From NCBI RefSeq assembly GCF_020091585.1, contig NZ_CP083583.1:496001-560000 (forward strand): a stretch of 64,000 nucleotides of DNA, in the 5' to 3' direction. The notes beneath the pieces were generated by a model. It was not told the DNA's origin and did no database searches. It saw only the letters and a list, made by a program, of their open reading frames with translations. Below, piece after piece: positions 1 to 64,000 of the stretch; position 1 is the stretch's first letter; the number at the start of each line of letters is the position of its first letter. The position numbers and the translations under genes were made by a program. This DNA comes from Kovacikia minuta CCNUW1. GTDB lineage: Bacteria; Cyanobacteriota; Cyanobacteriia; Leptolyngbyales; Leptolyngbyaceae.

Positions 1-41
1 TCGCTCGATGAACCGTATTTTTTGCGGGCAATTTTTTTCCT

Positions 42-1025
42 ATGAACCAGCGTCAAGTTCTGCTCCTCTCCCTATCTGCATTCACCCTCTCCATCAGTGC
101 TTGCAGCAGCATTGATGAAAAAAAGAGTCAGGTCAGTATCGATGGTGGAGCGGTAGGCTATCCGCTCCACCAAGCCGTTGCCGAAGAATATCACAAGGTC
201 AACTCAAGGGCACAAATTAGCGTTGCTTCGAGTGGAACGGGGGGCGGTATCAGCAAATTTTGTGCCGGAGAAATTGATATTGTAGGGGCTTCCCGTCCGA
301 TTAAAGAGGAAGAGATTAAACGGTGCGATAAAAAGCAGATTCAGTTCATTGAACTGCCTGTGGCGATCGACGGAATTGCTGTCATTGTGAATGCAAAAAA
401 TAATTACATTCAATGTTTGAGCATCAGCGAACTGAATGATATCTGGAATCCCAAATCAAAAATTACCAACTGGAATCAGGTAAACCAGGAATTTCCAGAT
501 ATTCCCCTGAAACTTTATGCCCCTGCATCGGATACGGGAACGTTTGACTATTTCACTCAGGCAGTGACCGGAAAAGCCAAAGCGAGTCGCACAGACTATA
601 CTCCTAGCCATAATCAAAACGTTTTGGTGCAGGGGGTTGCAGGTGACAAAGGCGGATTAGGTTATGTGGGCATTAATTACTACTCCGCCAACAAGGATAA
701 ACTGCACTTACTCAGGGTTCAGAGTCCGATCACGGGAACCTGTGAAAAGCCTGTACCTCTAGATACGGTAGCGAACAATTTGTATACGCCCCTGTCCCGT
801 CCGCTTTTCATCTATGTCAGCAAACCATCGCTAGACAGTAAACCTGCCGTGAGAGAGTTCGTTAACTTCTACATCGACAATTCTAAACAGTGGGTAGAGG
901 GAGCAGGCTACGTAAAACTGCCCGACGAAGCCTACGGTAGACTGAAGCAAAAGTTTGAGTCCAATCAAGTGGGCACGAAGTTCAAGGACGCCAAGCCAGG
1001 GAAACCCATTACTGATTTTATTTAA
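42..1025 (+). CDS. Phosphate ABC transporter substrate-binding lipoprotein (PstS/SphX family)
   Basis: Periplasmic phosphate-binding protein of 327 residues that feeds the PstCAB importer encoded just downstream. The N-terminus has a hydrophobic stretch ending in SISAC, a lipobox, so residue 21 is the probable lipidated cysteine. Family marks are an [11 protein letters not shown] phosphate-loop region near residue 63 and GAS-RPIK near residue 82. The fold is that of the PstS-like proteins that cyanobacteria call SphX. The next gene, pstC, starts 172 bases later on the same strand, with a palindromic repeat between them. The promoter region is outside the window, so no Pho box could be checked. 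I am confident of the family; the choice between pstS and sphX is left open. Confidence 0.9.
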
Positions 1026-1045
1026 TTCGCAAAATCTCTTGCTGC

Positions 1046-1151
1046 AAATTTTCCGGTGACGTAGGGGCAGGTTTTGCCAAAGGATTGACTAAGATGCACA
1101 GATTATCTACCAAACCTGCCCCTACAAAGATCGCCCATCACCGAAAAATTT
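1046..1151. repeat. 106-bp palindromic intergenic element between sphX/pstS and pstC
   Basis: The outer ends AAATTTTCCGGTGA and TCACCGAAAAATTT are imperfect inverted repeats. The inner arms GTAGGGGCAGGTTTTG (1061-1076) and CAAACCTGCCCCTAC (1111-1125) can form a strong stem. It could attenuate expression between the binding protein and the permease genes, or be a small non-autonomous mobile element. No second copy was seen in this window. Confidence 0.7.
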
Positions 1152-1197
1152 ACAGGTGGCAAGATTTCAGGCTGTTTTTTTGGAGTGAACAGGGGGA

Positions 1198-2139
1198 ATG
1201 ACGAGTACTCAATTTGAACATGGCTTTGATCCACAGGAGCGGGCGTCACTGGATAAACGCCTATCGGAAGGACTGAAGGAAAAGCTGATTGAAGCTGCCC
1301 TGTTTGCCTGTGGATTCGTTTCAATTTTGACTACATTTGGAATTATCGCGATTATTTTTCGCGTTACGTTTGAGTTCTTTCAGCAGGTGTCACTGGCAGA
1401 ATTCTTCCTAGATACAAAGTGGACACCGCTGTTTGCCGATCGCCACTTTGGGGTGTGGCCGCTGATCAATGGCACTTTTTTAACCACCGCGATCGCAATG
1501 GTGGTAGCGGTTCCGTTGGGGTTGGCCTCTGCAATTTATCTGGCGGAGTATGCCAAACCCAAAGTTGCCGCAGTTTTGCGCCCAGCGGTGGAACTGCTGG
1601 CGGGGGTGCCCACGGTTGTCTATGGCTATTTTGCGTTGCTGTTTATTACACCACTGCTGCGTAACTTCTTGCCACTCGAAATTTTCAATGCCCTGAGCGC
1701 CGGGTTAATGATGGGAATCATGATTACGCCAACGGTCGGTTCCATTAGTCTGGATTCCATTCGAGCAGTACCGCGATCGCTGCGGGAAGGCTCCTACGCC
1801 CTGGGTTTAACTAAACTGGAAACCATTGTCAAAGTAGTGTTGCCCGCTGCCCTATCGGGGATTGCTGCCTCAATTATTTTAGGGATTTCCAGAGCTGTTG
1901 GCGAAACAATGACGGTGTTGATCGCCGCCGGACAACAGCCCCGGTTGACCCTCAACCCGCTGGAATCCATTTCAACCATGACTGCCTACATGGCACAGAT
2001 TTCAGGTGGCGACAGTCCCCGTGGCAGTGTGAACTTTAAGACGCTCTACGCTGTGGGTGCAGTGCTGTTTTTGATTACATTAGCCCTGAATATTGTTAGC
2101 CACTGGATCACGAATCGCCTCAAGGAAAAATACGATTAA
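1198..2139 (+). CDS. pstC: Phosphate ABC transporter permease PstC
   Basis: One of two inner-membrane permease subunits of the high-affinity phosphate importer; 313 residues, normal length. It has about six hydrophobic segments and a typical binding-protein-dependent permease loop around residues 195-225 ([16 protein letters not shown]), which contacts the ATPase. A GGG-rich stretch sits just before the ATG. The stop is six bases before the pstA start, so the two are surely co-transcribed and probably translationally linked. The assignment to PstC rather than PstA rests on order and on the [10 protein letters not shown] loop. Confidence 0.95.
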
Positions 2140-2144
2140 CGGTT

Positions 2145-3050
2145 ATGACTACTTCGTTTTCATCCCCAGATTTTCAGGACACGACCACGGCAGGATTTGC
2201 ACCCAATATCGATCGCCGCGAATGGATTAGCAAAGTTGCTGAGTATGTTTTTCTAACGGGCTTGCTGCTGGGGTTATTTGTGCTGGCACTGCTGTTATTT
2301 GATATTTTGGGGGATGGCTTGGCACGGTTTTTGACCCCAGGATTTATGACTGAAACGCCTTCCCGGTTTCCTAATCTGGGTGGGATTCGTCCTGCGATCG
2401 TCAGTAGTTTACTGTTGGGGTTACTGGTGATTGTAGTTGCCGTTCCCATTGGTGTGGGGGCAGCGCTGTATCTAGAAGAGTACGCGCCTCAAAATTGGTG
2501 GACTGCTTTGATTGAAATCAACATCAGTAATCTGGCTGGTGTTCCTTCCATTGTCTATGGGCTGTTAGGTCTGGGTGTTTTCAATTATTTATTGGGGTTT
2601 GGCCCTGCCTTAATTTCAGGGGCATTAACGCTGGCTTTGCTATCCTTACCAGTCATTATTGTGACCGCCAGGGAAGCGGTTCGAGCGGTGCCCGATTCCT
2701 TGCGCCATGCTTCTTTGGGATTAGGCGTAACGAAGTGGCAAACGATTCAACACCATGTCCTGCCCTATGCCATTCCGGGAATTTTGACGGGTGTGATTAT
2801 TTCAGTTTCGCGGGCGATCGGGGATGCTGCCTGCTTAATTGTCGTTGGAGCGGTCAGTTTTCTCACCTTCAATCCCGGTTTATTCCAGCGCTTCATGGCG
2901 TTGCCGATTCAAATTTACACCTACATTACCCGTCCTGAGCCAGGCTTTTCCAATGCGGCAGCGGCAACCATTATCGTGCTGCTCCTGGTGATTCTGGCTC
3001 TAAATGGCACAGCAATTTATATCCGGCAACGCTTCTCAAATTTGATCTGA
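2145..3050 (+). CDS. pstA: Phosphate ABC transporter permease PstA
   Basis: Second permease subunit of the phosphate importer; 301 residues with about six membrane segments. The coupling loop, SLRHASLGLGVTKWQT, lies near residues 186-201, and the ISRAIGD-type motif typical of PstA (here SRAIGDAA) follows near residue 222. It begins six bases after pstC and ends 13 bases before pstB, giving the usual pstCAB order. It should form a heterodimer with PstC around one phosphate path. Nothing unusual was seen. Confidence 0.95.
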   Translation: MTTSFSSPDFQDTTTAGFAPNIDRREWISKVAEYVFLTGLLLGLFVLALLLFDILGDGLARFLTPGFMTETPSRFPNLGGIRPAIVSSLLLGLLVIVVAVPIGVGAALYLEEYAPQNWWTALIEINISNLAGVPSIVYGLLGLGVFNYLLGFGPALISGALTLALLSLPVIIVTAREAVRAVPDSLRHASLGLGVTKWQTIQHHVLPYAIPGILTGVIISVSRAIGDAACLIVVGAVSFLTFNPGLFQRFMALPIQIYTYITRPEPGFSNAAAATIIVLLLVILALNGTAIYIRQRFSNLI

Positions 3051-3063
3051 AGGAGTTTAACCA

Positions 3064-3874
3064 ATGTCGCTGACAACTGATACACGAGTTAAGCAAAATA
3101 CCGCTGTGTTTGAAGCGCGGGGCGTCAAAGTTTTTTATCACGGATTCAAAGCATTGCAGGAAGTTGATATTCAAATTCCGGAACGACAGATTGTTGCCTT
3201 TATTGGTCCCTCTGGTTGCGGCAAGAGTACACCTGCTGCGCTGCTTTAACCGAATGAATGATTTAATTCCGGGAGCAGATGTAGAAGGTTCCTTGAACTA
3301 CCGGGGACGCAACATTTACGACCCCCAAATTAATGCAGTAAAGCTACGACGCCAGGTGGGAATGGTATTTCAACGTCCCAACCCGTTTCCCAAAACCATT
3401 TATGAGAATATTGCGTTTGCCCCCCGTTCTAATGGGTACAAAGGCAATTTGGATGAATTGGTGGAACAGTCGCTCAAACGGGCTGCCATTTGGGATGAGG
3501 TAAAAGATAAGCTGAAATCTAAAGGAACAGCCCTATCGGGTGGACAACAGCAGCGACTTTGCATTGCACGGGCGATCGCGATGAAACCCGACGTGCTGCT
3601 GATGGATGAACCCTGCTCCGCCCTCGACCCCATTTCCACTCGCCAGGTTGAAGAACTTTGCCTTGAGTTGAAAGAGCAATACACCATCATTATGGTGACA
3701 CACAATATGCAACAGGCATCGCGGGTATCCGATTGGACGGCATTTTTTAACACTGAAACCGATGAAACGGGCAAACGCAGGGGCAAACTTGTGGAGTTTA
3801 GCCCGACGCGAGACATTTTTAATACCCCCCGAAGCGAAGAAACGGCTGCCTACATCAGTGGGCGGTTCGGTTAG
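3064..3874 (+). pseudogene. pstB: Phosphate ABC transporter ATPase PstB, interrupted by a one-base frameshift
   Basis: ATP-hydrolysing subunit of the phosphate importer. A good Shine-Dalgarno (AAGGAG) precedes the ATG at 3064. The first frame reads through Walker [10 protein letters not shown], and then stops at 3249. The rest of the protein continues in the next frame from about 3233: [13 protein letters not shown]-loop region FQRPNPFPK, signature LSGGQQQR, Walker B VLLMDEP and H-loop VTHN. Removing one C at 3232/3233 restores an intact PstB of about 269 residues. The lesion is directly after Walker A, so as written the ATPase cannot work. A sequencing error is as likely as a true mutation, because the rest is fully conserved. 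Its stop overlaps the convergent NIL-domain gene by a few bases. Confidence 0.9.
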
Positions 3875-4155
3875 TAGTGCCAGCTATCGCCCATGACATT
3901 GGGTTTGCCTACCACCTTCAGGTGCAGGGATGCCAAAAATGCTAATCCATTGGTGATTTGCTGATTCGAGCCTTGCAGTTCTAAATCAATCCAGCCTGAT
4001 GAATCTGAATCAGTCCACGCGGATGAGTTGCTCGGCTGACCCAACTGTGCGCCAGTAATGTTAACGGTTAGCCGATGCTTTCGAACTAAATCAGAAATAA
4101 CAGGTTCTTGCTGATAACTGGGTAGGAGGTAGAGCCTTACACGTGCCTGATTCAT
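3871..4155 (-). CDS. NIL-domain-containing small protein
   Basis: A 94-residue protein matching the NIL domain found at the C-terminus of MetN-type ABC ATPases and as stand-alone proteins in cyanobacteria. The opening pattern ([18 protein letters not shown]), the NITGAQLG segment near residue 32 and the glycine/leucine pattern after residue 55 fit the ferredoxin-like fold. It has no ATPase of its own. Its stop codon overlaps the pstB stop, so the two genes converge. Stand-alone NIL proteins often accompany ligand-regulated transport, but a link to phosphate uptake here is only positional. Confidence 0.65.
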
Positions 4156-4227
4156 AATAGTGTCCCGTTCCGCAAAAACTCAAACAAATAATTGAACTGA
4201 AATTTTGCATCATTCTCAACCAACCTT

Positions 4228-4297
4228 GAGAAACCGGGTTTCTGAACAAAAAATCAGGGGGTTCAGGTTGAATCAAGGGTGGGAAACCCAGTTTCTG
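4228..4297. repeat. Pair of AGAAACCGGGTTTCT-type palindromes
   Basis: A perfect palindromic core AGAAACCGGGTTTCT lies at 4228-4242 and a variant, GGAAACCCAGTTTCT, near 4282-4296. The same motif pair occurs at 35854-35868 and 35906-35920. It appears to be a dispersed intergenic repeat. Confidence 0.7.
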
Positions 4298-4328
4298 ATA
4301 CTGCTGCAAGATGTGAGTTAATCCAGGC

Positions 4329-4751
4329 TTACTCAATCAGCACCTGACCAGATAATTCAAACGGAATTGCAAACACATAGTAGATGACTCCTGCTCCCAG
4401 AAGCAATACTGCCGAACTGAATAGAAATATCCAGCGATCGGGGGGTTGGTAAGTGTTGGTTTCGATCGTGTTGCGTGTGGAAAAGTAATGGGGCACCGAG
4501 AGAACGATCGTCAAAAACCCAACCACGGCAAACAGCAACCCGACCCGCCATCCACTTCCGGGTGCATGGGGAAAGGAAAGCCGCAGAATTCGCAGGCGCA
4601 CAACCAGCACTCCAAACCCAATCAATGCGATCGCACTCCGCATCCACGCCAGATAGGTTCTTTCATTGGCAAGATGATCTCGAACCCGATCGGGACTGAG
4701 CGGGGCTGGTTTATTGGAGGTTGATTGAGCCAATTTCGAAAGTAATTGCAT
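4329..4751 (-). CDS. DUF202 family membrane protein
   Basis: A 140-residue membrane protein of the DUF202 (YidH-like) family. The diagnostic segment LANERTYLAWMRSAIALIG is at residues 28-46, followed by a short arginine-rich loop and two further membrane spans (about residues 70-88 and 106-128). The family's biochemical role is not established. It is monocistronic here, transcribed away from the VOC gene region, with no partner that would explain its role. Confidence 0.8.
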   Translation of the reverse strand: MQLLSKLAQSTSNKPAPLSPDRVRDHLANERTYLAWMRSAIALIGFGVLVVRLRILRLSFPHAPGSGWRVGLLFAVVGFLTIVLSVPHYFSTRNTIETNTYQPPDRWIFLFSSAVLLLGAGVIYYVFAIPFELSGQVLIE

Positions 4752-4991
4752 AGGTTGGATGCTATTCTACCAAACGCCTATCGATTTACCGAAAATTGTA
4801 ATACACGGTTTTACGACAAGATGCAAAGTAGTAGTCCACCCCTTCTCCATGCATGCAATCCGGGCAGCGCGAACAGAGGGACTTCATCCAACCGACTTGC
4901 TACAACGGCGATCGTCCTGGGGAGTGCGATTCTCGTTCCATTGCGGTATTAATTAGCAAGCAACCTTTCTGATTGGGATCACTTGCCAACT

Positions 4992-5414
4992 TCATCCAGC
5001 ACCCTGGTCGCAGTTGATCATCCACGGGGTGCCAAATTGATCGACGACCATCCCAAACCGTTCCGCCCAGAAGGTTTTTTCGAGGGGCATCTGCACCTTC
5101 CCGTTTTCTGCCAGGGTGTGAAAGATCCGTTCTGCTTCGCCCACATCGTTCAGGCTCAGCGAGACGGAAAACCCTTTTGCTGCTTCATAATATTGTGGTG
5201 GACTGTCAGAACCCATCAATTCCTGGTCACCCAACTTCATACTGGCATGCATGATCTTGTTGCGCCATTCAGGGGACATTTGATCCGTCATGGATGTTTC
5301 TGGTGACTCTGCGTAGGTCATTATGGCTGTGATTTTGCCACCCAAACATTGTTCGTAAAACTTAAACGCTTCTGCACATTGACCGTTAAAGAACAGATAA
5401 GGGTTTAATTGCAT
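4992..5414 (-). CDS. VOC family protein (PhnB/glyoxalase-like)
   Basis: A 140-residue vicinal-oxygen-chelate protein of the PhnB-like subgroup. It opens with LNPYLFFNGQCAEAFKFYEQ, the paired beta-alpha-beta entry strand of that family, and ends with the FGMVVDQFGTPWMI motif. These proteins usually dimerise; many lack metal ligands and have unknown substrates. No operon partner is evident: the upstream 255 bases and downstream 240 bases hold no gene I can support. Family is confident; function is not assigned. Confidence 0.85.
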   Translation of the reverse strand: MQLNPYLFFNGQCAEAFKFYEQCLGGKITAIMTYAESPETSMTDQMSPEWRNKIMHASMKLGDQELMGSDSPPQYYEAAKGFSVSLSLNDVGEAERIFHTLAENGKVQMPLEKTFWAERFGMVVDQFGTPWMINCDQGAG

Positions 5415-5669
5415 GGTGCGCTCCTTAGTCTAATGGGAAGTAGGGCTGGGACTGAGTATTGGGGGTTAGACAAGCATTTCTCCTGGCTAGGGCTAGGCGA
5501 TCGCTGAAATGCCTGACTTGCAAATCAAAGTTCAATTGTACTATATTGTATCGAATTTTCTGCAATGGAAAATCTATCTCAAGGTTGATGGCAAGAGAAA
5601 CCAGTGTAACGGGATTGTTTCTAGCCATTCCAGGGGCACAACAACGGTTTTGATTTTCTATGGATGTTC

Positions 5670-6524
5670 CTACGAATAAATTGCCTGCTGAATGGATGCT
5701 TGAAAAAACTCAAAATATTCGGCACTACCAAACCCCCAACCAGCACCCACCTGGGTGGGAATTGTAAAACCACTAAAGGTGCCTTCTGCATGGCATTTGC
5801 CCCCCATTGGAATAGACGTCCAACTGCCATCTTTCGTGATGCCCCAGCGTGGTGCATAGCTTTCTAATACCCTACCGTCGGCATCAATTACAAAGGTCAG
5901 TGTCACTGGCTCATCATCCACCTTTATCTGAGCCTGGATCGTGTGATTATCAATGGCGCTCCACTGTACGCCTTGCTGGGGCAACAGGGCAGAGGGCAAC
6001 CACATCAATTCTGCCACCAGTCTTCCGATCGCGGAACGGGCTGTGTCAGGATCATGCGCATCTACAACAGGCACAAGTCCTAAAATTGCAAACTGCATCC
6101 GTCCCAATCGACGGAAGTAATAATCTGCACCCTGGAATTGGGATAATCCCCTCCCGATGGTCGCTTTCCAAACGAATCCACTGCGGGTCAAAATTTCCTG
6201 TGATTGCATGGGTAACCAGGGCTTGTCTTGAGCCAGCCTGAACTGTCCGCCCAGATCGAGTTTAACAACGGTGGGGAGAGGTGTTCCGGGAGCGATCGCA
6301 TGAAAGAAATAGCGCTGAACGGGAGTCGGCAATTCTGCGATCATTTCTTTTGTAAAGAGCTGCTGCGGATGTGTATCAGATTGCAGCGTTTGTTCAATTC
6401 GGTTTACATCCTGCCTGTTTTTGATTTGCAGAATCACCAAACTCAAGAAAACTAACACCAGCAGAATACCAATGCTAATAATGATTGTTTTGACCACAAT
6501 AACCTCCTGCAATTTCAGCATCAT
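5670..6524 (-). CDS. DUF6544/DUF6920-like protein with N-terminal membrane anchor
   Basis: A 284-residue protein with one hydrophobic segment at about residues 11-30, then a soluble domain. The landmarks LPTPVQRYFFHAI (about residue 65), GLVPVVDAHDPDTARSA (about 146) and a WGITKDG/IPTQVGAGW C-terminal region match an uncharacterised family annotated in many bacteria as DUF6544 (earlier DUF6920). An in-frame methionine exists at residue 2, so the exact start is uncertain. Function is unknown; a lipid-binding-like beta-rich fold is only a guess. It stands alone, followed downstream by spacer sequence and preceded by a palindromic mobile element. Confidence 0.65.
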   Translation of the reverse strand: MMLKLQEVIVVKTIIISIGILLVLVFLSLVILQIKNRQDVNRIEQTLQSDTHPQQLFTKEMIAELPTPVQRYFFHAIAPGTPLPTVVKLDLGGQFRLAQDKPWLPMQSQEILTRSGFVWKATIGRGLSQFQGADYYFRRLGRMQFAILGLVPVVDAHDPDTARSAIGRLVAELMWLPSALLPQQGVQWSAIDNHTIQAQIKVDDEPVTLTFVIDADGRVLESYAPRWGITKDGSWTSIPMGGKCHAEGTFSGFTIPTQVGAGWGFGSAEYFEFFQASIQQAIYS

Positions 6525-6550
6525 TGGGCTACTACAACCAGGTTACTTAG

Positions 6551-6671
6551 GAACAAGAATTAAATAACATCGACTTTTGTAGGTTGGGTTGAGTCTGCGA
6601 AACCCGACATCTGCGGGGGTGTTGGGTTTCATACTTCAACCCAACCTCCGCAGGTTATTTAATTCGCGATC
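6551..6671. mobile_element. MITE family A, copy 1 (121 bp)
   Basis: Short non-coding element with imperfect terminal inverted repeats, starting GAACAAGAATTAAATAAC and ending GTTATTTAATTCGCGATC. An inner inverted pair is built on TAGGTTGGGTT/AACCCAACCT. It is flanked by a direct CTTAG at 6546-6550 and 6672-6676. Further copies lie at 11215-11334 and 53835-53955. Confidence 0.85.
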
Positions 6672-6690
6672 CTTAGGATCGAGGATTGAT

Positions 6691-9225
6691 TTATTTTGAT
6701 TTCTGGTGAATCAGGTTCGCGATCGCTTGAATGAGCACCTGGGGTTCAATGGGTTTGGCAATATGGTGTTGGAAGCCTGCTGCGATTGCCCGCTGGTAGT
6801 CAATCTCCCCGGCATAGGCGGTCAGGGCGATGGCTGGGATGTCCCGCCCCTGGTCGGGGGGCAAGGCTCTAATCTGTTGCATCAGCATGTAGCCGTCTAC
6901 ATCGGGCATGCCAATGTCACTCAACAGAATATCTGGTTTGAACTGGGTTAAGGAGGCGATCGCCTCAGCTGCACTGGCAGTGGCTGTCACAGTCACCCCC
7001 TGTAACTCCAGGAAGAACGCCAGAAACTCGCGGCTGTTGTCGTCGTCATCCACCACTAAAATTCGGATGCCCTGCAAGTCCAGTGAGGGTTCAGATAAGG
7101 GGCCGGTCTGGGTTAGGGTCGGTTGTTGGGGTATCAGCGGCAGTCTGACCGTAAAGGTCGCTCCCTGGCCTTCACCGGGGCTATCTGCCTGCACCGTGCC
7201 ACCATGTAACTCGACCAGATAACGGACGATCGCCAGCCCCAGCCCTAGCCCACCAAAGCGTCGAGTAGTAGCAGAACTCTCCTGACGGAACTGCTCAAAC
7301 ACATAGGGCAAAAAGTTTGGAGGAATGCCTTTGCCCGTGTCGGTTACGGTGATTTGAGCATAGTATTTTGAGTGTTGAGTTTTAAGTGCTGAGTTTTGAG
7401 TTGTCTCTTCTAACTGAGAACGTTTAACTGAGAACTCATAACGCTCTAATTTCACCTCCACCCGTCCCCCTTCCGATGTGAACTTGACCGCATTTGCCAG
7501 AAGGTTCCACACCACTTGCTGTAATCGACCCGCATCACCTGAAACCTGTCCAACTTCAGGGTCAAACTGGGTGTGAATCTGGATAGACCTGGCTTCCGCT
7601 GCTAGACGCACGGTTTCCATTGCTGCTTGAATCGTAAATGCCAGATCAACCGGATGGCTCTCCAGGCTGAGTTTGCCGCGTAAAATGCGAGACACATCCA
7701 GCAGGTCGTTGATGAGTTGAGCTTGCATCTGGGCATTGCGCTCGATCACTTCTAACGCCCGTTCGGTTTTTTGTTCATCTAATCGGCGGGTTCTCAGGAG
7801 TTTTGACCAACCAAGAATGGGGTTGAGGGGCGATCGTAATTCGTGGGACACCATTGCCAAAAATTCATCTTTGATCCGGTTAGCCGCCTCCGCTTGTTCC
7901 CGAATCGCCTGTTCGCGGGCAAGCAATTGTTCGCGTTCGGCTTCGGCTTGCTTACGCATCGTAATGTCAAACAGAATGCCTTCAACGCTGAGTAGATTTC
8001 CCTGCGCATCATAGTTGACCCGACCCCGGTCTTCCACCCAGATAACGGCACCATTATCCGGTCGAATCATGCGAAATTGGGAAAGGTAATTGCTGCGGTT
8101 GGCGATCGCGGCTTCCACGGTTGCCTGATGGCCAGCGAGATCGTCAGGATGAACCAGATTCCATCCCTCTGCACCACTCCCACTTAAGTTTTCAGGCGAC
8201 AGCCCCAAAATGTCGCAGGCAGTTTCAGAACGAATAATCCGATCAGTGCTGCCATTCCAGGTCCAGGCAACCATCCGTGCAGATGTAATTGCAAGCCGTA
8301 ACTTCTCCTCACTCTGGCGCATGGCTTCTTCGGCTCGTTTGCGATCGGTAATATCTTGAAAATAAACGGCAACTCCCTCCGTTGAAGGATAGGCTCTGAC
8401 CCCTAACCACCGTTGCATAAGTTCACTAAACTCTTCCCAGTTTACAGAAACCTGTTCTTCTACTGCTCGGTGCAGTTCTTGATAGGCGATTTCACCCACC
8501 TCGCTGGGGAATACCTCCTGCCACACATTTTTGCCAATCAGTTCTTCTGAAGATTTCTGTAACAGGTGCAGGGCAGCAGGGTTGGCATAGGTGAAATACC
8601 AGTTGCGATCAAATGCCACAAAGGCATCCGTCATACATTCCAGGATTTGATTAATGTGGGTGTAAGCCGCTTCTGCCTGCTGTTTCGCTGTCTCTGCCTC
8701 CTGCCGCAGTGCTTGCTCCTGTTGAGTTGCCTCTCGTCGCAGGTGCGCCAGCTTCAGGGTCGCTTCCACCCGCGCCACTAGCTCCCGGGCAGAGAAAGGT
8801 TTGGTCAAATAATCATCGGCTCCCGCTTCGAGTCCTTCAATTCGAGCCTCTTCTCCCGCGCGGGCCGACAGCAAAATTATGGGGATCTCCCGGGTACGGG
8901 GAGCGGCACGCAGTTCACGCAACAGACCAAATCCATCCAGCCCTGGCATCATGACATCACTCAGAACCAGGTCAGGGAGTCGCTGATTAATGGCTTCCAG
9001 AGCGGCTGAGCCATTCCCTACCGTTTCCACCTCCCAGAATTGGCTCAACAAGCGCTTCACGTAATCCCGCATGTCAGCATTGTCATCGGCGAGAAGAATG
9101 TGAGCGGATGAGGGAGTAGATGAGCTGGATGGGTAGATGGGTAGATGAGTTCCCATGCACACTCCCACTCTCCCATACTTCCACACTTCCACGCTTCCAC
9201 GCTTCCACACTCCCACCCCCCTCAT
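6691..9225 (-). CDS. Hybrid histidine kinase, C-terminal portion (REC-PAS-PAS-HisKA-HATPase-REC)
   Basis: Cytoplasmic two-component signalling protein. Receiver domain at about residues 42-160 (phospho-Asp in LVLSDVMMPG), two PAS domains (about 190-300 and 305-430), a HisKA H-box (MVSHELRSPLNPILGW, about 460), a HATPase with GKGIP and GLGLGLAIV motifs, and a second receiver (DILLSDIGMPDVDG, about 780). The first 40 residues are repeat-derived (VWKRGSVEVWKYG) and not a natural N-terminus. The frame before it continues the same protein, so I regard this as the back half of one gene with 9083-10741 and 10815-11093. One extra G in the G6 run near 9215-9220 would explain the break. About 25 residues between the HATPase N-box and G1 (7370-7440) are also repeat-derived. 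Confidence 0.85.
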   Translation of the reverse strand: MRGVGVWKRGSVEVWKYGRVGVCMGTHLPIYPSSSSTPSSAHILLADDNADMRDYVKRLLSQFWEVETVGNGSAALEAINQRLPDLVLSDVMMPGLDGFGLLRELRAAPRTREIPIILLSARAGEEARIEGLEAGADDYLTKPFSARELVARVEATLKLAHLRREATQQEQALRQEAETAKQQAEAAYTHINQILECMTDAFVAFDRNWYFTYANPAALHLLQKSSEELIGKNVWQEVFPSEVGEIAYQELHRAVEEQVSVNWEEFSELMQRWLGVRAYPSTEGVAVYFQDITDRKRAEEAMRQSEEKLRLAITSARMVAWTWNGSTDRIIRSETACDILGLSPENLSGSGAEGWNLVHPDDLAGHQATVEAAIANRSNYLSQFRMIRPDNGAVIWVEDRGRVNYDAQGNLLSVEGILFDITMRKQAEAEREQLLAREQAIREQAEAANRIKDEFLAMVSHELRSPLNPILGWSKLLRTRRLDEQKTERALEVIERNAQMQAQLINDLLDVSRILRGKLSLESHPVDLAFTIQAAMETVRLAAEARSIQIHTQFDPEVGQVSGDAGRLQQVVWNLLANAVKFTSEGGRVEVKLERYEFSVKRSQLEETTQNSALKTQHSKYYAQITVTDTGKGIPPNFLPYVFEQFRQESSATTRRFGGLGLGLAIVRYLVELHGGTVQADSPGEGQGATFTVRLPLIPQQPTLTQTGPLSEPSLDLQGIRILVVDDDDNSREFLAFFLELQGVTVTATASAAEAIASLTQFKPDILLSDIGMPDVDGYMLMQQIRALPPDQGRDIPAIALTAYAGEIDYQRAIAAGFQHHIAKPIEPQVLIQAIANLIHQKSK

Positions 9226-10741
9226 CGGGTAGCCAGCGCCAGGCTTCCATCAGGTAGGGAGTTGATCCCAGCGCGGTTGAGGTGAGGGTGCGGGTTGCTT
9301 TGATTCGATCATCGGGTAAATGATCCAGACCAAGCGGGAGTGTAATGGTAAATGTGGTGCCCTGCTCTAGCTGGCTGACAACTCGAATCTTGCCACCATG
9401 TAGCTTGACGAGTTCTTGCACCAGAGCCAACCCAATCCCTGAGCCTTCGTAGGTGCGCGATCGGGTACTGCTCACACGATGAAACCGTTCAAATAATCGT
9501 GGTATTTCGGTTTCAGGGATACCAACCCCCGTATCGGAGACACTTAATTCAACCGAATCACCAACGGATTGTAATCGAACTGTGATGTTGCCTGCAAACG
9601 TAAATTTAAACGCATTGGAAATCAGATTGAGAACAATCTTTTCCCACATTTCCCGATCGACATACACCTGTTCTGGTAACGGGGGACAATCAATCACCAG
9701 GCTCATTCCTGCCCGCTCAATCAGCGATCGAAAAACGCTGGCAAGTTCAGCCGTATAGGCTGCCAAATCGGTTGATTCATAGGATGCCTGCATTCTTCCC
9801 GCTTCAATTCGGGAGAAATCGAGCAGCGTATTGACCAATTTTTGCAATCGCAAGCCATTCCGCTGGGCGAGTTGGAGTTGCTCCTTCAGTGAAGATAGAA
9901 GCGAGAAATCTAAAACTTCCCCCTCTCCCTTTTCCCGTTCTCTCCCCTCTCTCTCCTCCAACCTTTCCAGGGCTTCTTCTAAAGGAGCCAGTAATAAGGT
10001 CAACGGTGTCCGGAACTCATGGCTGACGTTACTAAAAAAGGCGGTTTTGGCTCGATCGAGTTCTGCCAGGGCTTCGGCACGTTTGCGTTCTTCCTCATAG
10101 ACCTGGGCATTGGTAATGACCATTGCAATCTGCCCGGCAACCTGCTCAAGGAAATTGCGGTAGTGATCATCCAGTCGTCGCCGTGGGCTGGCTACAGCAA
10201 CAAGGACGCCCAAAATTTTACTTTGCCCGGTTGCCGCAATGGGCAATACCATTGCCTCCTGGGGTGGTTCGGGCCAGGGGCTACCGGGAAGTGCCCCCAA
10301 GCGTGTCCCCAAATCATGGATGACCTGGGGTTGGGCAGTCTGTGCAACCCAGGCGATCGGCCAGTGACTTGTGTCCTCCTGGGTCAGGTCAACCGGGTCA
10401 GGGCTGATGGAATTGTCTGAAGCCGATTCTGTACCACCACAAAGATGGGCAGACTTCCGATCCTGGTCAATCCAATAAAGGAGTGCAAATGGGATATCAA
10501 TGGGGTTGGATCTGAGGGTTTCTGCCATCACCCCACAGGCTTCTTCCGTAGTCTTTGCGATGCCGGTTCTGGATGTCAATTCCCGCAGGAACCGAGTCCG
10601 ACGATCGTTCAACACGCGGTAGGTTGTCTCACTGACCACATTAAAGACGCCATCGATCACACCTCCCTGACCCTGAATCGGGTTAAAGGTGTACTCGAAG
10701 AAGCACTCTTCTGTATATCCAAACCGATGCATGGATAACAA
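9083..10741 (-). CDS. Hybrid histidine kinase, middle portion (GAF-HisKA-HATPase)
   Basis: Middle part of the same signalling protein. It starts inside the end of a PAS domain (FEYTFNPIQGQGGVIDGVF), followed by a GAF domain (about residues 45-215), a HisKA H-box NVSHEFRTPLTLLLAPLEE near residue 238, and a HATPase with N-box NLISNAFKFT and G boxes GVGIP and GSGIGLALV. After LRW-LPDE-type sequence it enters the low-complexity linker and goes out of frame with the downstream receiver. The true N-terminus is the PAS segment at 10815-11093, lost by another one-base shift. The intact product would have about 1,450 residues, a common cyanobacterial architecture with two kinase cores in one chain. 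Signal and partner are not inferable. Confidence 0.8.
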   Translation of the reverse strand: MLSMHRFGYTEECFFEYTFNPIQGQGGVIDGVFNVVSETTYRVLNDRRTRFLRELTSRTGIAKTTEEACGVMAETLRSNPIDIPFALLYWIDQDRKSAHLCGGTESASDNSISPDPVDLTQEDTSHWPIAWVAQTAQPQVIHDLGTRLGALPGSPWPEPPQEAMVLPIAATGQSKILGVLVAVASPRRRLDDHYRNFLEQVAGQIAMVITNAQVYEEERKRAEALAELDRAKTAFFSNVSHEFRTPLTLLLAPLEEALERLEEREGREREKGEGEVLDFSLLSSLKEQLQLAQRNGLRLQKLVNTLLDFSRIEAGRMQASYESTDLAAYTAELASVFRSLIERAGMSLVIDCPPLPEQVYVDREMWEKIVLNLISNAFKFTFAGNITVRLQSVGDSVELSVSDTGVGIPETEIPRLFERFHRVSSTRSRTYEGSGIGLALVQELVKLHGGKIRVVSQLEQGTTFTITLPLGLDHLPDDRIKATRTLTSTALGSTPYLMEAWRWLPDEGGGSVEAWKRGSVEVWESGSVHGNSSTHLPIQLIYSLIRSHSSRR

Positions 10742-10814
10742 TTCATCATTGTGAAAGGTTCCCTTGCCCGTTGCTAAAACACTTGCCAGTTCAGGACCAA
10801 TATCGTCCCAAATC

Positions 10815-11093
10815 TCAGACCCAGACCTCGCAGCCGGGACGCCCTAATGCCCAGGGGTGCTTGTCACCTACGATCGGTCGCCAGGCATCGTTGTAGAGCA
10901 GTAAACAGTCCTGCCCCCAGTAGATGGCAATGGGAAAGCGGGAATTTAGACAAATACTTAGCACCGATCGCAGGCTTTGGGGCCAGGTTTCAACCGAACC
11001 AAGCTGGGTTTGCGACCAGTTAAGCGACCTCATCAGCATCGCCATCTCGCTGTCGCCAACAAAAATATCACTGGAGCGATCTGAATTTATCAT
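10815..11093 (-). CDS. Hybrid histidine kinase, N-terminal PAS fragment
   Basis: N-terminal 92 residues of the same kinase: a short leader, then LNWSQTQLGSVETWPQSLRS and a PAS core (FPIAIYWGQDCLLLYNDAW) that breaks off after GCEVW. The next base frame continues seamlessly with EIWDDIGPELASVLATGKG up to the start of the 9083-10741 reading frame. One extra base around 10817-10823 is therefore enough to break the gene. The ATG at 11093 is the natural start of the full protein. A MITE A copy lies about 120 bases upstream. Confidence 0.75.
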   Translation of the reverse strand: MINSDRSSDIFVGDSEMAMLMRSLNWSQTQLGSVETWPQSLRSVLSICLNSRFPIAIYWGQDCLLLYNDAWRPIVGDKHPWALGRPGCEVWV

Positions 11094-11214
11094 GGGTTAA
11101 GTTTACCCACCCCAAATCGATATGCTAGTGTTTGGTGATTTAACGCTACTATCTATTGGATTTATTCATTTCGGGCTGCCAAAAGTGAGTGGAAGCCTGA
11201 GTTATTCTACTTAG

Positions 11215-11334
11215 GAACAAGAATTAAATAACATCGACTTTTGTAGGTTGGGTTTCGCGAACTCAACCCACCCCCCCGCAGATGTTGGGTTTCATACTTC
11301 AACCCAACCGACGCAGGTTATTTAATTCGCAATC
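11215..11334. mobile_element. MITE family A, copy 2 (120 bp)
   Basis: Same terminal inverted repeats as the copy at 6551-6671, with a diverged middle. It is flanked by direct CTTAG repeats at 11210-11214 and 11335-11339. It lies upstream of the hybrid kinase gene. Confidence 0.85.
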
Positions 11335-11678
11335 CTTAGCAATTTTCTAGGATTATGAATATTAAATAGGTATCTTTCGACAATTTTTTAGCATTCAATC
11401 CAATCAGCCATCTGCCTCTGGAGTGAAACATTCCCCACAAAGCTTAATCAACACAACGGACTGTTCCATGCAGCCCCTGCACTGTAAAAGTTGGAACTCA
11501 TGCAGGTTGCTAAAATCTTAGAGGTTTTATGCCGATGGAATCACAAGATGCGGCTTTAGTTAAACCCTCCGAGGTTTGCGTAAAGAGGTTTGCATCAATC
11601 CCCATAAAATAGAGTACACTTGAACCATTTCGGATTTTATTGATAATTAGCGATACAGTGGAAAGATTCTTTTGAGGA

Positions 11679-12083
11679 ATGGAAATGGCACGGACAAACG
11701 GAGCGAAAACTGAACCGTCTATGCAGGAAACACCTGAACTGGTAGAAGTATTTGAAGAAACCGGAGTGACGGAAGCGGGACTTCAACGGGAAGGAAATTC
11801 TGAGGAAATTGAGGATTGCCTGGCTGCCCTAAAAACGTTGTTAAGTACAGTCGAGAAACTTCAGAAGGTACGGCAGGATGTGGGCGATATTAAACCCCTA
11901 CTGGTCAGGATGCTGGATGGCGAGGTCTTGTCGGGTGAGGAACTGGAACAACTGAAGGTAGGCGTTGGTGGTCTATTTCGTTTGGTGCGAGCTTACAGCG
12001 ATCACCAAACCGCACTGACGAAGGCTCAACCTGCCAGAACCCTACTTGATGAGGTGCTTAAGGTACGCAATTCCAATCCTTAG
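11679..12083 (+). CDS. Hypothetical acidic helical protein
   Basis: A 134-residue protein I do not recognise. The first 40 residues are glutamate-rich and probably disordered. The rest (LKTLLSTVEKLQKVRQDVGDIKPLL and LSGEELEQLKVGVGGLFRLVRAYSDH) is strongly helical with heptad-like leucines, as in a coiled coil. There is no signal peptide or membrane segment. The start at 11679 could equally be the next methionine, three residues in. The upstream 340 bases contain a MITE A copy and AT-rich sequence that could hold a promoter. The composition matches the rest of the window. Confidence 0.6.
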   Translation: MEMARTNGAKTEPSMQETPELVEVFEETGVTEAGLQREGNSEEIEDCLAALKTLLSTVEKLQKVRQDVGDIKPLLVRMLDGEVLSGEELEQLKVGVGGLFRLVRAYSDHQTALTKAQPARTLLDEVLKVRNSNP

Positions 12084-12398
12084 TGGAGGTTTTATCGGAC
12101 GGTTGTCAGACTCCAGATAGAGTTTGCCAGAACTGGGGAAACGTGCAACTGAGTCAACCAGCAAAGCAGCCTCAAGGGTGGGGTTAATTGCTGGCTGTGC
12201 AGCAGTCTTTGAATAAGGGATTAGAACAGGCTATGCCAGGGAGTGGGCGAGGCTGGCAACCGCATCAATCAGATCATCTGGGCTCTGTTTCCCTGATTAT
12301 AGGGTTCTAAAAACTCCTGTCTGCCCGTCAGCAAATACCCCCGAAATCCAGTTTCTATGTCCAGCAGTAGCTTCTGAAGCAGCATCGCTTTATGCTAC
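12084..12398. other. Gene-free stretch
   Basis: No reading frame, RNA gene or repeat could be supported here. It separates the acidic hypothetical protein from a receiver-domain remnant. Confidence 0.5.
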
Positions 12399-12641
12399 TT
12401 AGTTTCGATCGCTCTCAGACCTGAACCGAAAAAACAGCATCGAATTAAACCGCTCTAAAGCCTGAACCGCTCGCATCGTCCAAACAACGTCTGCACCTGC
12501 TTCCTTGAGAATAAACAACACCAAATCTGCTATATCAATTTCATCCTCAATTAACAGCATGCGCACATCCGTTAAAGGTTGCCTGGTGAGAATTGTTTGT
12601 GTTTCACGAGTAGCGTTTTCTCGACCAGAATCATACTCCAT
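12399..12641 (-). pseudogene. Response-regulator receiver fragment (N-terminal part only)
   Basis: The frame reads VRMLLIEDEIDIADLVLFILKEAGADVVW, the first strand, acidic pocket (EDE) and first helix of a receiver domain. It then loses homology before the phospho-aspartate strand. No output domain remains. It looks like a remnant of a response regulator or hybrid kinase, and lies beside a MITE B copy and the end of the CRISPR array. Confidence 0.7.
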
Positions 12642-12776
12642 TGTCCAGTCCCAACTTTGCTCTAATAAAACAGATCGGGTGGGATCATGGCATCAAACTT
12701 GGGGTGGATTGCATAGGGCACACAGGAAACTAAATCAAGATACACACAAACCAGAACACCGCGATCGGATAAACTA

Positions 12777-12939
12777 TTAACCCGGCAGCTTTTTTTCCTA
12801 CATATTTTGGAATTGCGCCATGATTGCGTAGGGTGCTGTGAGCGACAGCGTAACGCACCGCTAACCCACGCCTCGGTGCGTTACGGCGATGCCTAACAGC
12901 ACCCTACAGCTCATGCTAGATCAAATATTGCCAGGTTAA
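12777..12939. mobile_element. MITE family B, full copy (163 bp)
   Basis: The ends are TTAACCCGGCA and TGCCAGGTTAA, each flanked by TA (12775-12776 and 12940-12941). The middle forms a long stem from GTAACGCACCG and CGGTGCGTTAC arms. A copy of identical length in the opposite orientation lies at 58657-58819. It abuts the distal end of the CRISPR array. Confidence 0.85.
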
Positions 12940-13069
12940 TATGCAGCTTGTTTCAATCTAGTAGGGGTAGATTCCCCGCCGCTCTGCGGCGAAGAAGACA
13001 AACTGCAATCCGAAGCTTCAGGTTCGGCAGCAGATCCTATTCCATACCCCGTCTGCTTGCAGCGGGGTT

Positions 13070-16000
13070 CATTGATTCCCTGTGAGGGATCTAGGGGTTT
13101 TGTGACGGTTGTGGTCGATGGGTCTTGAGCAGAAATCAGAAGTTTCAATCCCTGTGAGGGATTTAGGGGTTTTGTGACGTCATTCCAAGATTTGTTTAAC
13201 CCAGACTTGGCAGTTTCAATCCCTGTGAGGGATTTAGGGGTTTTGTGACACCTGGCACTCCCATCTCCCCTCCTGCGATTCTTCATCGTTTCAATCCCTG
13301 TGAGGGATTTAGGGGTTTTGTGACTCGCGCATTCCTCAAAAATCAGACGGTTGAAATCAAGTTTCAATCCCTGTGAGGGATTTAGGGGTTTTGTGACCAT
13401 TCGTCCATCCACTGAACCCGTTGCTCAAGCGGGTTTCAATCCCTGTGAGGGATTTAGGGGTTTTGTGACTTCAGAAACCATCACCCCTGAAGTACTTTTA
13501 CCTGATGTTTCAATCCCTGTGAGGGATTTAGGGGTTTTGTGACTCCCGCATCAATGGCGATCGACGAACAACCCAGAAGTGGTTTCAATCCCTGTGAGGG
13601 ATTTAGGGGTTTTGTGACGAGATAACGCCAACCTCTAAAGGTTTGTCGGTATCCTTGTTTCAATCCCTGTGAGGGATTTAGGGGTTTTGTGACCACCTCA
13701 TCAGGTACAGGTACTCACTCGGTACTGCCTGTTTCAATCCCTGTGAGGGATTTAGGGGTTTTGTGACGTTCCACGTTCCACTTTGCGATACAGGTAGGTT
13801 TGTTAGAGTTTCAATCCCTGTGAGGGATTTAGGGGTTTTGTGACATCACTATCGGCTCGCAAGCTTTACAGCACAGTCGTTTCAATCCCTGTGAGGGATT
13901 TAGGGGTTTTGTGACATCGGAAAGTTTACGTTTATGTCTACGTCAGGCCTATTTCAATCCCTGTGAGGGATTTAGGGGTTTTGTGACCCGTTCCGATTAT
14001 CCCGGTCGAGATTCCGATTGAAGTTTCAATCCCTGTGAGGGATTTAGGGGTTTTGTGACGCTCAACTTTGAGCATCCGTACCCGGAAACTAAAAAGGTTT
14101 CAATCCCTGTGAGGGATTTAGGGGTTTTGTGACCGGAGCGGGCAAAGCACCTAGGCCGTCTGTTTCAAGTTTCAATCCCTGTGAGGGATTTAGGGGTTTT
14201 GTGACGGATTTTGAAAGTACTCGTTATAGCTTTCAAAACGAGTTTCAATCCCTGTGAGGGATTTAGGGGTTTTGTGACGGGGATACTTTCAGTTGCCGTA
14301 TGTCGAACGCTTCTGTTTCAATCCCTGTGAGGGATTTAGGGGTTTTGTGACCTTAGAAGGGTTGACGCTTGCCAATAATTCAGGCAGCCCGGTTTCAATC
14401 CCTGTGAGGGATTTAGGGGTTTTGTGACGTTAGCAAAAATTTTGTTGAATGGATAGTAACTAGGTTTCAATCCCTGTGAGGGATTTAGGGGTTTTGTGAC
14501 GTACATTGCCAAAAATATACGACCGACCGTAGCAGGTTTCAATCCCTGTGAGGGATTTAGGGGTTTTGTGACCTGAATCAGATAAATGGCGCGCAGGGCT
14601 TTATATCGTTTCAATCCCTGTGAGGGATTTAGGGGTTTTGTGACCCCCAGAGCTTCTGACACACAGAGTTTTTTCACGTGTTTCAATCCCTGTGAGGGAT
14701 TTAGGGGTTTTGTGACAGTCTTCTTCAGACTTGAACGTTGAGGTATGGGAGGTTTCAATCCCTGTGAGGGATTTAGGGGTTTTGTGACATCTGTTTGGTG
14801 GGGGCTTTCCATCCATCAGATCGCGGTTTCAATCCCTGTGAGGGATTTAGGGGTTTTGTGACACCTAAATACCATCGAGGTTCAGCCGTTCCACTTTTGT
14901 TTCAATCCCTGTGAGGGATTTAGGGGTTTTGTGACCTTAATAGGTTGACGGCACCTGTCAGGAGTTCTAGTTTCAATCCCTGTGAGGGATTTAGGGGTTT
15001 TGTGACTTCCGGCTTGAAGGCTGAAGCACAGGTAGAGCTGGGTTTCAATCCCTGTGAGGGATTTAGGGGTTTTGTGACTATCCCCAGTGAGTGATCGACC
15101 CCTGTTTTAGTCTGTTTCAATCCCTGTGAGGGATTTAGGGGTTTTGTGACGGTTTAGATCGAACCAATATAAGACTGATTAACGGTAGTTTCAATCCCTG
15201 TGAGGGATTTAGGGGTTTTGTGACGCATCTCCCCCTGACGATTGCGAATTTCCTTGCGGATCAGTTTCAATCCCTGTGAGGGATTTAGGGGTTTTGTGAC
15301 CTTAAACCCACCTTTATATTCTTCCCCTTCGGTTTTGTTTCAATCCCTGTGAGGGATTTAGGGGTTTTGTGACCCAAATCCAAAATAATCATCAACCTTG
15401 TCGGGGATGTTTCAATCCCTGTGAGGGATTTAGGGGTTTTGTGACAGCGGTATGTGAGGAGTTGCAGAAGGTAGGGTAGAGTTTCAATCCCTGTGAGGGA
15501 TTTAGGGGTTTTGTGACTACTCAAGAAATGCGGGTATCGGCTTGCCGGGAAAAGTTTCAATCCCTGTGAGGGATTTAGGGGTTTTGTGACGGCGGCAGAA
15601 GTCGATGAACAGCGATGAAATGTTTGTTTCAATCCCTGTGAGGGATTTAGGGGTTTTGTGACGGAAAAACCCCTGAAGCGACACTAGACCAAATTGAGCA
15701 AGTTTCAATCCCTGTGAGGGATTTAGGGGTTTTGTGACGAAATAGTTGAACCATTTGATTCTCCAAATAATCAAGTTTCAATCCCTGTGAGGGATTTAGG
15801 GGTTTTGTGACAAGCGGCTAAACAGCGACGGGCGCGACAAACCGATGTTTCAATCCCTGTGAGGGATTTAGGGGTTTTGTGACATTCAAAAACATTTGTC
15901 GGTTCGGAACTTTCCATGTTTCAATCCCTGTGAGGGATTTAGGGGTTTTGTGACCATGCACTCGCGCTACAATACGTCTTGCTTTAGCCCGTTTCAATCC

Positions 16001-17689
16001 CTGTGAGGGATTTAGGGGTTTTGTGACCGCAGGCGGGTGCGACTGGAGAATTAGTAAAATCAAGTTTCAATCCCTGTGAGGGATTTAGGGGTTTTGTGAC
16101 ATTATCGTTGTGCGTTTGACCAGGCTGGCATTCCTGTTTCAATCCCTGTGAGGGATTTAGGGGTTTTGTGACTTGAGGATGAAGGGCGGAAGTATAAAGT
16201 CTTCCAGTTTCAATCCCTGTGAGGGATTTAGGGGTTTTGTGGCTTCTTAGCTCATCCGCCTTTCGTTGAATATTATCTGTTTCAATCCCTGTGAGGGATT
16301 TAGGGGTTTTGTGACCCCAGATTTATTGGGCAGGTCTCCCATACCGACACGTTTCAATCCCTGTGAGGGATTTAGGGGTTTTGTGACACACTGGAAAAAG
16401 ATGGCATTGAAGGTGTCGATACGTTTCAATCCCTGTGAGGGATTTAGGGGTTTTGTGACAAGATGAAATCCTTGCAGAACTTGAGGATCGCAGAGTTTCA
16501 ATCCCTGTGAGGGATTTAGGGGTTTTGTGACTGAAGCTGACGATAAATGGCGCGCAGGGCTTTATGTTTCAATCCCTGTGAGGGATTTAGGGGTTTTGTG
16601 ACTTTTTCCGGGTAGTCAGGCAATTGTTTTGTTAAGCGTTTCAATCCCTGTGAGGGATTTAGGGGTTTTGTGACTCGTGACCGACAAGTGGACAAAGGTA
16701 ATCCAGAAGTTTCAATCCCTGTGAGGGATTTAGGGGTTTTGTGACTCGATCCTCGATCAACTGCTGTTGCTGCTTGATTTGGTTTCAATCCCTGTGAGGG
16801 ATTTAGGGGTTTTGTGACACCGCGACAGGTGGTGGTGTTAAGTATCGAGTAGGGTTTCAATCCCTGTGAGGGATTTAGGGGTTTTGTGACGGATTGGTTC
16901 ACCGGGCTAAAAGATTCGGTTTTGGTTTCAATCCCTGTGAGGGATTTAGGGGGTTTGTGACGTTCATCCTGATGAAGATGAGATCCTCTTCCCTGCCGTT
17001 TCAATCCCTGTGAGGGATTTAGGGGTTTTGTGACAATGGTTTGCTGTTGCTGGCAGAGTAAAGAATGCTGTTTCAATCCCTGTGAGGGATTTAGGGGTTT
17101 TGTGACCTCGTCAAATACGATCGTCCCACTGCCGCTAACTGGTTTCAATCCCTGTGAGGGATTTAGGGGTTTTGTGACACGATGGGCTGATGGGGGCATT
17201 GTCTAGTGAGATTGCTGTTTCAATCCCTGTGAGGGATTTAGGGGTTTTGTGACAAACTCAGTTATCCACCCGGAAAAACCAGAAGAAAGTTTCAATCCCT
17301 GTGAGGGATTTAGGGGTTTTGTGACCCCCCTGCTGCTGTTTGGTTGCATCTACCTGTTATCCAGTTTCAATCCCTGTGAGGGATTTAGGGGTTTTGTGAC
17401 ACCTTCAACCCTCAGAAGTCGGGTCCCTTCACCCGTTTCAATCCCTGTGAGGGATTTAGGGGTTTTGTGACGAAGTGGATTCAGCACGTTATCAGCCGGA
17501 AGCGGTATCGTTTCAATCCCTGTGAGGGATTTAGGGGTTTTGTGACGCAAAATCTTGCGGCTGTCTTCGTATAGAGCTTAGGTTTCAATCCCTGTGAGGG
17601 ATTTAGGGGTTTTGTGACCCTCTAGCGCCCGTAACTGCTGGGTGAACTCAACGTTTCAATCCCTGTGAGGGATTTAGGGGTTTTGTGAC
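13070..17689 (-). CRISPR. CRISPR array, 64 repeats of 37 bp, 63 spacers
   Basis: Each unit on the plus strand starts GTTTCAATCCCTGTGAGGG and ends AGGGGTTTTGTGAC (37 bp); spacers are about 33-41 bp. I counted 64 repeats. The leftmost (13070-13106) is degenerate in its first half. Single-base variants occur at 13951 (A for the first G), at the end of 16207-16243, and at 16925-16961 (TTTT changed to GTTT). Read on the minus strand the repeat ends in ATTGAAAC, the usual 8-nt crRNA handle. The degenerate repeat at the left marks the old, distal end. Transcription is therefore leftward with the leader to the right of 17689. No cas gene is adjacent on either side. Spacers at 14573-14607 and 16532-16565 share 24 identical bases. 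Confidence 0.97.
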
Positions 17690-17790
17690 GGCGGGAACCT
17701 GGAAGTATGGATATATGTGGTTTTCAAGGTTCAATAGCGCGGATCGGTTTGATCATAGCATTTATACCCGTGAGACTTCAAGAAGCTGAC
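17690..17790 (-). promoter_or_regulatory. Probable CRISPR leader
   Basis: Inferred leader, from repeat orientation and from the conserved repeats at this end. On the minus strand it contains a TATGAT box (17752-17757), followed by a CCTTGAAAACC stretch before the first repeat. No promoter was tested. Confidence 0.5.
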
Positions 17791-18110
17791 CAAAGGATTT
17801 AAGCCAGATTCTAATCCGGGTAACCGTTTGAGCACTTGCGCGGATCGAGATTCGCTCCACGATCGCTGTAAGTCCTGATTTATCAGGTGATCAAGCGGTT
17901 CAAACTGGGTTTTGTTCACAAACACCTCCCCATCCGCGCATCAAACCAAAAAGATCGAATCATCCCGAACTGGCTCTCCCCCAATGCCTTCAATTTTGGC
18001 ATAGCAGCCATGAAAACTGCCCACCCTCTCCTCTCAGTTATGAGGTAGCTCATATTGTTTGTGTCAGCTATTTGGCAGAGTGGGGTTATTGACACGAGCG
18101 AAAAGGGGCA
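17791..18110. other. Region beside the CRISPR leader with short unrecognised frames
   Basis: Two overlapping minus-strand frames (17731-17925 and 17916-18128) code for peptides with no family I recognise and no cas motif. Neither is a convincing gene. The stretch probably holds the distal leader and decayed sequence. Confidence 0.4.
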
Positions 18111-18115
18111 AAACA

Positions 18116-18575
18116 ATGGCTCGACCAACCGTCAATTTTGAGACCGCAACGAGACATCAGGTGATGGCAGCAGCCGGGAAGACGATTCTGCGATCGGGGG
18201 GTAAGGTGGCGACCCAACAACTCTTTCGGTGGGCTGGATTGCAACCCGGAGAGATGGTTTTGGAACTGGCTGCCAGTTTTGGACAGAGCGCGATTGGTAG
18301 CAAACAGCCATGAAGCAGAGATTCATCAAGCCTTAGCAACCGCAATTCGCGCCAATGCAACTCCCTTATCTGAAGCCAATTGGATTGCGGCTTGTGAAAC
18401 AGCAGGGTTAACAGTCCTACAGCATCACATCGGAGCGATGGAACTGCTGAATCCAACTCGCATGATTCAGGATGAGGGATGGGTGTCTGCGGTGCAATTT
18501 TTTTGGAATGGGTTAATCCATCCCCAGATCCGCGATCGCCTGCTAACGATGCGGCAGGTCTTCAAACAGTACTTA
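18116..18575 (+). pseudogene. SAM-dependent methyltransferase remnant with internal deletion
   Basis: The start (ARPTVNFETATRHQVMAAAGKTILRSGGK, then LFRWAGLQPGEMVLELAASFGQSA) is the entry to a class I methyltransferase with the glycine-motif strand near residue 55. At about 18300 the frame breaks. The text resumes in another frame with a late part of the same family (EIHQALATAIRANATPLSEANWIAACETAGL, then GAMELLNPTRMIQDEGW). The middle of the catalytic domain is missing. The end runs into the tail of an oppositely oriented Crp fragment near 18570. The product cannot be functional. Confidence 0.75.
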
Positions 18576-18844
18576 CCAAACAGGGCTGGAGCCGCAAAGA
18601 TATCGCCAGGGGTCAGGGTGCGGAAAATCGTTTCCTTACCCGTAGTAGCGATTTTGGAAACGCGCAATAGTCCATCAAGCAGGGCATACAGACGCGCAGG
18701 CAAGTGATCGCCTGCTTCCACGATCCGTTCTCCTGTCTGGTACGATCGAATTACACTGTGCGGTTGCAGATTTGCCAGTTGTTCTGGTTGCAATTGGGCA
18801 AAGAGCGCGACAGTTGCCAGTTGTTCTACCGTTGCGTTTGTCAT
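18575..18844 (-). pseudogene. Crp/Fnr-family regulator, N-terminal half only
   Basis: The frame from 18844 encodes a cyclic-nucleotide-binding-type sensor domain: LATVALFAQLQPEQLANL, SYQTGERIVEAGD, LLDGLLRVSKIATTGKET and LTPGDIFAAPALFG. After LFGK (near 18575) the homology ends and the frame reads the antisense of the methyltransferase remnant. The dimer helix and the winged-helix DNA-binding domain are absent. A deletion appears to have joined two convergent genes, removing the end of both. The family suggests it once controlled neighbouring low-oxygen genes, but that is inference. Confidence 0.75.
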
Positions 18845-19040
18845 GCAGACTTGCCCAGATAGGTCACCTCTTGATGCTATCGCTATCTGTCAGAGTGCTG
18901 TCAGGTGAACGATTTCAGCACTGCAAAATTATTTTTTTTTTACACTGCTCATCCGAGAGGCAACATGACGGGTTCAACTTCTTTACACCACCCATCTTCT
19001 CAAGTTCCGCAAGGATAAAAACCATGCTGTCACACCCAGG

Positions 19041-19280
19041 TTGAGTTACCACGCGATCGCCACCTTACTCATCACTGGGCTTTGGCTACTCGATTGGTTA
19101 TCACCCATGACGGCGATCTCCTTGAGCGTTGTCTTGCTCAAGTTCGCACTGATTCTTTGGCAAAAAGATTGGTATTGCACGGCTAAAATTCAGTGGGTTG
19201 TCATGCTGGAGGCAAGTTCTGCCTTTATCTTTTTGGCGATCGTGGCTCTTTCCGTTTTGCCTGCTCATCTGCCTGCATGA
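19041..19280 (+). CDS. Small two-span membrane protein
   Basis: A 79-residue hydrophobic protein starting at TTG, with membrane segments at about residues 5-38 and 50-75. It has KDWYCTAKIQW between them and no motif I can name. Size and layout resemble small subunits or cytochrome-oxidase subunit IV-like proteins, but sequence support is too thin for a call. It lies just after the Crp remnant. The preceding bases contain CAAGTTCCGCAAG, a weak partial match to the direct-repeat promoter motif found elsewhere. Confidence 0.5.
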   Translation: MSYHAIATLLITGLWLLDWLSPMTAISLSVVLLKFALILWQKDWYCTAKIQWVVMLEASSAFIFLAIVALSVLPAHLPA

Positions 19281-19448
19281 GCTAAACCTGAGGTCTGATC
19301 TCCAGTCCTTAAGAGCATTTGATTATGTTCTCGGTTAATGGATACCCGTCACACCCCTCTGAGCGTGGCGGAGTACTGGCGCTGGTGGGTGGTTCACCCC
19401 TGGGTAGAAGGCTGCTTCGAGTTGGCTGCAAGCGTGGCGATCGTTCCA

Positions 19449-19540
19449 GGCGTAACGCACCGAGGGAGGGAGCAGCGGTGCGTTACGGCGATGCCTAACA
19501 GCACCCTACGGCTCATGAAGATCCCATATTGCCAGCTTAA
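19449..19540. mobile_element. MITE family B, truncated and diverged copy
   Basis: Retains the GCGTAACGCACCG arm, the GCGGTGCGTTACGGCGATG arm and the right end TTGCCAGCTTAA in the orientation of the 12777 copy. The left end is missing. Confidence 0.7.
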
Positions 19541-19573
19541 TCGGTGAGTTTGGAGGAGGTGAAATCGCCTTTC

Positions 19574-19605
19574 CTCACAAATTCCTCAAATTCTTCTTCT
19601 ATAAA
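19574..19605 (+). promoter_or_regulatory. Direct-repeat promoter, copy 1 (before the pentapeptide gene)
   Basis: CTCACAAATTCCTCAAATTC carries CAAATTC-CT-CAAATTC, then six bases, then TATAAA (19600-19605) as a -10 box. The same layout recurs at 20665, 27325, 34011 and 58195. Its position argues for the ATG at 19640 rather than the upstream GTG. Confidence 0.7.
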
Positions 19606-19639
19606 TGAAAGCAAGAATATTACTGATTTTGAACGGGCA

Positions 19640-20407
19640 ATGGCTAAGTCAACTTCTTTTCAAACAAGACCTCACTTAACAACGATCGATATAACCGTTG
19701 CAGAATTATTGAAGCGATATGTAGCAGGAGAGCGATCGTTTGCAAGAGTGAACCTGCGAGAGGTTGATTTGCATCATGCTGATCTGCATGGTGTGAATCT
19801 CAATCAGGCAGATTTGCGGCAAGCCCGACTGGGTAGGACGGACTTCAGCCAGGGCAGCTTCCGGGGAACAGACTTGAGCGAAGCAATCCTATGGGGAGCA
19901 GATTTAAGTGAAGCGGATTTGTACCAAGCCATTCTGCGAGAGGCGGATTTGAGTGGTGCGAAGTTGAGTTATGCGAGTTTGATGCGATCGAACTTGAGTA
20001 AGGCAATCTTAGGCGGTGCAAACTTAGTTCATGCCAGATTAGCCAATGCCAATTTGTTTGAAGCAGACTTGCGCCCTACGTCAGATCAAGTAACAGATTT
20101 GGGTCATGCAATTTTGAGTAATGCAGACCTGTGCTACGCCAATTTAAGTGGAGCCATTTTATATCGAGCCAATCTGGATGGTGCGAAGCTCTGTCGTGCT
20201 CACTTAAATCGGACATTACAGCAGGGAATGAAGCCAACGGATTTGAGCGAAGCCAGCCTGCAAGGAACTGATTTGAGCTATGCCAACCTCACAGGAGCAA
20301 GTCTACGTCAGGCAAATTTGAGCAATGCGGATTTAACAGGCGCTGTGTTGACCAATACCGATTTAACGGGAGCTATCATGCCAGACGGTTCAATTTATAA
20401 AGCTTGA
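19640..20407 (+). CDS. Pentapeptide-repeat protein
   Basis: From about residue 50 the protein is almost wholly A(D/N)LXX repeats (for example VDLHHADLHGVNLNQADL), which fold into a right-handed quadrilateral beta-helix. There is one short interruption near residue 150 (RPTSDQVTDLG). There is no membrane span or signal peptide. The frame is open to a GTG at 19544 (287 residues), but a well-placed promoter motif ends at 19605, so I prefer the ATG at 19640 (255 residues). Pentapeptide proteins are abundant in cyanobacteria and mostly uncharacterised. The shared promoter motif suggests co-regulation with the fermentation genes that follow. Confidence 0.8.
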   Translation: MAKSTSFQTRPHLTTIDITVAELLKRYVAGERSFARVNLREVDLHHADLHGVNLNQADLRQARLGRTDFSQGSFRGTDLSEAILWGADLSEADLYQAILREADLSGAKLSYASLMRSNLSKAILGGANLVHARLANANLFEADLRPTSDQVTDLGHAILSNADLCYANLSGAILYRANLDGAKLCRAHLNRTLQQGMKPTDLSEASLQGTDLSYANLTGASLRQANLSNADLTGAVLTNTDLTGAIMPDGSIYKA

Positions 20408-20504
20408 AAACGTGCAGAAATTTCTGCCTATCTACAGAAAGCGACATTTTAACCGAAACCTGAACTTAGAGAACTATGCTCACGACAAAATTACAAACCG
20501 CTCT

Positions 20505-20662
20505 GCTTGCAAGCGGGATCATTGTTGTGACTACTGAGGGTCGCATTCTGTTTTTGAACTAATCCGGCGAACTGCTGACGGGCTGGCAGCAAGGTGAAGC
20601 CAGAGGTCGAGACTTGGCAGAGGTGTTTAACGTCGTCTCTGCGGAAACCCGTTTGCCGATCG
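20505..20662 (+). pseudogene. PAS-domain remnant
   Basis: Translation reads SGIIVVTTEGRILFLN, a stop, then SGELLTGWQQGEARGRDLAEVF and NVVSAETRLPI, which is the core of a PAS domain of the kind found in cyanobacterial hybrid kinases. The in-frame TAA and lack of flanking domains show it is a relic. It ends directly against the direct-repeat promoter before the pflB operon. Confidence 0.7.
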
Positions 20663-20664
20663 AC

Positions 20665-20696
20665 CTCACAAGTTCCCCAAATTCTTCTTCTATAAC
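20665..20696 (+). promoter_or_regulatory. Direct-repeat promoter, copy 2 (pflB operon)
   Basis: CTCACAAGTTCCCCAAATTC, then TTCTTC, then TATAAC at 20691-20696. It lies 47 bases before the 20743 start codon. The CAAGTTC and CAAATTC units are two bases apart. Confidence 0.75.
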
Positions 20697-20742
20697 TAGA
20701 ACTGTAGAAGACTAGAAATCATCCTGTAATCAGGAGAATGGT

Positions 20743-21009
20743 ATGGATGTTCAATGGCAACACTACAAGGAATTAGAATTGCTTTCTGATTCGATCCCTG
20801 AATCCAAAGAACAATCGCTTAATTTAGCTTTTCCGTTTACTGTGGTTTGGCGAGTTTTATTAAGTGCGCTAGTGTGGGAGCATTTTTACGAGAATCGAAT
20901 TGATTACTTAGAGCGGTGTTGGGCATTGAGCAATTCAAACTTGTCTCACTCCACTTATAAGAACAAATTGCATCAACTGTGTGTGCTGATGGATTTAAAG
21001 TCAGAATAG
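20743..21009 (+). CDS. Hypothetical protein upstream of pflB
   Basis: An 88-residue soluble, helical protein with no family I recognise (residues 30-60 read FTVVWRVLLSALVWEHFYEN and then RIDYLERCW). It has a clear start, AGGAGAATGGT-ATG, and ends nine bases before pflB, so it is the first gene of the pflB transcript. Its position suggests a role tied to anaerobic pyruvate metabolism. A small gene at 58293 also sits directly behind the same promoter type, but the two proteins are not obviously related. Confidence 0.7.
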   Translation: MDVQWQHYKELELLSDSIPESKEQSLNLAFPFTVVWRVLLSALVWEHFYENRIDYLERCWALSNSNLSHSTYKNKLHQLCVLMDLKSE

Positions 21010-21018
21010 GAGGCGTAA

Positions 21019-23253
21019 ATGAACAGGTTTGATCAATGGCAAGGATTTCACACGGGCAGTTGGTTGGATGAGATTGATGTGCGTAGCTTCATTCAAGCCA
21101 ACTACACGCCCTATGAGGGAAATGAATCATTCCTAACAGAAGCAACAAACCGGACGCAAACCCTCTGGAGTCGCGTCAAAGAGTTGATGGCGCAAGAGCG
21201 AGAAAAAGGAATTTTGGATGCCGATACGGCGATCGTCTCCACGATTACAGCTCACAACCCCGGTTACATCGATCGAGAGCTAGAGCAGATTGTGGGCTTG
21301 CAAACAGACAAACCGCTGAAACGAGCCATTATGCCCTTCGGCGGCATTCGCGTCGTCAAAGCCTCGCTGGAAGCCTATGGTTACAAACTGGATTCCACAA
21401 CTGAGGAAATCTTCACTCACTATCGTAAAACCCACAACGATGGTGTATTTGATGCCTATACCCGTGAAATGCGATTAGCACGGCACTCAGGCATTATTAC
21501 AGGATTGCCCGATGCTTACGGTAGAGGACGGATTATTGGGGATTACCGTCGCGTTGCGCTGTATGGGGTCGATCGCCTGATTGATGATAAGAAAACTCAA
21601 CTGCAATCCCTGGACCTGGATGCGGTGGATGAATATACCATCCAACTGCGAGAAGAAATCAGCGAACAAATTAAAGCCCTGTTTGAACTCAAAAAAATGG
21701 CAGCCAGCTACGGTTTTGAGCTGGGTCGTCCCGCTGCCAATGCTAAGGAAGCGGTGCAGTGGCTTTATTTCGCGTACCTGGCAGCCGTGAAAGAGCAGAA
21801 TGGGGCTGCGATGTCGCTGGGACGAGTTTCAACCTTCCTGGACATTTATTTTGAACGAGATTTGGAGCACGGCGCAGTTACCGAATCGGAGCTTCAAGAA
21901 CTGGTCGATCACTTCGTCATGAAGCTGCGAATGGTGCGTTTCTTACGAACACCTGACTACAATGAGCTATTCTCTGGTGATCCCACCTGGGTAACGGAGT
22001 GTATTGGCGGCATGGGTGATGATGGGCGCGCATTAGTGACCAGGACCAGCTTCCGAATGCTCCACACGCTGTTCAACCTGGGACCTGCCCCTGAACCAAA
22101 CTTGACGGTACTATGGTCAACCCAATTACCCCTTGCCTTCAAGCGTTACTGTGCGAAAGTCTCCACAGAAACCAGTTCAATTCAGTATGAAAACGATGAT
22201 TTAATGCGTCCCTATTGGGGGGATGATTACGCGATCGCCTGCTGTGTCTCTGCGATGCGAATCGGTAAACAAATGCAGTTTTTTGGCGCACGAGCAAACC
22301 TGGCGAAATGTTTGCTGTATGCAATTAACGGTGGCAAGGATGAAAAATCTGGCGAACAAATTGCTCCGGCTTACGCGCCAATTACCTCAGATCGGCTGGA
22401 TTATGACGAGGTAATGCAGAGATTCGATCGCATGATGGATTGGCTCGCTAAAGCCTACATCAACACACTCAATGTCATCCACTTCATGCACGACAAATAC
22501 TGCTATGAACGATTGGAGATGGCATTGCACGATCGGGATGTGTTCCGCACCATGGCGTGCGGCATTGCGGGCTTATCTGTCGTTGCAGATTCTCTCTCTG
22601 CAATCAAATATGCCAACGTTAAAGTCATTCGAGATGAACAGGGTTTAGCGGTTGATTATCAGATTGAAGGAGATTTTCCCAAGTACGGCAACAATGACGA
22701 TCGCGTCGATCAAATTGCGGTTGATCTGGTGAAGAGCTTCATGGGCAAATTAAAGCAGCACAAAACCTATCGTCATGCCCTTGCGACTCAATCTGTACTC
22801 ACCATCACATCCAACGTTGTTTATGGCAAGAAGACAGGTAACACACCGGATGGTCGGAAAGCTGGAGAACCGTTTGCACCGGGCGCAAACCCGATGCATG
22901 GACGAGATAGTAAGGGGGCGATCGCCTCTCTCGCTTCGGTTGCTAAACTCCCCTACGCTTACGCGCAAGATGGCATCTCGAACACGTTTTCGATTGTACC
23001 GGGAGCGTTAGGAAAGACGGAGGGCGATCGCCTCACCAACCTCGTCGGTATGTTAGACGGCTACTTCCACGATGGTGGTCATCACATCAACGTCAATGTC
23101 TTGAATCGAGAGATGTTACTGGATGCAATGGATCATCCGGAACTCTATCCCCAACTCACGATTCGAGTCTCTGGTTACGCGGTGAATTTCATCAAGTTAA
23201 CGAGAGCACAACAGTTGGATGTGATTAAGCGAACGTTCCACGATCGCTTCTAA
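21019..23253 (+). CDS. pflB: Formate C-acetyltransferase (pyruvate formate-lyase)
   Basis: Glycyl-radical enzyme splitting pyruvate and CoA into acetyl-CoA and formate without oxygen; 744 residues, normal length. The active-site cysteine pair is in AIACCVSAM, near residue 400. The glycyl-radical loop [17 protein letters not shown] is at the C-terminus, with the radical glycine about 30 residues from the end. The Shine-Dalgarno is AGGAGG before the ATG. It is the second gene behind the promoter at 20665. Its activating enzyme is encoded at 27407 on the same strand, separated by two antisense sensor kinases. PflB is rare among cyanobacteria and marks a capacity for mixed-acid-type dark fermentation. 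Confidence 0.97.
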
Positions 23254-23385
23254 ATTAGTTGAGTAATCCTAATTTGGGAAAGGGTGAAGACTCATGGGGC
23301 GATGATGAGAGAGTGGGATGATGGCATTTCTCGCCCTCCCACGCTCTCACCGTCTCCTCTTTTTTGCACGCAAACTTTGGAGGGG

Positions 23386-24972
23386 TTATTGGTTACGAGC
23401 AAAGGGTAACTCAATCACAAACCGAACTTCATTTACGCTACTTTCAGCGTGGATTGAACCGCCTAAATACGTGATTTGTTGCTTAACAAGTGTCAACCCC
23501 AGCCCGGTTCCACCCTGGCTCCAGCGATCGCTAACCGGAATTCGGTAGAACTTGTCAAAGACTCGAGGCAACTCCTCCGCTGAGATTTCGACACCCGAAT
23601 TGCGAATCACCAGTCTCAGTTGTTCTCCCACCGATTCAGCACTGACGGTAATCACTCCTCCGGGAGGGGTGTATTTGCAGGCATTGGTCAGCAACTCTGT
23701 GACGATGCGCGTCAATATTGAAACATCGGAAACGAGGATTGGCAGGGTAGCAGGGAGAAACACATCCAGCCGTTGTTGCCGTTCCTGGGTGCGTTCTTGA
23801 TACGCCTGGGTAATTTGGGCAAGCCATTCCCCGACCTCGATCGTGGTTAATTCAATTGGGGTCTCCTCGGCTTCCAAACGTTGCAGATCTAACAGGTTAT
23901 TGACTAAATTGAGTTCCTGATCACATTCTTCGCGCAAGATACTCAGGTATTGCTCGATGCGTTGAGATTGAGAATCGGTTTCTGACTCGGGCGGCGATAA
24001 CCGGCGTCGGTTTAAGTTGATCTCCAATAGGTGAATCGCCATTTTGATGTTGGCTAATGGCGAGCGCAACTCATGGGAAGCGGTGGTTAAAAAATCATCT
24101 TTAAGCTGAGCAAGTCGCTGAAGCTCTTGCATTTCCTGTTCTAATAGTTGGGCGCGCAGGATGGAAAAGGACTGTCCTTGCAGCGACTGTTGGCTGGTCA
24201 CATCCCGAAAAACCATAACAGCCCCAGTCACAGCCCCTGTATCATCTCTGATCGGAGCTGCGCTGTCTGCAATTAAAATCTGACTACCATCTCTTCTCGT
24301 TAATAAAGCAGGGTTGACTAAGTAGGTGATTTCGCCAGTCTGGAGTGCTGCTGTAACTGGATTCTCGATCGCAACTTGCGTCTCATCGCATAGGGGGAGC
24401 ACCTGAGACAGCGGACGATTCAGCGCCTCCTGAAGTTGCCAACCTGTGAGCGATTCGGCCACCAGGTTCAGGTATTTCACCTGGCTTTGGGTATTGGTGA
24501 CAATCACGCCATCACCGATCGCCTTCAGAATTGTTGCCATCCATTTCTGATCTTCTCTGAGTTGAATAGTTCTTGCCTGCTGTTGCAGCGCCAGGGTCAT
24601 TGCAATATAGAGATCAGATTCTTTAATAGGCTTCAGCACATAGCCAAAGGGTTCTGTTTCGGTGGCTCGATCGACTGTGGCTTTGTCAGAATAGCCCGTC
24701 GCGTAGATAATCGGAATTTGCAGCTCATTCCAGATCTGCTGCGCCGCTTGAATACCATCCATCTCTCCTTCGAGACGAATGTCCATCAGGACCACATCTG
24801 GACGGAGTTCTCTGGCTTTGGTAATGGCTTCCTCTCCAGATGTGGCGATCGCTACAATCGAGTAGCCCAATTCTTCCATGCAGTCTCTCACATCGATCGC
24901 GACGACCCACTCGTCCTCAACAACCAGCACCCGCACCGATGTTGAAGCAGATGCATCCGCATCATTCGTCAT
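23386..24972 (-). CDS. Response-receiver histidine kinase (REC-PAS-HisKA-HATPase)
   Basis: Cytoplasmic kinase of about 528 residues. Receiver domain with acidic pair VEDE and phospho-Asp in VVLMDIRLEG (about residue 60); PAS domain (GVIVTNTQSQVKYLNLVAESLTGW, about 145-260); H-box TASHELRSPLANIKMAIHLL; HATPase with N-box ELLTNACKYTPPGG and G2 box QGGTGLGL. The frame is open to 25020, but the ATG at 24972 overlaps the stop of the upstream kinase gene as ATGA, so I choose that start. The two are translationally coupled and likely act together, the membrane kinase phosphorylating this receiver. The pair lies antisense between pflB and pflA. Confidence 0.88.
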   Translation of the reverse strand: MTNDADASASTSVRVLVVEDEWVVAIDVRDCMEELGYSIVAIATSGEEAITKARELRPDVVLMDIRLEGEMDGIQAAQQIWNELQIPIIYATGYSDKATVDRATETEPFGYVLKPIKESDLYIAMTLALQQQARTIQLREDQKWMATILKAIGDGVIVTNTQSQVKYLNLVAESLTGWQLQEALNRPLSQVLPLCDETQVAIENPVTAALQTGEITYLVNPALLTRRDGSQILIADSAAPIRDDTGAVTGAVMVFRDVTSQQSLQGQSFSILRAQLLEQEMQELQRLAQLKDDFLTTASHELRSPLANIKMAIHLLEINLNRRRLSPPESETDSQSQRIEQYLSILREECDQELNLVNNLLDLQRLEAEETPIELTTIEVGEWLAQITQAYQERTQERQQRLDVFLPATLPILVSDVSILTRIVTELLTNACKYTPPGGVITVSAESVGEQLRLVIRNSGVEISAEELPRVFDKFYRIPVSDRWSQGGTGLGLTLVKQQITYLGGSIHAESSVNEVRFVIELPFARNQ

Positions 24973-27263
24973 CCATCTTCTCCTGGAAACAGTATGTAAA
25001 ACTCTGTGCCACTCTGACAATTTACTTGCAGCGTTCCTTTTAACTGCTGCACAAACCCTTGAACGAGCTGTAGTCCTAACGTCTCAAGACATAACAGATT
25101 GATGTGACAAGGAATGCCAATTCCATTATCTCCCACAATTAACGAAAAAGTAGATTTTTCTATTTCTTTAAAGTTAATACAAATACATGGATTACATTGT
25201 CTTGATGCAGGAAATGCATACTTTAATGAATTACTTAACAATTCGTTGATGATTAATCCGCAGCGAATTGCCTTATCCATATTCACCAAAGCGGGTTCAA
25301 TTTCAATTCTTAAATCAATCTGGATGCGATTAACGTTATACGTGCTCAATAGGTTGGTGATTAAACTAGGGATATATTCGGCTAGATTAATGCAAGAAAG
25401 GTCTTCAGATTGATAGAGTTTTTCGTGAATCAGGGCGATCGCTTCGATGCGGTTCTGGCTTTCTAGCAACGCATTCGCTGCTACCTGGTCTTTGAGCTTA
25501 CGGCGTTGCAGGCGCAGCAGACTGTAGACAATTTGCAGGTTATTTTTGACGCGATGATGGATCTCCTTGAGCAGTACCTCTTTCTCTCGCAGGGATGCTT
25601 GAAGTTGCGCTTCTGCCTGTTTGCGATCGTGAATATTGGTCAGGGTGCCGATATACCCAATCAACTCGCCGTTGGCGTTCGTTTCAGGGGTAACCTGGCA
25701 GTAAAACCAGAGGGTGCTGCCGTCTGGGCGCAGAATTCTGGCTTCGTTCTGAAAGAGTTCCCCCGGTTGATGAGATTTGACCCAGCGCGACCAGGCATCG
25801 ATCGTGCGATCGTGATCGTCGGGATGAAGCGTCTGGAGCCACTCGCCTCCCATTCCCGCCTCGGAAGATTGACCCGTCATCTCACACCAGCGATCGTTTA
25901 CATAGCGACAATTGCCCTCTGCGTCATACCGAAAGATTGCCACTGGAGCCGCTTCTGCTAATGTCGCAAAGCGGCGGTTGCTCTCGCGCAGGGCAGCCTC
26001 AATGTGTTTGAGTGCAGTGATGTCTCGCCCAACCGATTGGAACTCGACAAACTGCCCCTGTTCATCCAACAACATGCGGTTAACCCACTGAGTCCAGCGC
26101 ACCTCACCCTTGACCAAAACTCGGTTCTCAATCGTTGATGTAGGGTTTTCGGCACTCATGGATTGCACCAATCGAGCAACTGTTTCCTGGTCTTCTTCAA
26201 AAATTACGGGGGCATAACTCTTGCCGATAATCTCCTCAGGGCGTAGCCCAAAGTAACTAAAGTACGCATCGTTGGCAAAGAGCATCGTACTATCCGGCAA
26301 AAACCGGACAATGAGTTCTGTTTGATCTTCCACAATGGCTCGATAGCGAGCTTCACTTAGTTTTAAGGCTTGCTCTGCTTGCTCACGTTCAAGTGCAATG
26401 CGCTTGCGCTCCGTAATATCTTTTACCTGTACCAGGTTAATCGTTCGTCCTGCCACTGTAATCGGCTTGGCGGCAATACTGCCCCAAAAAAAGTTGCCCT
26501 GACGAGTCACATACTCAATCTCTCGACTCCACACTCCCTTTGATTGCATTTCTGCCTCGATCGCGTCTAACTCATCCGCAGAAAATTGGTAGCGTTGTAA
26601 GGTGTGCCCTGCAATACCAATGAGTTCTCTTTTGTTGGTTGCCTGGAACATCGTTACCGCCTGACGATTGCAATCCAGTATCAGTAAGGTTTCCGGATCA
26701 ACCAGAAACAGGGCATCTGCCGATTCATGAAAGATTGCCTCTCGCAATTCTCGATTGTGAAGCAGTTCTGCTTCGATCTGCTTACGTTCGGCAATTTCTT
26801 GTTGCAGTGACCAATTTGCGGCTTCCAGTTCTGCCCGACTGGGAATGGCAAGCGCTTTTGGCATCAGGGGAAACAGGGCGATCGCAGTGCTTAATGAGAC
26901 GATCGCGGTAATGGCTTTAATTCCACCCGATAACCAGTAAGTCGGATGCCAGAGCGTCCAGACTGACATCAAATGAGAGGTACCACAGGCGGTAATAAAT
27001 GCGGCAAATAGAGCGAACATCCAGTCGAAGGGTAAATCCTTACGCTTCTGAACAAAACGAAACAGGGTAATGGGAATGGAATAGTAGGCGAGGGCAATCA
27101 CCGAGTCCGAGACGACATGCAAACCTACCAGTAAAGGTTTCCACAGAAAGCAGTGCCCATGAGGAATAAATGAACCCGAACTAAAGAGAGGGGTAATCAG
27201 GTCAAACATATCAGTACTCCAGCATTGAAGTGCCCATTTCACTATGCCCAACATAAACAGCAA
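24969..27263 (-). CDS. Ethylene-receptor-like membrane histidine kinase (EBD-PAS-PAS-PAS-HisKA_2)
   Basis: Sensor kinase of up to 764 residues (an alternative ATG at 27209 gives 746). The N-terminal three-span domain matches the plant ETR1 ethylene-binding domain: SDSVIALAYYSIP aligns with its first helix (Asp25, Tyr32, Ile35, Pro36), and FITACGTSHL keeps the copper ligands Cys65 and His69 and Ile62. Three PAS domains follow (about residues 185-310, 318-440 and 445-570). The kinase is of the HisKA_2 type, H-box LLKEIHHRVKNNLQIVYSLL near residue 585, with a HATPase ending in GDNGIGIP. The stop overlaps the next gene by ATGA. Such domains in cyanobacteria can bind ethylene (as in Synechocystis SynEtr1). 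The signal in this organism is inferred. Confidence 0.9.
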   Translation of the reverse strand: MLFMLGIVKWALQCWSTDMFDLITPLFSSGSFIPHGHCFLWKPLLVGLHVVSDSVIALAYYSIPITLFRFVQKRKDLPFDWMFALFAAFITACGTSHLMSVWTLWHPTYWLSGGIKAITAIVSLSTAIALFPLMPKALAIPSRAELEAANWSLQQEIAERKQIEAELLHNRELREAIFHESADALFLVDPETLLILDCNRQAVTMFQATNKRELIGIAGHTLQRYQFSADELDAIEAEMQSKGVWSREIEYVTRQGNFFWGSIAAKPITVAGRTINLVQVKDITERKRIALEREQAEQALKLSEARYRAIVEDQTELIVRFLPDSTMLFANDAYFSYFGLRPEEIIGKSYAPVIFEEDQETVARLVQSMSAENPTSTIENRVLVKGEVRWTQWVNRMLLDEQGQFVEFQSVGRDITALKHIEAALRESNRRFATLAEAAPVAIFRYDAEGNCRYVNDRWCEMTGQSSEAGMGGEWLQTLHPDDHDRTIDAWSRWVKSHQPGELFQNEARILRPDGSTLWFYCQVTPETNANGELIGYIGTLTNIHDRKQAEAQLQASLREKEVLLKEIHHRVKNNLQIVYSLLRLQRRKLKDQVAANALLESQNRIEAIALIHEKLYQSEDLSCINLAEYIPSLITNLLSTYNVNRIQIDLRIEIEPALVNMDKAIRCGLIINELLSNSLKYAFPASRQCNPCICINFKEIEKSTFSLIVGDNGIGIPCHINLLCLETLGLQLVQGFVQQLKGTLQVNCQSGTEFYILFPGEDG

Positions 27264-27324
27264 ACCCTTTTTTCGTCACAAGTCTTGGTAATTTATTAAC
27301 TACTCCTGACATCCAGAATTCTCC

Positions 27325-27356
27325 CTCACAAGTTCCTCAAGTTCTTTGCCTATAAC
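27325..27356 (+). promoter_or_regulatory. Direct-repeat promoter, copy 3 (pflA operon)
   Basis: CTCACAAGTTCCTCAAGTTC contains a perfect CAAGTTC-CT-CAAGTTC, followed by TTTGCC and TATAAC at 27351-27356. It is 50 bases before the pflA start codon, nearly the same spacing as at pflB. Confidence 0.78.
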
Positions 27357-27406
27357 CAAAGTGAGGTTACAAAAAACCGACCCAACTCAGGTTAAAGGCA
27401 GCAGCG

Positions 27407-28171
27407 ATGCAAGTCCCAACAGTTCAAATTCCACAACCTACAGGCGTTCGAGGGTACATTCATTCCATTGAAACCTGTGGCACGGTAGATGGTCCCGGAA
27501 TCCGGTTTGTTATCTTCACCGCAGGCTGCCCCCTGCGGTGTTTTTATTGTTCCAACCCGGATTGCCGCTATCTGGAGAACGGTAAGCAAGTCACTGTGGA
27601 TGAACTCATGGAAGAGATTCAGAAATATACCGCTTACATGAACGCTTCGGGGGGTGGCGTGACGGTTAGCGGAGGTGAGGCACTATATCAACCGCACTTT
27701 GTCGCAGAAATCTTTAGACGCTGCAAAGCACTGGGTATTCATACCGCACTGGATACGTCTGGATATTGCGACTTGCAGGTGGCAAAACCCGTGATTGAGC
27801 AAGCCGATCTGGTGTTGCTGGACATCAAATCCTTTGATCCTGAAATTTATACGAAAGTCACCAGTGTTTCGCTGGAGCCGACCTTAGCGATCGCCAACTA
27901 CCTCAACACCATCCACAAACCAACCTGGATTCGGTTTGTTCTAGTCCCTGGTCTAACCGATGCAACCCACAACATTGAAGGACTGGCAGATTTTGTGGCA
28001 ACGCTGAAAAACGTTGAAAAAGTAGAAGTTTTGCCCTTTCACAAGATGGGCGAATACAAGTGGGAGCAACTGGGCTATGACTATCAGCTTAAAGAGACGC
28101 AACCTCCCACACCTGAACAAGTGCAGACCGCACACGCAATTTTCCGCAGTCGAGGTATCACCGTTGTCTGA
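27407..28171 (+). CDS. pflA: Pyruvate formate-lyase activating enzyme
   Basis: Radical SAM enzyme that installs the glycyl radical on PflB; 254 residues. The cluster motif CPLRCFYC lies near residue 36 (CX3CX2C), preceded by GTVDGPGIRFVIFTAGC. The GGVTVSGGEALYQ segment near residue 83 is the SAM-binding GGE motif. It starts 51 bases after a direct-repeat promoter. AdhE follows 58 bases after its stop, so the unit probably reads pflA-adhE, with the acyl-CoA synthetase further on. The gap to pflB is taken up by the two antisense kinase genes. Confidence 0.96.
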   Translation: MQVPTVQIPQPTGVRGYIHSIETCGTVDGPGIRFVIFTAGCPLRCFYCSNPDCRYLENGKQVTVDELMEEIQKYTAYMNASGGGVTVSGGEALYQPHFVAEIFRRCKALGIHTALDTSGYCDLQVAKPVIEQADLVLLDIKSFDPEIYTKVTSVSLEPTLAIANYLNTIHKPTWIRFVLVPGLTDATHNIEGLADFVATLKNVEKVEVLPFHKMGEYKWEQLGYDYQLKETQPPTPEQVQTAHAIFRSRGITVV

Positions 28172-28229
28172 GTTTTGATTGCATTTTTCAATTGCACGGT
28201 GAGAACACAAAGAGAACACGGAGCGAATT

Positions 28230-29837
28230 ATGAGCATTACCAATCGTGAAGAACTGGAAACGCTGATTCAACAGGTTAAAGCCGCACAGGAACAATACGC
28301 AACGTATTCTCAAGCGCAGGTCGATCGCATTTTCAAACAAGCTGCACTCGCCGCCAATGCTATTCGCATTCCGCTGGCAAAATTAGCAGTAGAAGAGACT
28401 GGAATGGGTGTGATTGAAGACAAGGTAATTAAAAACCACTTTGCTTCAGAGTTGATTTACAATAAATACAAACAGGAAAAAACCTGCGGAGTGATTGAGG
28501 AAGACAAATCCTTTGGCATTCAAAAAATTGCAGAACCGATGGGGGTTCTAGCCGGAATTATTCCTGTCACCAATCCAACTTCGACCACCATCTTCAAAGC
28601 TCTGATTGCCCTGAAAACTCGCAATGCGATTATCTTTTCGCCGCATCCACGGGCAAGACGCAGCACCGTAACCGCTGCGAGAGCAGTATTAGAAGCCGCG
28701 ATCGCCGCTGGAGCACCAGAGCACATTATCGGTTGGATTGATGAACCGACCGTTGAGTTATCACAGGCGTTGATGCAGCATCCCGACATTAAGCTAATTC
28801 TGGCAACGGGTGGACCGGGAATGGTGAAAGCGGCTTACTCGTCGGGGCATCCTTCCCTGGGTGTGGGAGCAGGAAACACACCTGCGGTAATTGATGAAAC
28901 CGCAGATATCCAAACGGCGGTCAGTTCCATCCTGCTCAGCAAAACCTTTGACAACGGCATGATCTGCGCCTCAGAGCAGTCAGTGATTGTGGTGGATTCC
29001 GTTTATGAGCAGGTAAAGCAGGAATTTATCGATCGCGGTGCCTACTTCCTGCCGCCTGGAGAGAAAACAAAGGTGGGTGAGGTGCTATTGAAAGATGGTC
29101 ACTTAAATCCAGCTATTGTGGGGCAATCCGTGGGAGCGATCGCCCAACTGGCGGGCATGGGGCTGGTGTGTTTGGAGTATCAGGGCAAGCATCGTGCACA
29201 AACCGAAAATTTGAATCCATTACCCTGCACGTTACCCAAAGTGTTGATTGCAGAAGTTGATGAGATTGGAGTTAACGAACCGTTCTCCTACGAAAAATTG
29301 TCGCCTGTTCTGGCAATGTATCGAGCCAGCGGCTTCCTGGATGCAGTCGGGAAGGCGAAACAGTTAGTTGAATTTGGTGGACAGGGGCACACCTCTGTTT
29401 TGTATATCAATTCCGCTAATTTGGATGACATTACCTATTTCAAAAACGCGGTCAAAACGTCGCGTGTGTTGATTAATACCCCATCTTCTCAAGGGGCGAT
29501 CGGCGATCTCTACAACTTCAAGCTTGATCCCTCATTGACGCTGGGATGCGGCACCTGGGGCGGTAATACCGTCTCCGATAATGTTACACCGCATCACTTG
29601 CTGAACATCAAAACCGTGTCGGAACGACGGGAAAATATGTTGTGGTTCCGTGTGCCGCCGAAGATCTATTTTAAGTATGGTTGTTTGTCTGTCGCATTGC
29701 GCGAACTCGCAGGGAAGCAACGTGCGTTTATCGTCACGGATAAACCGTTGTTTGATTTAGGGTTAGTTGACAAGCTGACGACTGTACTGGATGAGATTGG
29801 AGTCAAACATGATGTGTTTTCACGATGTCGAGCCTGA
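28230..29837 (+). CDS. adhE: Bifunctional aldehyde-alcohol dehydrogenase, N-terminal portion (acetaldehyde dehydrogenase)
   Basis: First 535 residues of AdhE, which reduces acetyl-CoA to acetaldehyde and then ethanol using NADH. The aldehyde dehydrogenase domain covers residues 1-440, with the nucleotide-binding segment GVLAGIIPVTNPTSTT near residue 108 and the catalytic cysteine in DNGMICASEQS near residue 247. The start of the iron-type alcohol dehydrogenase domain follows (VPPKIYFKYGCL onward). After GVKHDVF the frame goes out of register, ending SRCRA. One extra T in the TTTT run at about 29817-29820 would restore GVKHDVFHDVEPDP and join the 29791-30927 frame. It is probably one gene of about 890 residues with a sequence error or a real frameshift. 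Confidence 0.92.
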   Translation: MSITNREELETLIQQVKAAQEQYATYSQAQVDRIFKQAALAANAIRIPLAKLAVEETGMGVIEDKVIKNHFASELIYNKYKQEKTCGVIEEDKSFGIQKIAEPMGVLAGIIPVTNPTSTTIFKALIALKTRNAIIFSPHPRARRSTVTAARAVLEAAIAAGAPEHIIGWIDEPTVELSQALMQHPDIKLILATGGPGMVKAAYSSGHPSLGVGAGNTPAVIDETADIQTAVSSILLSKTFDNGMICASEQSVIVVDSVYEQVKQEFIDRGAYFLPPGEKTKVGEVLLKDGHLNPAIVGQSVGAIAQLAGMGLVCLEYQGKHRAQTENLNPLPCTLPKVLIAEVDEIGVNEPFSYEKLSPVLAMYRASGFLDAVGKAKQLVEFGGQGHTSVLYINSANLDDITYFKNAVKTSRVLINTPSSQGAIGDLYNFKLDPSLTLGCGTWGGNTVSDNVTPHHLLNIKTVSERRENMLWFRVPPKIYFKYGCLSVALRELAGKQRAFIVTDKPLFDLGLVDKLTTVLDEIGVKHDVFSRCRA

Positions 29838-30927
29838 TCCAACTTTATCGAATGTGAACAAGGGATTGGAGCTACTCAGAAGTTATCAACCGGATGTGAT
29901 TATTGCGATCGGGGGTGGTTCACCAATGGATGCCGCCAAGGTAATGTGGCTGATGTATGAACATCCAGAGGTGGAATTTGAAGGCTTAGCAACCCGATTT
30001 ATGGATATTCGCAAGCGGGTCTATGAGCTACCAGCACTGGGTCAAAAAGCCCTGCTGGTGGCAATTCCCACCACCTCTGGAACGGGTTCAGAAGTTACCC
30101 CCTTTGCGGTTGTCACGGATGATCAGGCTGGCATCAAATATCCACTGGCGGACTATGCGCTAACGCCCAATATGGCGATCGTTGATCCAGAACTGGTGCT
30201 GAATATGCCCAAGAAACTAACAGCGTATGGTGGAATTGATGCCTTAACCCATGCCCTGGAATCCTACGTTTCAGTGTTGGCAACGGAATTCACAGAGGGA
30301 TTGGCACTGGAGGCGATCGCGCTCCTGTTTAAATATTTGCCTCGTGCTTACAAACAAGGCGCAAACGATCCAGAAGCGCGAGAAAAAGTACATTATGCGG
30401 CAACGATCGCCGGAATGGCATTTGCCAATGCTTTCTTAGGGATCTGTCACTCAATGGCGCACAAACTCGGTTCTACCTTCCATGTGCCGCACGGACTTGC
30501 GAATGCATTGATGATCTCCCATGTGATTCGCTATAACGCCACCGATGTTCCCTTCAAACAAGCCATCTTTCCACAATACAAATATCCTCACGCTAAGGAA
30601 CGCTATGCCGAAATCGCCGATTATTTGAAACTGGGCGGCACGACCCCTGACGAAAAAGTGGAACGGTTGGTAGAGGCGATCGAAGCCTTGAAACATCAGC
30701 TTGAAATTCCCCTGACGATTAAAGAAACGCTGTCGGAGGATGAGCAAGACTTTTACAGCAAAGTCGAGCACATGGCAGAGCAAGCATTTGATGATCAATG
30801 CACTGGCGCAAATCCTCGCTACCCGCTGATTAAGGACTTGCAAGAACTGTACACCTTAGCCTATCTAGGCTGCCGCATCGAGTCATCTCCTTACCATGTG
30901 GCGGAGGATGTTCCTGCGTTAGTGTAA
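29791..30927 (+). CDS. adhE: Bifunctional aldehyde-alcohol dehydrogenase, C-terminal portion (iron alcohol dehydrogenase)
   Basis: Remainder of AdhE. From HDVEPDPTLSNVNKG it is a group III iron-dependent alcohol dehydrogenase, with the NAD-binding loop IGGGSPMDAAKVMW, IPTTSGTGSEVTPFAV near residue 90, and metal-site histidines in ICHSMAHKLGSTFHVPHG near residues 218-235. The first dozen residues of this frame (MRLESNMMCF) are out-of-frame sequence and not native. No independent ribosome-binding site is apparent, which supports a single broken gene rather than two. If the frameshift is real, the cell would keep the acetaldehyde domain and lose the linked ethanol step. Confidence 0.92.
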   Translation: MRLESNMMCFHDVEPDPTLSNVNKGLELLRSYQPDVIIAIGGGSPMDAAKVMWLMYEHPEVEFEGLATRFMDIRKRVYELPALGQKALLVAIPTTSGTGSEVTPFAVVTDDQAGIKYPLADYALTPNMAIVDPELVLNMPKKLTAYGGIDALTHALESYVSVLATEFTEGLALEAIALLFKYLPRAYKQGANDPEAREKVHYAATIAGMAFANAFLGICHSMAHKLGSTFHVPHGLANALMISHVIRYNATDVPFKQAIFPQYKYPHAKERYAEIADYLKLGGTTPDEKVERLVEAIEALKHQLEIPLTIKETLSEDEQDFYSKVEHMAEQAFDDQCTGANPRYPLIKDLQELYTLAYLGCRIESSPYHVAEDVPALV

Positions 30928-31120
30928 TTCGGTGAAAGTGGGAGTGGGGGAGTGGGGCTTCGACGTGAGCGCTCAGCCGAACGGAGAGTAGGAGAGTGGA
31001 GGGGGGAGGGGGGAGGGGGGGAGGGGGGGATGATATGCAATTTAATTCTTACCCTCTCACCCTCCCATCCTCTCACCCTTTCTCACCCCCTCATCCTCTA
31101 ATTATTTCTTCACAATGCAA
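30928..31120. repeat. Purine-rich low-complexity spacer (gagtggg and agggggg type)
   Basis: Stretches of gtgggagtgggggagtgggg and a long ggaggggggagg run, followed by ctctcaccctcccatc on the opposite polarity. Similar tracts occur near 9130-9230, 36960-37070, 40540-40670, 53750-53790 and 55630-55760. They are intergenic here but are translated in some long frames. Confidence 0.75.
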
Positions 31121-31139
31121 ACTATCTACGGTGCAACTT

Positions 31140-33911
31140 ATGCAAACAAGCATGACATACGCTTCTGATCGTGCCTACGATATTTTGCGATCGGAACATC
31201 GACCGCTGGACGCAATCTTCGCTCCTAAATCCGTTGCTGTGATTGGAGCAACCGAGCGACCGGGAAGCGTTGGGCGCATTGTATTGTGGAATTTGCTCAG
31301 CACTTCATTTGGTGGCACAGTCTACCCCGTTAATCCCAAACGGCACAGTGTTTTAGGAGTCAAGGCATATCCTACGATCGCTGACATCCCAGACTCCGTT
31401 GACCTGGCTGTGATTGCAACACCTGCATCGACAGTTCCCGGTGTGATCAAAGAATGTGCAGATGCAGGGGTGGGAGGGGCGATCGTGCTTTCTGCCGGAT
31501 TTAAAGAAATTGGTGCAGCGGGAATTGAACTGGAACAGCAAATTCGAGCACACCTTCAGCACAGCAAACTGCGGCTGATTGGCCCCAATTGCTTAGGAGT
31601 AATGAATCCGATTATTGGATTGAACGCCACTTTTGCCAATGCAATGGCGCGTCCTGGCAATGTCGGCTTTATCAGCCAAAGTGGAGCACTCTGCACAGCG
31701 ATTTTAGATTGGAGCTTTCGAGAAAATGTTGGTTTCAGTACCTTCATTTCCATTGGTTCCATGCTGGATGTGAACTGGGGCGATCTGATTGACTACCTGG
31801 GAGATGATCCGCATACGCACAGCATCGTGATTTACATGGAGTCGATCGGAGATGCCCGTTCTTTCCTCTCAGCCGCACGAGAAGTTGCCCTCACCAAGCC
31901 AATCATTGTGCTGAAAGCGGGTCGAACGGAAGCGGCGGCCCAGGCTGCCACGTCGCATACGGGGGCATTAGCCGGAAGTGATGCAGTTCTCGATGCCGCG
32001 TTTCGTCGCTGTGGGGTGCTGCGGGTCGATCGCATCTCGGAATTGTTTGATATGGCAGAGGTACTGGCAAAACAGCCCCGTCCCAAAGGTCCACGCTTGA
32101 CAATCATCACCAATGCTGGAGGACCGGGTGTGCTGGCAACGGATGCCTTACTGAAAAATGGCGGAGAACTGGCACCGCTTTCCGAGGGAGCGATCGCGGC
32201 TCTCAACCAACAGCTTCCCCCATGCTGGAGCCACCACAACCCGATTGATATTTGGGGAGATGCGGACCCCGATCGGTATCAGCAAGCTGTTCAGCTTGCG
32301 GCTCAAGATCCAGACAGTGATGGATTGCTGGTGATTCTCACCCCCCAGGCGATGACCGATCCAACTGAAACGGCAGAACGATTGAAAACATGGGTTGAAA
32401 ACCAGAATTCACACCAACCTGCCAAACCCATTCTTGCGAGCTGGATGGGAGATGCCGATGTGAGTGCAGGAGAATTGCTGCTGAATCAAGCCAGGATTCC
32501 GACCTACCGCTTTCCCGATACGGCTGCGCGTGTGTTCAGCTATCTGTGGCGGTCTAGCTACAACCTGCGTGGGATTTATGAAACCCCGGTCTTACCCGTC
32601 GATGCAGGGGCAGGAATTCCTGATCGCACGTTAGTCGAAACCATAATTGCGACTGCACGACAAGCTCAACGCACCATTCTGACTGAAGTAGAATCCAAAC
32701 AAATCCTTGCAGCCTATGGAATTCCAGTTGTCCAAACCTGTGTTGCTGCGAGTGAAGCAGAAGCCGTTGACTGTGCAGAAGCGAGCGGCTACCCGGTGGT
32801 GCTCAAACTGTTCTCCAAAACCATTACCCATAAAACCGATGTTGGAGGCGTGCAGCTTAACTTAGTCGATGCAGAAGCGGTGCGACGAGCCTATCGTGAT
32901 ATTAAAGCTTCCGTATCCAAAAGAGTTGGAGCCGAGCACTTCTTGGGTGTAACGGTGCAGCCAATGGTAAAACTGAATGGCTATGAACTGATCATTGGCA
33001 GCAGCCTTGATCCTCAGTTTGGTCCAGTCCTGCTATTTGGTGTCGGTGGGCAGTTGGTGGAAGTATTCCAGGATCAGGCGATCGCCCTGCCTCCCCTCAA
33101 TTCCACCCTGGCGCGACGGTTGATGGAGCAAACCCACATTTACAAAGCCCTGCAAGGGGTACGAGGACTACCCCCCGTCGATCTGGATGCGCTTGAACAA
33201 CTGCTCGTGCGATTCAGCCAACTCGTAGCCGAACAACACTGGATCAAAGAGATTGATATCAATCCTTTGCTGGCATCTCCCGTAGCAGCAACCAACCATT
33301 CCTCCCTGCTGGCATTAGATGCCCGAATCGTTCTACAGGATGCAACGGTTAGTGAAAAGCAGCTACCCAAGTTAGCCATTCGCCCTTATCCCACGCAATA
33401 CGTCACACCGTGGCAGTTAAACGATGGCACTGAAATCACCATTCGCCCGATTCGTCCTGAAGATGAACCGTTGATGATTCAGTTCCATAAAACACTGTCG
33501 GAGCAAAGTGTTTATTTGCGTTATTTTCACTTGATCAAACTCGGTCAGCGCATTGCCCACGATCGCCTGACTCGCATCTGCTTCATTGACTACGATCGCG
33601 AAATGGCACTCGTTGCCGATCATAAAAATCCTGAAACCGGAACCCACGAAATTTTAGCCGCTGGACGGCTCAGTAAGCTACATGGAACCAACGAAGCCGA
33701 ATTTGCCATGCTGGTCAGCGATCGCATTCAGTGTCGTGGTTTGGGAACTGAACTGCTAAAACAACTGCTGCAAGCAGGACGCGATGAACATCTCGATCGC
33801 ATTACCGCAGAAATTCTGTCTGACAACAACGGAATGAAGCGAGTCTGCCAAAAACTAGGCTTCAAATTCTCTGCGTACCACCGATCCATCAGTGATGAAA
33901 GCCGAAATTGA
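31140..33911 (+). CDS. ADP-forming acyl-CoA synthetase fused to a GNAT acetyltransferase
   Basis: About 923 residues. Order: CoA-binding Rossmann domain ([20 protein letters not shown]), succinyl-CoA synthetase-like flavodoxin domain ([25 protein letters not shown]), ligase-CoA domain with phospho-His region [15 protein letters not shown]-grasp domain ([18 protein letters not shown] and EIDINPL), and a C-terminal GNAT domain ([14 protein letters not shown], then [19 protein letters not shown]). This is the acetate-CoA ligase (ADP-forming)/protein acetyltransferase architecture, making ATP from acetyl-CoA in fermentation or acetylating proteins. The frame is open to 30996, but those residues are translated purine repeat, so I chose the ATG at 31140 (31152 is also possible). 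It fits as the acetate branch beside PflB and AdhE. Confidence 0.9.
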
Positions 33912-34010
33912 ACTATGCAGGGAGTTTTGAGTTTTCAGGTCGTGCCTTAAGGAAAGGGGTGTTGGGAGTGGGGGGTGACTGTTAATATTTCTGATTGACG
34001 ATGCCACTTC

Positions 34011-34042
34011 TTCACAAGTTTCTCAAGTTGTTCTCTTAATCT
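34011..34042 (+). promoter_or_regulatory. Direct-repeat promoter, copy 4
   Basis: TTCACAAGTTTCTCAAGTTG, then six bases, then TAATCT at 34037-34042. CAAGTTT-CT-CAAGTTG differs from the consensus at the ends only. The ATG of the next gene is 54 bases on. Confidence 0.65.
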
Positions 34043-34095
34043 AAGAATAGTTTTTGCTTCACATTTGATGTAATTGACTAACTTAGGAGGGAGCA

Positions 34096-34503
34096 ATGGA
34101 AACTGTCAGGAAGATTAATGATGAATTCGCGATCGCCGGACCGATGGCGCTCAGCCAATGGCAACAGGTTGCCGAAGAGGGCTTTAAGTCTGTACTTAAT
34201 TTGCGATCGCTGAATCATCTTCTAAGCAACGAGCAACAGCAGGTTGAACATTTAGGATTGTGCTACGTCAATTTACCTGTTGATGCTGAAGTGATGAATC
34301 CTGAGATTGCAGTCAGAGTCCTTAGTCAGATCAGCCAATTACCTAAACCTGCGCTGGTGTGTTGCAACAATGCAACGTTGGCAGCAGCAATGGTATTCAT
34401 GCACATTGCCATCCACCAGGGGCAACCGTTACAGCAGGCGTTTCAACGAGCTGAGGCACTGGGATTGTTCAAAACCTATTCTCAACCCGCTCCTTTAGGC
34501 TAA
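34096..34503 (+). CDS. DUF442/BLH-like (protein tyrosine phosphatase fold) protein
   Basis: A 135-residue protein resembling the DUF442 'beta-lactamase hydrolase-like' family, a tyrosine-phosphatase fold. Family features are FAIAGPMALSQWQQVAEEGFKS and VLNLR near the start, YVNLPVDAEVMNPE near residue 58, and the P-loop position near residue 95. The P-loop reads LVCCNNATLAAA: a cysteine is present, but the usual HCxxGxR arginine is missing, so phosphatase activity is doubtful. Start with AGGAGGGAGCA before the ATG. It is driven by a direct-repeat promoter and is not followed by a partner gene. Its role in low-oxygen or sulfur metabolism is inference. Confidence 0.7.
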   Translation: METVRKINDEFAIAGPMALSQWQQVAEEGFKSVLNLRSLNHLLSNEQQQVEHLGLCYVNLPVDAEVMNPEIAVRVLSQISQLPKPALVCCNNATLAAAMVFMHIAIHQGQPLQQAFQRAEALGLFKTYSQPAPLG

Positions 34504-34512
34504 GGGTGCGAT

Positions 34513-34640
34513 TCAAAGGCTCCAGCCCAGAGTCGCAGCAATCTGGCTGGCAAGCTGTAGGGGATTGAATGGTTTGGCAATCGCCCCCTTCACACCTAAC
34601 TCCTCATAGCGACGGCGATCGGAGGCTTGCACTGTGGATA
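34513..34640 (-). pseudogene. Receiver-domain C-terminal fragment
   Basis: Minus-strand translation reads VQASDRRRYEELGVKGAIAKPF and then NPLQLASQIAATLGWSL, the last helix-strand-helix of a receiver domain, including the conserved KPF. The upstream part (phospho-acceptor strand) is gone. It is one of three receiver or PAS relics in the window. Confidence 0.7.
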
Positions 34641-34917
34641 GGGTGTTTCTTTGGGGAGGGGCGATCGGGCAGGAGCCATCTTCACCGCGCCTGATTTCGG
34701 CTGCCATTGCCCTACCACACTTACTCATTTTGCATCCAAGATAAAGTTGCTGTGCATCTCCTGGGGAATTGGAAATTATGCGGAAAGATTCGGGCTATTT
34801 AGCTTCAGCAGCGTATTAAACGGAAATAATCTGCATAAGTAGCAATTTGGGGGTGTTATGCCGAATTATTCTGCCTATCCACCCAAATTGGGATCTTATA
34901 CGGAAAAAATCAGTCTC

Positions 34918-35175
34918 TCAAGAAACACTTTCAGTGAGAGGGAGCTGATGAGGGACTACATCAAAACCGAGAGACTGGGCTGTCTGCTTGAGATGTTTGA
35001 CCAAGCGTTCCCGATACTTCTGCTCATAATAACTTCCCCCTGGGTCACTATAGGTTCCATCGGTAGACCAGAGCTTGTAGAACAGGCGAGCAATCTTATG
35101 AGCAGTGGCTGTAATCAGGACTTGGAAGGTTACGGGGAGAGGATAAAAAGGGCAGATCTCATAAGGCGGGCATAA
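34918..35175 (-). pseudogene. Transposase C-terminal remnant (IS110-like)
   Basis: Minus-strand translation in the frame ending at 34918 reads FYPLPVTFQVLITATAHKIA, then RLFYKLWSTDGTYSDPGG, SYYEQKYRERLVKHLKQTA and QSLGFDVVP. This resembles the C-terminal segment of IS110-type transposases found in cyanobacteria. Everything before PPYEICP is lost, replaced by another transposase fragment. The family assignment is tentative. Confidence 0.5.
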
Positions 35176-35823
35176 TTACCTCCAGTACTTGCTCACAGGT
35201 TTGCTCAAGGGCAAACAATCCTCGCACCAGATGCAGCAGTTTGTGGTAAGCTTCACGGTCAAACGATAGAGCCGTTGTCCTACTGTTTGCTTTTCATTGG
35301 CAAACGCAAATCGTTCTGATTTTTTGCCTGCACAGGTTGCTTGTCCCAGAATCGACTGCGCTACACAACTTAAGCGGAAGTGGCGTTTGAGCGCTTCCTC
35401 GTTGCGCACCTGAGCCGACTCGAAACCTGCCACCTGCTTGCAAAACTCATGAAAGACTTCGCAAGCCCAACGGTAACTCCATGTTTGAATTACCCGTGCA
35501 CTTTCCCAATGCAAGGCATCGGTCAAAAGAAACCGGGGCGGATCACTCAAATCCTGCTTTTCATGCACGATCCCTAATCGGTTGCGTCCATAGCGCTTGA
35601 GTCGAACGGTCTTGGTAAACGCCCAATACTCCTTCACTTCTCCATTGCGACAGCGGCCTTGTAACTGGCGAAAGCTCTCTCGATGCTCCAGGCGCAATTG
35701 AGTCGCAACCGCATCAACCCGGCACCACTGCCCATTCCACCAAATCAAGCGAGAACACTCAATCACGCTTACCCAGTGCTTGCCCGATTGCTCAATCAGT
35801 TGCGTCAACTCCAGGGCTAACAC
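35176..35823 (-). pseudogene. IS701/IS4-type transposase, partial
   Basis: A 215-residue fragment with the late catalytic-domain pattern of IS701/IS4 transposases: RLIWWNGQWCRVDAVATQL, KTVRLKRYGRNRLGIVHEKQ, LTDALHWESARVIQTWSYRW and ACEVFHEFCKQVAGFESAQVR. The YREK-like glutamate region is probably the E of CEVFHEF. The N-terminal half with the first aspartates is absent, and the left end abuts an IS110-like remnant. Two insertion sequences appear to have nested here and decayed. The leading frame is open only to 35823; no terminal inverted repeats were found. Confidence 0.65.
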
Positions 35824-35853
35824 CCCAGTGTCAAACGCCTAGAACGCCGGTAC

Positions 35854-35920
35854 AGAAACCGGGTTTCTGCTGTGAGATGCTCAAGTTTCGCTGAATATCC
35901 TCACCAGAAACCCGGTTTCT
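35854..35920. repeat. Pair of AGAAACCGGGTTTCT-type palindromes, second site
   Basis: AGAAACCGGGTTTCT at 35854-35868 and AGAAACCCGGTTTCT at 35906-35920, the same short repeat as near 4228. Together they can pair into a hairpin. Confidence 0.7.
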
Positions 35921-36040
35921 CGAAATACTATACCGATGCTCTAGTCCGCTTGGGGAAACTGCCCCTCTGCCTCAATTTCTGATTCGGGGCAGGGTAGGAT
36001 ACCTCTCTATTTTCCTACTCTCGTAACATTCCAAGTCCTG

Positions 36041-36069
36041 ATCGAAGAAGAATTTGAGGAACTTGTGAG
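36041..36069 (-). promoter_or_regulatory. Direct-repeat promoter motif, orphan copy 5
   Basis: On the minus strand: CTCACAAGTTCCTCAAATTC, then TTCTTC, then GATCAG where TATAAN is expected. It points leftward into the transposon debris, with no gene behind it. It may be the stranded promoter of a gene lost to the insertions. Confidence 0.55.
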
Positions 36070-36083
36070 GACAAGTACGAACA

Positions 36084-36938
36084 TTAGCGTTTGCTGACAG
36101 TAGCGTGTTGCGGTGGCATCACCACTTTCTGAGCTAACCCGATGCCCTTGAGTATCCAGATTGCCCACCAGGTCGGATCGTATTCCCACCAGCGCCAACC
36201 TGCCTTTGCCACGTTGGGATAGGCGTGATGATTGTTATGCCAGCCTTCGCCATAGGTAAAGATAGCTGCCCACCAGAGATTGCGAGAGTTATCGTTGGTA
36301 TCAAAGGTGCGGTAACCCCACATGTGAGTAACCGAGTTGATAAACCAGGTGCTATGCCAGAGTAAAACTGCTCTGACGAAGATACCCCAGATGACAAACG
36401 ACCATCCTCCTAATGCATATAGGAGTAAACCCAGCGGAATTTGCAGCAGAAAAAAGTAGCGATTGAGCCAGCGATAGAATGGATCGCGATCGAGGTCAGG
36501 GGCAAATCGCTTGAATTGCTCATAGTCAAAGAATTCTGCATGGGGATAGAACAACCACAACATATGGCTCCACCAAAATCCACGCCGAGCAGAGTAGGGG
36601 TCTTTCACTTCATCTTCGGTGTAGGCATGATGCAGGCGATGTCCGGCAACCCAGAAGATCGGTCCACCTTGTAGAGCTAAGGCACCAATCAGGGTGATCA
36701 CATATTCCAACCACTTTGGCACTTGAAAACTACGATGGCTCAACATTCGGTGGTAGCCCAGACAGATCCCAATGCTGCCAAACAGCCAGTGTAAAAATAG
36801 CATGATGCCCAGCGCAGGCCAGGAGAAAAACCAGGGTGCCAGCATTGCTAACAGGTGTACGCTGCCGAAGAAAATCACAGCTATCCAATTGAGAGAGACG
36901 TTGCGTTTGGGTTCTGTTAATACGTTATTTGCAGTCAT
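36084..36938 (-). CDS. desC: Acyl-lipid Delta9-type fatty acid desaturase (DesC family)
   Basis: Integral-membrane di-iron desaturase of 284 residues that introduces the first double bond into acyl chains. The three histidine boxes are visible: HRMLSH (about residue 63), HRLHH (about 100) and HNNHH (about 236). Hydrophobic pairs at about residues 15-55 and 168-205 give the usual four-span layout. Codons and composition match the genome. It lies downstream of the hemN-bchE frame on the same strand, about 140 bases away. Desaturases need oxygen, so this copy may be a high-affinity isoform used when oxygen is scarce, or simply a neighbour. That point is inference. Confidence 0.92.
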   Translation of the reverse strand: MTANNVLTEPKRNVSLNWIAVIFFGSVHLLAMLAPWFFSWPALGIMLFLHWLFGSIGICLGYHRMLSHRSFQVPKWLEYVITLIGALALQGGPIFWVAGHRLHHAYTEDEVKDPYSARRGFWWSHMLWLFYPHAEFFDYEQFKRFAPDLDRDPFYRWLNRYFFLLQIPLGLLLYALGGWSFVIWGIFVRAVLLWHSTWFINSVTHMWGYRTFDTNDNSRNLWWAAIFTYGEGWHNNHHAYPNVAKAGWRWWEYDPTWWAIWILKGIGLAQKVVMPPQHATVSKR

Positions 36939-37077
36939 TAAAAATCCTCAACCACACAGCTAGGGGAATGGGGAGAGTGGGAGTGTAGGAGAGTATGAGA
37001 GAATGTGGGAGTAAAGAGCCTATGTGTCATCTCACCCTCTCGCCCTCCCCATCATCCTGCCCTCTTACCCTTCCTCA

Positions 37078-40000
37078 CTACCACGCAGTTACGACATCCA
37101 GGAGGCTGGCGATCGCCGGATCTTGGTAGCTTCCTTGGCGATCGGTGATGCGTACTGCTTCAATCAGTTGCTCCATCGGGGCATCTTTGAGGCAGAAGGC
37201 ATCGGCTCCAGCGGCGATCGCGTCTGAAAGCAGCGATCGTTGTTCCGGCGTGACCAGCACCAAAATTCTGGAGGAGGTGACGTAGGAATTTGCCTGAACT
37301 TTGCGGGCCATGCGAATGAATTTGACCAGATCCATATCCGGCAGGGTGCCATCGACAACAGCAACGTCCACGTCGATCGATTCCAGCAACACCAACCCTG
37401 TTTCAGCATTGGTGGCTTCGCTGGCAACTTCAATGCCAGGTTGAGATCGCAGGTTTACCCGCAGATTAATCCGGGTCTGCTCATCTGCCTCAATCACAGC
37501 TACCTGAATTACATCATGAGGATGCTGCTGCACTGACTGCTGGTTTGTGTATTCTAGTAAATCATTTGATGCCCCACAGGCGGAAATGGTACCGACAGAA
37601 TCAATATCTGCTGAGGCATCGCGTCTGAGTTGTGCCATTTGTTCAGCGGTGAGAATTCTGGATTCATCAAAGCCAAACTCAATTTCAGTGTGTAGTCCTT
37701 TCTGCTTGACTCGCTTCAGGTTATAGAAACGTTTGTTGAGCGTGGTTTTGACAAATGCCCAGAGACATCCCAGCAAATAGCGTCGCTTAAAGGAATCTTT
37801 TTCAAACCAGTATTCCAGAAATTTCCAGGAATAAAAGCGGGCATAGTTCCGCAGAACCCCTTTCAACACTTCTTCCCGTGTCATGTTATCGGGCTTGATA
37901 ATTGGAGTAACAAAGTTGTAATGGGAATAATCTCGAATTTCAACTTTATCGGCTAGATCCTGGAATAGCTCTGAGAAGGGCCAGGGCGTATACATATTCC
38001 AGTTGGTCATGTCCGCTTTCCAATCTCGTGCCATGCGGTAGGTTTCTGCAATCGTTTCAGGTGTTTCGCTGGGCAACCCCATGATGAACTGAACTTCTGC
38101 CAGAATGCCATTATCACGCAGGAGCTGAACAGCTCGTTTGTTGTCGGCGATCGTGGTTTCTTTGCGGAACAGATTGAGATTCAGTTGGGCGGCGGCTTCC
38201 GTTCCCAAGGAAACATGCACCAGTCCAGCTTGGCGATACAGCGGCAGTTCTTTTTCATCGCGCAGAATATCGGTGACACGAGTGTTGATGCCCCAGTGCA
38301 CACCCAGGTTGCGATCGACCAATTCATGACACAGCGCTACAAACCGTGATTTGTTAATGGTCGGCTCCTCATCCGCCAGGATGAAAAATCCAACCTGGTG
38401 TTCTTTCACTAATCGTTCGATTTCATCCACAAAGTTTTTGGGCGATCGCGATCGATACTTGCGCCAGAACTTCCACTGGGAACAAAACCGACAGCGGAAG
38501 GGACAACCCCGCGAATAGTTGGGCACAGCAACTCGTGTATTCAGAGGGGTATAGATGTAGGTGTTCCAATCCAGCAGCGTCCAATCAGGAGTGAGCGTGT
38601 TCAGGTCTTTGATCGGTGGGTGGGCAGGGGTCGCAACAATTTTGTCGTCTTCCAGGAAGGCAAGTCCCAGGATTTGGTGGCGATCGCGTTTATCCGTCCC
38701 ATTCGCGATCGCCCGTAGCAGGTTAACCGTAATCTCCTCTCCCTCGCCTCGGATGATGTAATCAATCCAGGGGGCCTCATTCAATACCTCCCGGTACATA
38801 TAGGTTGGATGTACCCCGCCCATAATGGTTTTTGCATTTGGACAGACCTCCTTCACCAGTTTCAACGTGCGCTGAGACTGATAAATCATGGGCGTGATGG
38901 CTGTTGCTAACACGACATCTGGTTGATGCTCACGAATGATTTCTGCCAGGTCTGCATCAGCAATGTAATTGGTCATGGCATCAATGAAGCGAACCTCGTT
39001 GAAACCTGCCGTCTTCAAAGCACCCCCAACATAGGGAACCCAACTGGGCGGCCAGTTTCCGGCAATTTCTGCCCCGCCGGAATGATAGTTGGGTTGAATC
39101 ATCAAAATACGCATTGGTTGCCTTCCTGCTCTCTCTAAACCGCTCTTGGAGAAACTAGAGGTTGTGTTCTGCCTGAGATAGGTGTCAAATGCCGAAGCAA
39201 TGTTGCGGATCAGTAACTGTCCGGCAGGTGTGACTTCAATGTAATTGGGGGAAAGCCTGATCAAACCATCGGCTTCCAATCGACGCAGTTGGGATTTTTC
39301 ATGAGCAAAATACGTCTCAAAATCTAAATCAAAACCGAGATGATATTTCTCTTCAATGTCTTCTGGGGAAAGTTGAAATTGACACATCAACTCCATAATT
39401 ACGGTGCGGCGAATGATGTCATCTTGACTTAAAGTAACACCTCGTTCAATTGGCAATTCATTCGCATCGATCGCCCGATAAAAGTCTTTCAAGCGCTTAT
39501 GATTCTGTACATAAACATCGTTCAGCATAGTAATGGACGTTACCCCAAACCCAATCAAATCAGATTCTGGCTTGGTGGTATAGCCTTGAAAATTACGGTG
39601 CAGTTGTCCTTCCCGTTGGGCAACAGATAGTTCATCATTGGGTTTGGCAAAGTGATCCATGCCGATGTACTGATATCCGTGCTGGGTCAATTCCTCGATC
39701 GCCATTTGCAGAATCTTCAGCTTTTCGGTCGGTGAAGGCAGCGCATCTTGAAGGATTCGCTTCTGCACGGGTTTGAGCCAGGGCACATAGGCAAAGTTGA
39801 ATACTGCAATGCGATCGGGATTCAGTTGAATCGTTTTACGAATGGTGTCGCGGTAGGTTTCCAGCGTTTGAAACGGCAGCCCATAAATCAGATCCACATT
39901 CACACTTTCAAAGCCAGCATCCCGACTCCACTGCATCACATCAAACAGCATCGATTCCGGTTGCACGCGATTGACTGCTTCCTGCACTTTTAGATCAAAG

Positions 40001-40533
40001 TCTTGAATGCCAAAACTGATCCGGTTGAAGCCCAGATCCTTCAATGTAAAAAGATAATTTGGATTCAGTGATTTAGGATTCACTTCAATCGAAATTTCAG
40101 CATTTGGATCAAAGTTGAACTGTTGATGAATCACTGTCCACAGGCGTTCAATTTGACTCAAGGAAAGATAGTTTGGTGTCCCCCCGCCCCAGTGCAGTTG
40201 ATGAACAGTGCGATCGCGATCAATCAATTGAGCCATTTGCTGAATATGACGAATCAAATAATCCAGATAGGGTTCCGCAATTTGTTTGCGTGATGTAATC
40301 ACCGTGTTGCAACCACAAAAATAACAGGCGGTGTCACAGAATGGAATATGACAATAGAGTGACAAAGGAGTTTTTTTGTAATTGCTGACGGCGATCGCCG
40401 CTCTAAAATCCACTTCTTCAAACTCTGGTTTTAACTCTGTCGCAGGCGGATAGCTGGTGTAACGCGGTACTGGTCGATCGTATTTTTGTAGCAGTTGAGC
40501 GTCGAATTTAACAGTAGGAAGTAAATGGTGCAT
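37078..40533 (-). CDS. HemN coproporphyrinogen III oxidase joined in frame to a BchE-like radical SAM cyclase with C-terminal receiver domain
   Basis: One open frame (also open upstream to 40659 through translated repeat; ATG at 40533 is the plausible start). HemN part: YTSYPPATEL, radical SAM motif CHIPFCDTACYFC and the WGGGTPNYL and GIQDF signatures, to about residue 465. Then a new start-like ATG at 39114, preceded by AGGAAGG, opens a B12-binding radical SAM protein: SGGAEIAGNWPPSW, GGVHPTYMYREVL, SRGCPFRCRFCSQW, typical of BchE, the oxygen-independent Mg-protoporphyrin monomethyl ester cyclase. The last 125 residues are a receiver domain (phospho-Asp in VAVVDGTLPDMD). Removing one G near 39146 gives FSKSV-stop for HemN, so the joint may be an artefact. 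Without it: hemN, then a 678-residue BchE-REC. Confidence 0.9.
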   Translation of the reverse strand: MHHLLPTVKFDAQLLQKYDRPVPRYTSYPPATELKPEFEEVDFRAAIAVSNYKKTPLSLYCHIPFCDTACYFCGCNTVITSRKQIAEPYLDYLIRHIQQMAQLIDRDRTVHQLHWGGGTPNYLSLSQIERLWTVIHQQFNFDPNAEISIEVNPKSLNPNYLFTLKDLGFNRISFGIQDFDLKVQEAVNRVQPESMLFDVMQWSRDAGFESVNVDLIYGLPFQTLETYRDTIRKTIQLNPDRIAVFNFAYVPWLKPVQKRILQDALPSPTEKLKILQMAIEELTQHGYQYIGMDHFAKPNDELSVAQREGQLHRNFQGYTTKPESDLIGFGVTSITMLNDVYVQNHKRLKDFYRAIDANELPIERGVTLSQDDIIRRTVIMELMCQFQLSPEDIEEKYHLGFDLDFETYFAHEKSQLRRLEADGLIRLSPNYIEVTPAGQLLIRNIASAFDTYLRQNTTSSFSKSGLERAGRQPMRILMIQPNYHSGGAEIAGNWPPSWVPYVGGALKTAGFNEVRFIDAMTNYIADADLAEIIREHQPDVVLATAITPMIYQSQRTLKLVKEVCPNAKTIMGGVHPTYMYREVLNEAPWIDYIIRGEGEEITVNLLRAIANGTDKRDRHQILGLAFLEDDKIVATPAHPPIKDLNTLTPDWTLLDWNTYIYTPLNTRVAVPNYSRGCPFRCRFCSQWKFWRKYRSRSPKNFVDEIERLVKEHQVGFFILADEEPTINKSRFVALCHELVDRNLGVHWGINTRVTDILRDEKELPLYRQAGLVHVSLGTEAAAQLNLNLFRKETTIADNKRAVQLLRDNGILAEVQFIMGLPSETPETIAETYRMARDWKADMTNWNMYTPWPFSELFQDLADKVEIRDYSHYNFVTPIIKPDNMTREEVLKGVLRNYARFYSWKFLEYWFEKDSFKRRYLLGCLWAFVKTTLNKRFYNLKRVKQKGLHTEIEFGFDESRILTAEQMAQLRRDASADIDSVGTISACGASNDLLEYTNQQSVQQHPHDVIQVAVIEADEQTRINLRVNLRSQPGIEVASEATNAETGLVLLESIDVDVAVVDGTLPDMDLVKFIRMARKVQANSYVTSSRILVLVTPEQRSLLSDAIAAGADAFCLKDAPMEQLIEAVRITDRQGSYQDPAIASLLDVVTAW

Positions 40534-40665
40534 AGGTGGGAGAGGGTGAGAGGGTGAAAGGGGGGAGGGGGGGAGGGTGAGAGGGTGAAAGGGCGGGAGG
40601 GTGAGATAGTAGATAGGCTCTCTACTCCCACTCTCCCACCTACTCTCCCACTCTCCCACTCTCTC

Positions 40666-41424
40666 CTAAATGCTGTATTCCAATTTAGGCTCTTTTGCAG
40701 AACCATGAGGAGGATACTCAGTCGCACCGGGAATTTCTTGGCGGGTCAGCAGGTCGAATACATGCTCTCCGATCGCCGCTTTGACCTCATCCTCCAGATC
40801 ATGAACCACATCCCGGTTGAGATGGAATGCGTAGTTTGCCTCATCCACAATGCGCTGAATTTCTGCCTCGTTCAGTGGCAAAGAGTTCAAGGCATCCCGA
40901 TATTTCTCTTTGAAGGCTCGCTTGGCTTCAACTGTGGGCAGTTGCTCAAATTCGTGTAGCGCGGTTCCCTGGTCAGGAGGCAACTTCAACGCAGAACGGA
41001 TAATGTTTTTCAATGCCTGCCCACCAGAAAGATCGCCCATGTAACGGGTGTAGGTATGGGCGATCAAGAGGATGGGATCGCTGTTGGCGACTTCGTGGAT
41101 GCGATCGACGTAAACCTGACCCGCAGGCAACGCAACAATTTGCTCACGCCAGTTATCGCCATAATAAAACGCCAGATCTCGCTCCAAATTGGCAGCCCGA
41201 TTTAGCTCAGGAAACACAATGGGCGCGATCGCGGGATGATTGCAATGCCGTTCAAGCTCTGCTTCTAACGCACTGTAGACCAAATATAGATTTGCCAGCA
41301 GTTTGCGAAACGGTTCCTGCTCCACAATGCCTTTCAGGAAGCACTTCATGAATGCTGTATTTTCAGCGGCAGTATGGGAATGCTTGGTGCCTTCCCGCAG
41401 GCGTTGAGCTAAATCTTGGCTCAT
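40666..41424 (-). CDS. ho2: Heme oxygenase (HO-2 type)
   Basis: Opens heme to biliverdin, the first step to phycobilins. From the ATG at 41424 it has 252 residues; the frame extends upstream to 41532, but those residues are not conserved. The axial histidine is in REGTKHSHTAAE, near residue 18, and the distal-helix glycines are in YMGDLSGGQAL near residue 128. It heads a minus-strand unit with hemN-bchE (about 133 bases downstream, across a purine-rich spacer) and perhaps desC. A palindrome at 41555-41570 lies in its upstream region. Grouping with acsF and hemN matches the known low-oxygen chlA-II/ho2/hemN cluster of cyanobacteria. Confidence 0.94.
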   Translation of the reverse strand: MSQDLAQRLREGTKHSHTAAENTAFMKCFLKGIVEQEPFRKLLANLYLVYSALEAELERHCNHPAIAPIVFPELNRAANLERDLAFYYGDNWREQIVALPAGQVYVDRIHEVANSDPILLIAHTYTRYMGDLSGGQALKNIIRSALKLPPDQGTALHEFEQLPTVEAKRAFKEKYRDALNSLPLNEAEIQRIVDEANYAFHLNRDVVHDLEDEVKAAIGEHVFDLLTRQEIPGATEYPPHGSAKEPKLEYSI

Positions 41425-41554
41425 GTCAAAGACCTCAATCTCTAAGAACGACAATGGGAAAAATGAAAATGCTGAATAATGTCGTACAGGCAGTGTGCAG
41501 CGAGTTGACTTTCTAGATATGACCTCGCTCAACCAGTTGGACTAAGGACACTCT

Positions 41555-41570
41555 ATAACTAAGTAGTGAT
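41555..41570 (-). promoter_or_regulatory. ATAACT palindrome site b (before ho2)
   Basis: ATAACTAAGTAGTGAT, 131 bases upstream of the ho2 ATG. It matches the 16-bp consensus ATAACT-N4-AGTKAT shared by six sites in the window. Confidence 0.65.
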
Positions 41571-41713
41571 TAACAGCCCAACGGTTTTCATATCTTAATA
41601 TTCGCACTCCCCCACCCTCTCACCACCCCTTTCCTGCAAAGCACTACCGCTCTTGGCAGGTTTGATCAGCAATCTGTTCGCTGCTACCCTCTAGCCAAAT
41701 AACAGGATTTATC

Positions 41714-41729
41714 ATAACTTTTTAGTTAT
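41714..41729 (+). promoter_or_regulatory. ATAACT palindrome site a (before acsF)
   Basis: ATAACTTTTTAGTTAT, a perfect palindrome apart from its centre, ending 26 bases before the acsF ATG. With site b it lies in the shared ho2/acsF promoter region, so one regulator could control both directions. Confidence 0.7.
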
Positions 41730-41755
41730 CAAGTTTTTTAGAGATACTAAGCATT

Positions 41756-42823
41756 ATGGTGACTTCTCTGCCCAAGCCAAGTCTGGAGACCGTCTCCAGA
41801 AAAGCCATCAAAGAGAACATTCTGACACCCCGGTTTTATACAACCGATTTTGAAACCGCTGCAACGATGGATCTGTCAGCACAAGAGACGGAGTTGCAGG
41901 CAATGCTGGCAGAAATGCGAGCAGATTACAACCGCCATCACTTTGTTCGGGATGAGTCGTTCAATCAATCCTGGGATCATATTACCGGAGAAGTCCGGCA
42001 GGCGTTTATCGATTATTTGGAACGATCGTGTGTCTCAGAATTTTCTGGCTTTTTGCTATTTAAGGAACTCTCGCGCAAGCTAAAAGATCGCAGTCCATTG
42101 CTGGCTGAAATGTTTAGCCTGATGGCACGCGATGAAGCTCGCCATGCTGGATTTCTCAATAAAGCGATGGGTGATTTTGGCTGCACAATGGATCTGGGAT
42201 ACCTGACGAAGAATCGAGTTTACACTTTCTTCCCGATCGAGTGGGTGATTTACACAGTCTATTTATCAGAAAAGATTGGCTACTGGCGTTACATCATCAT
42301 TTACCGTCATCTGGAAAAACACCCTGAAAATCAGTTTTATCCACTGTTTCGTATGTTTGAAAGTTGGTGTCAGGATGAGAACCGTCATGGAGATATCTTC
42401 AAGGCGCTACTACGATCGCAACCGAAACTCTGGCAAACCTGGCAATCCCGGCTGTGGAGTCGCTTCTTCCTGCTGACGGTCTTCGCCACTCACACGCTCA
42501 CCGTTCACGAACGGACTGAATTCTATACGGTGCTGGGGCTGGATGCGACCCAGTTTGATGAAGACGTGATTCGTAAGACCAATGAAACCGCAGCCCGTGC
42601 ATTTCCATCCGTTCTCGACACAGACCATCCAGAGTTTTTCCAACGATTACATACCTGTTCTGATCTCAATTTGAAGATGTCTGACATCGATCGCACGTCT
42701 CAACCCAAATGGTTGAAAACACTCCGTAAATTACCATTCCAGCTTGCGATCGTCGGTCATCTACTGCGGCTTTATTTGATTAAACCCATTGATGCTGAGG
42801 CGTTGCGGGGAACTGTGCGGTAA
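41756..42823 (+). CDS. acsF: Magnesium-protoporphyrin IX monomethyl ester oxidative cyclase (AcsF/ChlA)
   Basis: Di-iron enzyme forming ring E of chlorophyll; 355 residues, normal length. Iron ligands are visible in ARDEARHAGFL near residue 131 and CQDENRHGDIF near 208, with further glutamates in the ERSCVSEF segment. The ATG at 41756 follows the palindrome at 41714. It is divergent from ho2. In species with two copies the second (ChlA-II) is induced at low oxygen together with HO-2 and HemN. The context argues that this is that copy. A BchE-like anaerobic cyclase lies nearby, so both cyclase types are present. Confidence 0.96.
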   Translation: MVTSLPKPSLETVSRKAIKENILTPRFYTTDFETAATMDLSAQETELQAMLAEMRADYNRHHFVRDESFNQSWDHITGEVRQAFIDYLERSCVSEFSGFLLFKELSRKLKDRSPLLAEMFSLMARDEARHAGFLNKAMGDFGCTMDLGYLTKNRVYTFFPIEWVIYTVYLSEKIGYWRYIIIYRHLEKHPENQFYPLFRMFESWCQDENRHGDIFKALLRSQPKLWQTWQSRLWSRFFLLTVFATHTLTVHERTEFYTVLGLDATQFDEDVIRKTNETAARAFPSVLDTDHPEFFQRLHTCSDLNLKMSDIDRTSQPKWLKTLRKLPFQLAIVGHLLRLYLIKPIDAEALRGTVR

Positions 42824-42828
42824 TTGAA

Positions 42829-42862
42829 GGGCGATCGCTCAAAGAGATAGGGGCGATCGCCC
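42829..42862 (+). terminator. Hairpin terminator built from HIP1 sequences after acsF
   Basis: Stem GGGCGATCG (42829-42837) pairs with CGATCGCCC (42854-42862), followed by TTCT. It begins six bases after the acsF stop codon. The T tract is short, so strength is uncertain. Confidence 0.5.
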
Positions 42863-42926
42863 TTCTGCTACACTATTTATAACGTTACTAGCGCGAGAAA
42901 TACTTATCAGTTTCGGGGCAGGATAT

Positions 42927-43073
42927 TTACCACGCCAAGTAAATTTCATGTTGACTCTTATAGGCATGGTTCTGGCTTACACCTGCATAAACCCAGATCA
43001 ACCAAATGGCAACCATCCACTCAAGCACACTTAGAATGTGGATTATCCAGGTTGGAATTGAAAGTACATGCAT
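42927..43073 (-). CDS. DUF2499-like small membrane protein, truncated
   Basis: A 48-residue frame: MHVLSIPTWIIHILSVLEW and then MVAIWLIWVYAG match the opening of cyanobacterial DUF2499 proteins, which are usually about twice as long. After VYAGVSQNHAYKSQ the match fades and the frame stops. It is either a naturally short variant or a gene cut at its 3' end. One membrane span at residues 8-30. It lies downstream of the NPD-family gene on the same strand, 15 bases beyond its end. Confidence 0.55.
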   Translation of the reverse strand: MHVLSIPTWIIHILSVLEWMVAIWLIWVYAGVSQNHAYKSQHEIYLAW

Positions 43074-43088
43074 AATTAGAAATTGCCA

Positions 43089-44210
43089 TTAGGCGATCGC
43101 CACTTCTTGAACACTTGTTAACTCTGCCATCACCTCTGCAACAGACAGGATTCGGTCTGCCCGTCCAACATTCGCTCCAGAGAAAACTAAACCGTTCTCC
43201 ACATCTCCGTGAGCTGCATTCGCAAGGGCTTGAAGAATGCAATAGGATTTGCGACTATCTCGACACAGGCAGTGTTCCAGGCAGTTCGCAATACATCGCC
43301 GCTCTAAATTGGGAGATGCCACAATCGCTTTCTCTGCAAGCGTATTCCGTAAAGCACGGGCAGGCTTACCAACGGGACTGGGGATAATTACTACATCCTC
43401 TGGACGGGCGTGAAGATGAAATTCTTTGTAACGGCGATCAGCATCACATTCTTCAGTTGTGATGAAGCGAGTACCAACTTGCACGCCACTTGCACCTAGC
43501 GCCAACATGCGATCGACATCTGAACGATCCCAGATTCCCCCTGCGGCAATCAATGGAATATTGACCTGTAGCTGATGCTGAAGATAGCTCTGAATCTTAG
43601 GGGTTAAGCTCTCAATCTGGCTATCGAAATCCTCGCAAGTCGTGCCAATATGTCCACCCACGGCTTTAGAATTTTCGACAATGAATGCATCAGGTAGGCG
43701 ATCGTATTTTTCGTGCCAGGTTTGGCAAATTGTTTGAACAGCTTCCAGACCGCATACCATTGGCACTAAAGCGACTTCTGGATGATTGGCTGTGTACTCA
43801 GGTAAATCTAAGGGCAATCCTGCGGCGGTAATGATTAAATTTGCCCCATTTTCAGCCGCCGTTCGTACCGTGACAGGATAATCTTTCGTTGCAATTAAGA
43901 TATTGACTCCAATGATTCCAGTAGGGCTGAGAGCACGCGCTTTTTGCAGTTCATCAATTAACGCCAATTGATTGGCAAGGAAAAAATTGCCACGTCTGAT
44001 TTGAACGTTGAAGTAGGGGGAATTCAATCCTAGTCCTAGTGATGAGATCACACCCACACCTCCCGCGTTGGCAACGGCTCCTACCAAGTTAGCCCCAGAA
44101 ACTCGCACAGCCATTGCTCCTTGAACGATTGGATAATGGGCAATGTGATGCCCAATTCTGAGCGTTGGCAGCGGTTCCTTCAGAGTTGCGCTTTGCGCTA
44201 ATCGCAGCAT
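43089..44210 (-). CDS. NPD-family FMN oxidoreductase (nitronate monooxygenase/FabK-like)
   Basis: A TIM-barrel flavin protein of about 373 residues from the ATG at 44210 (the frame is open to a TTG at 44228, but that overlaps a palindromic operator). Motifs: HYPIVQGAMAVRVSGANL, VANAGGVGVISSLGLG and GGIWDRSDVDRMLALGASGVQVGTRF, with FMN-phosphate glycines. A cysteine-rich C-terminal segment, RRCIANCLEHCLCRDSRKSYC, is unusual for plain nitronate monooxygenases and could bind metal or a cluster. In this family the substrate cannot be read from sequence; an enoyl reductase role is possible. It is adjacent to arsR and shares the regulatory motif. Confidence 0.85.
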   Translation of the reverse strand: MLRLAQSATLKEPLPTLRIGHHIAHYPIVQGAMAVRVSGANLVGAVANAGGVGVISSLGLGLNSPYFNVQIRRGNFFLANQLALIDELQKARALSPTGIIGVNILIATKDYPVTVRTAAENGANLIITAAGLPLDLPEYTANHPEVALVPMVCGLEAVQTICQTWHEKYDRLPDAFIVENSKAVGGHIGTTCEDFDSQIESLTPKIQSYLQHQLQVNIPLIAAGGIWDRSDVDRMLALGASGVQVGTRFITTEECDADRRYKEFHLHARPEDVVIIPSPVGKPARALRNTLAEKAIVASPNLERRCIANCLEHCLCRDSRKSYCILQALANAAHGDVENGLVFSGANVGRADRILSVAEVMAELTSVQEVAIA

Positions 44211-44227
44211 ACGAAATATTTCACTCA

Positions 44228-44243
44228 ATAACTAGATGGTGAT
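44228..44243 (-). promoter_or_regulatory. ATAACT palindrome site e (before the NPD gene)
   Basis: ATAACTAGATGGTGAT, 17 bases upstream of the ATG at 44210. It matches the shared consensus in all but the central bases. Confidence 0.6.
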
Positions 44244-44285
44244 TGAGTAATCATAACCCTTCAAGCACTAAAACTCAATACACTC

Positions 44286-44717
44286 TTAACGCCGTGAACT
44301 GGACGCTTGCTCTTGGGTTCTGGTTTTTTGCGATCGGGGACCTTTTCCAGAAGTGCTGCTATTAGCTTGAAGGGAAGCGGCTTGCAGAAAAGTTTCAGCT
44401 TGTTGTTGCAGGCGATCGCCAATCTGACCACAGGCGAGTTCACAAAACTCAAATACCAGCGGATCGGTGATTTCATAGTAAGCGCTGGTTCCCTTAGCTT
44501 GACGCGAGAGAATTCCTGCCTGGGTCATGACTTTGAGATGTTTAGAGAGGTTTGCCTGCCCCAAGCCAGTCTCTTCACACAGTTCCATCACATTCATCGG
44601 CCCCAACCTGAGACATTGCAGAATGTGCAACCGGCTCGTCTCCGACAGAATTTTGAAATAGTCCGCAATGGCTTCAAGGACAGTGATAGGAACTAAGGAT
44701 TTCGTAGATTTCGGCAT
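44286..44717 (-). CDS. ArsR-family transcriptional regulator
   Basis: A 143-residue winged-helix repressor type: ISETSRLHILQCLRLGPMNV (helices 1-2) and the recognition helix GLGQANLSKHLKVMTQAGIL near residue 52, then the wing KGTSAYYEI. Cysteines sit in LQCLRLG, ELCEETG, FEFCELACGQI; two or more could form a thiol switch or metal site. The last 35 residues are serine, lysine and arginine rich. Divergent from psbA across 320 bases, with two palindromes (44747, 44952) between them. It is the natural candidate for the factor binding the six ATAACT palindromes, including one in its own promoter. The inducer (oxygen, sulfide, redox) is unknown. Confidence 0.85.
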   Translation of the reverse strand: MPKSTKSLVPITVLEAIADYFKILSETSRLHILQCLRLGPMNVMELCEETGLGQANLSKHLKVMTQAGILSRQAKGTSAYYEITDPLVFEFCELACGQIGDRLQQQAETFLQAASLQANSSTSGKGPRSQKTRTQEQASSSRR

Positions 44718-44746
44718 TGGGTTAGGAGGAATACCACGTAAGGTTA

Positions 44747-44762
44747 ATAACTATATAGTATT
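44747..44762 (-). promoter_or_regulatory. ATAACT palindrome site c (before arsR)
   Basis: ATAACTATATAGTATT, 30 bases upstream of the arsR start. This suggests autoregulation. Confidence 0.65.
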
Positions 44763-44951
44763 TTAGTGTCCTCTGGGGGCGATCGCACTATTTCCAGTGA
44801 AAATCCTGTTCCACGTCAACAGCTTCACAAATCAGATGATTCCTGCTCGCCAAAATTCGACGAACTCCCCTCTGCTGCGATGTTTATAAACAGCAAAGGA
44901 CTCGCAACAACGGAGATTGAGCCAACGTTTAATAAACAGGGTTGACCTTAT

Positions 44952-44967
44952 ATAACTTTATAGTTAT
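44952..44967 (+). promoter_or_regulatory. ATAACT palindrome site d (before psbA)
   Basis: ATAACTTTATAGTTAT, immediately followed by an overlapping half site (ATATAGTTAAT), about 74 bases before the psbA ATG. Confidence 0.7.
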
Positions 44968-45040
44968 ATAGTTAATTATGAAATCTAGATCTACCAAGAT
45001 TTCGTAATTGCATTCTTATCCAATTTACATTCACTGAATC

Positions 45041-46150
45041 ATGACGACACTTTTACAACGGCGCAGTCGCACCAGTTTTTGGGATCGATTCTGTAACTGG
45101 GTGACTAGCACTGAGAATCGTTTGTATGTGGGTTGGTTTGGGGTTTTGCTCATTCCAACGGCATTGGTGGCAGCGATCGTCTTTATTCTGGCGTTTATCG
45201 CTGCACCTCCAGTTGATATTGACGGGATTCGCGAACCTGTCAGTGGCTCTTTGTTGTATGGCAACAATATTATTACGGCGACGGTTGTGCCTACGTCTAA
45301 TGCGATCGGGCTGCACTTCTACCCTATCTGGGAAGCGGCTTCTTTGGATGAGTGGCTCTACAATGGTGGTCCCTATCAAATGATCATCTTTCACTTTCTG
45401 ATTGCGGTTTATGCCTATATGGGGCGTCAGTGGGAACTCAGCTATCGCTTGGGGATGCGCCCTTGGATTCCAGTTGCCTTCTCTGCTCCGGCCTCTGCGG
45501 CAACCGCTGTGCTATTGGTTTATCCAATTGGACAGGGGAGCTTCTCGGATGGTTTAATGCTGGGAATTTCTGGCACATTCAACTTCATGATTGTATTTAC
45601 GGCTGAGCATAACGTGCTGATGCATCCGTTTCACATGCTGGGTGTGATTGGAGTTTTTGGAGGTGCTCTATTTTCCGCCATGCACGGGTCATTGGTGACC
45701 TCCTCTCTAATTTGTGAAACGAGTGAAGCGGAGTCACAAAACCAGGGTTACAAGTTTGGTCAGGAAGCAGAAACCTACAACATTGTGGCAGCGCATGGCT
45801 ATTTCGGTCGATTGATTTTCCAATATGCCTCATTCAACAATTCCCGTGCATTACATTTCTTTCTGGCAGCCTGGCCTGTGATCGGCATTTGGTTTGCGTC
45901 TTTGGGGATCAGTACGATGTCGTTTAACCTGAATGGGTTCAATTTCAATGAATCGATTCTAGATAGCCAGGGAAAAGCGATTCCCACCTGGGCAGATGTG
46001 CTCAACCGCGCCAATTTAGGAATTGAGGTGATCCATGAGCGCAATGCACATAACTTCCTGCTCGATCTGGCTTCTGGTGAAGCGCAACCGCTTACCCCAA
46101 AAGGGGAACTGCTTCGCACCGCTCTGGCAGCACCTGCAATTTTCAGCTAA
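45041..46150 (+). CDS. psbA: Photosystem II D1 protein, D1-prime (low-oxygen) form
   Basis: Reaction-centre core subunit of 369 residues. All catalytic residues of the oxygen-evolving site are kept: Tyr161, Asp170, Glu189, His190, His332, Glu333, His337, Asp342 and Ala344 at the processing site. It departs from standard D1 at the three diagnostic positions of the D1-prime class: Ala80 (Gly), Leu158 (Phe) and Ala286 (Thr; Leu in some). Other differences are Thr187 for Gln, Cys225 for Arg and Leu340 for Pro. The cleaved C-terminal extension is 25 residues instead of the usual 16. D1-prime forms are expressed when oxygen is low. An ATAACT palindrome and arsR stand directly upstream. Confidence 0.95.
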
Positions 46151-46197
46151 TCTCAACGGTTCACTTTCACATCTGTGATCAGTGTTTGATGAACAGC

Positions 46198-46222
46198 GCG
46201 CCCATTATAGGGCGCTTTCTTT
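46198..46222 (+). terminator. Rho-independent terminator after psbA
   Basis: GCGCCC, loop ATTATA, GGGCGC (46198-46215), then TTTCTTT. It is 48 bases past the psbA stop. Confidence 0.8.
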
Positions 46223-46248
46223 GCATGGTTGCGAATACAAGAGTCTGG

Positions 46249-46794
46249 TTAATGCTGGTTGAGCCACCACTCCAATAAAACAGCGCGGCATTGTAAGCAA
46301 CTCATTTCCTGCAACAACTGGTGAACTCCAGTTGAGTTTTTAGGATAAGTGCTAACCACAGACTCAGACAATAATGTTATGTCCTGAACATGAGCGACAA
46401 AACCATAAAGTTTCTGGTTGGAGAAGGAACTGTTGACTGCCCAACCGTGCGGATTTAAAGGAGTCAGTCTGGTGATCGCGGCTGAAACAATTCCTAGCTC
46501 TCGTTGAAGCGTGGCGATCGCTGCCTCTGTAGGGGTTTGTCCTTCTGGAACCCGACCACCGGGAAAGTCTAAAGTCAATTGTCCGACTCCGGGACGGTAG
46601 CTTGGGGAGGGAAGCAAAATCCGATCGCTCTGAATCGGCAGTATGATCACAGAGTCTGCCTTTTCAATCCGCCAATATTCGAGTTGTTGTCCTTGAGGAG
46701 TTTGCAGATGCTCCCCAATTAGTGTCAACCACTGAGAGCGCAATTCAAGGAAGCGATTTTTGACTTGCCAATCACGTTCTGATGAAGGTCGCAT
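46249..46794 (-). CDS. Nudix-fold protein with degenerate catalytic box
   Basis: A 181-residue protein with the layout of an ADP-ribose-type Nudix hydrolase: strand VIILPI, then LDFPGGRVPEGQTPTEAA. The Nudix box is worn: the expected REUXEEXGU reads ATLQRELGI, and the last glutamate of the GGxxxxGE loop is Gln. The metal-binding glutamates are therefore partly lost and hydrolysis is doubtful. Other conserved parts, including LNPHGWAVNSSFSNQKLYGFV, are intact. It may be a regulatory or binding paralogue. It is convergent with psbA, separated by the terminator. Confidence 0.7.
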   Translation of the reverse strand: MRPSSERDWQVKNRFLELRSQWLTLIGEHLQTPQGQQLEYWRIEKADSVIILPIQSDRILLPSPSYRPGVGQLTLDFPGGRVPEGQTPTEAAIATLQRELGIVSAAITRLTPLNPHGWAVNSSFSNQKLYGFVAHVQDITLLSESVVSTYPKNSTGVHQLLQEMSCLQCRAVLLEWWLNQH

Positions 46795-46872
46795 TTATAA
46801 CGCTGCTGAGATGACGAGGGTTCAGAACTAACCAGGATGTCAGTAAGCGATCACTTGAAATCACCGAACTTC

Positions 46873-47551
46873 TCAGCACCAGGATTGCTCTCCCGGTGGG
46901 TTATGGAGCAACTCGCGAATGTTGGCTTCGATTACCCGGTATCCTACATTTCCGTTGAGTCGTTGTCGTCCCTCATTGAAGATTAACGTGGGGCTGACCG
47001 ATACGGTATGTTCCTTTATCAGATCGAAATCTTTGGAGAGTTGGGCGTATGCTTCACCGCTATCAATTTGCTTTTGGATGTCGGAGATCGGCAATCCCAA
47101 CTCGTCTGCAATGGCAAATTGTACAGTGCGATCGCTGACATTTGCCAGTTGCGTAAAGAAGCGTTCTCGAAAGGTCGCAGATTGCCTTTTCAAATACGTT
47201 TTCTGATTTTGGGATAATTCCCTTAATTTCCAGCAGTTGAATTGCATGGAGAAACAAATGACAAGATGTGGATGATGGGGGAGTGGTCTCGGTCCAGATA
47301 TCAGGATGAACGGTAATGTGATCGAATTTCTTCGCAACCTCTTGAACGTGGTTGCTGTATCCCTTTAAGCCACCGCGATCGCGCCAGCCATTCTCTAGCT
47401 TCTCACGGGCATTACCGAAAATGGGAACAAAATGATAATCGACTGAGATCTTGTCTTGAAAATTAGTTTTCAACTCATCCAGACGAATTTGAGCAATATA
47501 CGCCCAAATACAAAGAATATCGGAAAAGTATGAAATACGAATGGATTCCAT
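46873..47551 (-). pseudogene. DsbA-family oxidoreductase (2-hydroxychromene-2-carboxylate isomerase-like), frameshifted
   Basis: The N-terminal frame (start 47551) reads ISYFSDILCIWAYIAQIRLDEL, the thioredoxin-fold entry of the DsbA/HCCA-isomerase family with a single cysteine in place of CXXC. Near 47170 the frame breaks; the other frame continues RERFFTQLANVSDRTVQFAI, then ADELGLPISDIQKQI and VSPTLIFNEGRQRLNGNVGYRVI to the stop at 46873. One extra T (three adenines at 47170-47172 on the plus strand) accounts for it. The rejoined protein would have about 225 residues. Apart from the one base the coding sequence is sound, so a sequencing error is possible. The substrate is unknown. Confidence 0.8.
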
Positions 47552-47709
47552 TGGGTTTAAGTACTAGGAAAAGGAGGTAGTAGGAGATTAGCCTTAAAAG
47601 AAAAAACTTTACTAAAAAATTCGTTGGAAGGACATCTCTCTAATTTAGCCATTAGGACAAAGATTTGTATTTTTATTGCCTATTAACAACGAGTGTTGGA
47701 ATGCACGTT

Positions 47710-47740
47710 GAGAGGTTTTGGTAAATCTCCAAAACCTCTC
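47710..47740 (-). terminator. Perfect hairpin downstream of the 47779 gene
   Basis: GAGAGGTTTTGG (47710-47721), seven-base loop, CCAAAACCTCTC (47729-47740). It is a strong stem between the 47779 gene and the DsbA-like gene. No long T tract, so termination or mRNA stabilisation are both possible. Confidence 0.5.
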
Positions 47741-47778
47741 AAATTCAAGAAGACCTATTTCAAGCGATGCATCTCACG

Positions 47779-48669
47779 CTATACAGTAGCTAGGGCACTT
47801 AAATCAAGATGCGCTGGAGTTCCAGTTGCATGAGTTACCTCAACATTGTAAGTAACGTCAATTGTTGTAATGCCAAAACTTTGGTATGTCTGGAGATAAT
47901 ACTCCGTAACTTGTGCAGGTGTAGCCCCTATAATTTGATCGGGCTTGGGGTTTTCTATTCCTGGAATTCCAATCTGACGATCTCCGTCCAGATCTTTAAC
48001 TTTTATTTTACTAAGATCGATAGTTCCGCCAAAATGAATTGTATGACTACCTGCCGACAAAGGATTGAGCATCACCCAATAGCCGTCAGCAGTGGCATGC
48101 TCAACGGTAACTGATCCTAATGAGTAACTAAATGCATCTGGAGACTGCTGCCGAAATTGCTTCCAAGCTCCTCCATTGATCAATGACTTACTATCGACTT
48201 CATAAAATAAATCCTGACTAAATTGCACAGCATCTATTATAGTTTTGGTGAGGTATCGAGAATTTCCTGTACTCCAACTAGATGGAAATCCAGCGGTATC
48301 TGCTTCTGAATTGAAAATTGGAGCGAATAGGTATGTTGCATCATCCACTTGAATATTTCGTACCAAGGGATCACCGATAGCGCCTGTTAGCATTTGTACA
48401 GAGCCGTTTTTTTCGGGGATACCATTATCATCCAATTTACCAGTTAATACGGTCTCCCACCAGATATCTTCCCATACAGCTTGAGATTTACCGTCTACCG
48501 GTTTGTTTGGTTTCACTACTTCAATGGATGCATTGCAGCTTTTATTTAGTTTTAGAGAAGCATCTAAAGCAGAATTTGATACCGGAGAATGTTGAATCTC
48601 AGTTGTTAGAGCACCGGAATGGTGATTAACATTTAACGGAAAATGATTTTGTTCATGTCTAAAATTCAT
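47779..48669 (-). CDS. Hypothetical protein with a C-terminal beta-rich domain
   Basis: A 296-residue protein I do not recognise by name. No signal peptide or membrane span. The first 60 residues look disordered. Then SQAVWEDIWWETVLTGKLDDNG and a segment, GYWVMLNPLSAGSHTIHFGG, resembling a conserved motif of secreted proteins of unknown function. The C-terminal half includes VKDLDGDRQIGIPG and YNVEVTHATGTPAH. Lower GC than the neighbours. About 400 gene-free bases precede it, so it has its own promoter. The motif AGSHTIHFGG is a handle for finding homologues. Confidence 0.55.
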   Translation of the reverse strand: MNFRHEQNHFPLNVNHHSGALTTEIQHSPVSNSALDASLKLNKSCNASIEVVKPNKPVDGKSQAVWEDIWWETVLTGKLDDNGIPEKNGSVQMLTGAIGDPLVRNIQVDDATYLFAPIFNSEADTAGFPSSWSTGNSRYLTKTIIDAVQFSQDLFYEVDSKSLINGGAWKQFRQQSPDAFSYSLGSVTVEHATADGYWVMLNPLSAGSHTIHFGGTIDLSKIKVKDLDGDRQIGIPGIENPKPDQIIGATPAQVTEYYLQTYQSFGITTIDVTYNVEVTHATGTPAHLDLSALATV

Positions 48670-49072
48670 TGTGTTTCACCATTGAATTCATCAGTTTTGA
48701 TCTTTTACAAGAAGAGATGCATGCTAAATTTTTCACACTGTTCTCTTTGAGTTTTTACGCTCAGTAATTGCAACGTTTTACAATATTTAATAGGTTAAAA
48801 ACCGAAATGCGCTGAAGAGACAGCGTGGTAGAGTATACCCTCTATACAGCATAGAGAGAGGCGTCTTCCTGATTGCTGCAACTCTTGAAATGATGAGGCT
48901 GGTTAGTCAGAATCGCTATAATTATTATCGCAACTCCTAGATGAAAAGACTTAATCTCTTAACTAATTTTCACTTTTTATACATCCGTAAATAAAGTTGA
49001 ATAGTTTTACTAATAAGAGTGTGAATAATCAATCAAAATGGAATTTACTAGTATCTGATGTGGCTTTTGTTA
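48670..49072. other. AT-rich gene-free stretch
   Basis: AT-rich DNA between the hypothetical gene and the RND pump gene. It probably holds the promoter of the 47779 gene. No repeat or RNA gene was recognised. Confidence 0.5.
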
Positions 49073-52000
49073 TCACTTAATTATTTCATTACTCAGGAGC
49101 TTGGCAGCGAGCTGATTCACGTCAGGGTTAGGATTTTTCTGGTTTCTTTTGCGATCGCGCCAGAGTTTGTAATAGAGAATTGGGACTGCCGATCGCGACA
49201 GTAATAAAGATGCCACTTCACCTGCCATTAACGAAATAGCCAAACCCTGAAAAATGGGGTCAGCCAGAATAATTGCTGAACCAACAACGACAGCAGCAGC
49301 CGTGAGCAGCATGGGACGGAACCGGACGGCTCCAGCATCGATGACCGCTTCTTCTAAGGGCATTCCTTCCTTCAGACGCAACTCAATGAAGTCCACCAGA
49401 ATGATGGAGTTTCGCACGACAATTCCGGCTCCCGCAATGAACCCAATCATGGATGTGGCAGTGAAGAATGACCCCATCAACCAGTGGGCAGGCATAATTC
49501 CCACCAACGAGAAGGGAATCGCTGCCATGATGACAAGGGGAGTAGTAAACGATTGAAACCAACCCACTACCAGCGCATAAATCAATACCAGCACTACAGC
49601 AAACGCAATTCCCAAATCTCGGAAGACTTCGTAGGTAACTTGCCACTCGCCATCCCACTTGATGGCATAGGTTTCGGTAGTGGGCGGTTGTTGGGTGAGG
49701 TAAGTGCTGAGTGCTGAGTGCTGAGTGTTGAGTGCTGAGATTTTGGGTTGCAGGTTGAGCATGGCGTAAACCGCGCTCTCGATTCTGCCGGATACGTCGC
49801 CGAGAACGTAGACAACAGGCTGCAAGTTTTTGTGATAGATGCTGGTGTCTGAGATCGCAGTTTCCGTTTTCATCAAGGCACTCAACGGCACCAAATTGCC
49901 GTTAGTTCCCTTCAGTTTGAGTGATCTCAGGTCATTTAAACGGGTGCGGCTCAATTGGCTGAAACGCAGGTTAATTGCCACATCTTCACGGGCATTTTCA
50001 TCGTGCAACAGTCCGACATTTTGACCCGCGAGCGCCATTTGTAGGGCTTCAGAAATTTGAGTCGGACTAACGCCGTTCAACGCTGCTTTTTCGCGATCAA
50101 TGACCAATCGATAATCCGTCTGGGGTGCTTCGGTATACCAGTCCACATCTACAACGCCATCCGTTGTTTGATACAACTGACGAATTTGGGTTGCCAGGTC
50201 AATTTGTCCCTGGTAATCGGGTCCGTATACTTCCGTTACCAGGGTTTGCAATACGGGAGGTCCAGGGGGAATTTCAGCAACCTGAATACGGGCACTGTAG
50301 CGATCGCCGATTTCTTTCAGCTTGGGGCGAATCGCTTTGGCAATATCGTGACTCTGACGGTTGCGATCGCTCTTCGGTAAAAAATTCACCTGAATATCCG
50401 CAACATTCGCACCCGATCGCAAAAAATAATGTCGCACTAATCCGTTGAAATTATAGGGAGACGCTGTACCGACATAACTTTGATAGTTAATGACTTCGGG
50501 AACCGTTGCCAGATATTGTCCCATCTCTCGCGTCACTCTAGCAGTCTGCTCCAATGTCGTACCCTCTGGCAGGTTCACCACGACTTGGAGTTCGCTTTTA
50601 TTATCAAAGGGCAACATTTTCAGAATGACCAGCTTAAAGCCTGCTAACCCACCGACAATCACAATCAGAGCCAATACGGTTGCTACCAGAAACGTTGTGC
50701 CGCGACGAGGATAATGCACCAGAGGATACATAAACCGGCGATACAAACGGCTCAAAGCATCTTCTTCAGAGTTGTGGGCAGAGTGGCTGGCACCGCTAAA
50801 TACGCGCATGGTTGTCCAGGGAACCACAATAAATGCCACCAATGCTGAGAAAATCATGGCAGCGGAGGCACCCAGCGGAATGGGACGCATATAGGGTCCC
50901 ATTAAGCCACCGACAAATGCCATCGGGAGGATGGCTGCAATCACCGCCAGCGTTGCCAGAATGGTAGGATTACCCACTTCGTCTACCGCTTCCAATACGA
51001 TTTGCTGTAGAGTGCGACGACGATTGCGGGACTGCTGCAACCGGGTTTTGTTTTCTGGCAATTGCAGATGACGACCGACATTTTCCACCACCACGATCGC
51101 ATCATCCACCAAGATCCCAATCGAGAAGATCAATGCAAAGAATGTAACTCGATTCAGCGTAAACCCATAAAAGACAAAACTGGCAAGGGTCAGTGACAAC
51201 GTGACAGGAATTGAGACAGCAACCACTATTGCCTCTTTCTTGCCCATCACAAACCACATCAGCAGCGTGACCGAGCCGACAGCAATCAGCATGTGGAACA
51301 GCAATTCATTCGATCGCTCGGCGGCTGTTTCGCCATAATCGCGAGTCACCGTTAAATGAACATTATTGGGAATATAGTTATGTTTAACTTGATCAAGCTT
51401 ATGGAGAACCCGATGGGAAACCTGGATCGCGTTGGCACCAGAACGCTTAGCAATTGAGATCGTGACTGCTTCGGTTTCACCTGAAAGTTTTGAATTTTGA
51501 ACCTCCCCTCTGCCCTGTCCAAAAAACACATAACTGGCGGGTTCTTCGGAACCATCCACTACAGTTGCCACATCCCGCAGGTAAACGGGTTGGTTGTTGG
51601 CAACCGAAACCACTAATCCTTTTGCATCTTCTGCCGATCGAATGAAGCTTTGGGTTCGAACTAGAAACGACTGATTGTTTTGATTGAAGGCTCCGCTCGT
51701 AAGTTCAACATTTTGAGTTTGAAATGCTTTCGATATTTCTAATGGGGTTAATCCAAACGCATTGAGTCGGGTTGGATCGAGATCCACCCGCAGTTGGCGC
51801 TTTTGTCCACCGATAATCGTCGTTTCGGAGACATCTGGAATCTGTTTGATTTGTTCCTCTAATTGTGCGGCGATCTGTCGTAGTTCTGCCCCGGTGCTTT
51901 GTTCGCCCCACAAGGTTAAGGTGAGAATCGGGACATCATCGATCGATCGCGACTTAATCAATGGTTGGGAAACGCCATGTGGAATTTTGTCAAAGTTGGC

Positions 52001-52396
52001 ATAAAGTTTGTTGTAGAGCTGGACGATCGAATCCTCTGTATTTTGTCCCACATAGAATCGCACAATCACCAGGGATGAACCCGAACGGGATGTGGAGTAG
52101 ACATATTCCACACCAGGAAGTTCTTTGATTAATTTCTCCATCGGTGCAGTGACTCGCTGCTCCACATCCTTTGCAGACGCTCCTGGCATTTGCACAAACA
52201 CATCTGCCATCGGCACAGTGATTTGGGGTTCCTCTTCACGCGGTAGAATCAGAGTTGCGCCAATTCCCAAAAGCAGTGCCACCAGGATGATTAATGGTGT
52301 CAACTTGGAATCAATAAATTGTTTTGCCAGATTACCAACGAAACCTAATGTATGAGGTTTTGTAGGCTTGTGGTTACTTTGTGAGCCATTGTCCAT
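49073..52396 (-). CDS. RND-family efflux transporter, inner-membrane subunit
   Basis: Proton-driven pump of 1,107 residues, normal for the HAE1/AcrB-like RND class. The N-terminal span is followed by periplasmic porter domain [21 protein letters not shown], then a second set of membrane helices with [20 protein letters not shown] near residue 430 (the proton-relay aspartates), and the mirrored C-terminal half ([19 protein letters not shown]). Residues near 895-905 ([15 protein letters not shown]) are a translated tandem repeat (agtgctg units, about 49701-49745). The gene follows its adaptor subunit with a 15-base gap. No outer-membrane channel gene is adjacent. Substrate unknown. Confidence 0.93.
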
Positions 52397-52411
52397 GTTG
52401 ACCTCATCCTC

Positions 52412-53731
52412 TTAGGGTTGGGTAATCACTGGCTGTCCATCGCTGAGTTGAGCCATGTGATTGGTAATGATGCGATCGCCCGTCGTCAAGCCTGAAACAA
52501 TCTCTATCTGACCATTTTGTTGTCGTCCAGTTTTCACCCAACGCAACACAGCAACTGGTTGAGCAGCATTAGTATCTACCACATAAACTCCCTGTAATTG
52601 CCCACGTTGAATCAACGCACCCGTGGGAATGAGCATGGTTTCCTGTTTTTCACCGGAAGGTAAGGCAATGCGTCCAAACATTCCCGAAATGAGGCGACCG
52701 GAATTGTGCAACGGAATTTTGATTAGAAAGCTACGCGAGTTGGGGTCTGCGGCTGGAATAATTTGTCCAATGTTGGCTTTAAACGTTTGGTTAAGTGCAT
52801 CAACCCATACCTGCACTGACTGCCCAGCTCGCACAAAACGTAAGTTCTCTTCTGGCACAGAGATCTCTAGTTGAAGCCGATCTGGGTTCTCGATTTTTAG
52901 CAAGGCTGTCCCAGGAGCCGCCATTTCGCCTTCGTAGGAAAGCTTTTGCACCACAACGCCATCAAAAGGGGCAAGAATCGTTCCGTAGCTTTCACTTGCC
53001 GACGCGGAGGTTACACCAGATTCCGCTCGGTTCAGCGCTGCCCGTGTCTGGGCGATCGTCGCCCGTGCCTGTCGAATCCCTGCTTCAGTTTGAGTAACCC
53101 GTGCTTTGGCTTCATCCAGGGCTGTATTTGCTTCATCCAGTCGAGATTGGGCAACCGCTCCCTCGGCTTGGAGTTGTTTCATCCGAGACTGGTTGATCTG
53201 TGCCAATCGCAAGGCTGCTTGAGCCTCCAGTTTTTCAGATTCCAATTGGTTCAGTGTTGCCTGAGAACGCGCAACTTCTGCCTGTGCCTGAGCTACGCCT
53301 GATTGTGCCTGACTGGTTTGGGCAGACATGTCCATCACATCAATCCAGGCAAGAATATCACCTTTTTGGAAACGATCGCCCGCCTCCAGAGATAGGTGTG
53401 TAATCCGACCCATGACCCGTGTTGACAGCGTTGCTTGATCGACAGGACGAATTGTACCGGAGAGGTCTAAAGTATTGACAAGCAGTTGAGGATGAATGGT
53501 TAACGTTTCAACGGTTGTTGTTGGAGCTAATGCAGACTCAGGGGCGTGGGTCGAGCGAGTGAGTTGCAAAATGCCCCAGGCTCCGACTGCCAGCAGCAAG
53601 GCACCCCCCAACAAGAGTCCCCACCCTTTCCGAGAAAACCCTGATGCAGGCAGCGTTTTTTGCTCAATTGCTCCCTCAGTTGTCTGATTGAGCGATTGAT
53701 CTAGCGGTTGCTCTGAAGTCGTGTGGGTCAT
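52412..53731 (-). CDS. RND efflux periplasmic adaptor subunit (membrane fusion protein)
   Basis: A 439-residue adaptor of the AcrA/HlyD type: a membrane anchor at about residues 35-55 (GWGLLLGGALLLAVGAW), a lipoyl-like half, a long alanine/glutamine-rich coiled-coil hairpin from about residue 130 to 235 (QAQAEVARSQATLNQLESE), then the second lipoyl half YGTILAPFDGVVVQKLSYEG and beta-barrel domain. It bridges the pump encoded just downstream with an outer-membrane channel. It is first in the operon, and a MITE A copy lies about 100 bases upstream. Confidence 0.93.
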   Translation of the reverse strand: MTHTTSEQPLDQSLNQTTEGAIEQKTLPASGFSRKGWGLLLGGALLLAVGAWGILQLTRSTHAPESALAPTTTVETLTIHPQLLVNTLDLSGTIRPVDQATLSTRVMGRITHLSLEAGDRFQKGDILAWIDVMDMSAQTSQAQSGVAQAQAEVARSQATLNQLESEKLEAQAALRLAQINQSRMKQLQAEGAVAQSRLDEANTALDEAKARVTQTEAGIRQARATIAQTRAALNRAESGVTSASASESYGTILAPFDGVVVQKLSYEGEMAAPGTALLKIENPDRLQLEISVPEENLRFVRAGQSVQVWVDALNQTFKANIGQIIPAADPNSRSFLIKIPLHNSGRLISGMFGRIALPSGEKQETMLIPTGALIQRGQLQGVYVVDTNAAQPVAVLRWVKTGRQQNGQIEIVSGLTTGDRIITNHMAQLSDGQPVITQP

Positions 53732-53834
53732 AGATCAAGCCTTCCTCCCGATTGTAAGGTGATGATGTGATGAGGATGATGGGGAAGATGTGGAGTGATA
53801 GGAAAGGGATTGTTACCAAAATCAAAATTCTAAG

Positions 53835-53955
53835 GAACAAGAATTAAATAACATCGACTTTTGTAGGTTGGGTTGAGTCTGCGAAACCCAACATCTGCGG
53901 GGGTTTTGGGTTTCATACTTCAACCCAACCTACGCAGGTTATTTAATTCGCGATC
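53835..53955. mobile_element. MITE family A, copy 3 (121 bp)
   Basis: Same ends as the other two copies and near-identical to copy 1, but flanked by CTAAG at 53830-53834 and 53956-53960. The right-hand CTAAG supplies the rhodanese stop codon on the minus strand. Confidence 0.85.
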
Positions 53956-54297
53956 CTAAGGGTAACTTCCACGGTGTACGCTATATCCTTTACCCTGCCA
54001 CGCCAGTAAACCACCCTGGAGATTGTAGACCTGACGATAGCCCTGAGACACGAGCCACTGAGCAACGATCGCACTCCGATGTCCCGAAAGACAGGTAACC
54101 GCGATCGCCTGGTCTTTTGAAATGTTTTTCAAAATGCGACTTTGGTTTATCCGTTGTGCGCCTGGAATGTGACTCATCCAGTATTCAAACCAACCTCTGA
54201 TATCAACGACTAAAAGTTGATTTTGCCTTGATTTAAGTTGAGCAGGAGTGAGTAAAATCGGATTCCCAGTTTGTTTTTTAGTTGATTTCATGTTCAT
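53956..54297 (-). CDS. Rhodanese-like protein
   Basis: A 113-residue single-domain sulfurtransferase: QLLVVDIRGWFEYWMSHIPGA, and the active-site loop VTCLSGHRSAIVAQWL with catalytic Cys near residue 71. The loop sequence CLSGHR is typical of rhodaneses that handle persulfide. It lies next to SCP-2 and DUF3122 genes and near a sulfide:quinone oxidoreductase, which suits a role in sulfane-sulfur transfer. The last codons (SYP, stop) are formed by the CTAAG duplication of the adjacent MITE, so the insertion has fixed the 3' end here. Confidence 0.88.
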   Translation of the reverse strand: MNMKSTKKQTGNPILLTPAQLKSRQNQLLVVDIRGWFEYWMSHIPGAQRINQSRILKNISKDQAIAVTCLSGHRSAIVAQWLVSQGYRQVYNLQGGLLAWQGKGYSVHRGSYP

Positions 54298-54311
54298 AGT
54301 ATTAGCCTTAT

Positions 54312-54707
54312 TTAAACTCTACCCATGACAGCAAATGATTTGATGAAGGGACCTGCCATGCGTGGATCTTTAATCATGGAGGCGTAATCTCCCACACGGA
54401 ATTGCAACCTGCCGTTCATATACGCCATACCCAATCCCATCATATTCAACCCTTTGGTTTTCCACTGTTCCAAGTGTTCACGGTCAGTACGTAAATCCCA
54501 ATTCAATGGTTCTCCGTTGTAGGCACCCGCAGCAGTCACCCGTCCTTCCTGAACCGTTATCACGCCTCTTGGGTTTGGATCGTTCTTAAAACCATAGCCA
54601 ATCACAGAATTAAAATGAATCTTGGCAAGGGCATCGGCTAACTCTGGTTCTGCATTCCATTGCTCACCAAACATCTGCATCCATTCGGGTGAAAATAGGT
54701 CTACCAT
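54312..54707 (-). CDS. SCP-2 sterol transfer family protein
   Basis: A 131-residue soluble protein of the SCP-2 lipid-transfer fold: WMQMFGEQWNAEPELADALAK, GVITVQEGRVTAA and a QFRVGDYASMIKDP tail. A frame extends to a GTG at 54719, but that GTG lies inside the Shine-Dalgarno (GTGGAGGAA), so the ATG at 54707 is the better start. The ligand is unknown. It is in the same orientation and cluster as the rhodanese (15 bases apart), DUF3122 and an ArsR regulator, suggesting one transcript. Confidence 0.82.
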   Translation of the reverse strand: MVDLFSPEWMQMFGEQWNAEPELADALAKIHFNSVIGYGFKNDPNPRGVITVQEGRVTAAGAYNGEPLNWDLRTDREHLEQWKTKGLNMMGLGMAYMNGRLQFRVGDYASMIKDPRMAGPFIKSFAVMGRV

Positions 54708-54732
54708 TGATTCCTCCACATTAATTTGGACA

Positions 54733-55299
54733 TTATGCGTAACTAAAAACGGCTTGCCATTCTTGTATAAGCGAAGGTGGAATGGATAGATGAATGACTT
54801 CCCTCTTGATGGTGGATACCGATAGCTTTAGGGGAATCTCTGCCTGCAACTGGGGTAGGAGAGGTTGCAGGTTATACTGCCCCACATTAGGTTCGGGTTT
54901 CGCTGTCTCAGCAAAGAGATTGTTGGAGGTATCATCAGCAGCTAGCTTCTTGCCCAATGAATTAACCAACGTCAGTGGCTGAGAATGGTCAATTTCAGTG
55001 ACACCGGGAAAGCATACCAGACGCAAATCAAAACTGGTTTTTCCATCAGAACGAATGCGTTTGAAGGCGATCGCCTGCCAGGTATTGCCATGTTGATCTT
55101 TCAAAGATTGTCGCGATTGATAAATCATCTGTCCTGGGGCTTCCTCTAATTGCTGAATCGCTGCTGCTGCACGGGGAGAATTGAGAATCCCCAATCCCAG
55201 GAGAATCCCTAAAACAATTGCTCCCAACAGCAATGACCATGAAAGAAACGACCGAATTCGACATCCTATTAGTGTTTCTCTTCTCATCATTTGAATCAT
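54733..55299 (-). CDS. DUF3122 family protein (membrane-anchored)
   Basis: A 188-residue protein of a family largely confined to cyanobacteria. One hydrophobic span at about residues 18-38, followed by AAAAIQQLEEAPGQMIYQSRQ and a beta-rich region FDLRLVCFPGVTEIDHS. I take the ATG at 55299, because the frame above it would overlap the ArsR gene; that gives an N-terminus MIQMMRRETL then the membrane span, probably a periplasmic-facing anchor or signal peptide. Function not known. It is four bases after the ArsR stop, so surely co-transcribed. Confidence 0.75.
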   Translation of the reverse strand: MIQMMRRETLIGCRIRSFLSWSLLLGAIVLGILLGLGILNSPRAAAAIQQLEEAPGQMIYQSRQSLKDQHGNTWQAIAFKRIRSDGKTSFDLRLVCFPGVTEIDHSQPLTLVNSLGKKLAADDTSNNLFAETAKPEPNVGQYNLQPLLPQLQAEIPLKLSVSTIKREVIHLSIPPSLIQEWQAVFSYA

Positions 55300-55303
55300 C
55301 CCG

Positions 55304-55600
55304 TCATTTTTCTTTAACGTTTGCTCGTATTCGACTACAAAGTTCGAGCAGTTCCATATCAATCACCCGGTAATATCGCCAAATCCCTTCCCGACGACAT
55401 GCCACAACTCCAGCATCTTTCATTAGCCGTAAGTGTTTGGACACGTTGCCCTGAAGTAACCCAGTGCGATCGCAAATCTCCTGCACACTTCGTTCCTGCC
55501 CGCAAATTTCCGCTAAAATCTGGAGTCTTGCGGGTTCTGCCAGCACTTTAAACCGACTTGCGAGAATTTCCAGTTCCCCAGGATTGAAGACAATTTCCAT
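55304..55600 (-). CDS. ArsR-family regulator (SqrR/BigR-like candidate)
   Basis: A 98-residue winged-helix protein from the ATG at 55600. It has KVLAEPARLQILAEICGQERS and the recognition helix GLLQGNVSKHLRLMKDAGVV. Cysteines in EICGQ, EICDR, VACRR and LELCSR are placed where sulfide-sensing SqrR/BigR proteins carry a reactive pair, but I cannot confirm the match. It heads a minus-strand unit with DUF3122, SCP-2 and rhodanese genes and lies beside the sulfide:quinone oxidoreductase gene. Translation upstream of 55600 enters repeat sequence and is not part of the gene. Confidence 0.8.
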   Translation of the reverse strand: MEIVFNPGELEILASRFKVLAEPARLQILAEICGQERSVQEICDRTGLLQGNVSKHLRLMKDAGVVACRREGIWRYYRVIDMELLELCSRIRANVKEK

Positions 55601-55751
55601 ATCTCTTCTGGTAGTTCTATTTGAGAAAGGATGGAGAATAACTGAGTGATGATGAGAGGGTGAGAGCAAGCGAGGGTGAGGGGGTGAGCGGGCAAGAAGA
55701 TAGAAAATTAACTTCTCACACTCCCACGCTCCTACACACCCATCCTCCCGC

Positions 55752-57047
55752 TCACCCTTTTACCTGAATCAGTTCTGACTCTGGAACGATCGACTCCACC
55801 AGCGGTAGACCGATCGCCCGCAGTCCGATCCGCTCAAACCAGGGCATTGTCCAGCCCACCCGCATTTTGTCCATAAAGTATTTCTCAAATGCCGTCTTTG
55901 CCCACGATACCCAGACTCCTTTGGTTGTAAAGGCACGACGTCGATGCCCTTCACTATCTGGCAGCAGGGGATCTGCCAGGAATAATGCACCCGTATCCCC
56001 AAAGTCAGCAAAGCAAATCGCCTGCAACGTTGGTTTGATTGGTTGACCCGAAATCACTCCCAAATCAAGTGCAATGTTGTGAGCAACGGTCATCACCATT
56101 TCTTCCGTCATCTGCCCCACCTTGGGTACACCAATGGGGATGGGAGTGGGTTCCACAGGTTTGAGTTGCGTGACAACGCCAACCGCATAAACGGAGTCAA
56201 ACTCAGGATGGCGATACGTGGGCAGCACCGGCACAAATCCTTTTGCATCGGTTAGTCTTGGCGCTTCTCGGAGAAAGCGAGGACCCCGAAAAGGAGGCAA
56301 AATCATGGCATATTTGAACGGCAATTTACGTCCATCTGCCAAATGCACAGCATCTGGCTCAATCTGAGAAATCGCTGCATTATCAATGACATCGACATGA
56401 CGATCCGCCAGCATTGCCCGAATCAACCAGCGTGAATTTGCCATCCCCCCAATTCCCAAGTGTCCAGCATAGGGTTCTGGTGTGACCAGCGTGATGGCGA
56501 CTCGATCGCGCAGTCCCTTCCGCCGCAGCGTATGGTGTGCCAGCAGGGCAAATTCATAGGCAGGCCCAAAACAACTCGCTCCGGGTGCTGCTCCCACAAC
56601 GATCGCTCCAGGGTCTTGTAAATACCGCTCCCAGGCTTCTCGCGCCAATAAGGCATGGTGAGGGTTACAGATTGACTGGGTGTAGCCTGTTTCAGGTCCT
56701 AATCCGGGCAGGGCATCCAGTGCCAGTTCTGGTCCTGTTGCAATCACCACATAGTCGTAGTCCAGCGTTCGATTGCTCAATGTCACTTGATGCAACCTTG
56801 GATCGATCGCCGTGATCGAATCATGGATGAATTCAATCCCATGTCGAGGGACAATTTTGGCTAACTCTAGCTGAATTCGATCCAGCGATCGTAAACCCAA
56901 TCCAACCCAGGGTAATGAAGGGACAAAGGTAAACTTTGGTTGATTAGAGACCAATGTAATTTGATGATGATGAGGTAACAGATGCCGTAGCTCATAGGCA
57001 GCAGGCAATCCCCCCAAACCAGCACCAACAATCAAAATGTGAGCCAT
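55752..57047 (-). CDS. Sulfide:quinone oxidoreductase-like FAD protein
   Basis: A 431-residue flavin disulfide-reductase family member: the Rossmann motif HILIVGAGLGGLPAAYELRH at the N-terminus, YDYVVIATGPELAL, and the cysteine regions ASCFGPAYEF (about residue 160) and AICFADFGD (about 345), the positions of the redox cysteines in SQR. SQR oxidises sulfide to sulfane sulfur and passes electrons to quinone. The upstream region carries an ATAACT-type palindrome shared with psbA and acsF. The nearby rhodanese and ArsR support sulfide use, possibly anoxygenic electron donation in the light. Exact SQR type is not assigned. Confidence 0.85.
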   Translation of the reverse strand: MAHILIVGAGLGGLPAAYELRHLLPHHHQITLVSNQPKFTFVPSLPWVGLGLRSLDRIQLELAKIVPRHGIEFIHDSITAIDPRLHQVTLSNRTLDYDYVVIATGPELALDALPGLGPETGYTQSICNPHHALLAREAWERYLQDPGAIVVGAAPGASCFGPAYEFALLAHHTLRRKGLRDRVAITLVTPEPYAGHLGIGGMANSRWLIRAMLADRHVDVIDNAAISQIEPDAVHLADGRKLPFKYAMILPPFRGPRFLREAPRLTDAKGFVPVLPTYRHPEFDSVYAVGVVTQLKPVEPTPIPIGVPKVGQMTEEMVMTVAHNIALDLGVISGQPIKPTLQAICFADFGDTGALFLADPLLPDSEGHRRRAFTTKGVWVSWAKTAFEKYFMDKMRVGWTMPWFERIGLRAIGLPLVESIVPESELIQVKG

Positions 57048-57167
57048 AGCTGTGACTCCTAAAAAAATGAGTTTTTAATTTTTATCCTTTCCTACAGGAA
57101 GTTAGCTCAGCAAATTTCTCTGGAGCTCAACGGACTGACAATATTGTTAAACCTATGTTTTTACTAT

Positions 57168-57183
57168 ATCACTATATAGTCAT
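57168..57183 (-). promoter_or_regulatory. ATAACT palindrome site f (before the sulfide:quinone oxidoreductase)
   Basis: On the minus strand: ATGACTATATAGTGAT, 121 bases upstream of the start codon. It is the only member of the six that lies outside the 41-45 kb cluster. Confidence 0.65.
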
Positions 57184-57206
57184 AAATATGATTTACGTGC
57201 TTTAAT

Positions 57207-57827
57207 TTAAAAAGTCATCTGCCCCCGATAGCCAGTAACAATACGGCTGCCGTCTTTGAGAATGTGAATTTCTATTTGGTCACTTGCCCAGGTTAGGAGA
57301 TCGCTTAAAGTAGGATTAAAGAGATGCACTCGTTGATTACTGGAAGACACCAAAGAATCAGGACTGTGAATTGCTAGTGATTCGACATAGGGACCATCAA
57401 TTAGGAGATCGAGCTGGTCTAATAAATCTTGAACCCCAGCGGGAGCATAGGGCAATTGCAGTTGCTCTAAAGTAAACCCCGTAAATGACAGGACGTTCAA
57501 TCCCGCTGCTTTGACTCGACGAGCCAGTTCTGCCAGGGCAGGTGCTTGCCAGAACGGTTCTCCGCCAGAAAAGGTTACTCCCTCATTGTTGGGATTGCTC
57601 AAAATCTTCTCGGCTAATGAGTCAATTGAAATGAGTTGGTTGATTTCAAATGACCAGGACGCAGGGTTGAAGCATCCTGGACATTCCCGTAAACATCCCT
57701 GCACCCAAACAACTGCACGGCATCCGGGACCATTCACCTCTGATTCATCCACATAACCCATGATATTGAGATAGCCAGCCGGGATTTCAATCAGTTCCAG
57801 GTAAGGATTGTGTTTTACATGCGACAT
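57207..57827 (-). CDS. Radical SAM activating-type protein (NrdG/PflA-like, 4Fe-4S single cluster)
   Basis: A 206-residue radical SAM protein: GYVDESEVNGPGCRAVVW, cluster motif CLRECPGC (CX3CX2C), GVTFSGGEPFWQAPALAEL, and DLLIDGPYVESLA. This architecture belongs to NrdG-like activators of glycyl-radical enzymes. The ATG at 57827 is preceded by AAGGAGC at good spacing; the frame above it is not conserved. There is no class III ribonucleotide reductase (NrdD) gene within reach, so its target is not known; PflB already has its own activase at 27407. A direct-repeat promoter motif lies about 220 bases upstream. Confidence 0.82.
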   Translation of the reverse strand: MSHVKHNPYLELIEIPAGYLNIMGYVDESEVNGPGCRAVVWVQGCLRECPGCFNPASWSFEINQLISIDSLAEKILSNPNNEGVTFSGGEPFWQAPALAELARRVKAAGLNVLSFTGFTLEQLQLPYAPAGVQDLLDQLDLLIDGPYVESLAIHSPDSLVSSSNQRVHLFNPTLSDLLTWASDQIEIHILKDGSRIVTGYRGQMTF

Positions 57828-58051
57828 ACTACGGCTCCTTTTAGGATGTGAATTTCTGCGGGTAATGAACTGAGATACCCGTGGTTGCCTGAATGCGATC
57901 GCCAAATGCTTCTAAGACATCACCGCTAACCGACTTGAGTGTCGAGCAAAATAGGGCTAGCTGTCAGCATTCGCAACTGTTGACTTAATGATTGTTACCG
58001 CTATTTTGCCCCTACCGTTCAGCAGCTTTTGTTTCTCCCTACAGTAAATCA

Positions 58052-58072
58052 ACAAGTTGAGGAAGTTGTGAG
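58052..58072 (-). promoter_or_regulatory. Direct-repeat promoter motif, copy 7 (before the radical SAM gene)
   Basis: On the minus strand: CTCACAACTTCCTCAACTTG (CAACTTC-CT-CAACTTG), then six bases and TACTGT. It is less well matched in the -10 and has a long leader to 57827. Confidence 0.55.
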
Positions 58073-58194
58073 GGTAGTCCGATTTGGAAAAGGATGGAAA
58101 TAAAAGAGACAATCACGGGATAGTGGATGTTTCCCGCTCTCCCATCCTCTCATCATCTTGCCCCTTAAAGCACTATCACTCGATTGACTAAAAA

Positions 58195-58226
58195 CTCACA
58201 AGTTCCTCAACTTCGTTTCCTATATT
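58195..58226 (+). promoter_or_regulatory. Direct-repeat promoter, copy 6 (before the 58293 gene)
   Basis: CTCACAAGTTCCTCAACTTC, then GTTTCC, then TATATT at 58221-58226, 67 bases before the start codon. It is divergent from copy 7, so the 150-base region between them probably drives two genes. Confidence 0.7.
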
Positions 58227-58292
58227 GAAGATGGTAGGACATCGCGATCGCCTGTCTGGTTACTCTTGCATCTGTAAGTGAGGGGATGAGTT

Positions 58293-58514
58293 ATGCTACG
58301 CCGTGTTCAGTACTCTTTGGATGTCATTCAAGAAGAAGCTCGCCGATTGGTCTGTCAAGGCATTCTTAAGCGGCATCAACCTATTTACATGCTATGCAAA
58401 TACTTTCCAGCACGCGAGTGGGGTTACGTTGAACGTGAACTTGAAAGAAATGATTTTTTATTGAGAGATTCAATTCTGGATTTGCTCGGTTCTGAAGACT
58501 GGTGTGAAGATTAA
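58293..58514 (+). CDS. Hypothetical small protein
   Basis: A 73-residue charged protein with no family I know: SLDVIQEEARRLVCQGILKR, PIYMLCKYFPAREWGYVER and ELERNDFLLRDSILDLLG. No membrane segment. It stands directly behind a direct-repeat promoter, as does the 88-residue gene before pflB, and the pattern (small acidic leader protein) is similar. It is followed after 18 bases by the remains of an ABC ATPase gene, which may once have been in the same transcript. Confidence 0.6.
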   Translation: MLRRVQYSLDVIQEEARRLVCQGILKRHQPIYMLCKYFPAREWGYVERELERNDFLLRDSILDLLGSEDWCED

Positions 58515-58531
58515 TGCACTAGGGGTAAGCG

Positions 58532-59561
58532 ATGTGGAACCATCCCAAAACGATCAAATCCTATCTAGATATTGCCGCTCCATTGGGTGTTAGCTTTCAT
58601 GGGCATCAACTCACTAAGGTTTACCGGATGGGTGAGGTAGAGGTTCACGCATTATATTAACCTGGCAATATTTGATCTAGCATGAGCTGTAGGGTGCTGT
58701 TAGGCATCGCCGTAACGCACCGCTAACCCACGCCTCGGTGCGTTACGCTGTCGCTAACAGCACCCTACGCAATCATGGCGCAATTCCAAAATATGTAGGA
58801 ACAAAAGCTGCCGGGTTAATAGCATGAGCTGTAGGGTGCTGTTAGGCATCGCCGTAACGCACCGCTAACCCACGCCTCGGTGCGTTACGCTGTCGCTAAC
58901 AGCACCCTACGCAATCATGGCGCAATTCCAAAATATGTAGGAACAAAAGCTGCCGGGTTAATAGTCGGTTGATCTGGATTTGTATGATAGTGAATTTGTT
59001 GTCATCCTGGGACCGTCTGGTAGTGGCAAATCAACCTTACTCAACATTCTGGGTGGGCTAGATATTCCAACGAGTGGGCATCTGTTCTTTCACATGTGGG
59101 AGCTGACTCATGCTAATGATGCCGAATTAACCCGTTTTCGGCGAGATTGTGTTGGCTTCATTTTCCAGTTTTATAACCTGATTCCCAGCCTCACCGCACG
59201 AGAAAATGTGGCATTGGTAACGGAGATTACTCACCATCCCATGTGTCCAGAAGAGGCGCTAGAGCGAGTGGGTTTGGGCGATCGTCTGGATCATTTTCCA
59301 GCGCAGATGTCGGGGGGTGAACAACAGCGAGTGGCGATCTCCCGTGCGATCGCGAAGCGTCCAGATGTGTTGCTTTGCGATGAACCTACCGGAGCACTCG
59401 ATTATCAAACTGGAAAGCTGGTGTTAGAGGCGTTAGCACAAGTGAATTCTGAACTGGGTACCACAACCGTTGTGATTCCCCATAATGCTGGAATTGCGGC
59501 AATGGCAGATCGGGTCGTAATGATGCGAAGCGGCGAGATTACTAACCAGAGCATGAAATAG
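58532..59561 (+). pseudogene. LolD-type ABC ATPase interrupted by MITE family B
   Basis: ATPase subunit of a MacB/LolCDE-type exporter. The front of the gene (58607-58654) reads LTKVYRMGEVEVHAL, the usual opening, then runs into a MITE B insertion with a stop. Sequence resumes at about 58964 with [15 protein letters not shown], then Walker [11 protein letters not shown]-loop region [16 protein letters not shown], signature MSGGEQQRV, Walker [10 protein letters not shown] and H-loop IPHN. The piece from 58980 alone has 193 residues and lacks the first strand. The permease partner usually encoded next is absent; an IS630 remnant follows. The gene is dead as it stands. Confidence 0.88.
58657..58961. 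mobile_element. MITE family B, one full unit plus a 142-bp tandem duplication
   Basis: The first unit, 58657-58819 (163 bp), runs from TTAACCTGGCA to TGCCGGGTTAA and has the size of the 12777 copy, in opposite orientation. A second, identical segment from 58822 (GCATGAGCTG) repeats with period 142 through the same right end at 58961. TA flanks both ends (58655-58656, 58962-58963). Confidence 0.85.
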
Positions 59562-59569
59562 TGAACACT

Positions 59570-60118
59570 CTACTGGGCCGTATAAGCAACGTGTTTCTCA
59601 CGAAAAAAGCGACGTACCACATCCGGTTGACGTTGCCGACGACGTAGATGACGACGAACGTTCTCAATCATTTCAACCTTGGTTTTGGCGCGTTTTCGCC
59701 CCACAGCATTCGCCTTAACATCATGATTGAGCAACTCATCGGGGTTGAGATCGGGACTATAAGACGGTAACAGAAACAGGCGAATCCTCTCAGCATGTTG
59801 CTCTAACCAGCGATTAACTTTCGCAAACAGATGCACTGGATGCTTGTCCACAATCAAAAAGACCTTTCGGGGAATCTGACGAATCAAGCGCCGCAGAAAG
59901 TCCAGCATTACATCACCATTGAAGTTTTGCGTGAACAGCTTAAAGTACAACGTTCCATGGTTGGTCAACGTTGAGATGAGATTGCAACGAAACCGCTGCC
60001 CCATGCCGGGAACCACCGGGGTCTGCCCTCGCTTGCCATAGGAGCGTCCAGTTTGGTCATCCGCCCGTAGTCCTATCTCGTCACCCCAATGAATCTCTGC
60101 TCCCTCCTGTTTCGCCAT
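59570..60118 (-). pseudogene. IS630-family transposase, 5'-truncated
   Basis: The catalytic half (182 residues) of an IS630 transposase. First aspartate in HWGDEIGLRADDQTGRSYG, second in FLIVDKHPVHLFAKV, glutamate in SPDLNPDELLN. The helix-turn-helix N-terminal half is missing, and the gene breaks at the GST gene. No end repeats could be placed. IS630 elements duplicate TA, the dinucleotide that flanks MITE B, which is only suggestive. Confidence 0.85.
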
Positions 60119-60140
60119 CCTCAGCGGCTACGTTAATATC

Positions 60141-60800
60141 TCATTCCAACTGGCTGGACGACTTGCCAGTGAAAACCTCCAACTGAGCGTCAAAAGCCCG
60201 TTTGAAGGCTGACCGCGCTTCGCCACGGGTAACATAGGCTAGGAGGTTCGGATAGGCGTCCAGAATGCCCGATCCGCCCAGCCTGCGCAGTACCTGCACC
60301 ATCAGCAGATCGCCAGCACTGAACGCCCCATCAAGCCACACGCCATCACCGAGCCGAGCTGAGAGGTCATCCAGTCGGCTGCGGATGCGATCCTCGACGA
60401 TCGGCAGGCGTTCCTCATGCCAGGGCTTGTCGCGCTCCAAATACATGGAAACTTCGCGTTGAACGATCACAGGCTCCACCGTAGAAAGTGCAGCAAACAT
60501 CCATGCGATCGCGCGTGACCGGGCGTTCGCATCGTTCGGTAGCAGACCCGCATGGCGTTCCGCGATCTGGAACACGATGGCACCCGACTCAAACAAGACA
60601 AGATCGCCTTCTTCATAGGTAGGAATCTGTCCAAAAGGCTGAAGGGCACGATGGGTACTTTCCTTCATTGCACGGAAAGAAACAAGGCGAACGTCATAAG
60701 GCTGGCCCACTTCTTCAAACGCCCAGCGTACGGTCATGTCACGCGCCAGCCCCTGGCCGCGATCGGGCGACTGTTCAAAAGCGGTGATGGTGGGGATCAT
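60141..60800 (-). CDS. Glutathione S-transferase family protein
   Basis: A two-domain GST of about 219 residues from the internal ATG at 60800. The thioredoxin-like domain contains VRWAFEEVGQPYDVRLVSF and FGQIPTYEEGDLVLFESGAIVFQIAER (SNAIL-type ES). The helical domain follows from about residue 88, with DDLSARLGDGVWLDGAFSAGDLLMVQVL near residue 150. The frame is open to 60836. GC-rich compared with the AT-rich genes to its right; likely of proteobacterial type. Substrate unknown. It directly abuts the truncated IS630 fragment. Confidence 0.88.
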   Translation of the reverse strand: MIPTITAFEQSPDRGQGLARDMTVRWAFEEVGQPYDVRLVSFRAMKESTHRALQPFGQIPTYEEGDLVLFESGAIVFQIAERHAGLLPNDANARSRAIAWMFAALSTVEPVIVQREVSMYLERDKPWHEERLPIVEDRIRSRLDDLSARLGDGVWLDGAFSAGDLLMVQVLRRLGGSGILDAYPNLLAYVTRGEARSAFKRAFDAQLEVFTGKSSSQLE

Positions 60801-60914
60801 TGAAAAGACTCCAGGTGATTCCAGGCTCGCCTCCAACCTCTATCCTAGCGCGATGTCTAACGGTGAAGTGGCGGCGGAGATGACCCTGAACTCCGCAGTA
60901 GTATATACCCTGTC

Positions 60915-61118
60915 AGTTTTTATCCGAAAGTTTGTGTCGTTGCTCGTTTAATTGCGTTTCCTGAGAAAGTGGAAGCAACAAAAGCCTTGCTACTGGGATG
61001 AGTTGAACCAACCCGTCAAGAAACCGAGTGGTTTCAATACGATCGGTTGCACAATCAGGCAAACCCAACGGATTTCACCATTGTTAAAGAGTGGGAGCCT
61101 AATGGATTATTTAGATGA
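60915..61118 (+). pseudogene. Antibiotic-biosynthesis-monooxygenase-domain remnant
   Basis: Translation gives VVARLIAFPEKVEATKALLLG, a TGA, then VEPTRQETEWFQYDRLHNQANPTDF and TIVKEWE, the outline of an ABM (heme-degrading/quinol monooxygenase-like) domain. A stop in the middle and a later shift of frame (LMDYLDERFQ) show decay. The long overlapping frame 60952-61299 is its shadow. Confidence 0.65.
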
Positions 61119-61299
61119 ACGATTCCAGAAGAATGCAGAAGGCAAGAGGATGGGGGATTTTCCTCTACCCTCTACCCCTTGCCCTCTGTCTTCTTTGGCT
61201 GGTCAAGTTCTGCTATTTTTTCAGGGCGTGAACCGCCTGACACGGCTAACAGATCCTATTTCACCACCTCCGAAACGCTCAAACCATCAAACGAAATAA

Positions 61300-61541
61300 C
61301 CCCTTGCCCCAACTGCCCCTGCCAGTTTTGTACATGAGGTCAGGGGCAATGCCTCCTGCAATCAGCAAGCCATCATTATGCTGAATCAGAAGCCAAATTT
61401 GCTCAAGCTGGCAGCGCTGCTTCTGAAGCTGCAAAACTTGTACAAAAAGCACACTCTAAATGCAATTGGGTAGAATCGGCAAAGCATTGTTCTGGCTGCT
61501 TTGCCGCTGCTGCAAAAGCCACTCATATCCCCCAGTTCAAC
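61300..61541 (+). other. Possible coding relic (alanine-rich)
   Basis: One plus-strand frame reads AESEAKFAQAGSAASEAAKL, then VQKAHSKCNWVESAKHCSGCF and AAAAKATHIPQFNLL up to a stop at about 61549. It has no start codon after its upstream stop. It may be the end of a lost gene. Confidence 0.3.
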
Positions 61542-62255
61542 CTACTTTGAGTAATGTTCATACAGCACCTCCAGCTTCTGCTTAAATCTTTGTTTGACCG
61601 CTCCTGGTGCCTGGATAATACAATCTTCTCCATAACGCAGCACTTCTCTAAAAAACCAGAATGTGTTTGAAACGCGGCGGACAACGCGGCGGACCGGTGG
61701 ATTGAAATCCCTTAACCACTCATTACTGATATCAGTAGTCTTAGCTTCATAGGCAAATGCTAATCCTTTAAGCAAGTGCATTTCTACCTCTAAATGATCC
61801 AAACCAGGTCGCCACTGCCCCTGTACTGTGGTGAGCGCTGCATCAGGGATGCGATCGAGCCGCAACGTCCAGTTGTGTTGCAATTCGGGTAAGTCCTGGT
61901 TTCCTTCCGTTTCGTCGCACCAGCATTCTAGATATTGCCGTCGCTCATAGGGAGTAATCCGGGCATGGCGGATGGTAAAACTCCAGGGGCGATCGGCGGC
62001 ATCTCGATAGGTCAGTTGAAACGGTTGTTGACAGCGAATGTACTGATCAATTTCCAATCGCCAGGAAGCCAGAGGTGTTTCCAAGGATCGCTCGATCTCA
62101 TTTCTTAAGGGAATTGGCAATTCACTTCGTTCAGTGAGAAGTTGAGCCACAATTTGGGCAGACTCAGGGTGTCCAGCGTCGGTAAGCGCCTGGATGGATT
62201 GATGGAGTGCCCGGATGCGAGTTTCTGACCAATTGTTATTGCGACCAATCAACAA
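61542..62255 (-). CDS. WYL-domain regulator, N-terminally truncated
   Basis: A 237-residue frame from a TTG start. The homologous text begins some 20 codons upstream (NISRLVEAIARRELLIG) after a stop codon, and no helix-turn-helix precedes it. The middle and C-terminal parts carry a WYL-type ligand domain (QPFQLTYRDAADRPWSFTI, RITPYERRQYLECWCD, LRLDRIPDAAL) and a C-terminal WCX-like part (PVRRVVRRVSNTFWFFREVL). It resembles the cyanobacterial CRISPR-linked family sometimes labelled TIGR03985, which I cannot confirm. Divergent from the nucleotidyltransferase-patatin pair across 580 bases that also hold MITE C. WYL proteins often regulate phage-defence operons. Confidence 0.7.
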   Translation of the reverse strand: MLIGRNNNWSETRIRALHQSIQALTDAGHPESAQIVAQLLTERSELPIPLRNEIERSLETPLASWRLEIDQYIRCQQPFQLTYRDAADRPWSFTIRHARITPYERRQYLECWCDETEGNQDLPELQHNWTLRLDRIPDAALTTVQGQWRPGLDHLEVEMHLLKGLAFAYEAKTTDISNEWLRDFNPPVRRVVRRVSNTFWFFREVLRYGEDCIIQAPGAVKQRFKQKLEVLYEHYSK

Positions 62256-62561
62256 TTCTCGACGGGCGATCGCTTCTACCAGTCGGGAAATGTTCGGGCG
62301 ATGCCCAGATCATTCCATGTTCGATAGCGATTTTCGTAAAGATTTAAGTTGGATAGCATTGATCTCGACATACATTCTTGATCAAAATTGCCTTCTGAAA
62401 GTAGTATCAGAATTAAATTTCAAGTTACTTTAAGAGGTACTCTTAATTTTAAGAGTATAGCGGTTCCTCTTGAAATGAGATATATCAAAGTTAGTCAGAT
62501 TAGGATTTTCAGCAGGGCGAGATGCTCAGTAGAAGCAGAAATGCTATATGTGAATATAGTT

Positions 62562-62781
62562 GAATGGCACTGAGATAAGGAAAACGAAATGGGATAAAGC
62601 ATTGTGGTACAAGGGGCTAAGCGGTTACATAACATCCACTAAAGCTGCTTGCCCAGCGACAAAAAGCAGCTATACCTTATCTAGGAGCCCCAGCCTACCG
62701 TTGAGTCAAGCTCAAAAATATTAGAGGGCAAATTTTGAAACCCATGTCTCACAAAGCTTTTAGTTTACGTCAGTGCCATTC
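62562..62781. mobile_element. MITE family C (220 bp)
   Basis: Perfect 12-bp inverted ends, GAATGGCACTGA and TCAGTGCCATTC, flanked by a perfect 10-bp direct repeat GAATATAGTT (62552-62561 and 62782-62791). No coding capacity. A 10-bp target duplication suits an IS4-type mobiliser, which is inference. It lies between the WYL gene and the nucleotidyltransferase gene. Confidence 0.85.
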
Positions 62782-62837
62782 GAATATAGTTAATTTAACT
62801 CGTTGGACTTTAAATCGCTTCTAAGGAGCAAAATATT

Positions 62838-63626
62838 ATGAATAATAACTTCTCATTACAAGTTCCAATAGTTGAGATTAGAAAACAAGGCAAAGATTCT
62901 CTTGAAAAATGCCAATCTGACCTAACAAACTTCTTACAAAAAAAATTTGATGAAACTCTTGAAAATGATCCGATACTTGCTGAGGTGGTTGATAAATTGA
63001 AGAGCTTGTCATCTAAAGGTGTAGTTTTCGGAGGATGGGTACGTGACAAGGTGATAAATTTTCAGAAGTCAAAAAACATTTCATCTCAAGACATTGATAT
63101 TGTTATATGTGACCTAACCCAGAGTGATCTAAAGAAAAATCTTCCTACTTCAACGGTTGCCAATCTTTTTGGTGGTTTTTCTACTCGAACATCAAGCAAT
63201 AAAATTGATGTCTGGCTTTTAGAAAATACTTTCCTGATTAAAAGATTCAATTTCCCTACCACTTTTGAAGGACTGCCAGGTACAACTGTTTTTCGGATTA
63301 ATTCAATTATCTTCAAACCAAAACAACTATGGACTTTTCCCGAAACAATAGAACTTGGATGTATTGATGCTATTAATAATGATGTTATTGACTTTCAAGC
63401 CAGTATAATTCCCTTTCCGCAAATTCAAGTTTCTCGCGCCCTTATTTATTCAGTTAAGCTAAAACTCACTTTAAGTCAGGAGGTTAAAACTTTTATTAAA
63501 AATATTTGCGATTGTCAAAGTAGTATTAGCTTGGTTAAGAAAGGATTGCAGGAAAATTGTCCTGAAAGGTTTTTATCGAATACCATAGAATTGTTTGAAT
63601 TAGTACTTACACAGGGCTCGATATGA
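62838..63626 (+). CDS. Nucleotidyltransferase-fold protein (poly(A) polymerase/CCA-adding head-like)
   Basis: A 262-residue protein of the polymerase-beta superfamily. The diagnostic pair is VVFGGWVRDKVIN near residue 60 and SQDIDIVICD near residue 82, corresponding to the GGxVRD and DxD motifs of tRNA nucleotidyltransferases and poly(A) polymerases. The usual RNA-binding C-terminal parts are not apparent; instead an uncharacterised helical tail follows. Start by AAGGAGCAAAATATT before the ATG. Its stop overlaps the next gene as ATGA, so translation of the two is coupled. It is AT-rich compared with most genes in the window, hinting at recent acquisition. Being tied to a patatin effector, it may make a nucleotide signal or modify RNA; this is a hypothesis. 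Confidence 0.75.
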   Translation: MNNNFSLQVPIVEIRKQGKDSLEKCQSDLTNFLQKKFDETLENDPILAEVVDKLKSLSSKGVVFGGWVRDKVINFQKSKNISSQDIDIVICDLTQSDLKKNLPTSTVANLFGGFSTRTSSNKIDVWLLENTFLIKRFNFPTTFEGLPGTTVFRINSIIFKPKQLWTFPETIELGCIDAINNDVIDFQASIIPFPQIQVSRALIYSVKLKLTLSQEVKTFIKNICDCQSSISLVKKGLQENCPERFLSNTIELFELVLTQGSI

Positions 63627-64000
63627 ACAACGAATCGATCCAACGTACACGCTTCTTCTCAAATTGCTGGGGAGTTTTTGAGGGTGGAGGAGTTCGTGGT
63701 GCTGCCCTTGCAGGCGCTTATCAAGCTGCTACAGAAGCAGGTATTAGATTTAACCGAGTGGCTGGTACATCAGCGGGCTCAATTGTAGCCGCATTAGTTG
63801 CTGCTGGAGGTAAACCAGATTTTATTTCAAACAAGTTAATGAGTAAGGATTTTTTGGAGTTAGTTAAACCGTCTACATTAAAACAAAGTATTTTTGAAAA
63901 CAAAGTTTTATTCTTTCGATTATTACAACCTTTCACTTTTGGGTTGCCTCGGAAATTTGTTGATTTAATTCTTTATTCTGGTTTGTATAGCTCCGAAAAT
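63623..64000 (+). CDS. Patatin-like phospholipase, 5' part (runs off the window)
   Basis: The first 126 codons of a patatin-fold lipase, still open at the window end. The oxyanion-hole motif VFEGGGVRGAALAGA is near residue 18 and the nucleophile elbow VAGTSAGSIVAALVA near residue 48, with the serine of GTSAG. The catalytic Asp would lie beyond the edge. The start overlaps the nucleotidyltransferase stop by four bases (ATGA). Patatins serve as membrane-damaging effectors in several phage-defence systems (for example CapV in CBASS). The coupling to a nucleotidyltransferase makes such a role plausible. I see only its N-terminal part. Confidence 0.85.
   Translation, partial: MNNESIQRTRFFSNCWGVFEGGGVRGAALAGAYQAATEAGIRFNRVAGTSAGSIVAALVAAGGKPDFISNKLMSKDFLELVKPSTLKQSIFENKVLFFRLLQPFTFGLPRKFVDLILYSGLYSSEN

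Follow-up and report, generated by a model that had tools for sequence, protein, structure and literature searches.

The window analysed here, a 64-kb stretch of DNA, contains a psbA gene (45041..46150, + strand) that scores over the cut-off of TIGR01151 and appears to encode a low-oxygen type of D1 protein, D1'. In an alignment with the standard D1 of the same host, its product has Ala80, Leu158 and Ala286 in place of Gly, Phe and Thr, and we take these to be the hallmark positions of low-oxygen D1' (psbA1 type). The same cluster includes acsF2 (41756..42823, + strand), which NF010172 and TIGR02029 (over cut-off) and a tree identify as a second aerobic Mg-protoporphyrin monomethyl ester cyclase gene. 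Divergent from it is the heme oxygenase gene ho2 (40666..41424, - strand; PF01126), behind which a single ORF (37078..40659, - strand; TIGR00538 and TIGR02026 over cut-off, PF00072) combines hemN with a bchE-response-regulator domain and is probably co-transcribed with ho2. An NPD/nitronate monooxygenase-like gene (43089..44210, - strand; PF03060) and the ArsR-type gene arsR1 (44286..44717, - strand) complete this part of the cluster.

Farther along lies a sulfide:quinone oxidoreductase-like gene, sqr (55752..57047, - strand), with a PF07992 match over cut-off. The best NCBIfam SQR model, SQR_III_seleno, which covers one subtype only, was not passed (107 bits against a cut-off of 525), and the name is taken from an earlier reading and the gene context. 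Adjoining sqr is a second ArsR gene, arsR2 (55304..55600, - strand; profile match), and downstream of the pair is a rhodanese gene (53956..54297, - strand; PF00581). Neither arsR2 nor a related third ArsR gene elsewhere in the genome was listed in the earlier note.

The earlier note had pointed to six copies of the palindrome ATAACT-N4-AGTTAT at this locus, and all six were found where it placed them, each intergenic and 5' of a start codon. By mismatch counting in the window, the putative operators before acsF2 (41714..41729, 26 bp from the ATG) and psbA (44952..44967, 73 bp) are perfect, that on the ho2 side of the divergent ho2/acsF2 region (41555..41570, 130 bp from ho2) has one mismatch, and those before the NPD gene (44228..44243, 17 bp from the ATG at 44210), arsR1 (44747..44762, 29 bp as calculated from the coordinates, a case of putative autoregulation) and sqr (57168..57183, 120 bp) have two. 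Enrichment by mismatch counting alone is modest, with 32 sites at ≤3 mismatches versus 20 ± 5 in shuffled windows, 3 of 100 shuffles reaching 32. When a matrix was built from 14 psbA sites of relatives, with the 64-kb window excluded, its top matches in the window were exactly the six sites (psbA 22.3, acsF2 21.2, arsR1 16.0, NPD 15.9, sqr 15.6 and ho2 14.9); the seventh-best match, at 32969, scored 12.3. A further candidate before arsR2, at 55638, was rejected, as only 6 of its 16 positions are symmetrical and it falls outside the 14 best matrix hits. No Rfam match to an RNA element was found within 40000-58500.

The placement of the psbA site is what would be expected of a repressor operator. 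A putative -35 box (TTGACC, 44942..44947, + strand) and a putative -10 box (TATATA, 44965..44970, + strand) flank the palindrome, the latter overlapping it. A box of the form TTGA[CT]N occurs in 13 of 16 D1' promoters, this one and those of relatives, and in D1' promoters the palindrome fills the gap between the two boxes. The site is absent from upstream of the five other psbA genes of the host (0/5).

Counting the motif over the whole genome, a check that the earlier note had proposed, gave no excess: at ≤2 mismatches the 8.56-Mb genome holds 339 matches versus 361 for a reversed control, and the count is therefore uninformative at that stringency. Only two perfect palindromes occur in the genome, namely those before acsF2 and psbA in the window. 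Eleven sites with one mismatch lie outside the cluster, six of them inside ORFs of at least 174 aa; of the other five, two (L005 and L012) are within 300 bp 5' of an ORF. There is a weak excess of perfect palindromes in the 56 ArsR1-positive genomes (of 388 scanned), with 60 forward matches versus 37 for the control.

Conservation was assessed in homologous promoters from other cyanobacteria, leaving out rows with an uncovered N-terminus, less than 200 bp of upstream sequence, near-identical upstream regions or an identity below a gene-specific cut. Filtering reduced arsR from 108 to 72, psbA from 27 to 16, acsF2 from 48 to 39, ho2 from 33 to 26, NPD from 22 to 13 and sqr from 13 to 12. With the psbA-trained matrix, the site was present in 16/16 D1' psbA promoters, a figure that is partly circular, and in 34/39 acsF2, 19/26 ho2, 9/13 NPD and 38/72 arsR1-homologue promoters; permuted matrices seldom match these conservation counts. 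Counting at ≤2 mismatches gave 15/16, 32/39, 14/26, 9/13 and 33/72 in the same order, and none of the permuted half-sites matched the counts for psbA, acsF2, ho2, NPD or arsR. For sqr, the first 250 bp yielded the site in 3/12 promoters (≤2 mismatches) or 4/12 (matrix). Within 420 bp it was found in 8/12, a figure reached by 0/200 permuted matrices of the same width but partly post hoc, because the stretch was widened after sites farther out had been noticed. No site over threshold was seen for the other 4/12 sqr genes, including one from Nostoc (L118), or for 34/72 arsR1 homologues, and with the same matrix only 1/19 hemN promoters of relatives had a site of their own. In relatives the site also occurs upstream of persulfide dioxygenase-like and second hemF genes.

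Overall, the site is present in 53 of 68 genomes and in 16 of 21 family-level groups. The view of the earlier note, that the six palindromes define one regulon joining low-oxygen tetrapyrrole genes, a D1' and sulfide oxidation, is thus strongly supported by the comparison of promoters, because the psbA-trained matrix recovers exactly these six and the same promoters carry the site across families. Text searches of the literature available here brought up no recognisable published account of such a regulon.

The candidate repressor, ArsR1, is by its domain and predicted fold a member of the ArsR/SmtB family. It matches PF01022 with 42.9 bits (cut-off 22) and NF033788 with 76.6 (cut-off 55), and its predicted structure has the ArsR helices and wing, with Foldseek matches to ArsR-family structures. 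Self-regulating ArsR repressors commonly carry their own operator before their own gene. Related sites precede the genes of three paralogous ArsR clades, here termed A (which includes ArsR1), B and C; before arsR1, relatives retain variants of the site, AATACTATATAGTTAT among them, at positions -43 to -57. In 21 homologues Cys92 is invariant and Cys96 nearly so, both on predicted helix 5, and some clade A members lack Cys35, on predicted helix 2.

ArsR1 has its fold in common with SqrR and BigR, the persulfide-responsive repressors of proteobacteria, which are characterised by a pair of cysteines, one on helix 2 and one on helix 5. The likeness extends to clade B, where the helix-2 cysteine aligns with that of SqrR, which is also the nearest among solved structures, and where the genes adjoin those for persulfide dioxygenase-like, rhodanese and SQR-like proteins; in Nostoc, for instance, a clade B arsR lies within a persulfide dioxygenase-like/rhodanese operon. 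However, Cys35 of ArsR1 is shifted by one residue relative to the SqrR column, its BigR score (31.7 of 155 bits) is far below the model cut-off, and the regulon here adds photosystem II and tetrapyrrole genes. ArsR1 also has a single cysteine, Cys47, on helix 3, where As(III)-sensing ArsR proteins, as defined in the available text, have CXCXXC. RexT, a cyanobacterial ArsR-family sensor of H2O2 that targets trxA2, is a thiol-based repressor, as proposed for ArsR1, but in the available account it has vicinal Cys40-Cys41 and the operator ATTCG-N15-CGAAT (PMC8960804); ArsR1 has no adjacent cysteine pair, and the palindrome differs from that operator.

We consider it probable that all six palindromes serve as operators of a single regulon, and that its repressor, of the ArsR group and in this genome chiefly ArsR1, is released on a sulfide or low-oxygen cue. 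A homodimer of this protein would occupy the core promoters and block RNA polymerase in aerobic, sulfide-free cells. In what is the least certain part of the proposal, the appearance of sulfide or persulfide, or a drop in oxygen and thiol redox, might lead to modification of the repressor cysteines (Cys92 and Cys96, with Cys35 in clade A), upon which the dimer would leave. D1', the second cyclase, heme oxygenase (with the hemN-bchE protein encoded behind ho2), the NPD enzyme and SQR would then be made together, and as a result photosystem II would change over in one block with pigment synthesis and the removal of sulfide.

The link to the ArsR gene in the earlier note stood in part. Among candidate regulators an ArsR-group protein stands first, with ArsR1 the likely binder, because arsR genes carry the site and clade B ArsRs sit in persulfide operons. 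Among 52 genomes, none of those more than 90% complete carries the site before acsF2 while lacking both A/B and C genes. The acsF2 site, however, is independent of clades A and B: among AcsF2-type promoters it occurs in 33/44 genomes with an A/B ArsR versus 6/8 without one, and ArsR1-type proteins are therefore unnecessary for its upkeep at these promoters. About 29 acsF-positive genomes have no A/B gene, of which 23 were examined, the rest being without listed coordinates or left out. The main binder might instead be the widespread clade C ArsR (here G000:C1:1297031-1297381), with ArsR1 as a regulon member or as an additional binder with a special role. The acsF2 site is kept, with a clade C gene present and no A/B gene found, in four near-complete genomes (G333, G150, G323 and G044), and a related palindrome, AT[AG][AG]CTCTATTGCTAT, precedes nine clade C genes from the family of the window. 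Yet eight genomes have the site and an A/B gene with no clade C match, G224 and six AcsF1-type promoters have clade C without A/B and without the site, and the variant palindrome is absent from the host's own clade C gene; we regard this alternative as unlikely. Somewhat less likely again is a factor from outside the ArsR group, with the arsR genes as targets only. The site does not strictly co-occur with any single ArsR clade, and two genomes carry it without any A, B or C match. These two are incomplete, however (68% and 73%), and three paralogous ArsR clades with related sites before their own genes also argue against an outside factor.

The known low-oxygen activator ChlR (MarR-type, Synechocystis sll1512) resembles the system proposed here in its targets, which in the available text are chlAII-ho2-hemN and, in Synechocystis, psbA1, with no sqr named among them (PMC4500134). 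That the palindromes are ChlR boxes is nevertheless very improbable. The published box, TTMCC-N3/4-GGWAA, differs from the palindrome and occurs in 0/34 acsF2, 0/16 psbA and 0/19 ho2 promoters bearing it, and its N4 form was absent at ≤1 mismatch between 39.7 and 52.6 kb of the window. Chance palindromes in AT-rich spacers would fit the genome-wide count at ≤2 mismatches, but the same promoters carry the site in distant genomes and permuted half-sites fall short; we consider this explanation refuted by the psbA-trained matrix, which recovers the same promoters, and give it next to no weight.

That an extra photosystem II gene, genes for low-oxygen pigment synthesis and a gene for sulfide oxidation share one promoter site points to a single control circuit, with a small repressor of the ArsR type as its most likely regulator. 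A further proposal is more tentative, and we hold it possible but just short of probable: a single ArsR-group repressor system of old origin, distinct from ChlR, would act throughout the cyanobacteria and, from an operator within the D1' core promoter, switch photosystem II to D1', redirect tetrapyrrole synthesis and induce sulfide/persulfide oxidation in one block. Grim and Dick (2016) reported a low-oxygen psbA close to sqr in 15 genomes, with arsR in the neighbourhood of 27 sqr genes, and proposed linked psbA/sqr control with arsR genes as an attractive target; they name no operator in the available text, where the string 'palindrom' does not appear, and do not join the tetrapyrrole genes (PMC5061849). 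If our reading is correct, the shared operator would be the cis-regulatory basis of that linkage. Some strains with chlAII-ho2-hemN and without chlR probably use another mechanism (PMC4500134), and the ArsR-group system would then be the missing regulator in strains without ChlR. With a conserved operator, a gene list and a candidate protein, both the psbA/sqr linkage and ChlR-less control can now be tested directly by gel shift and deletion. A coupling of oxygenic photosynthesis to sulfide would be relevant to sulfidic mats and to the early Earth.

The six palindromes of the ATAACT-N4-AGTTAT type that the earlier note had placed before ho2 (41555), the second cyclase gene acsF2 (41714), the NPD gene (44228), arsR1 (44747), the psbA of the low-oxygen-type D1, or D1' (44952; gene at 45041-46150), and sqr (57168) lie at those positions, 5' of the named genes; two are perfect, one has one mismatch and three have two. 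By mismatch count the motif is modestly enriched in the window (32 sites against 20 ± 5), and the genome-wide count suggested in that note gave no enrichment at two mismatches (339 against 361). The 8.56 Mb genome contains only two perfect sites, both within this cluster, and 11 one-mismatch sites outside it, six of which fall within ORFs at least 174 aa long. With a matrix built on relatives' psbA promoters (14 sites), the window excluded, the top six positions in the 64 kb were exactly these six sites, with a gap between the sixth (14.9) and the seventh (12.3). None of the five other psbA genes of the same genome is preceded by a site. A psbA paralogue at G000:C1:4884028-4885035 (61%) has an N-terminal extension, Ala replacing Asp170 and an altered C-terminus; its product is a D1-like protein that is unlikely to split water.

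Neighborhoods of ArsR1 homologues and acsF2 genes were fetched from relatives and annotated with the window's proteins. In deduplicated sets, allowing up to two mismatches within 250 bp and using 59 permuted half-sites as control, sites were found before 15 of 16 psbA-D1' genes (control mean 0.59, maximum 5), 32 of 39 acsF2 (1.93, 12), 9 of 13 NPD (0.46, 4), 14 of 26 ho2 (0.90, 5), 33 of 72 arsR1 homologues with 55% identity or higher (3.66, 13) and 3 of 12 sqr (0.59, 3). The matrix, counting only scores higher than the 99% point of dinucleotide-shuffled sequence, gave 34/39 for acsF2, 19/26 for ho2, 9/13 for NPD, 38/72 for arsR, 4/12 for sqr and 16/16 for psbA, the last being partly circular because the matrix had been built on 14 of them; at some divergent promoters two genes share a single site. 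When 420 bp upstream of sqr was taken, a length chosen after sites beyond 250 bp had been noticed, the count was 8/12, matched by none of 200 permuted matrices (mean 0.38, maximum 7). The matrix test was nearly or entirely negative for hemN (1/19), NUDIX (0/9), rhodanese (0/5), BchE (0/4) and NrdG (0/3).

At least one site precedes a target in 53 of 68 genomes, a non-random sample picked by ArsR1 or AcsF2 homology and often represented by a single stretch; in 35 more than one target gene is preceded by a site, and 15 have none. This conservation, spanning 16 of 21 family-level groups, strongly supports the regulon proposed in the earlier note; the finding is real and broader than first stated. 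In genus g41 of family f23, perfect palindromes exceed a reversed control by 28 to 10 over 26 genomes, as counted by hand.

Strong matrix hits numbered 111 in the 98 fetched loci, with 89 before homologues of 17 reference proteins, 18 before other ORFs and 4 coding or unassigned. Genes for persulfide dioxygenase-like proteins of the metallo-beta-lactamase fold stand behind a site at five loci (L065, L115, L117, L118 and L146); three of the proteins were scanned, and the two compared with NCBIfam hit GloB and Blh with scores under the cut-off. At three loci (L063, L110 and L160) the gene behind a site is a second hemF, for the oxygen-dependent coproporphyrinogen oxidase; a YgaP-like membrane protein gene has this position at two (one scanned), and DUF2214, DUF4079 and an HdrC-like iron-sulfur protein once each. 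Locus L118, from Nostoc spongiaeforme FACHB-130, has a site followed by persulfide dioxygenase-like, rhodanese and TauE-like genes (TauE named by eye) and a clade-B arsR, then by a D1' psbA with a weak site (11.5), a DUF2214-like gene (named by eye) and an SQR-like gene with no site over threshold. Three Nostoc loci, L115, L117 and L118, combine persulfide dioxygenase-like and rhodanese genes with clade-B arsR, and in L115 and L118 a D1' psbA and an SQR-like gene are nearby.

Several neighboring genes can be described alongside these. The NPD/nitronate monooxygenase-like gene (43089-44210, minus strand) is counted in the regulon by its site. At 37078-40659 (minus), hemN and a bchE with a C-terminal response-regulator domain are fused in one ORF; in relative L073, hemN and bchE are separate genes, and bchE keeps its REC fusion. 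The gene at 54312-54719 (minus), whose 135-aa product gave no Pfam match at E 0.1, adjoins rhodanese, arsR2 and sqr, also in relative L074 (76% identity).

A TTGAC[ACT] box stands 4-5 bases upstream of the palindrome in 13 of 16 D1' promoters, and a box with at least four of six matches to TATAAT, partly the palindrome's 3' end, stands downstream in 15 of 16, with spacers of 17-18. In the window, the putative -35 box TTGACC (44942-44947, plus), the palindrome (44952-44967) and the putative -10 box TATATA (44965-44970, plus) are so arranged that an occupied palindrome would shut RNA polymerase out. Seven of the 16, including the window psbA (44960-44980), carry an extra downstream AGTTA-like half-site, which may lengthen the operator. 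Of the 34 site-bearing acsF2 promoters, 26 have their best site 12-78 bp before the start and eight have it at 143-228 bp.

As to what binds the palindrome, ArsR1 (44286-44717, minus) is an ArsR-family protein. By recognition helix, its homologues group into clades A (including ArsR1) and B, mostly GLGQAN[LV]SKHLK, and C, TSQANVSKHLK. The site precedes many clade A and some clade B arsR genes; AT[AG][AG]CTCTATTGCTAT precedes nine clade C genes from the window's family and is absent before the window genome's own. The closest solved relative of a clade-B protein is SqrR (E 8.4e-10), with the helix-2 cysteine aligned. ArsR1 has cysteines 35 (helix 2), 47 (helix 3), 92 and 96 (helix 5); among 21 homologues Cys 92 is invariant and Cys 96 nearly so. 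A factor outside the ArsR group is a less likely alternative. Co-occurrence was compared at AcsF promoters, which the AcsF tree splits into two types. With A/B presence called at E ≤ 1e-31, AcsF2-type genes have the site in 33 of the 44 genomes that possess an A/B ArsR and in 6 of the 8 that lack one (G150 is placed among the latter, since despite a 9.3e-32 match its ArsRs are a clade C protein and unrelated ones). By clade, the counts are 25/30 with both A/B and C, 8/14 with A/B only, 4/5 with C only and 2/3 with neither, the two site-bearing genomes of the last class being 68% and 73% complete. Since the site occurs in genomes lacking A/B and in genomes lacking C, neither is strictly required. 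Among the 52, no genome more than 90% complete has an AcsF2-type site without an A/B or C ArsR, a weak test because nearly all such genomes have one anyway. AcsF1-type promoters have the site in 3/3 genomes with A/B and 0/15 without, these genomes being clustered by kinship.

Known regulators were also considered. ChlR is described in two papers (PMC5295598, PMC13421787) as governing an overlapping gene set via TTMCC-N3/4-GGWAA; this box is found in 0 of 34 acsF2 promoters with the palindrome and 1 of 5 without, and ChlR was rejected as the binder. The published RexT operator, ATTCG-N15-CGAAT, differs from the palindrome. We read the co-occurrence at AcsF promoters as probable binding of the palindrome by the ArsR group, ArsR1 being the likeliest member here, and we consider it reasonably probable that this candidate is the main binder in this genome. 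For the inducing signal, the chances of sulfide or persulfide and of oxygen or thiol redox are about even.

Grim and Dick 2016 (PMC5061849) noted the proximity of psbA, sqr and arsR and the possibility of linked regulation; our literature search, mostly of openly available papers, brought up no account of such an operator or regulon that we recognized. As judged from the sites and their conservation, a conserved cyanobacterial regulon ties D1' to enzymes of low-oxygen tetrapyrrole synthesis and to sulfide oxidation.
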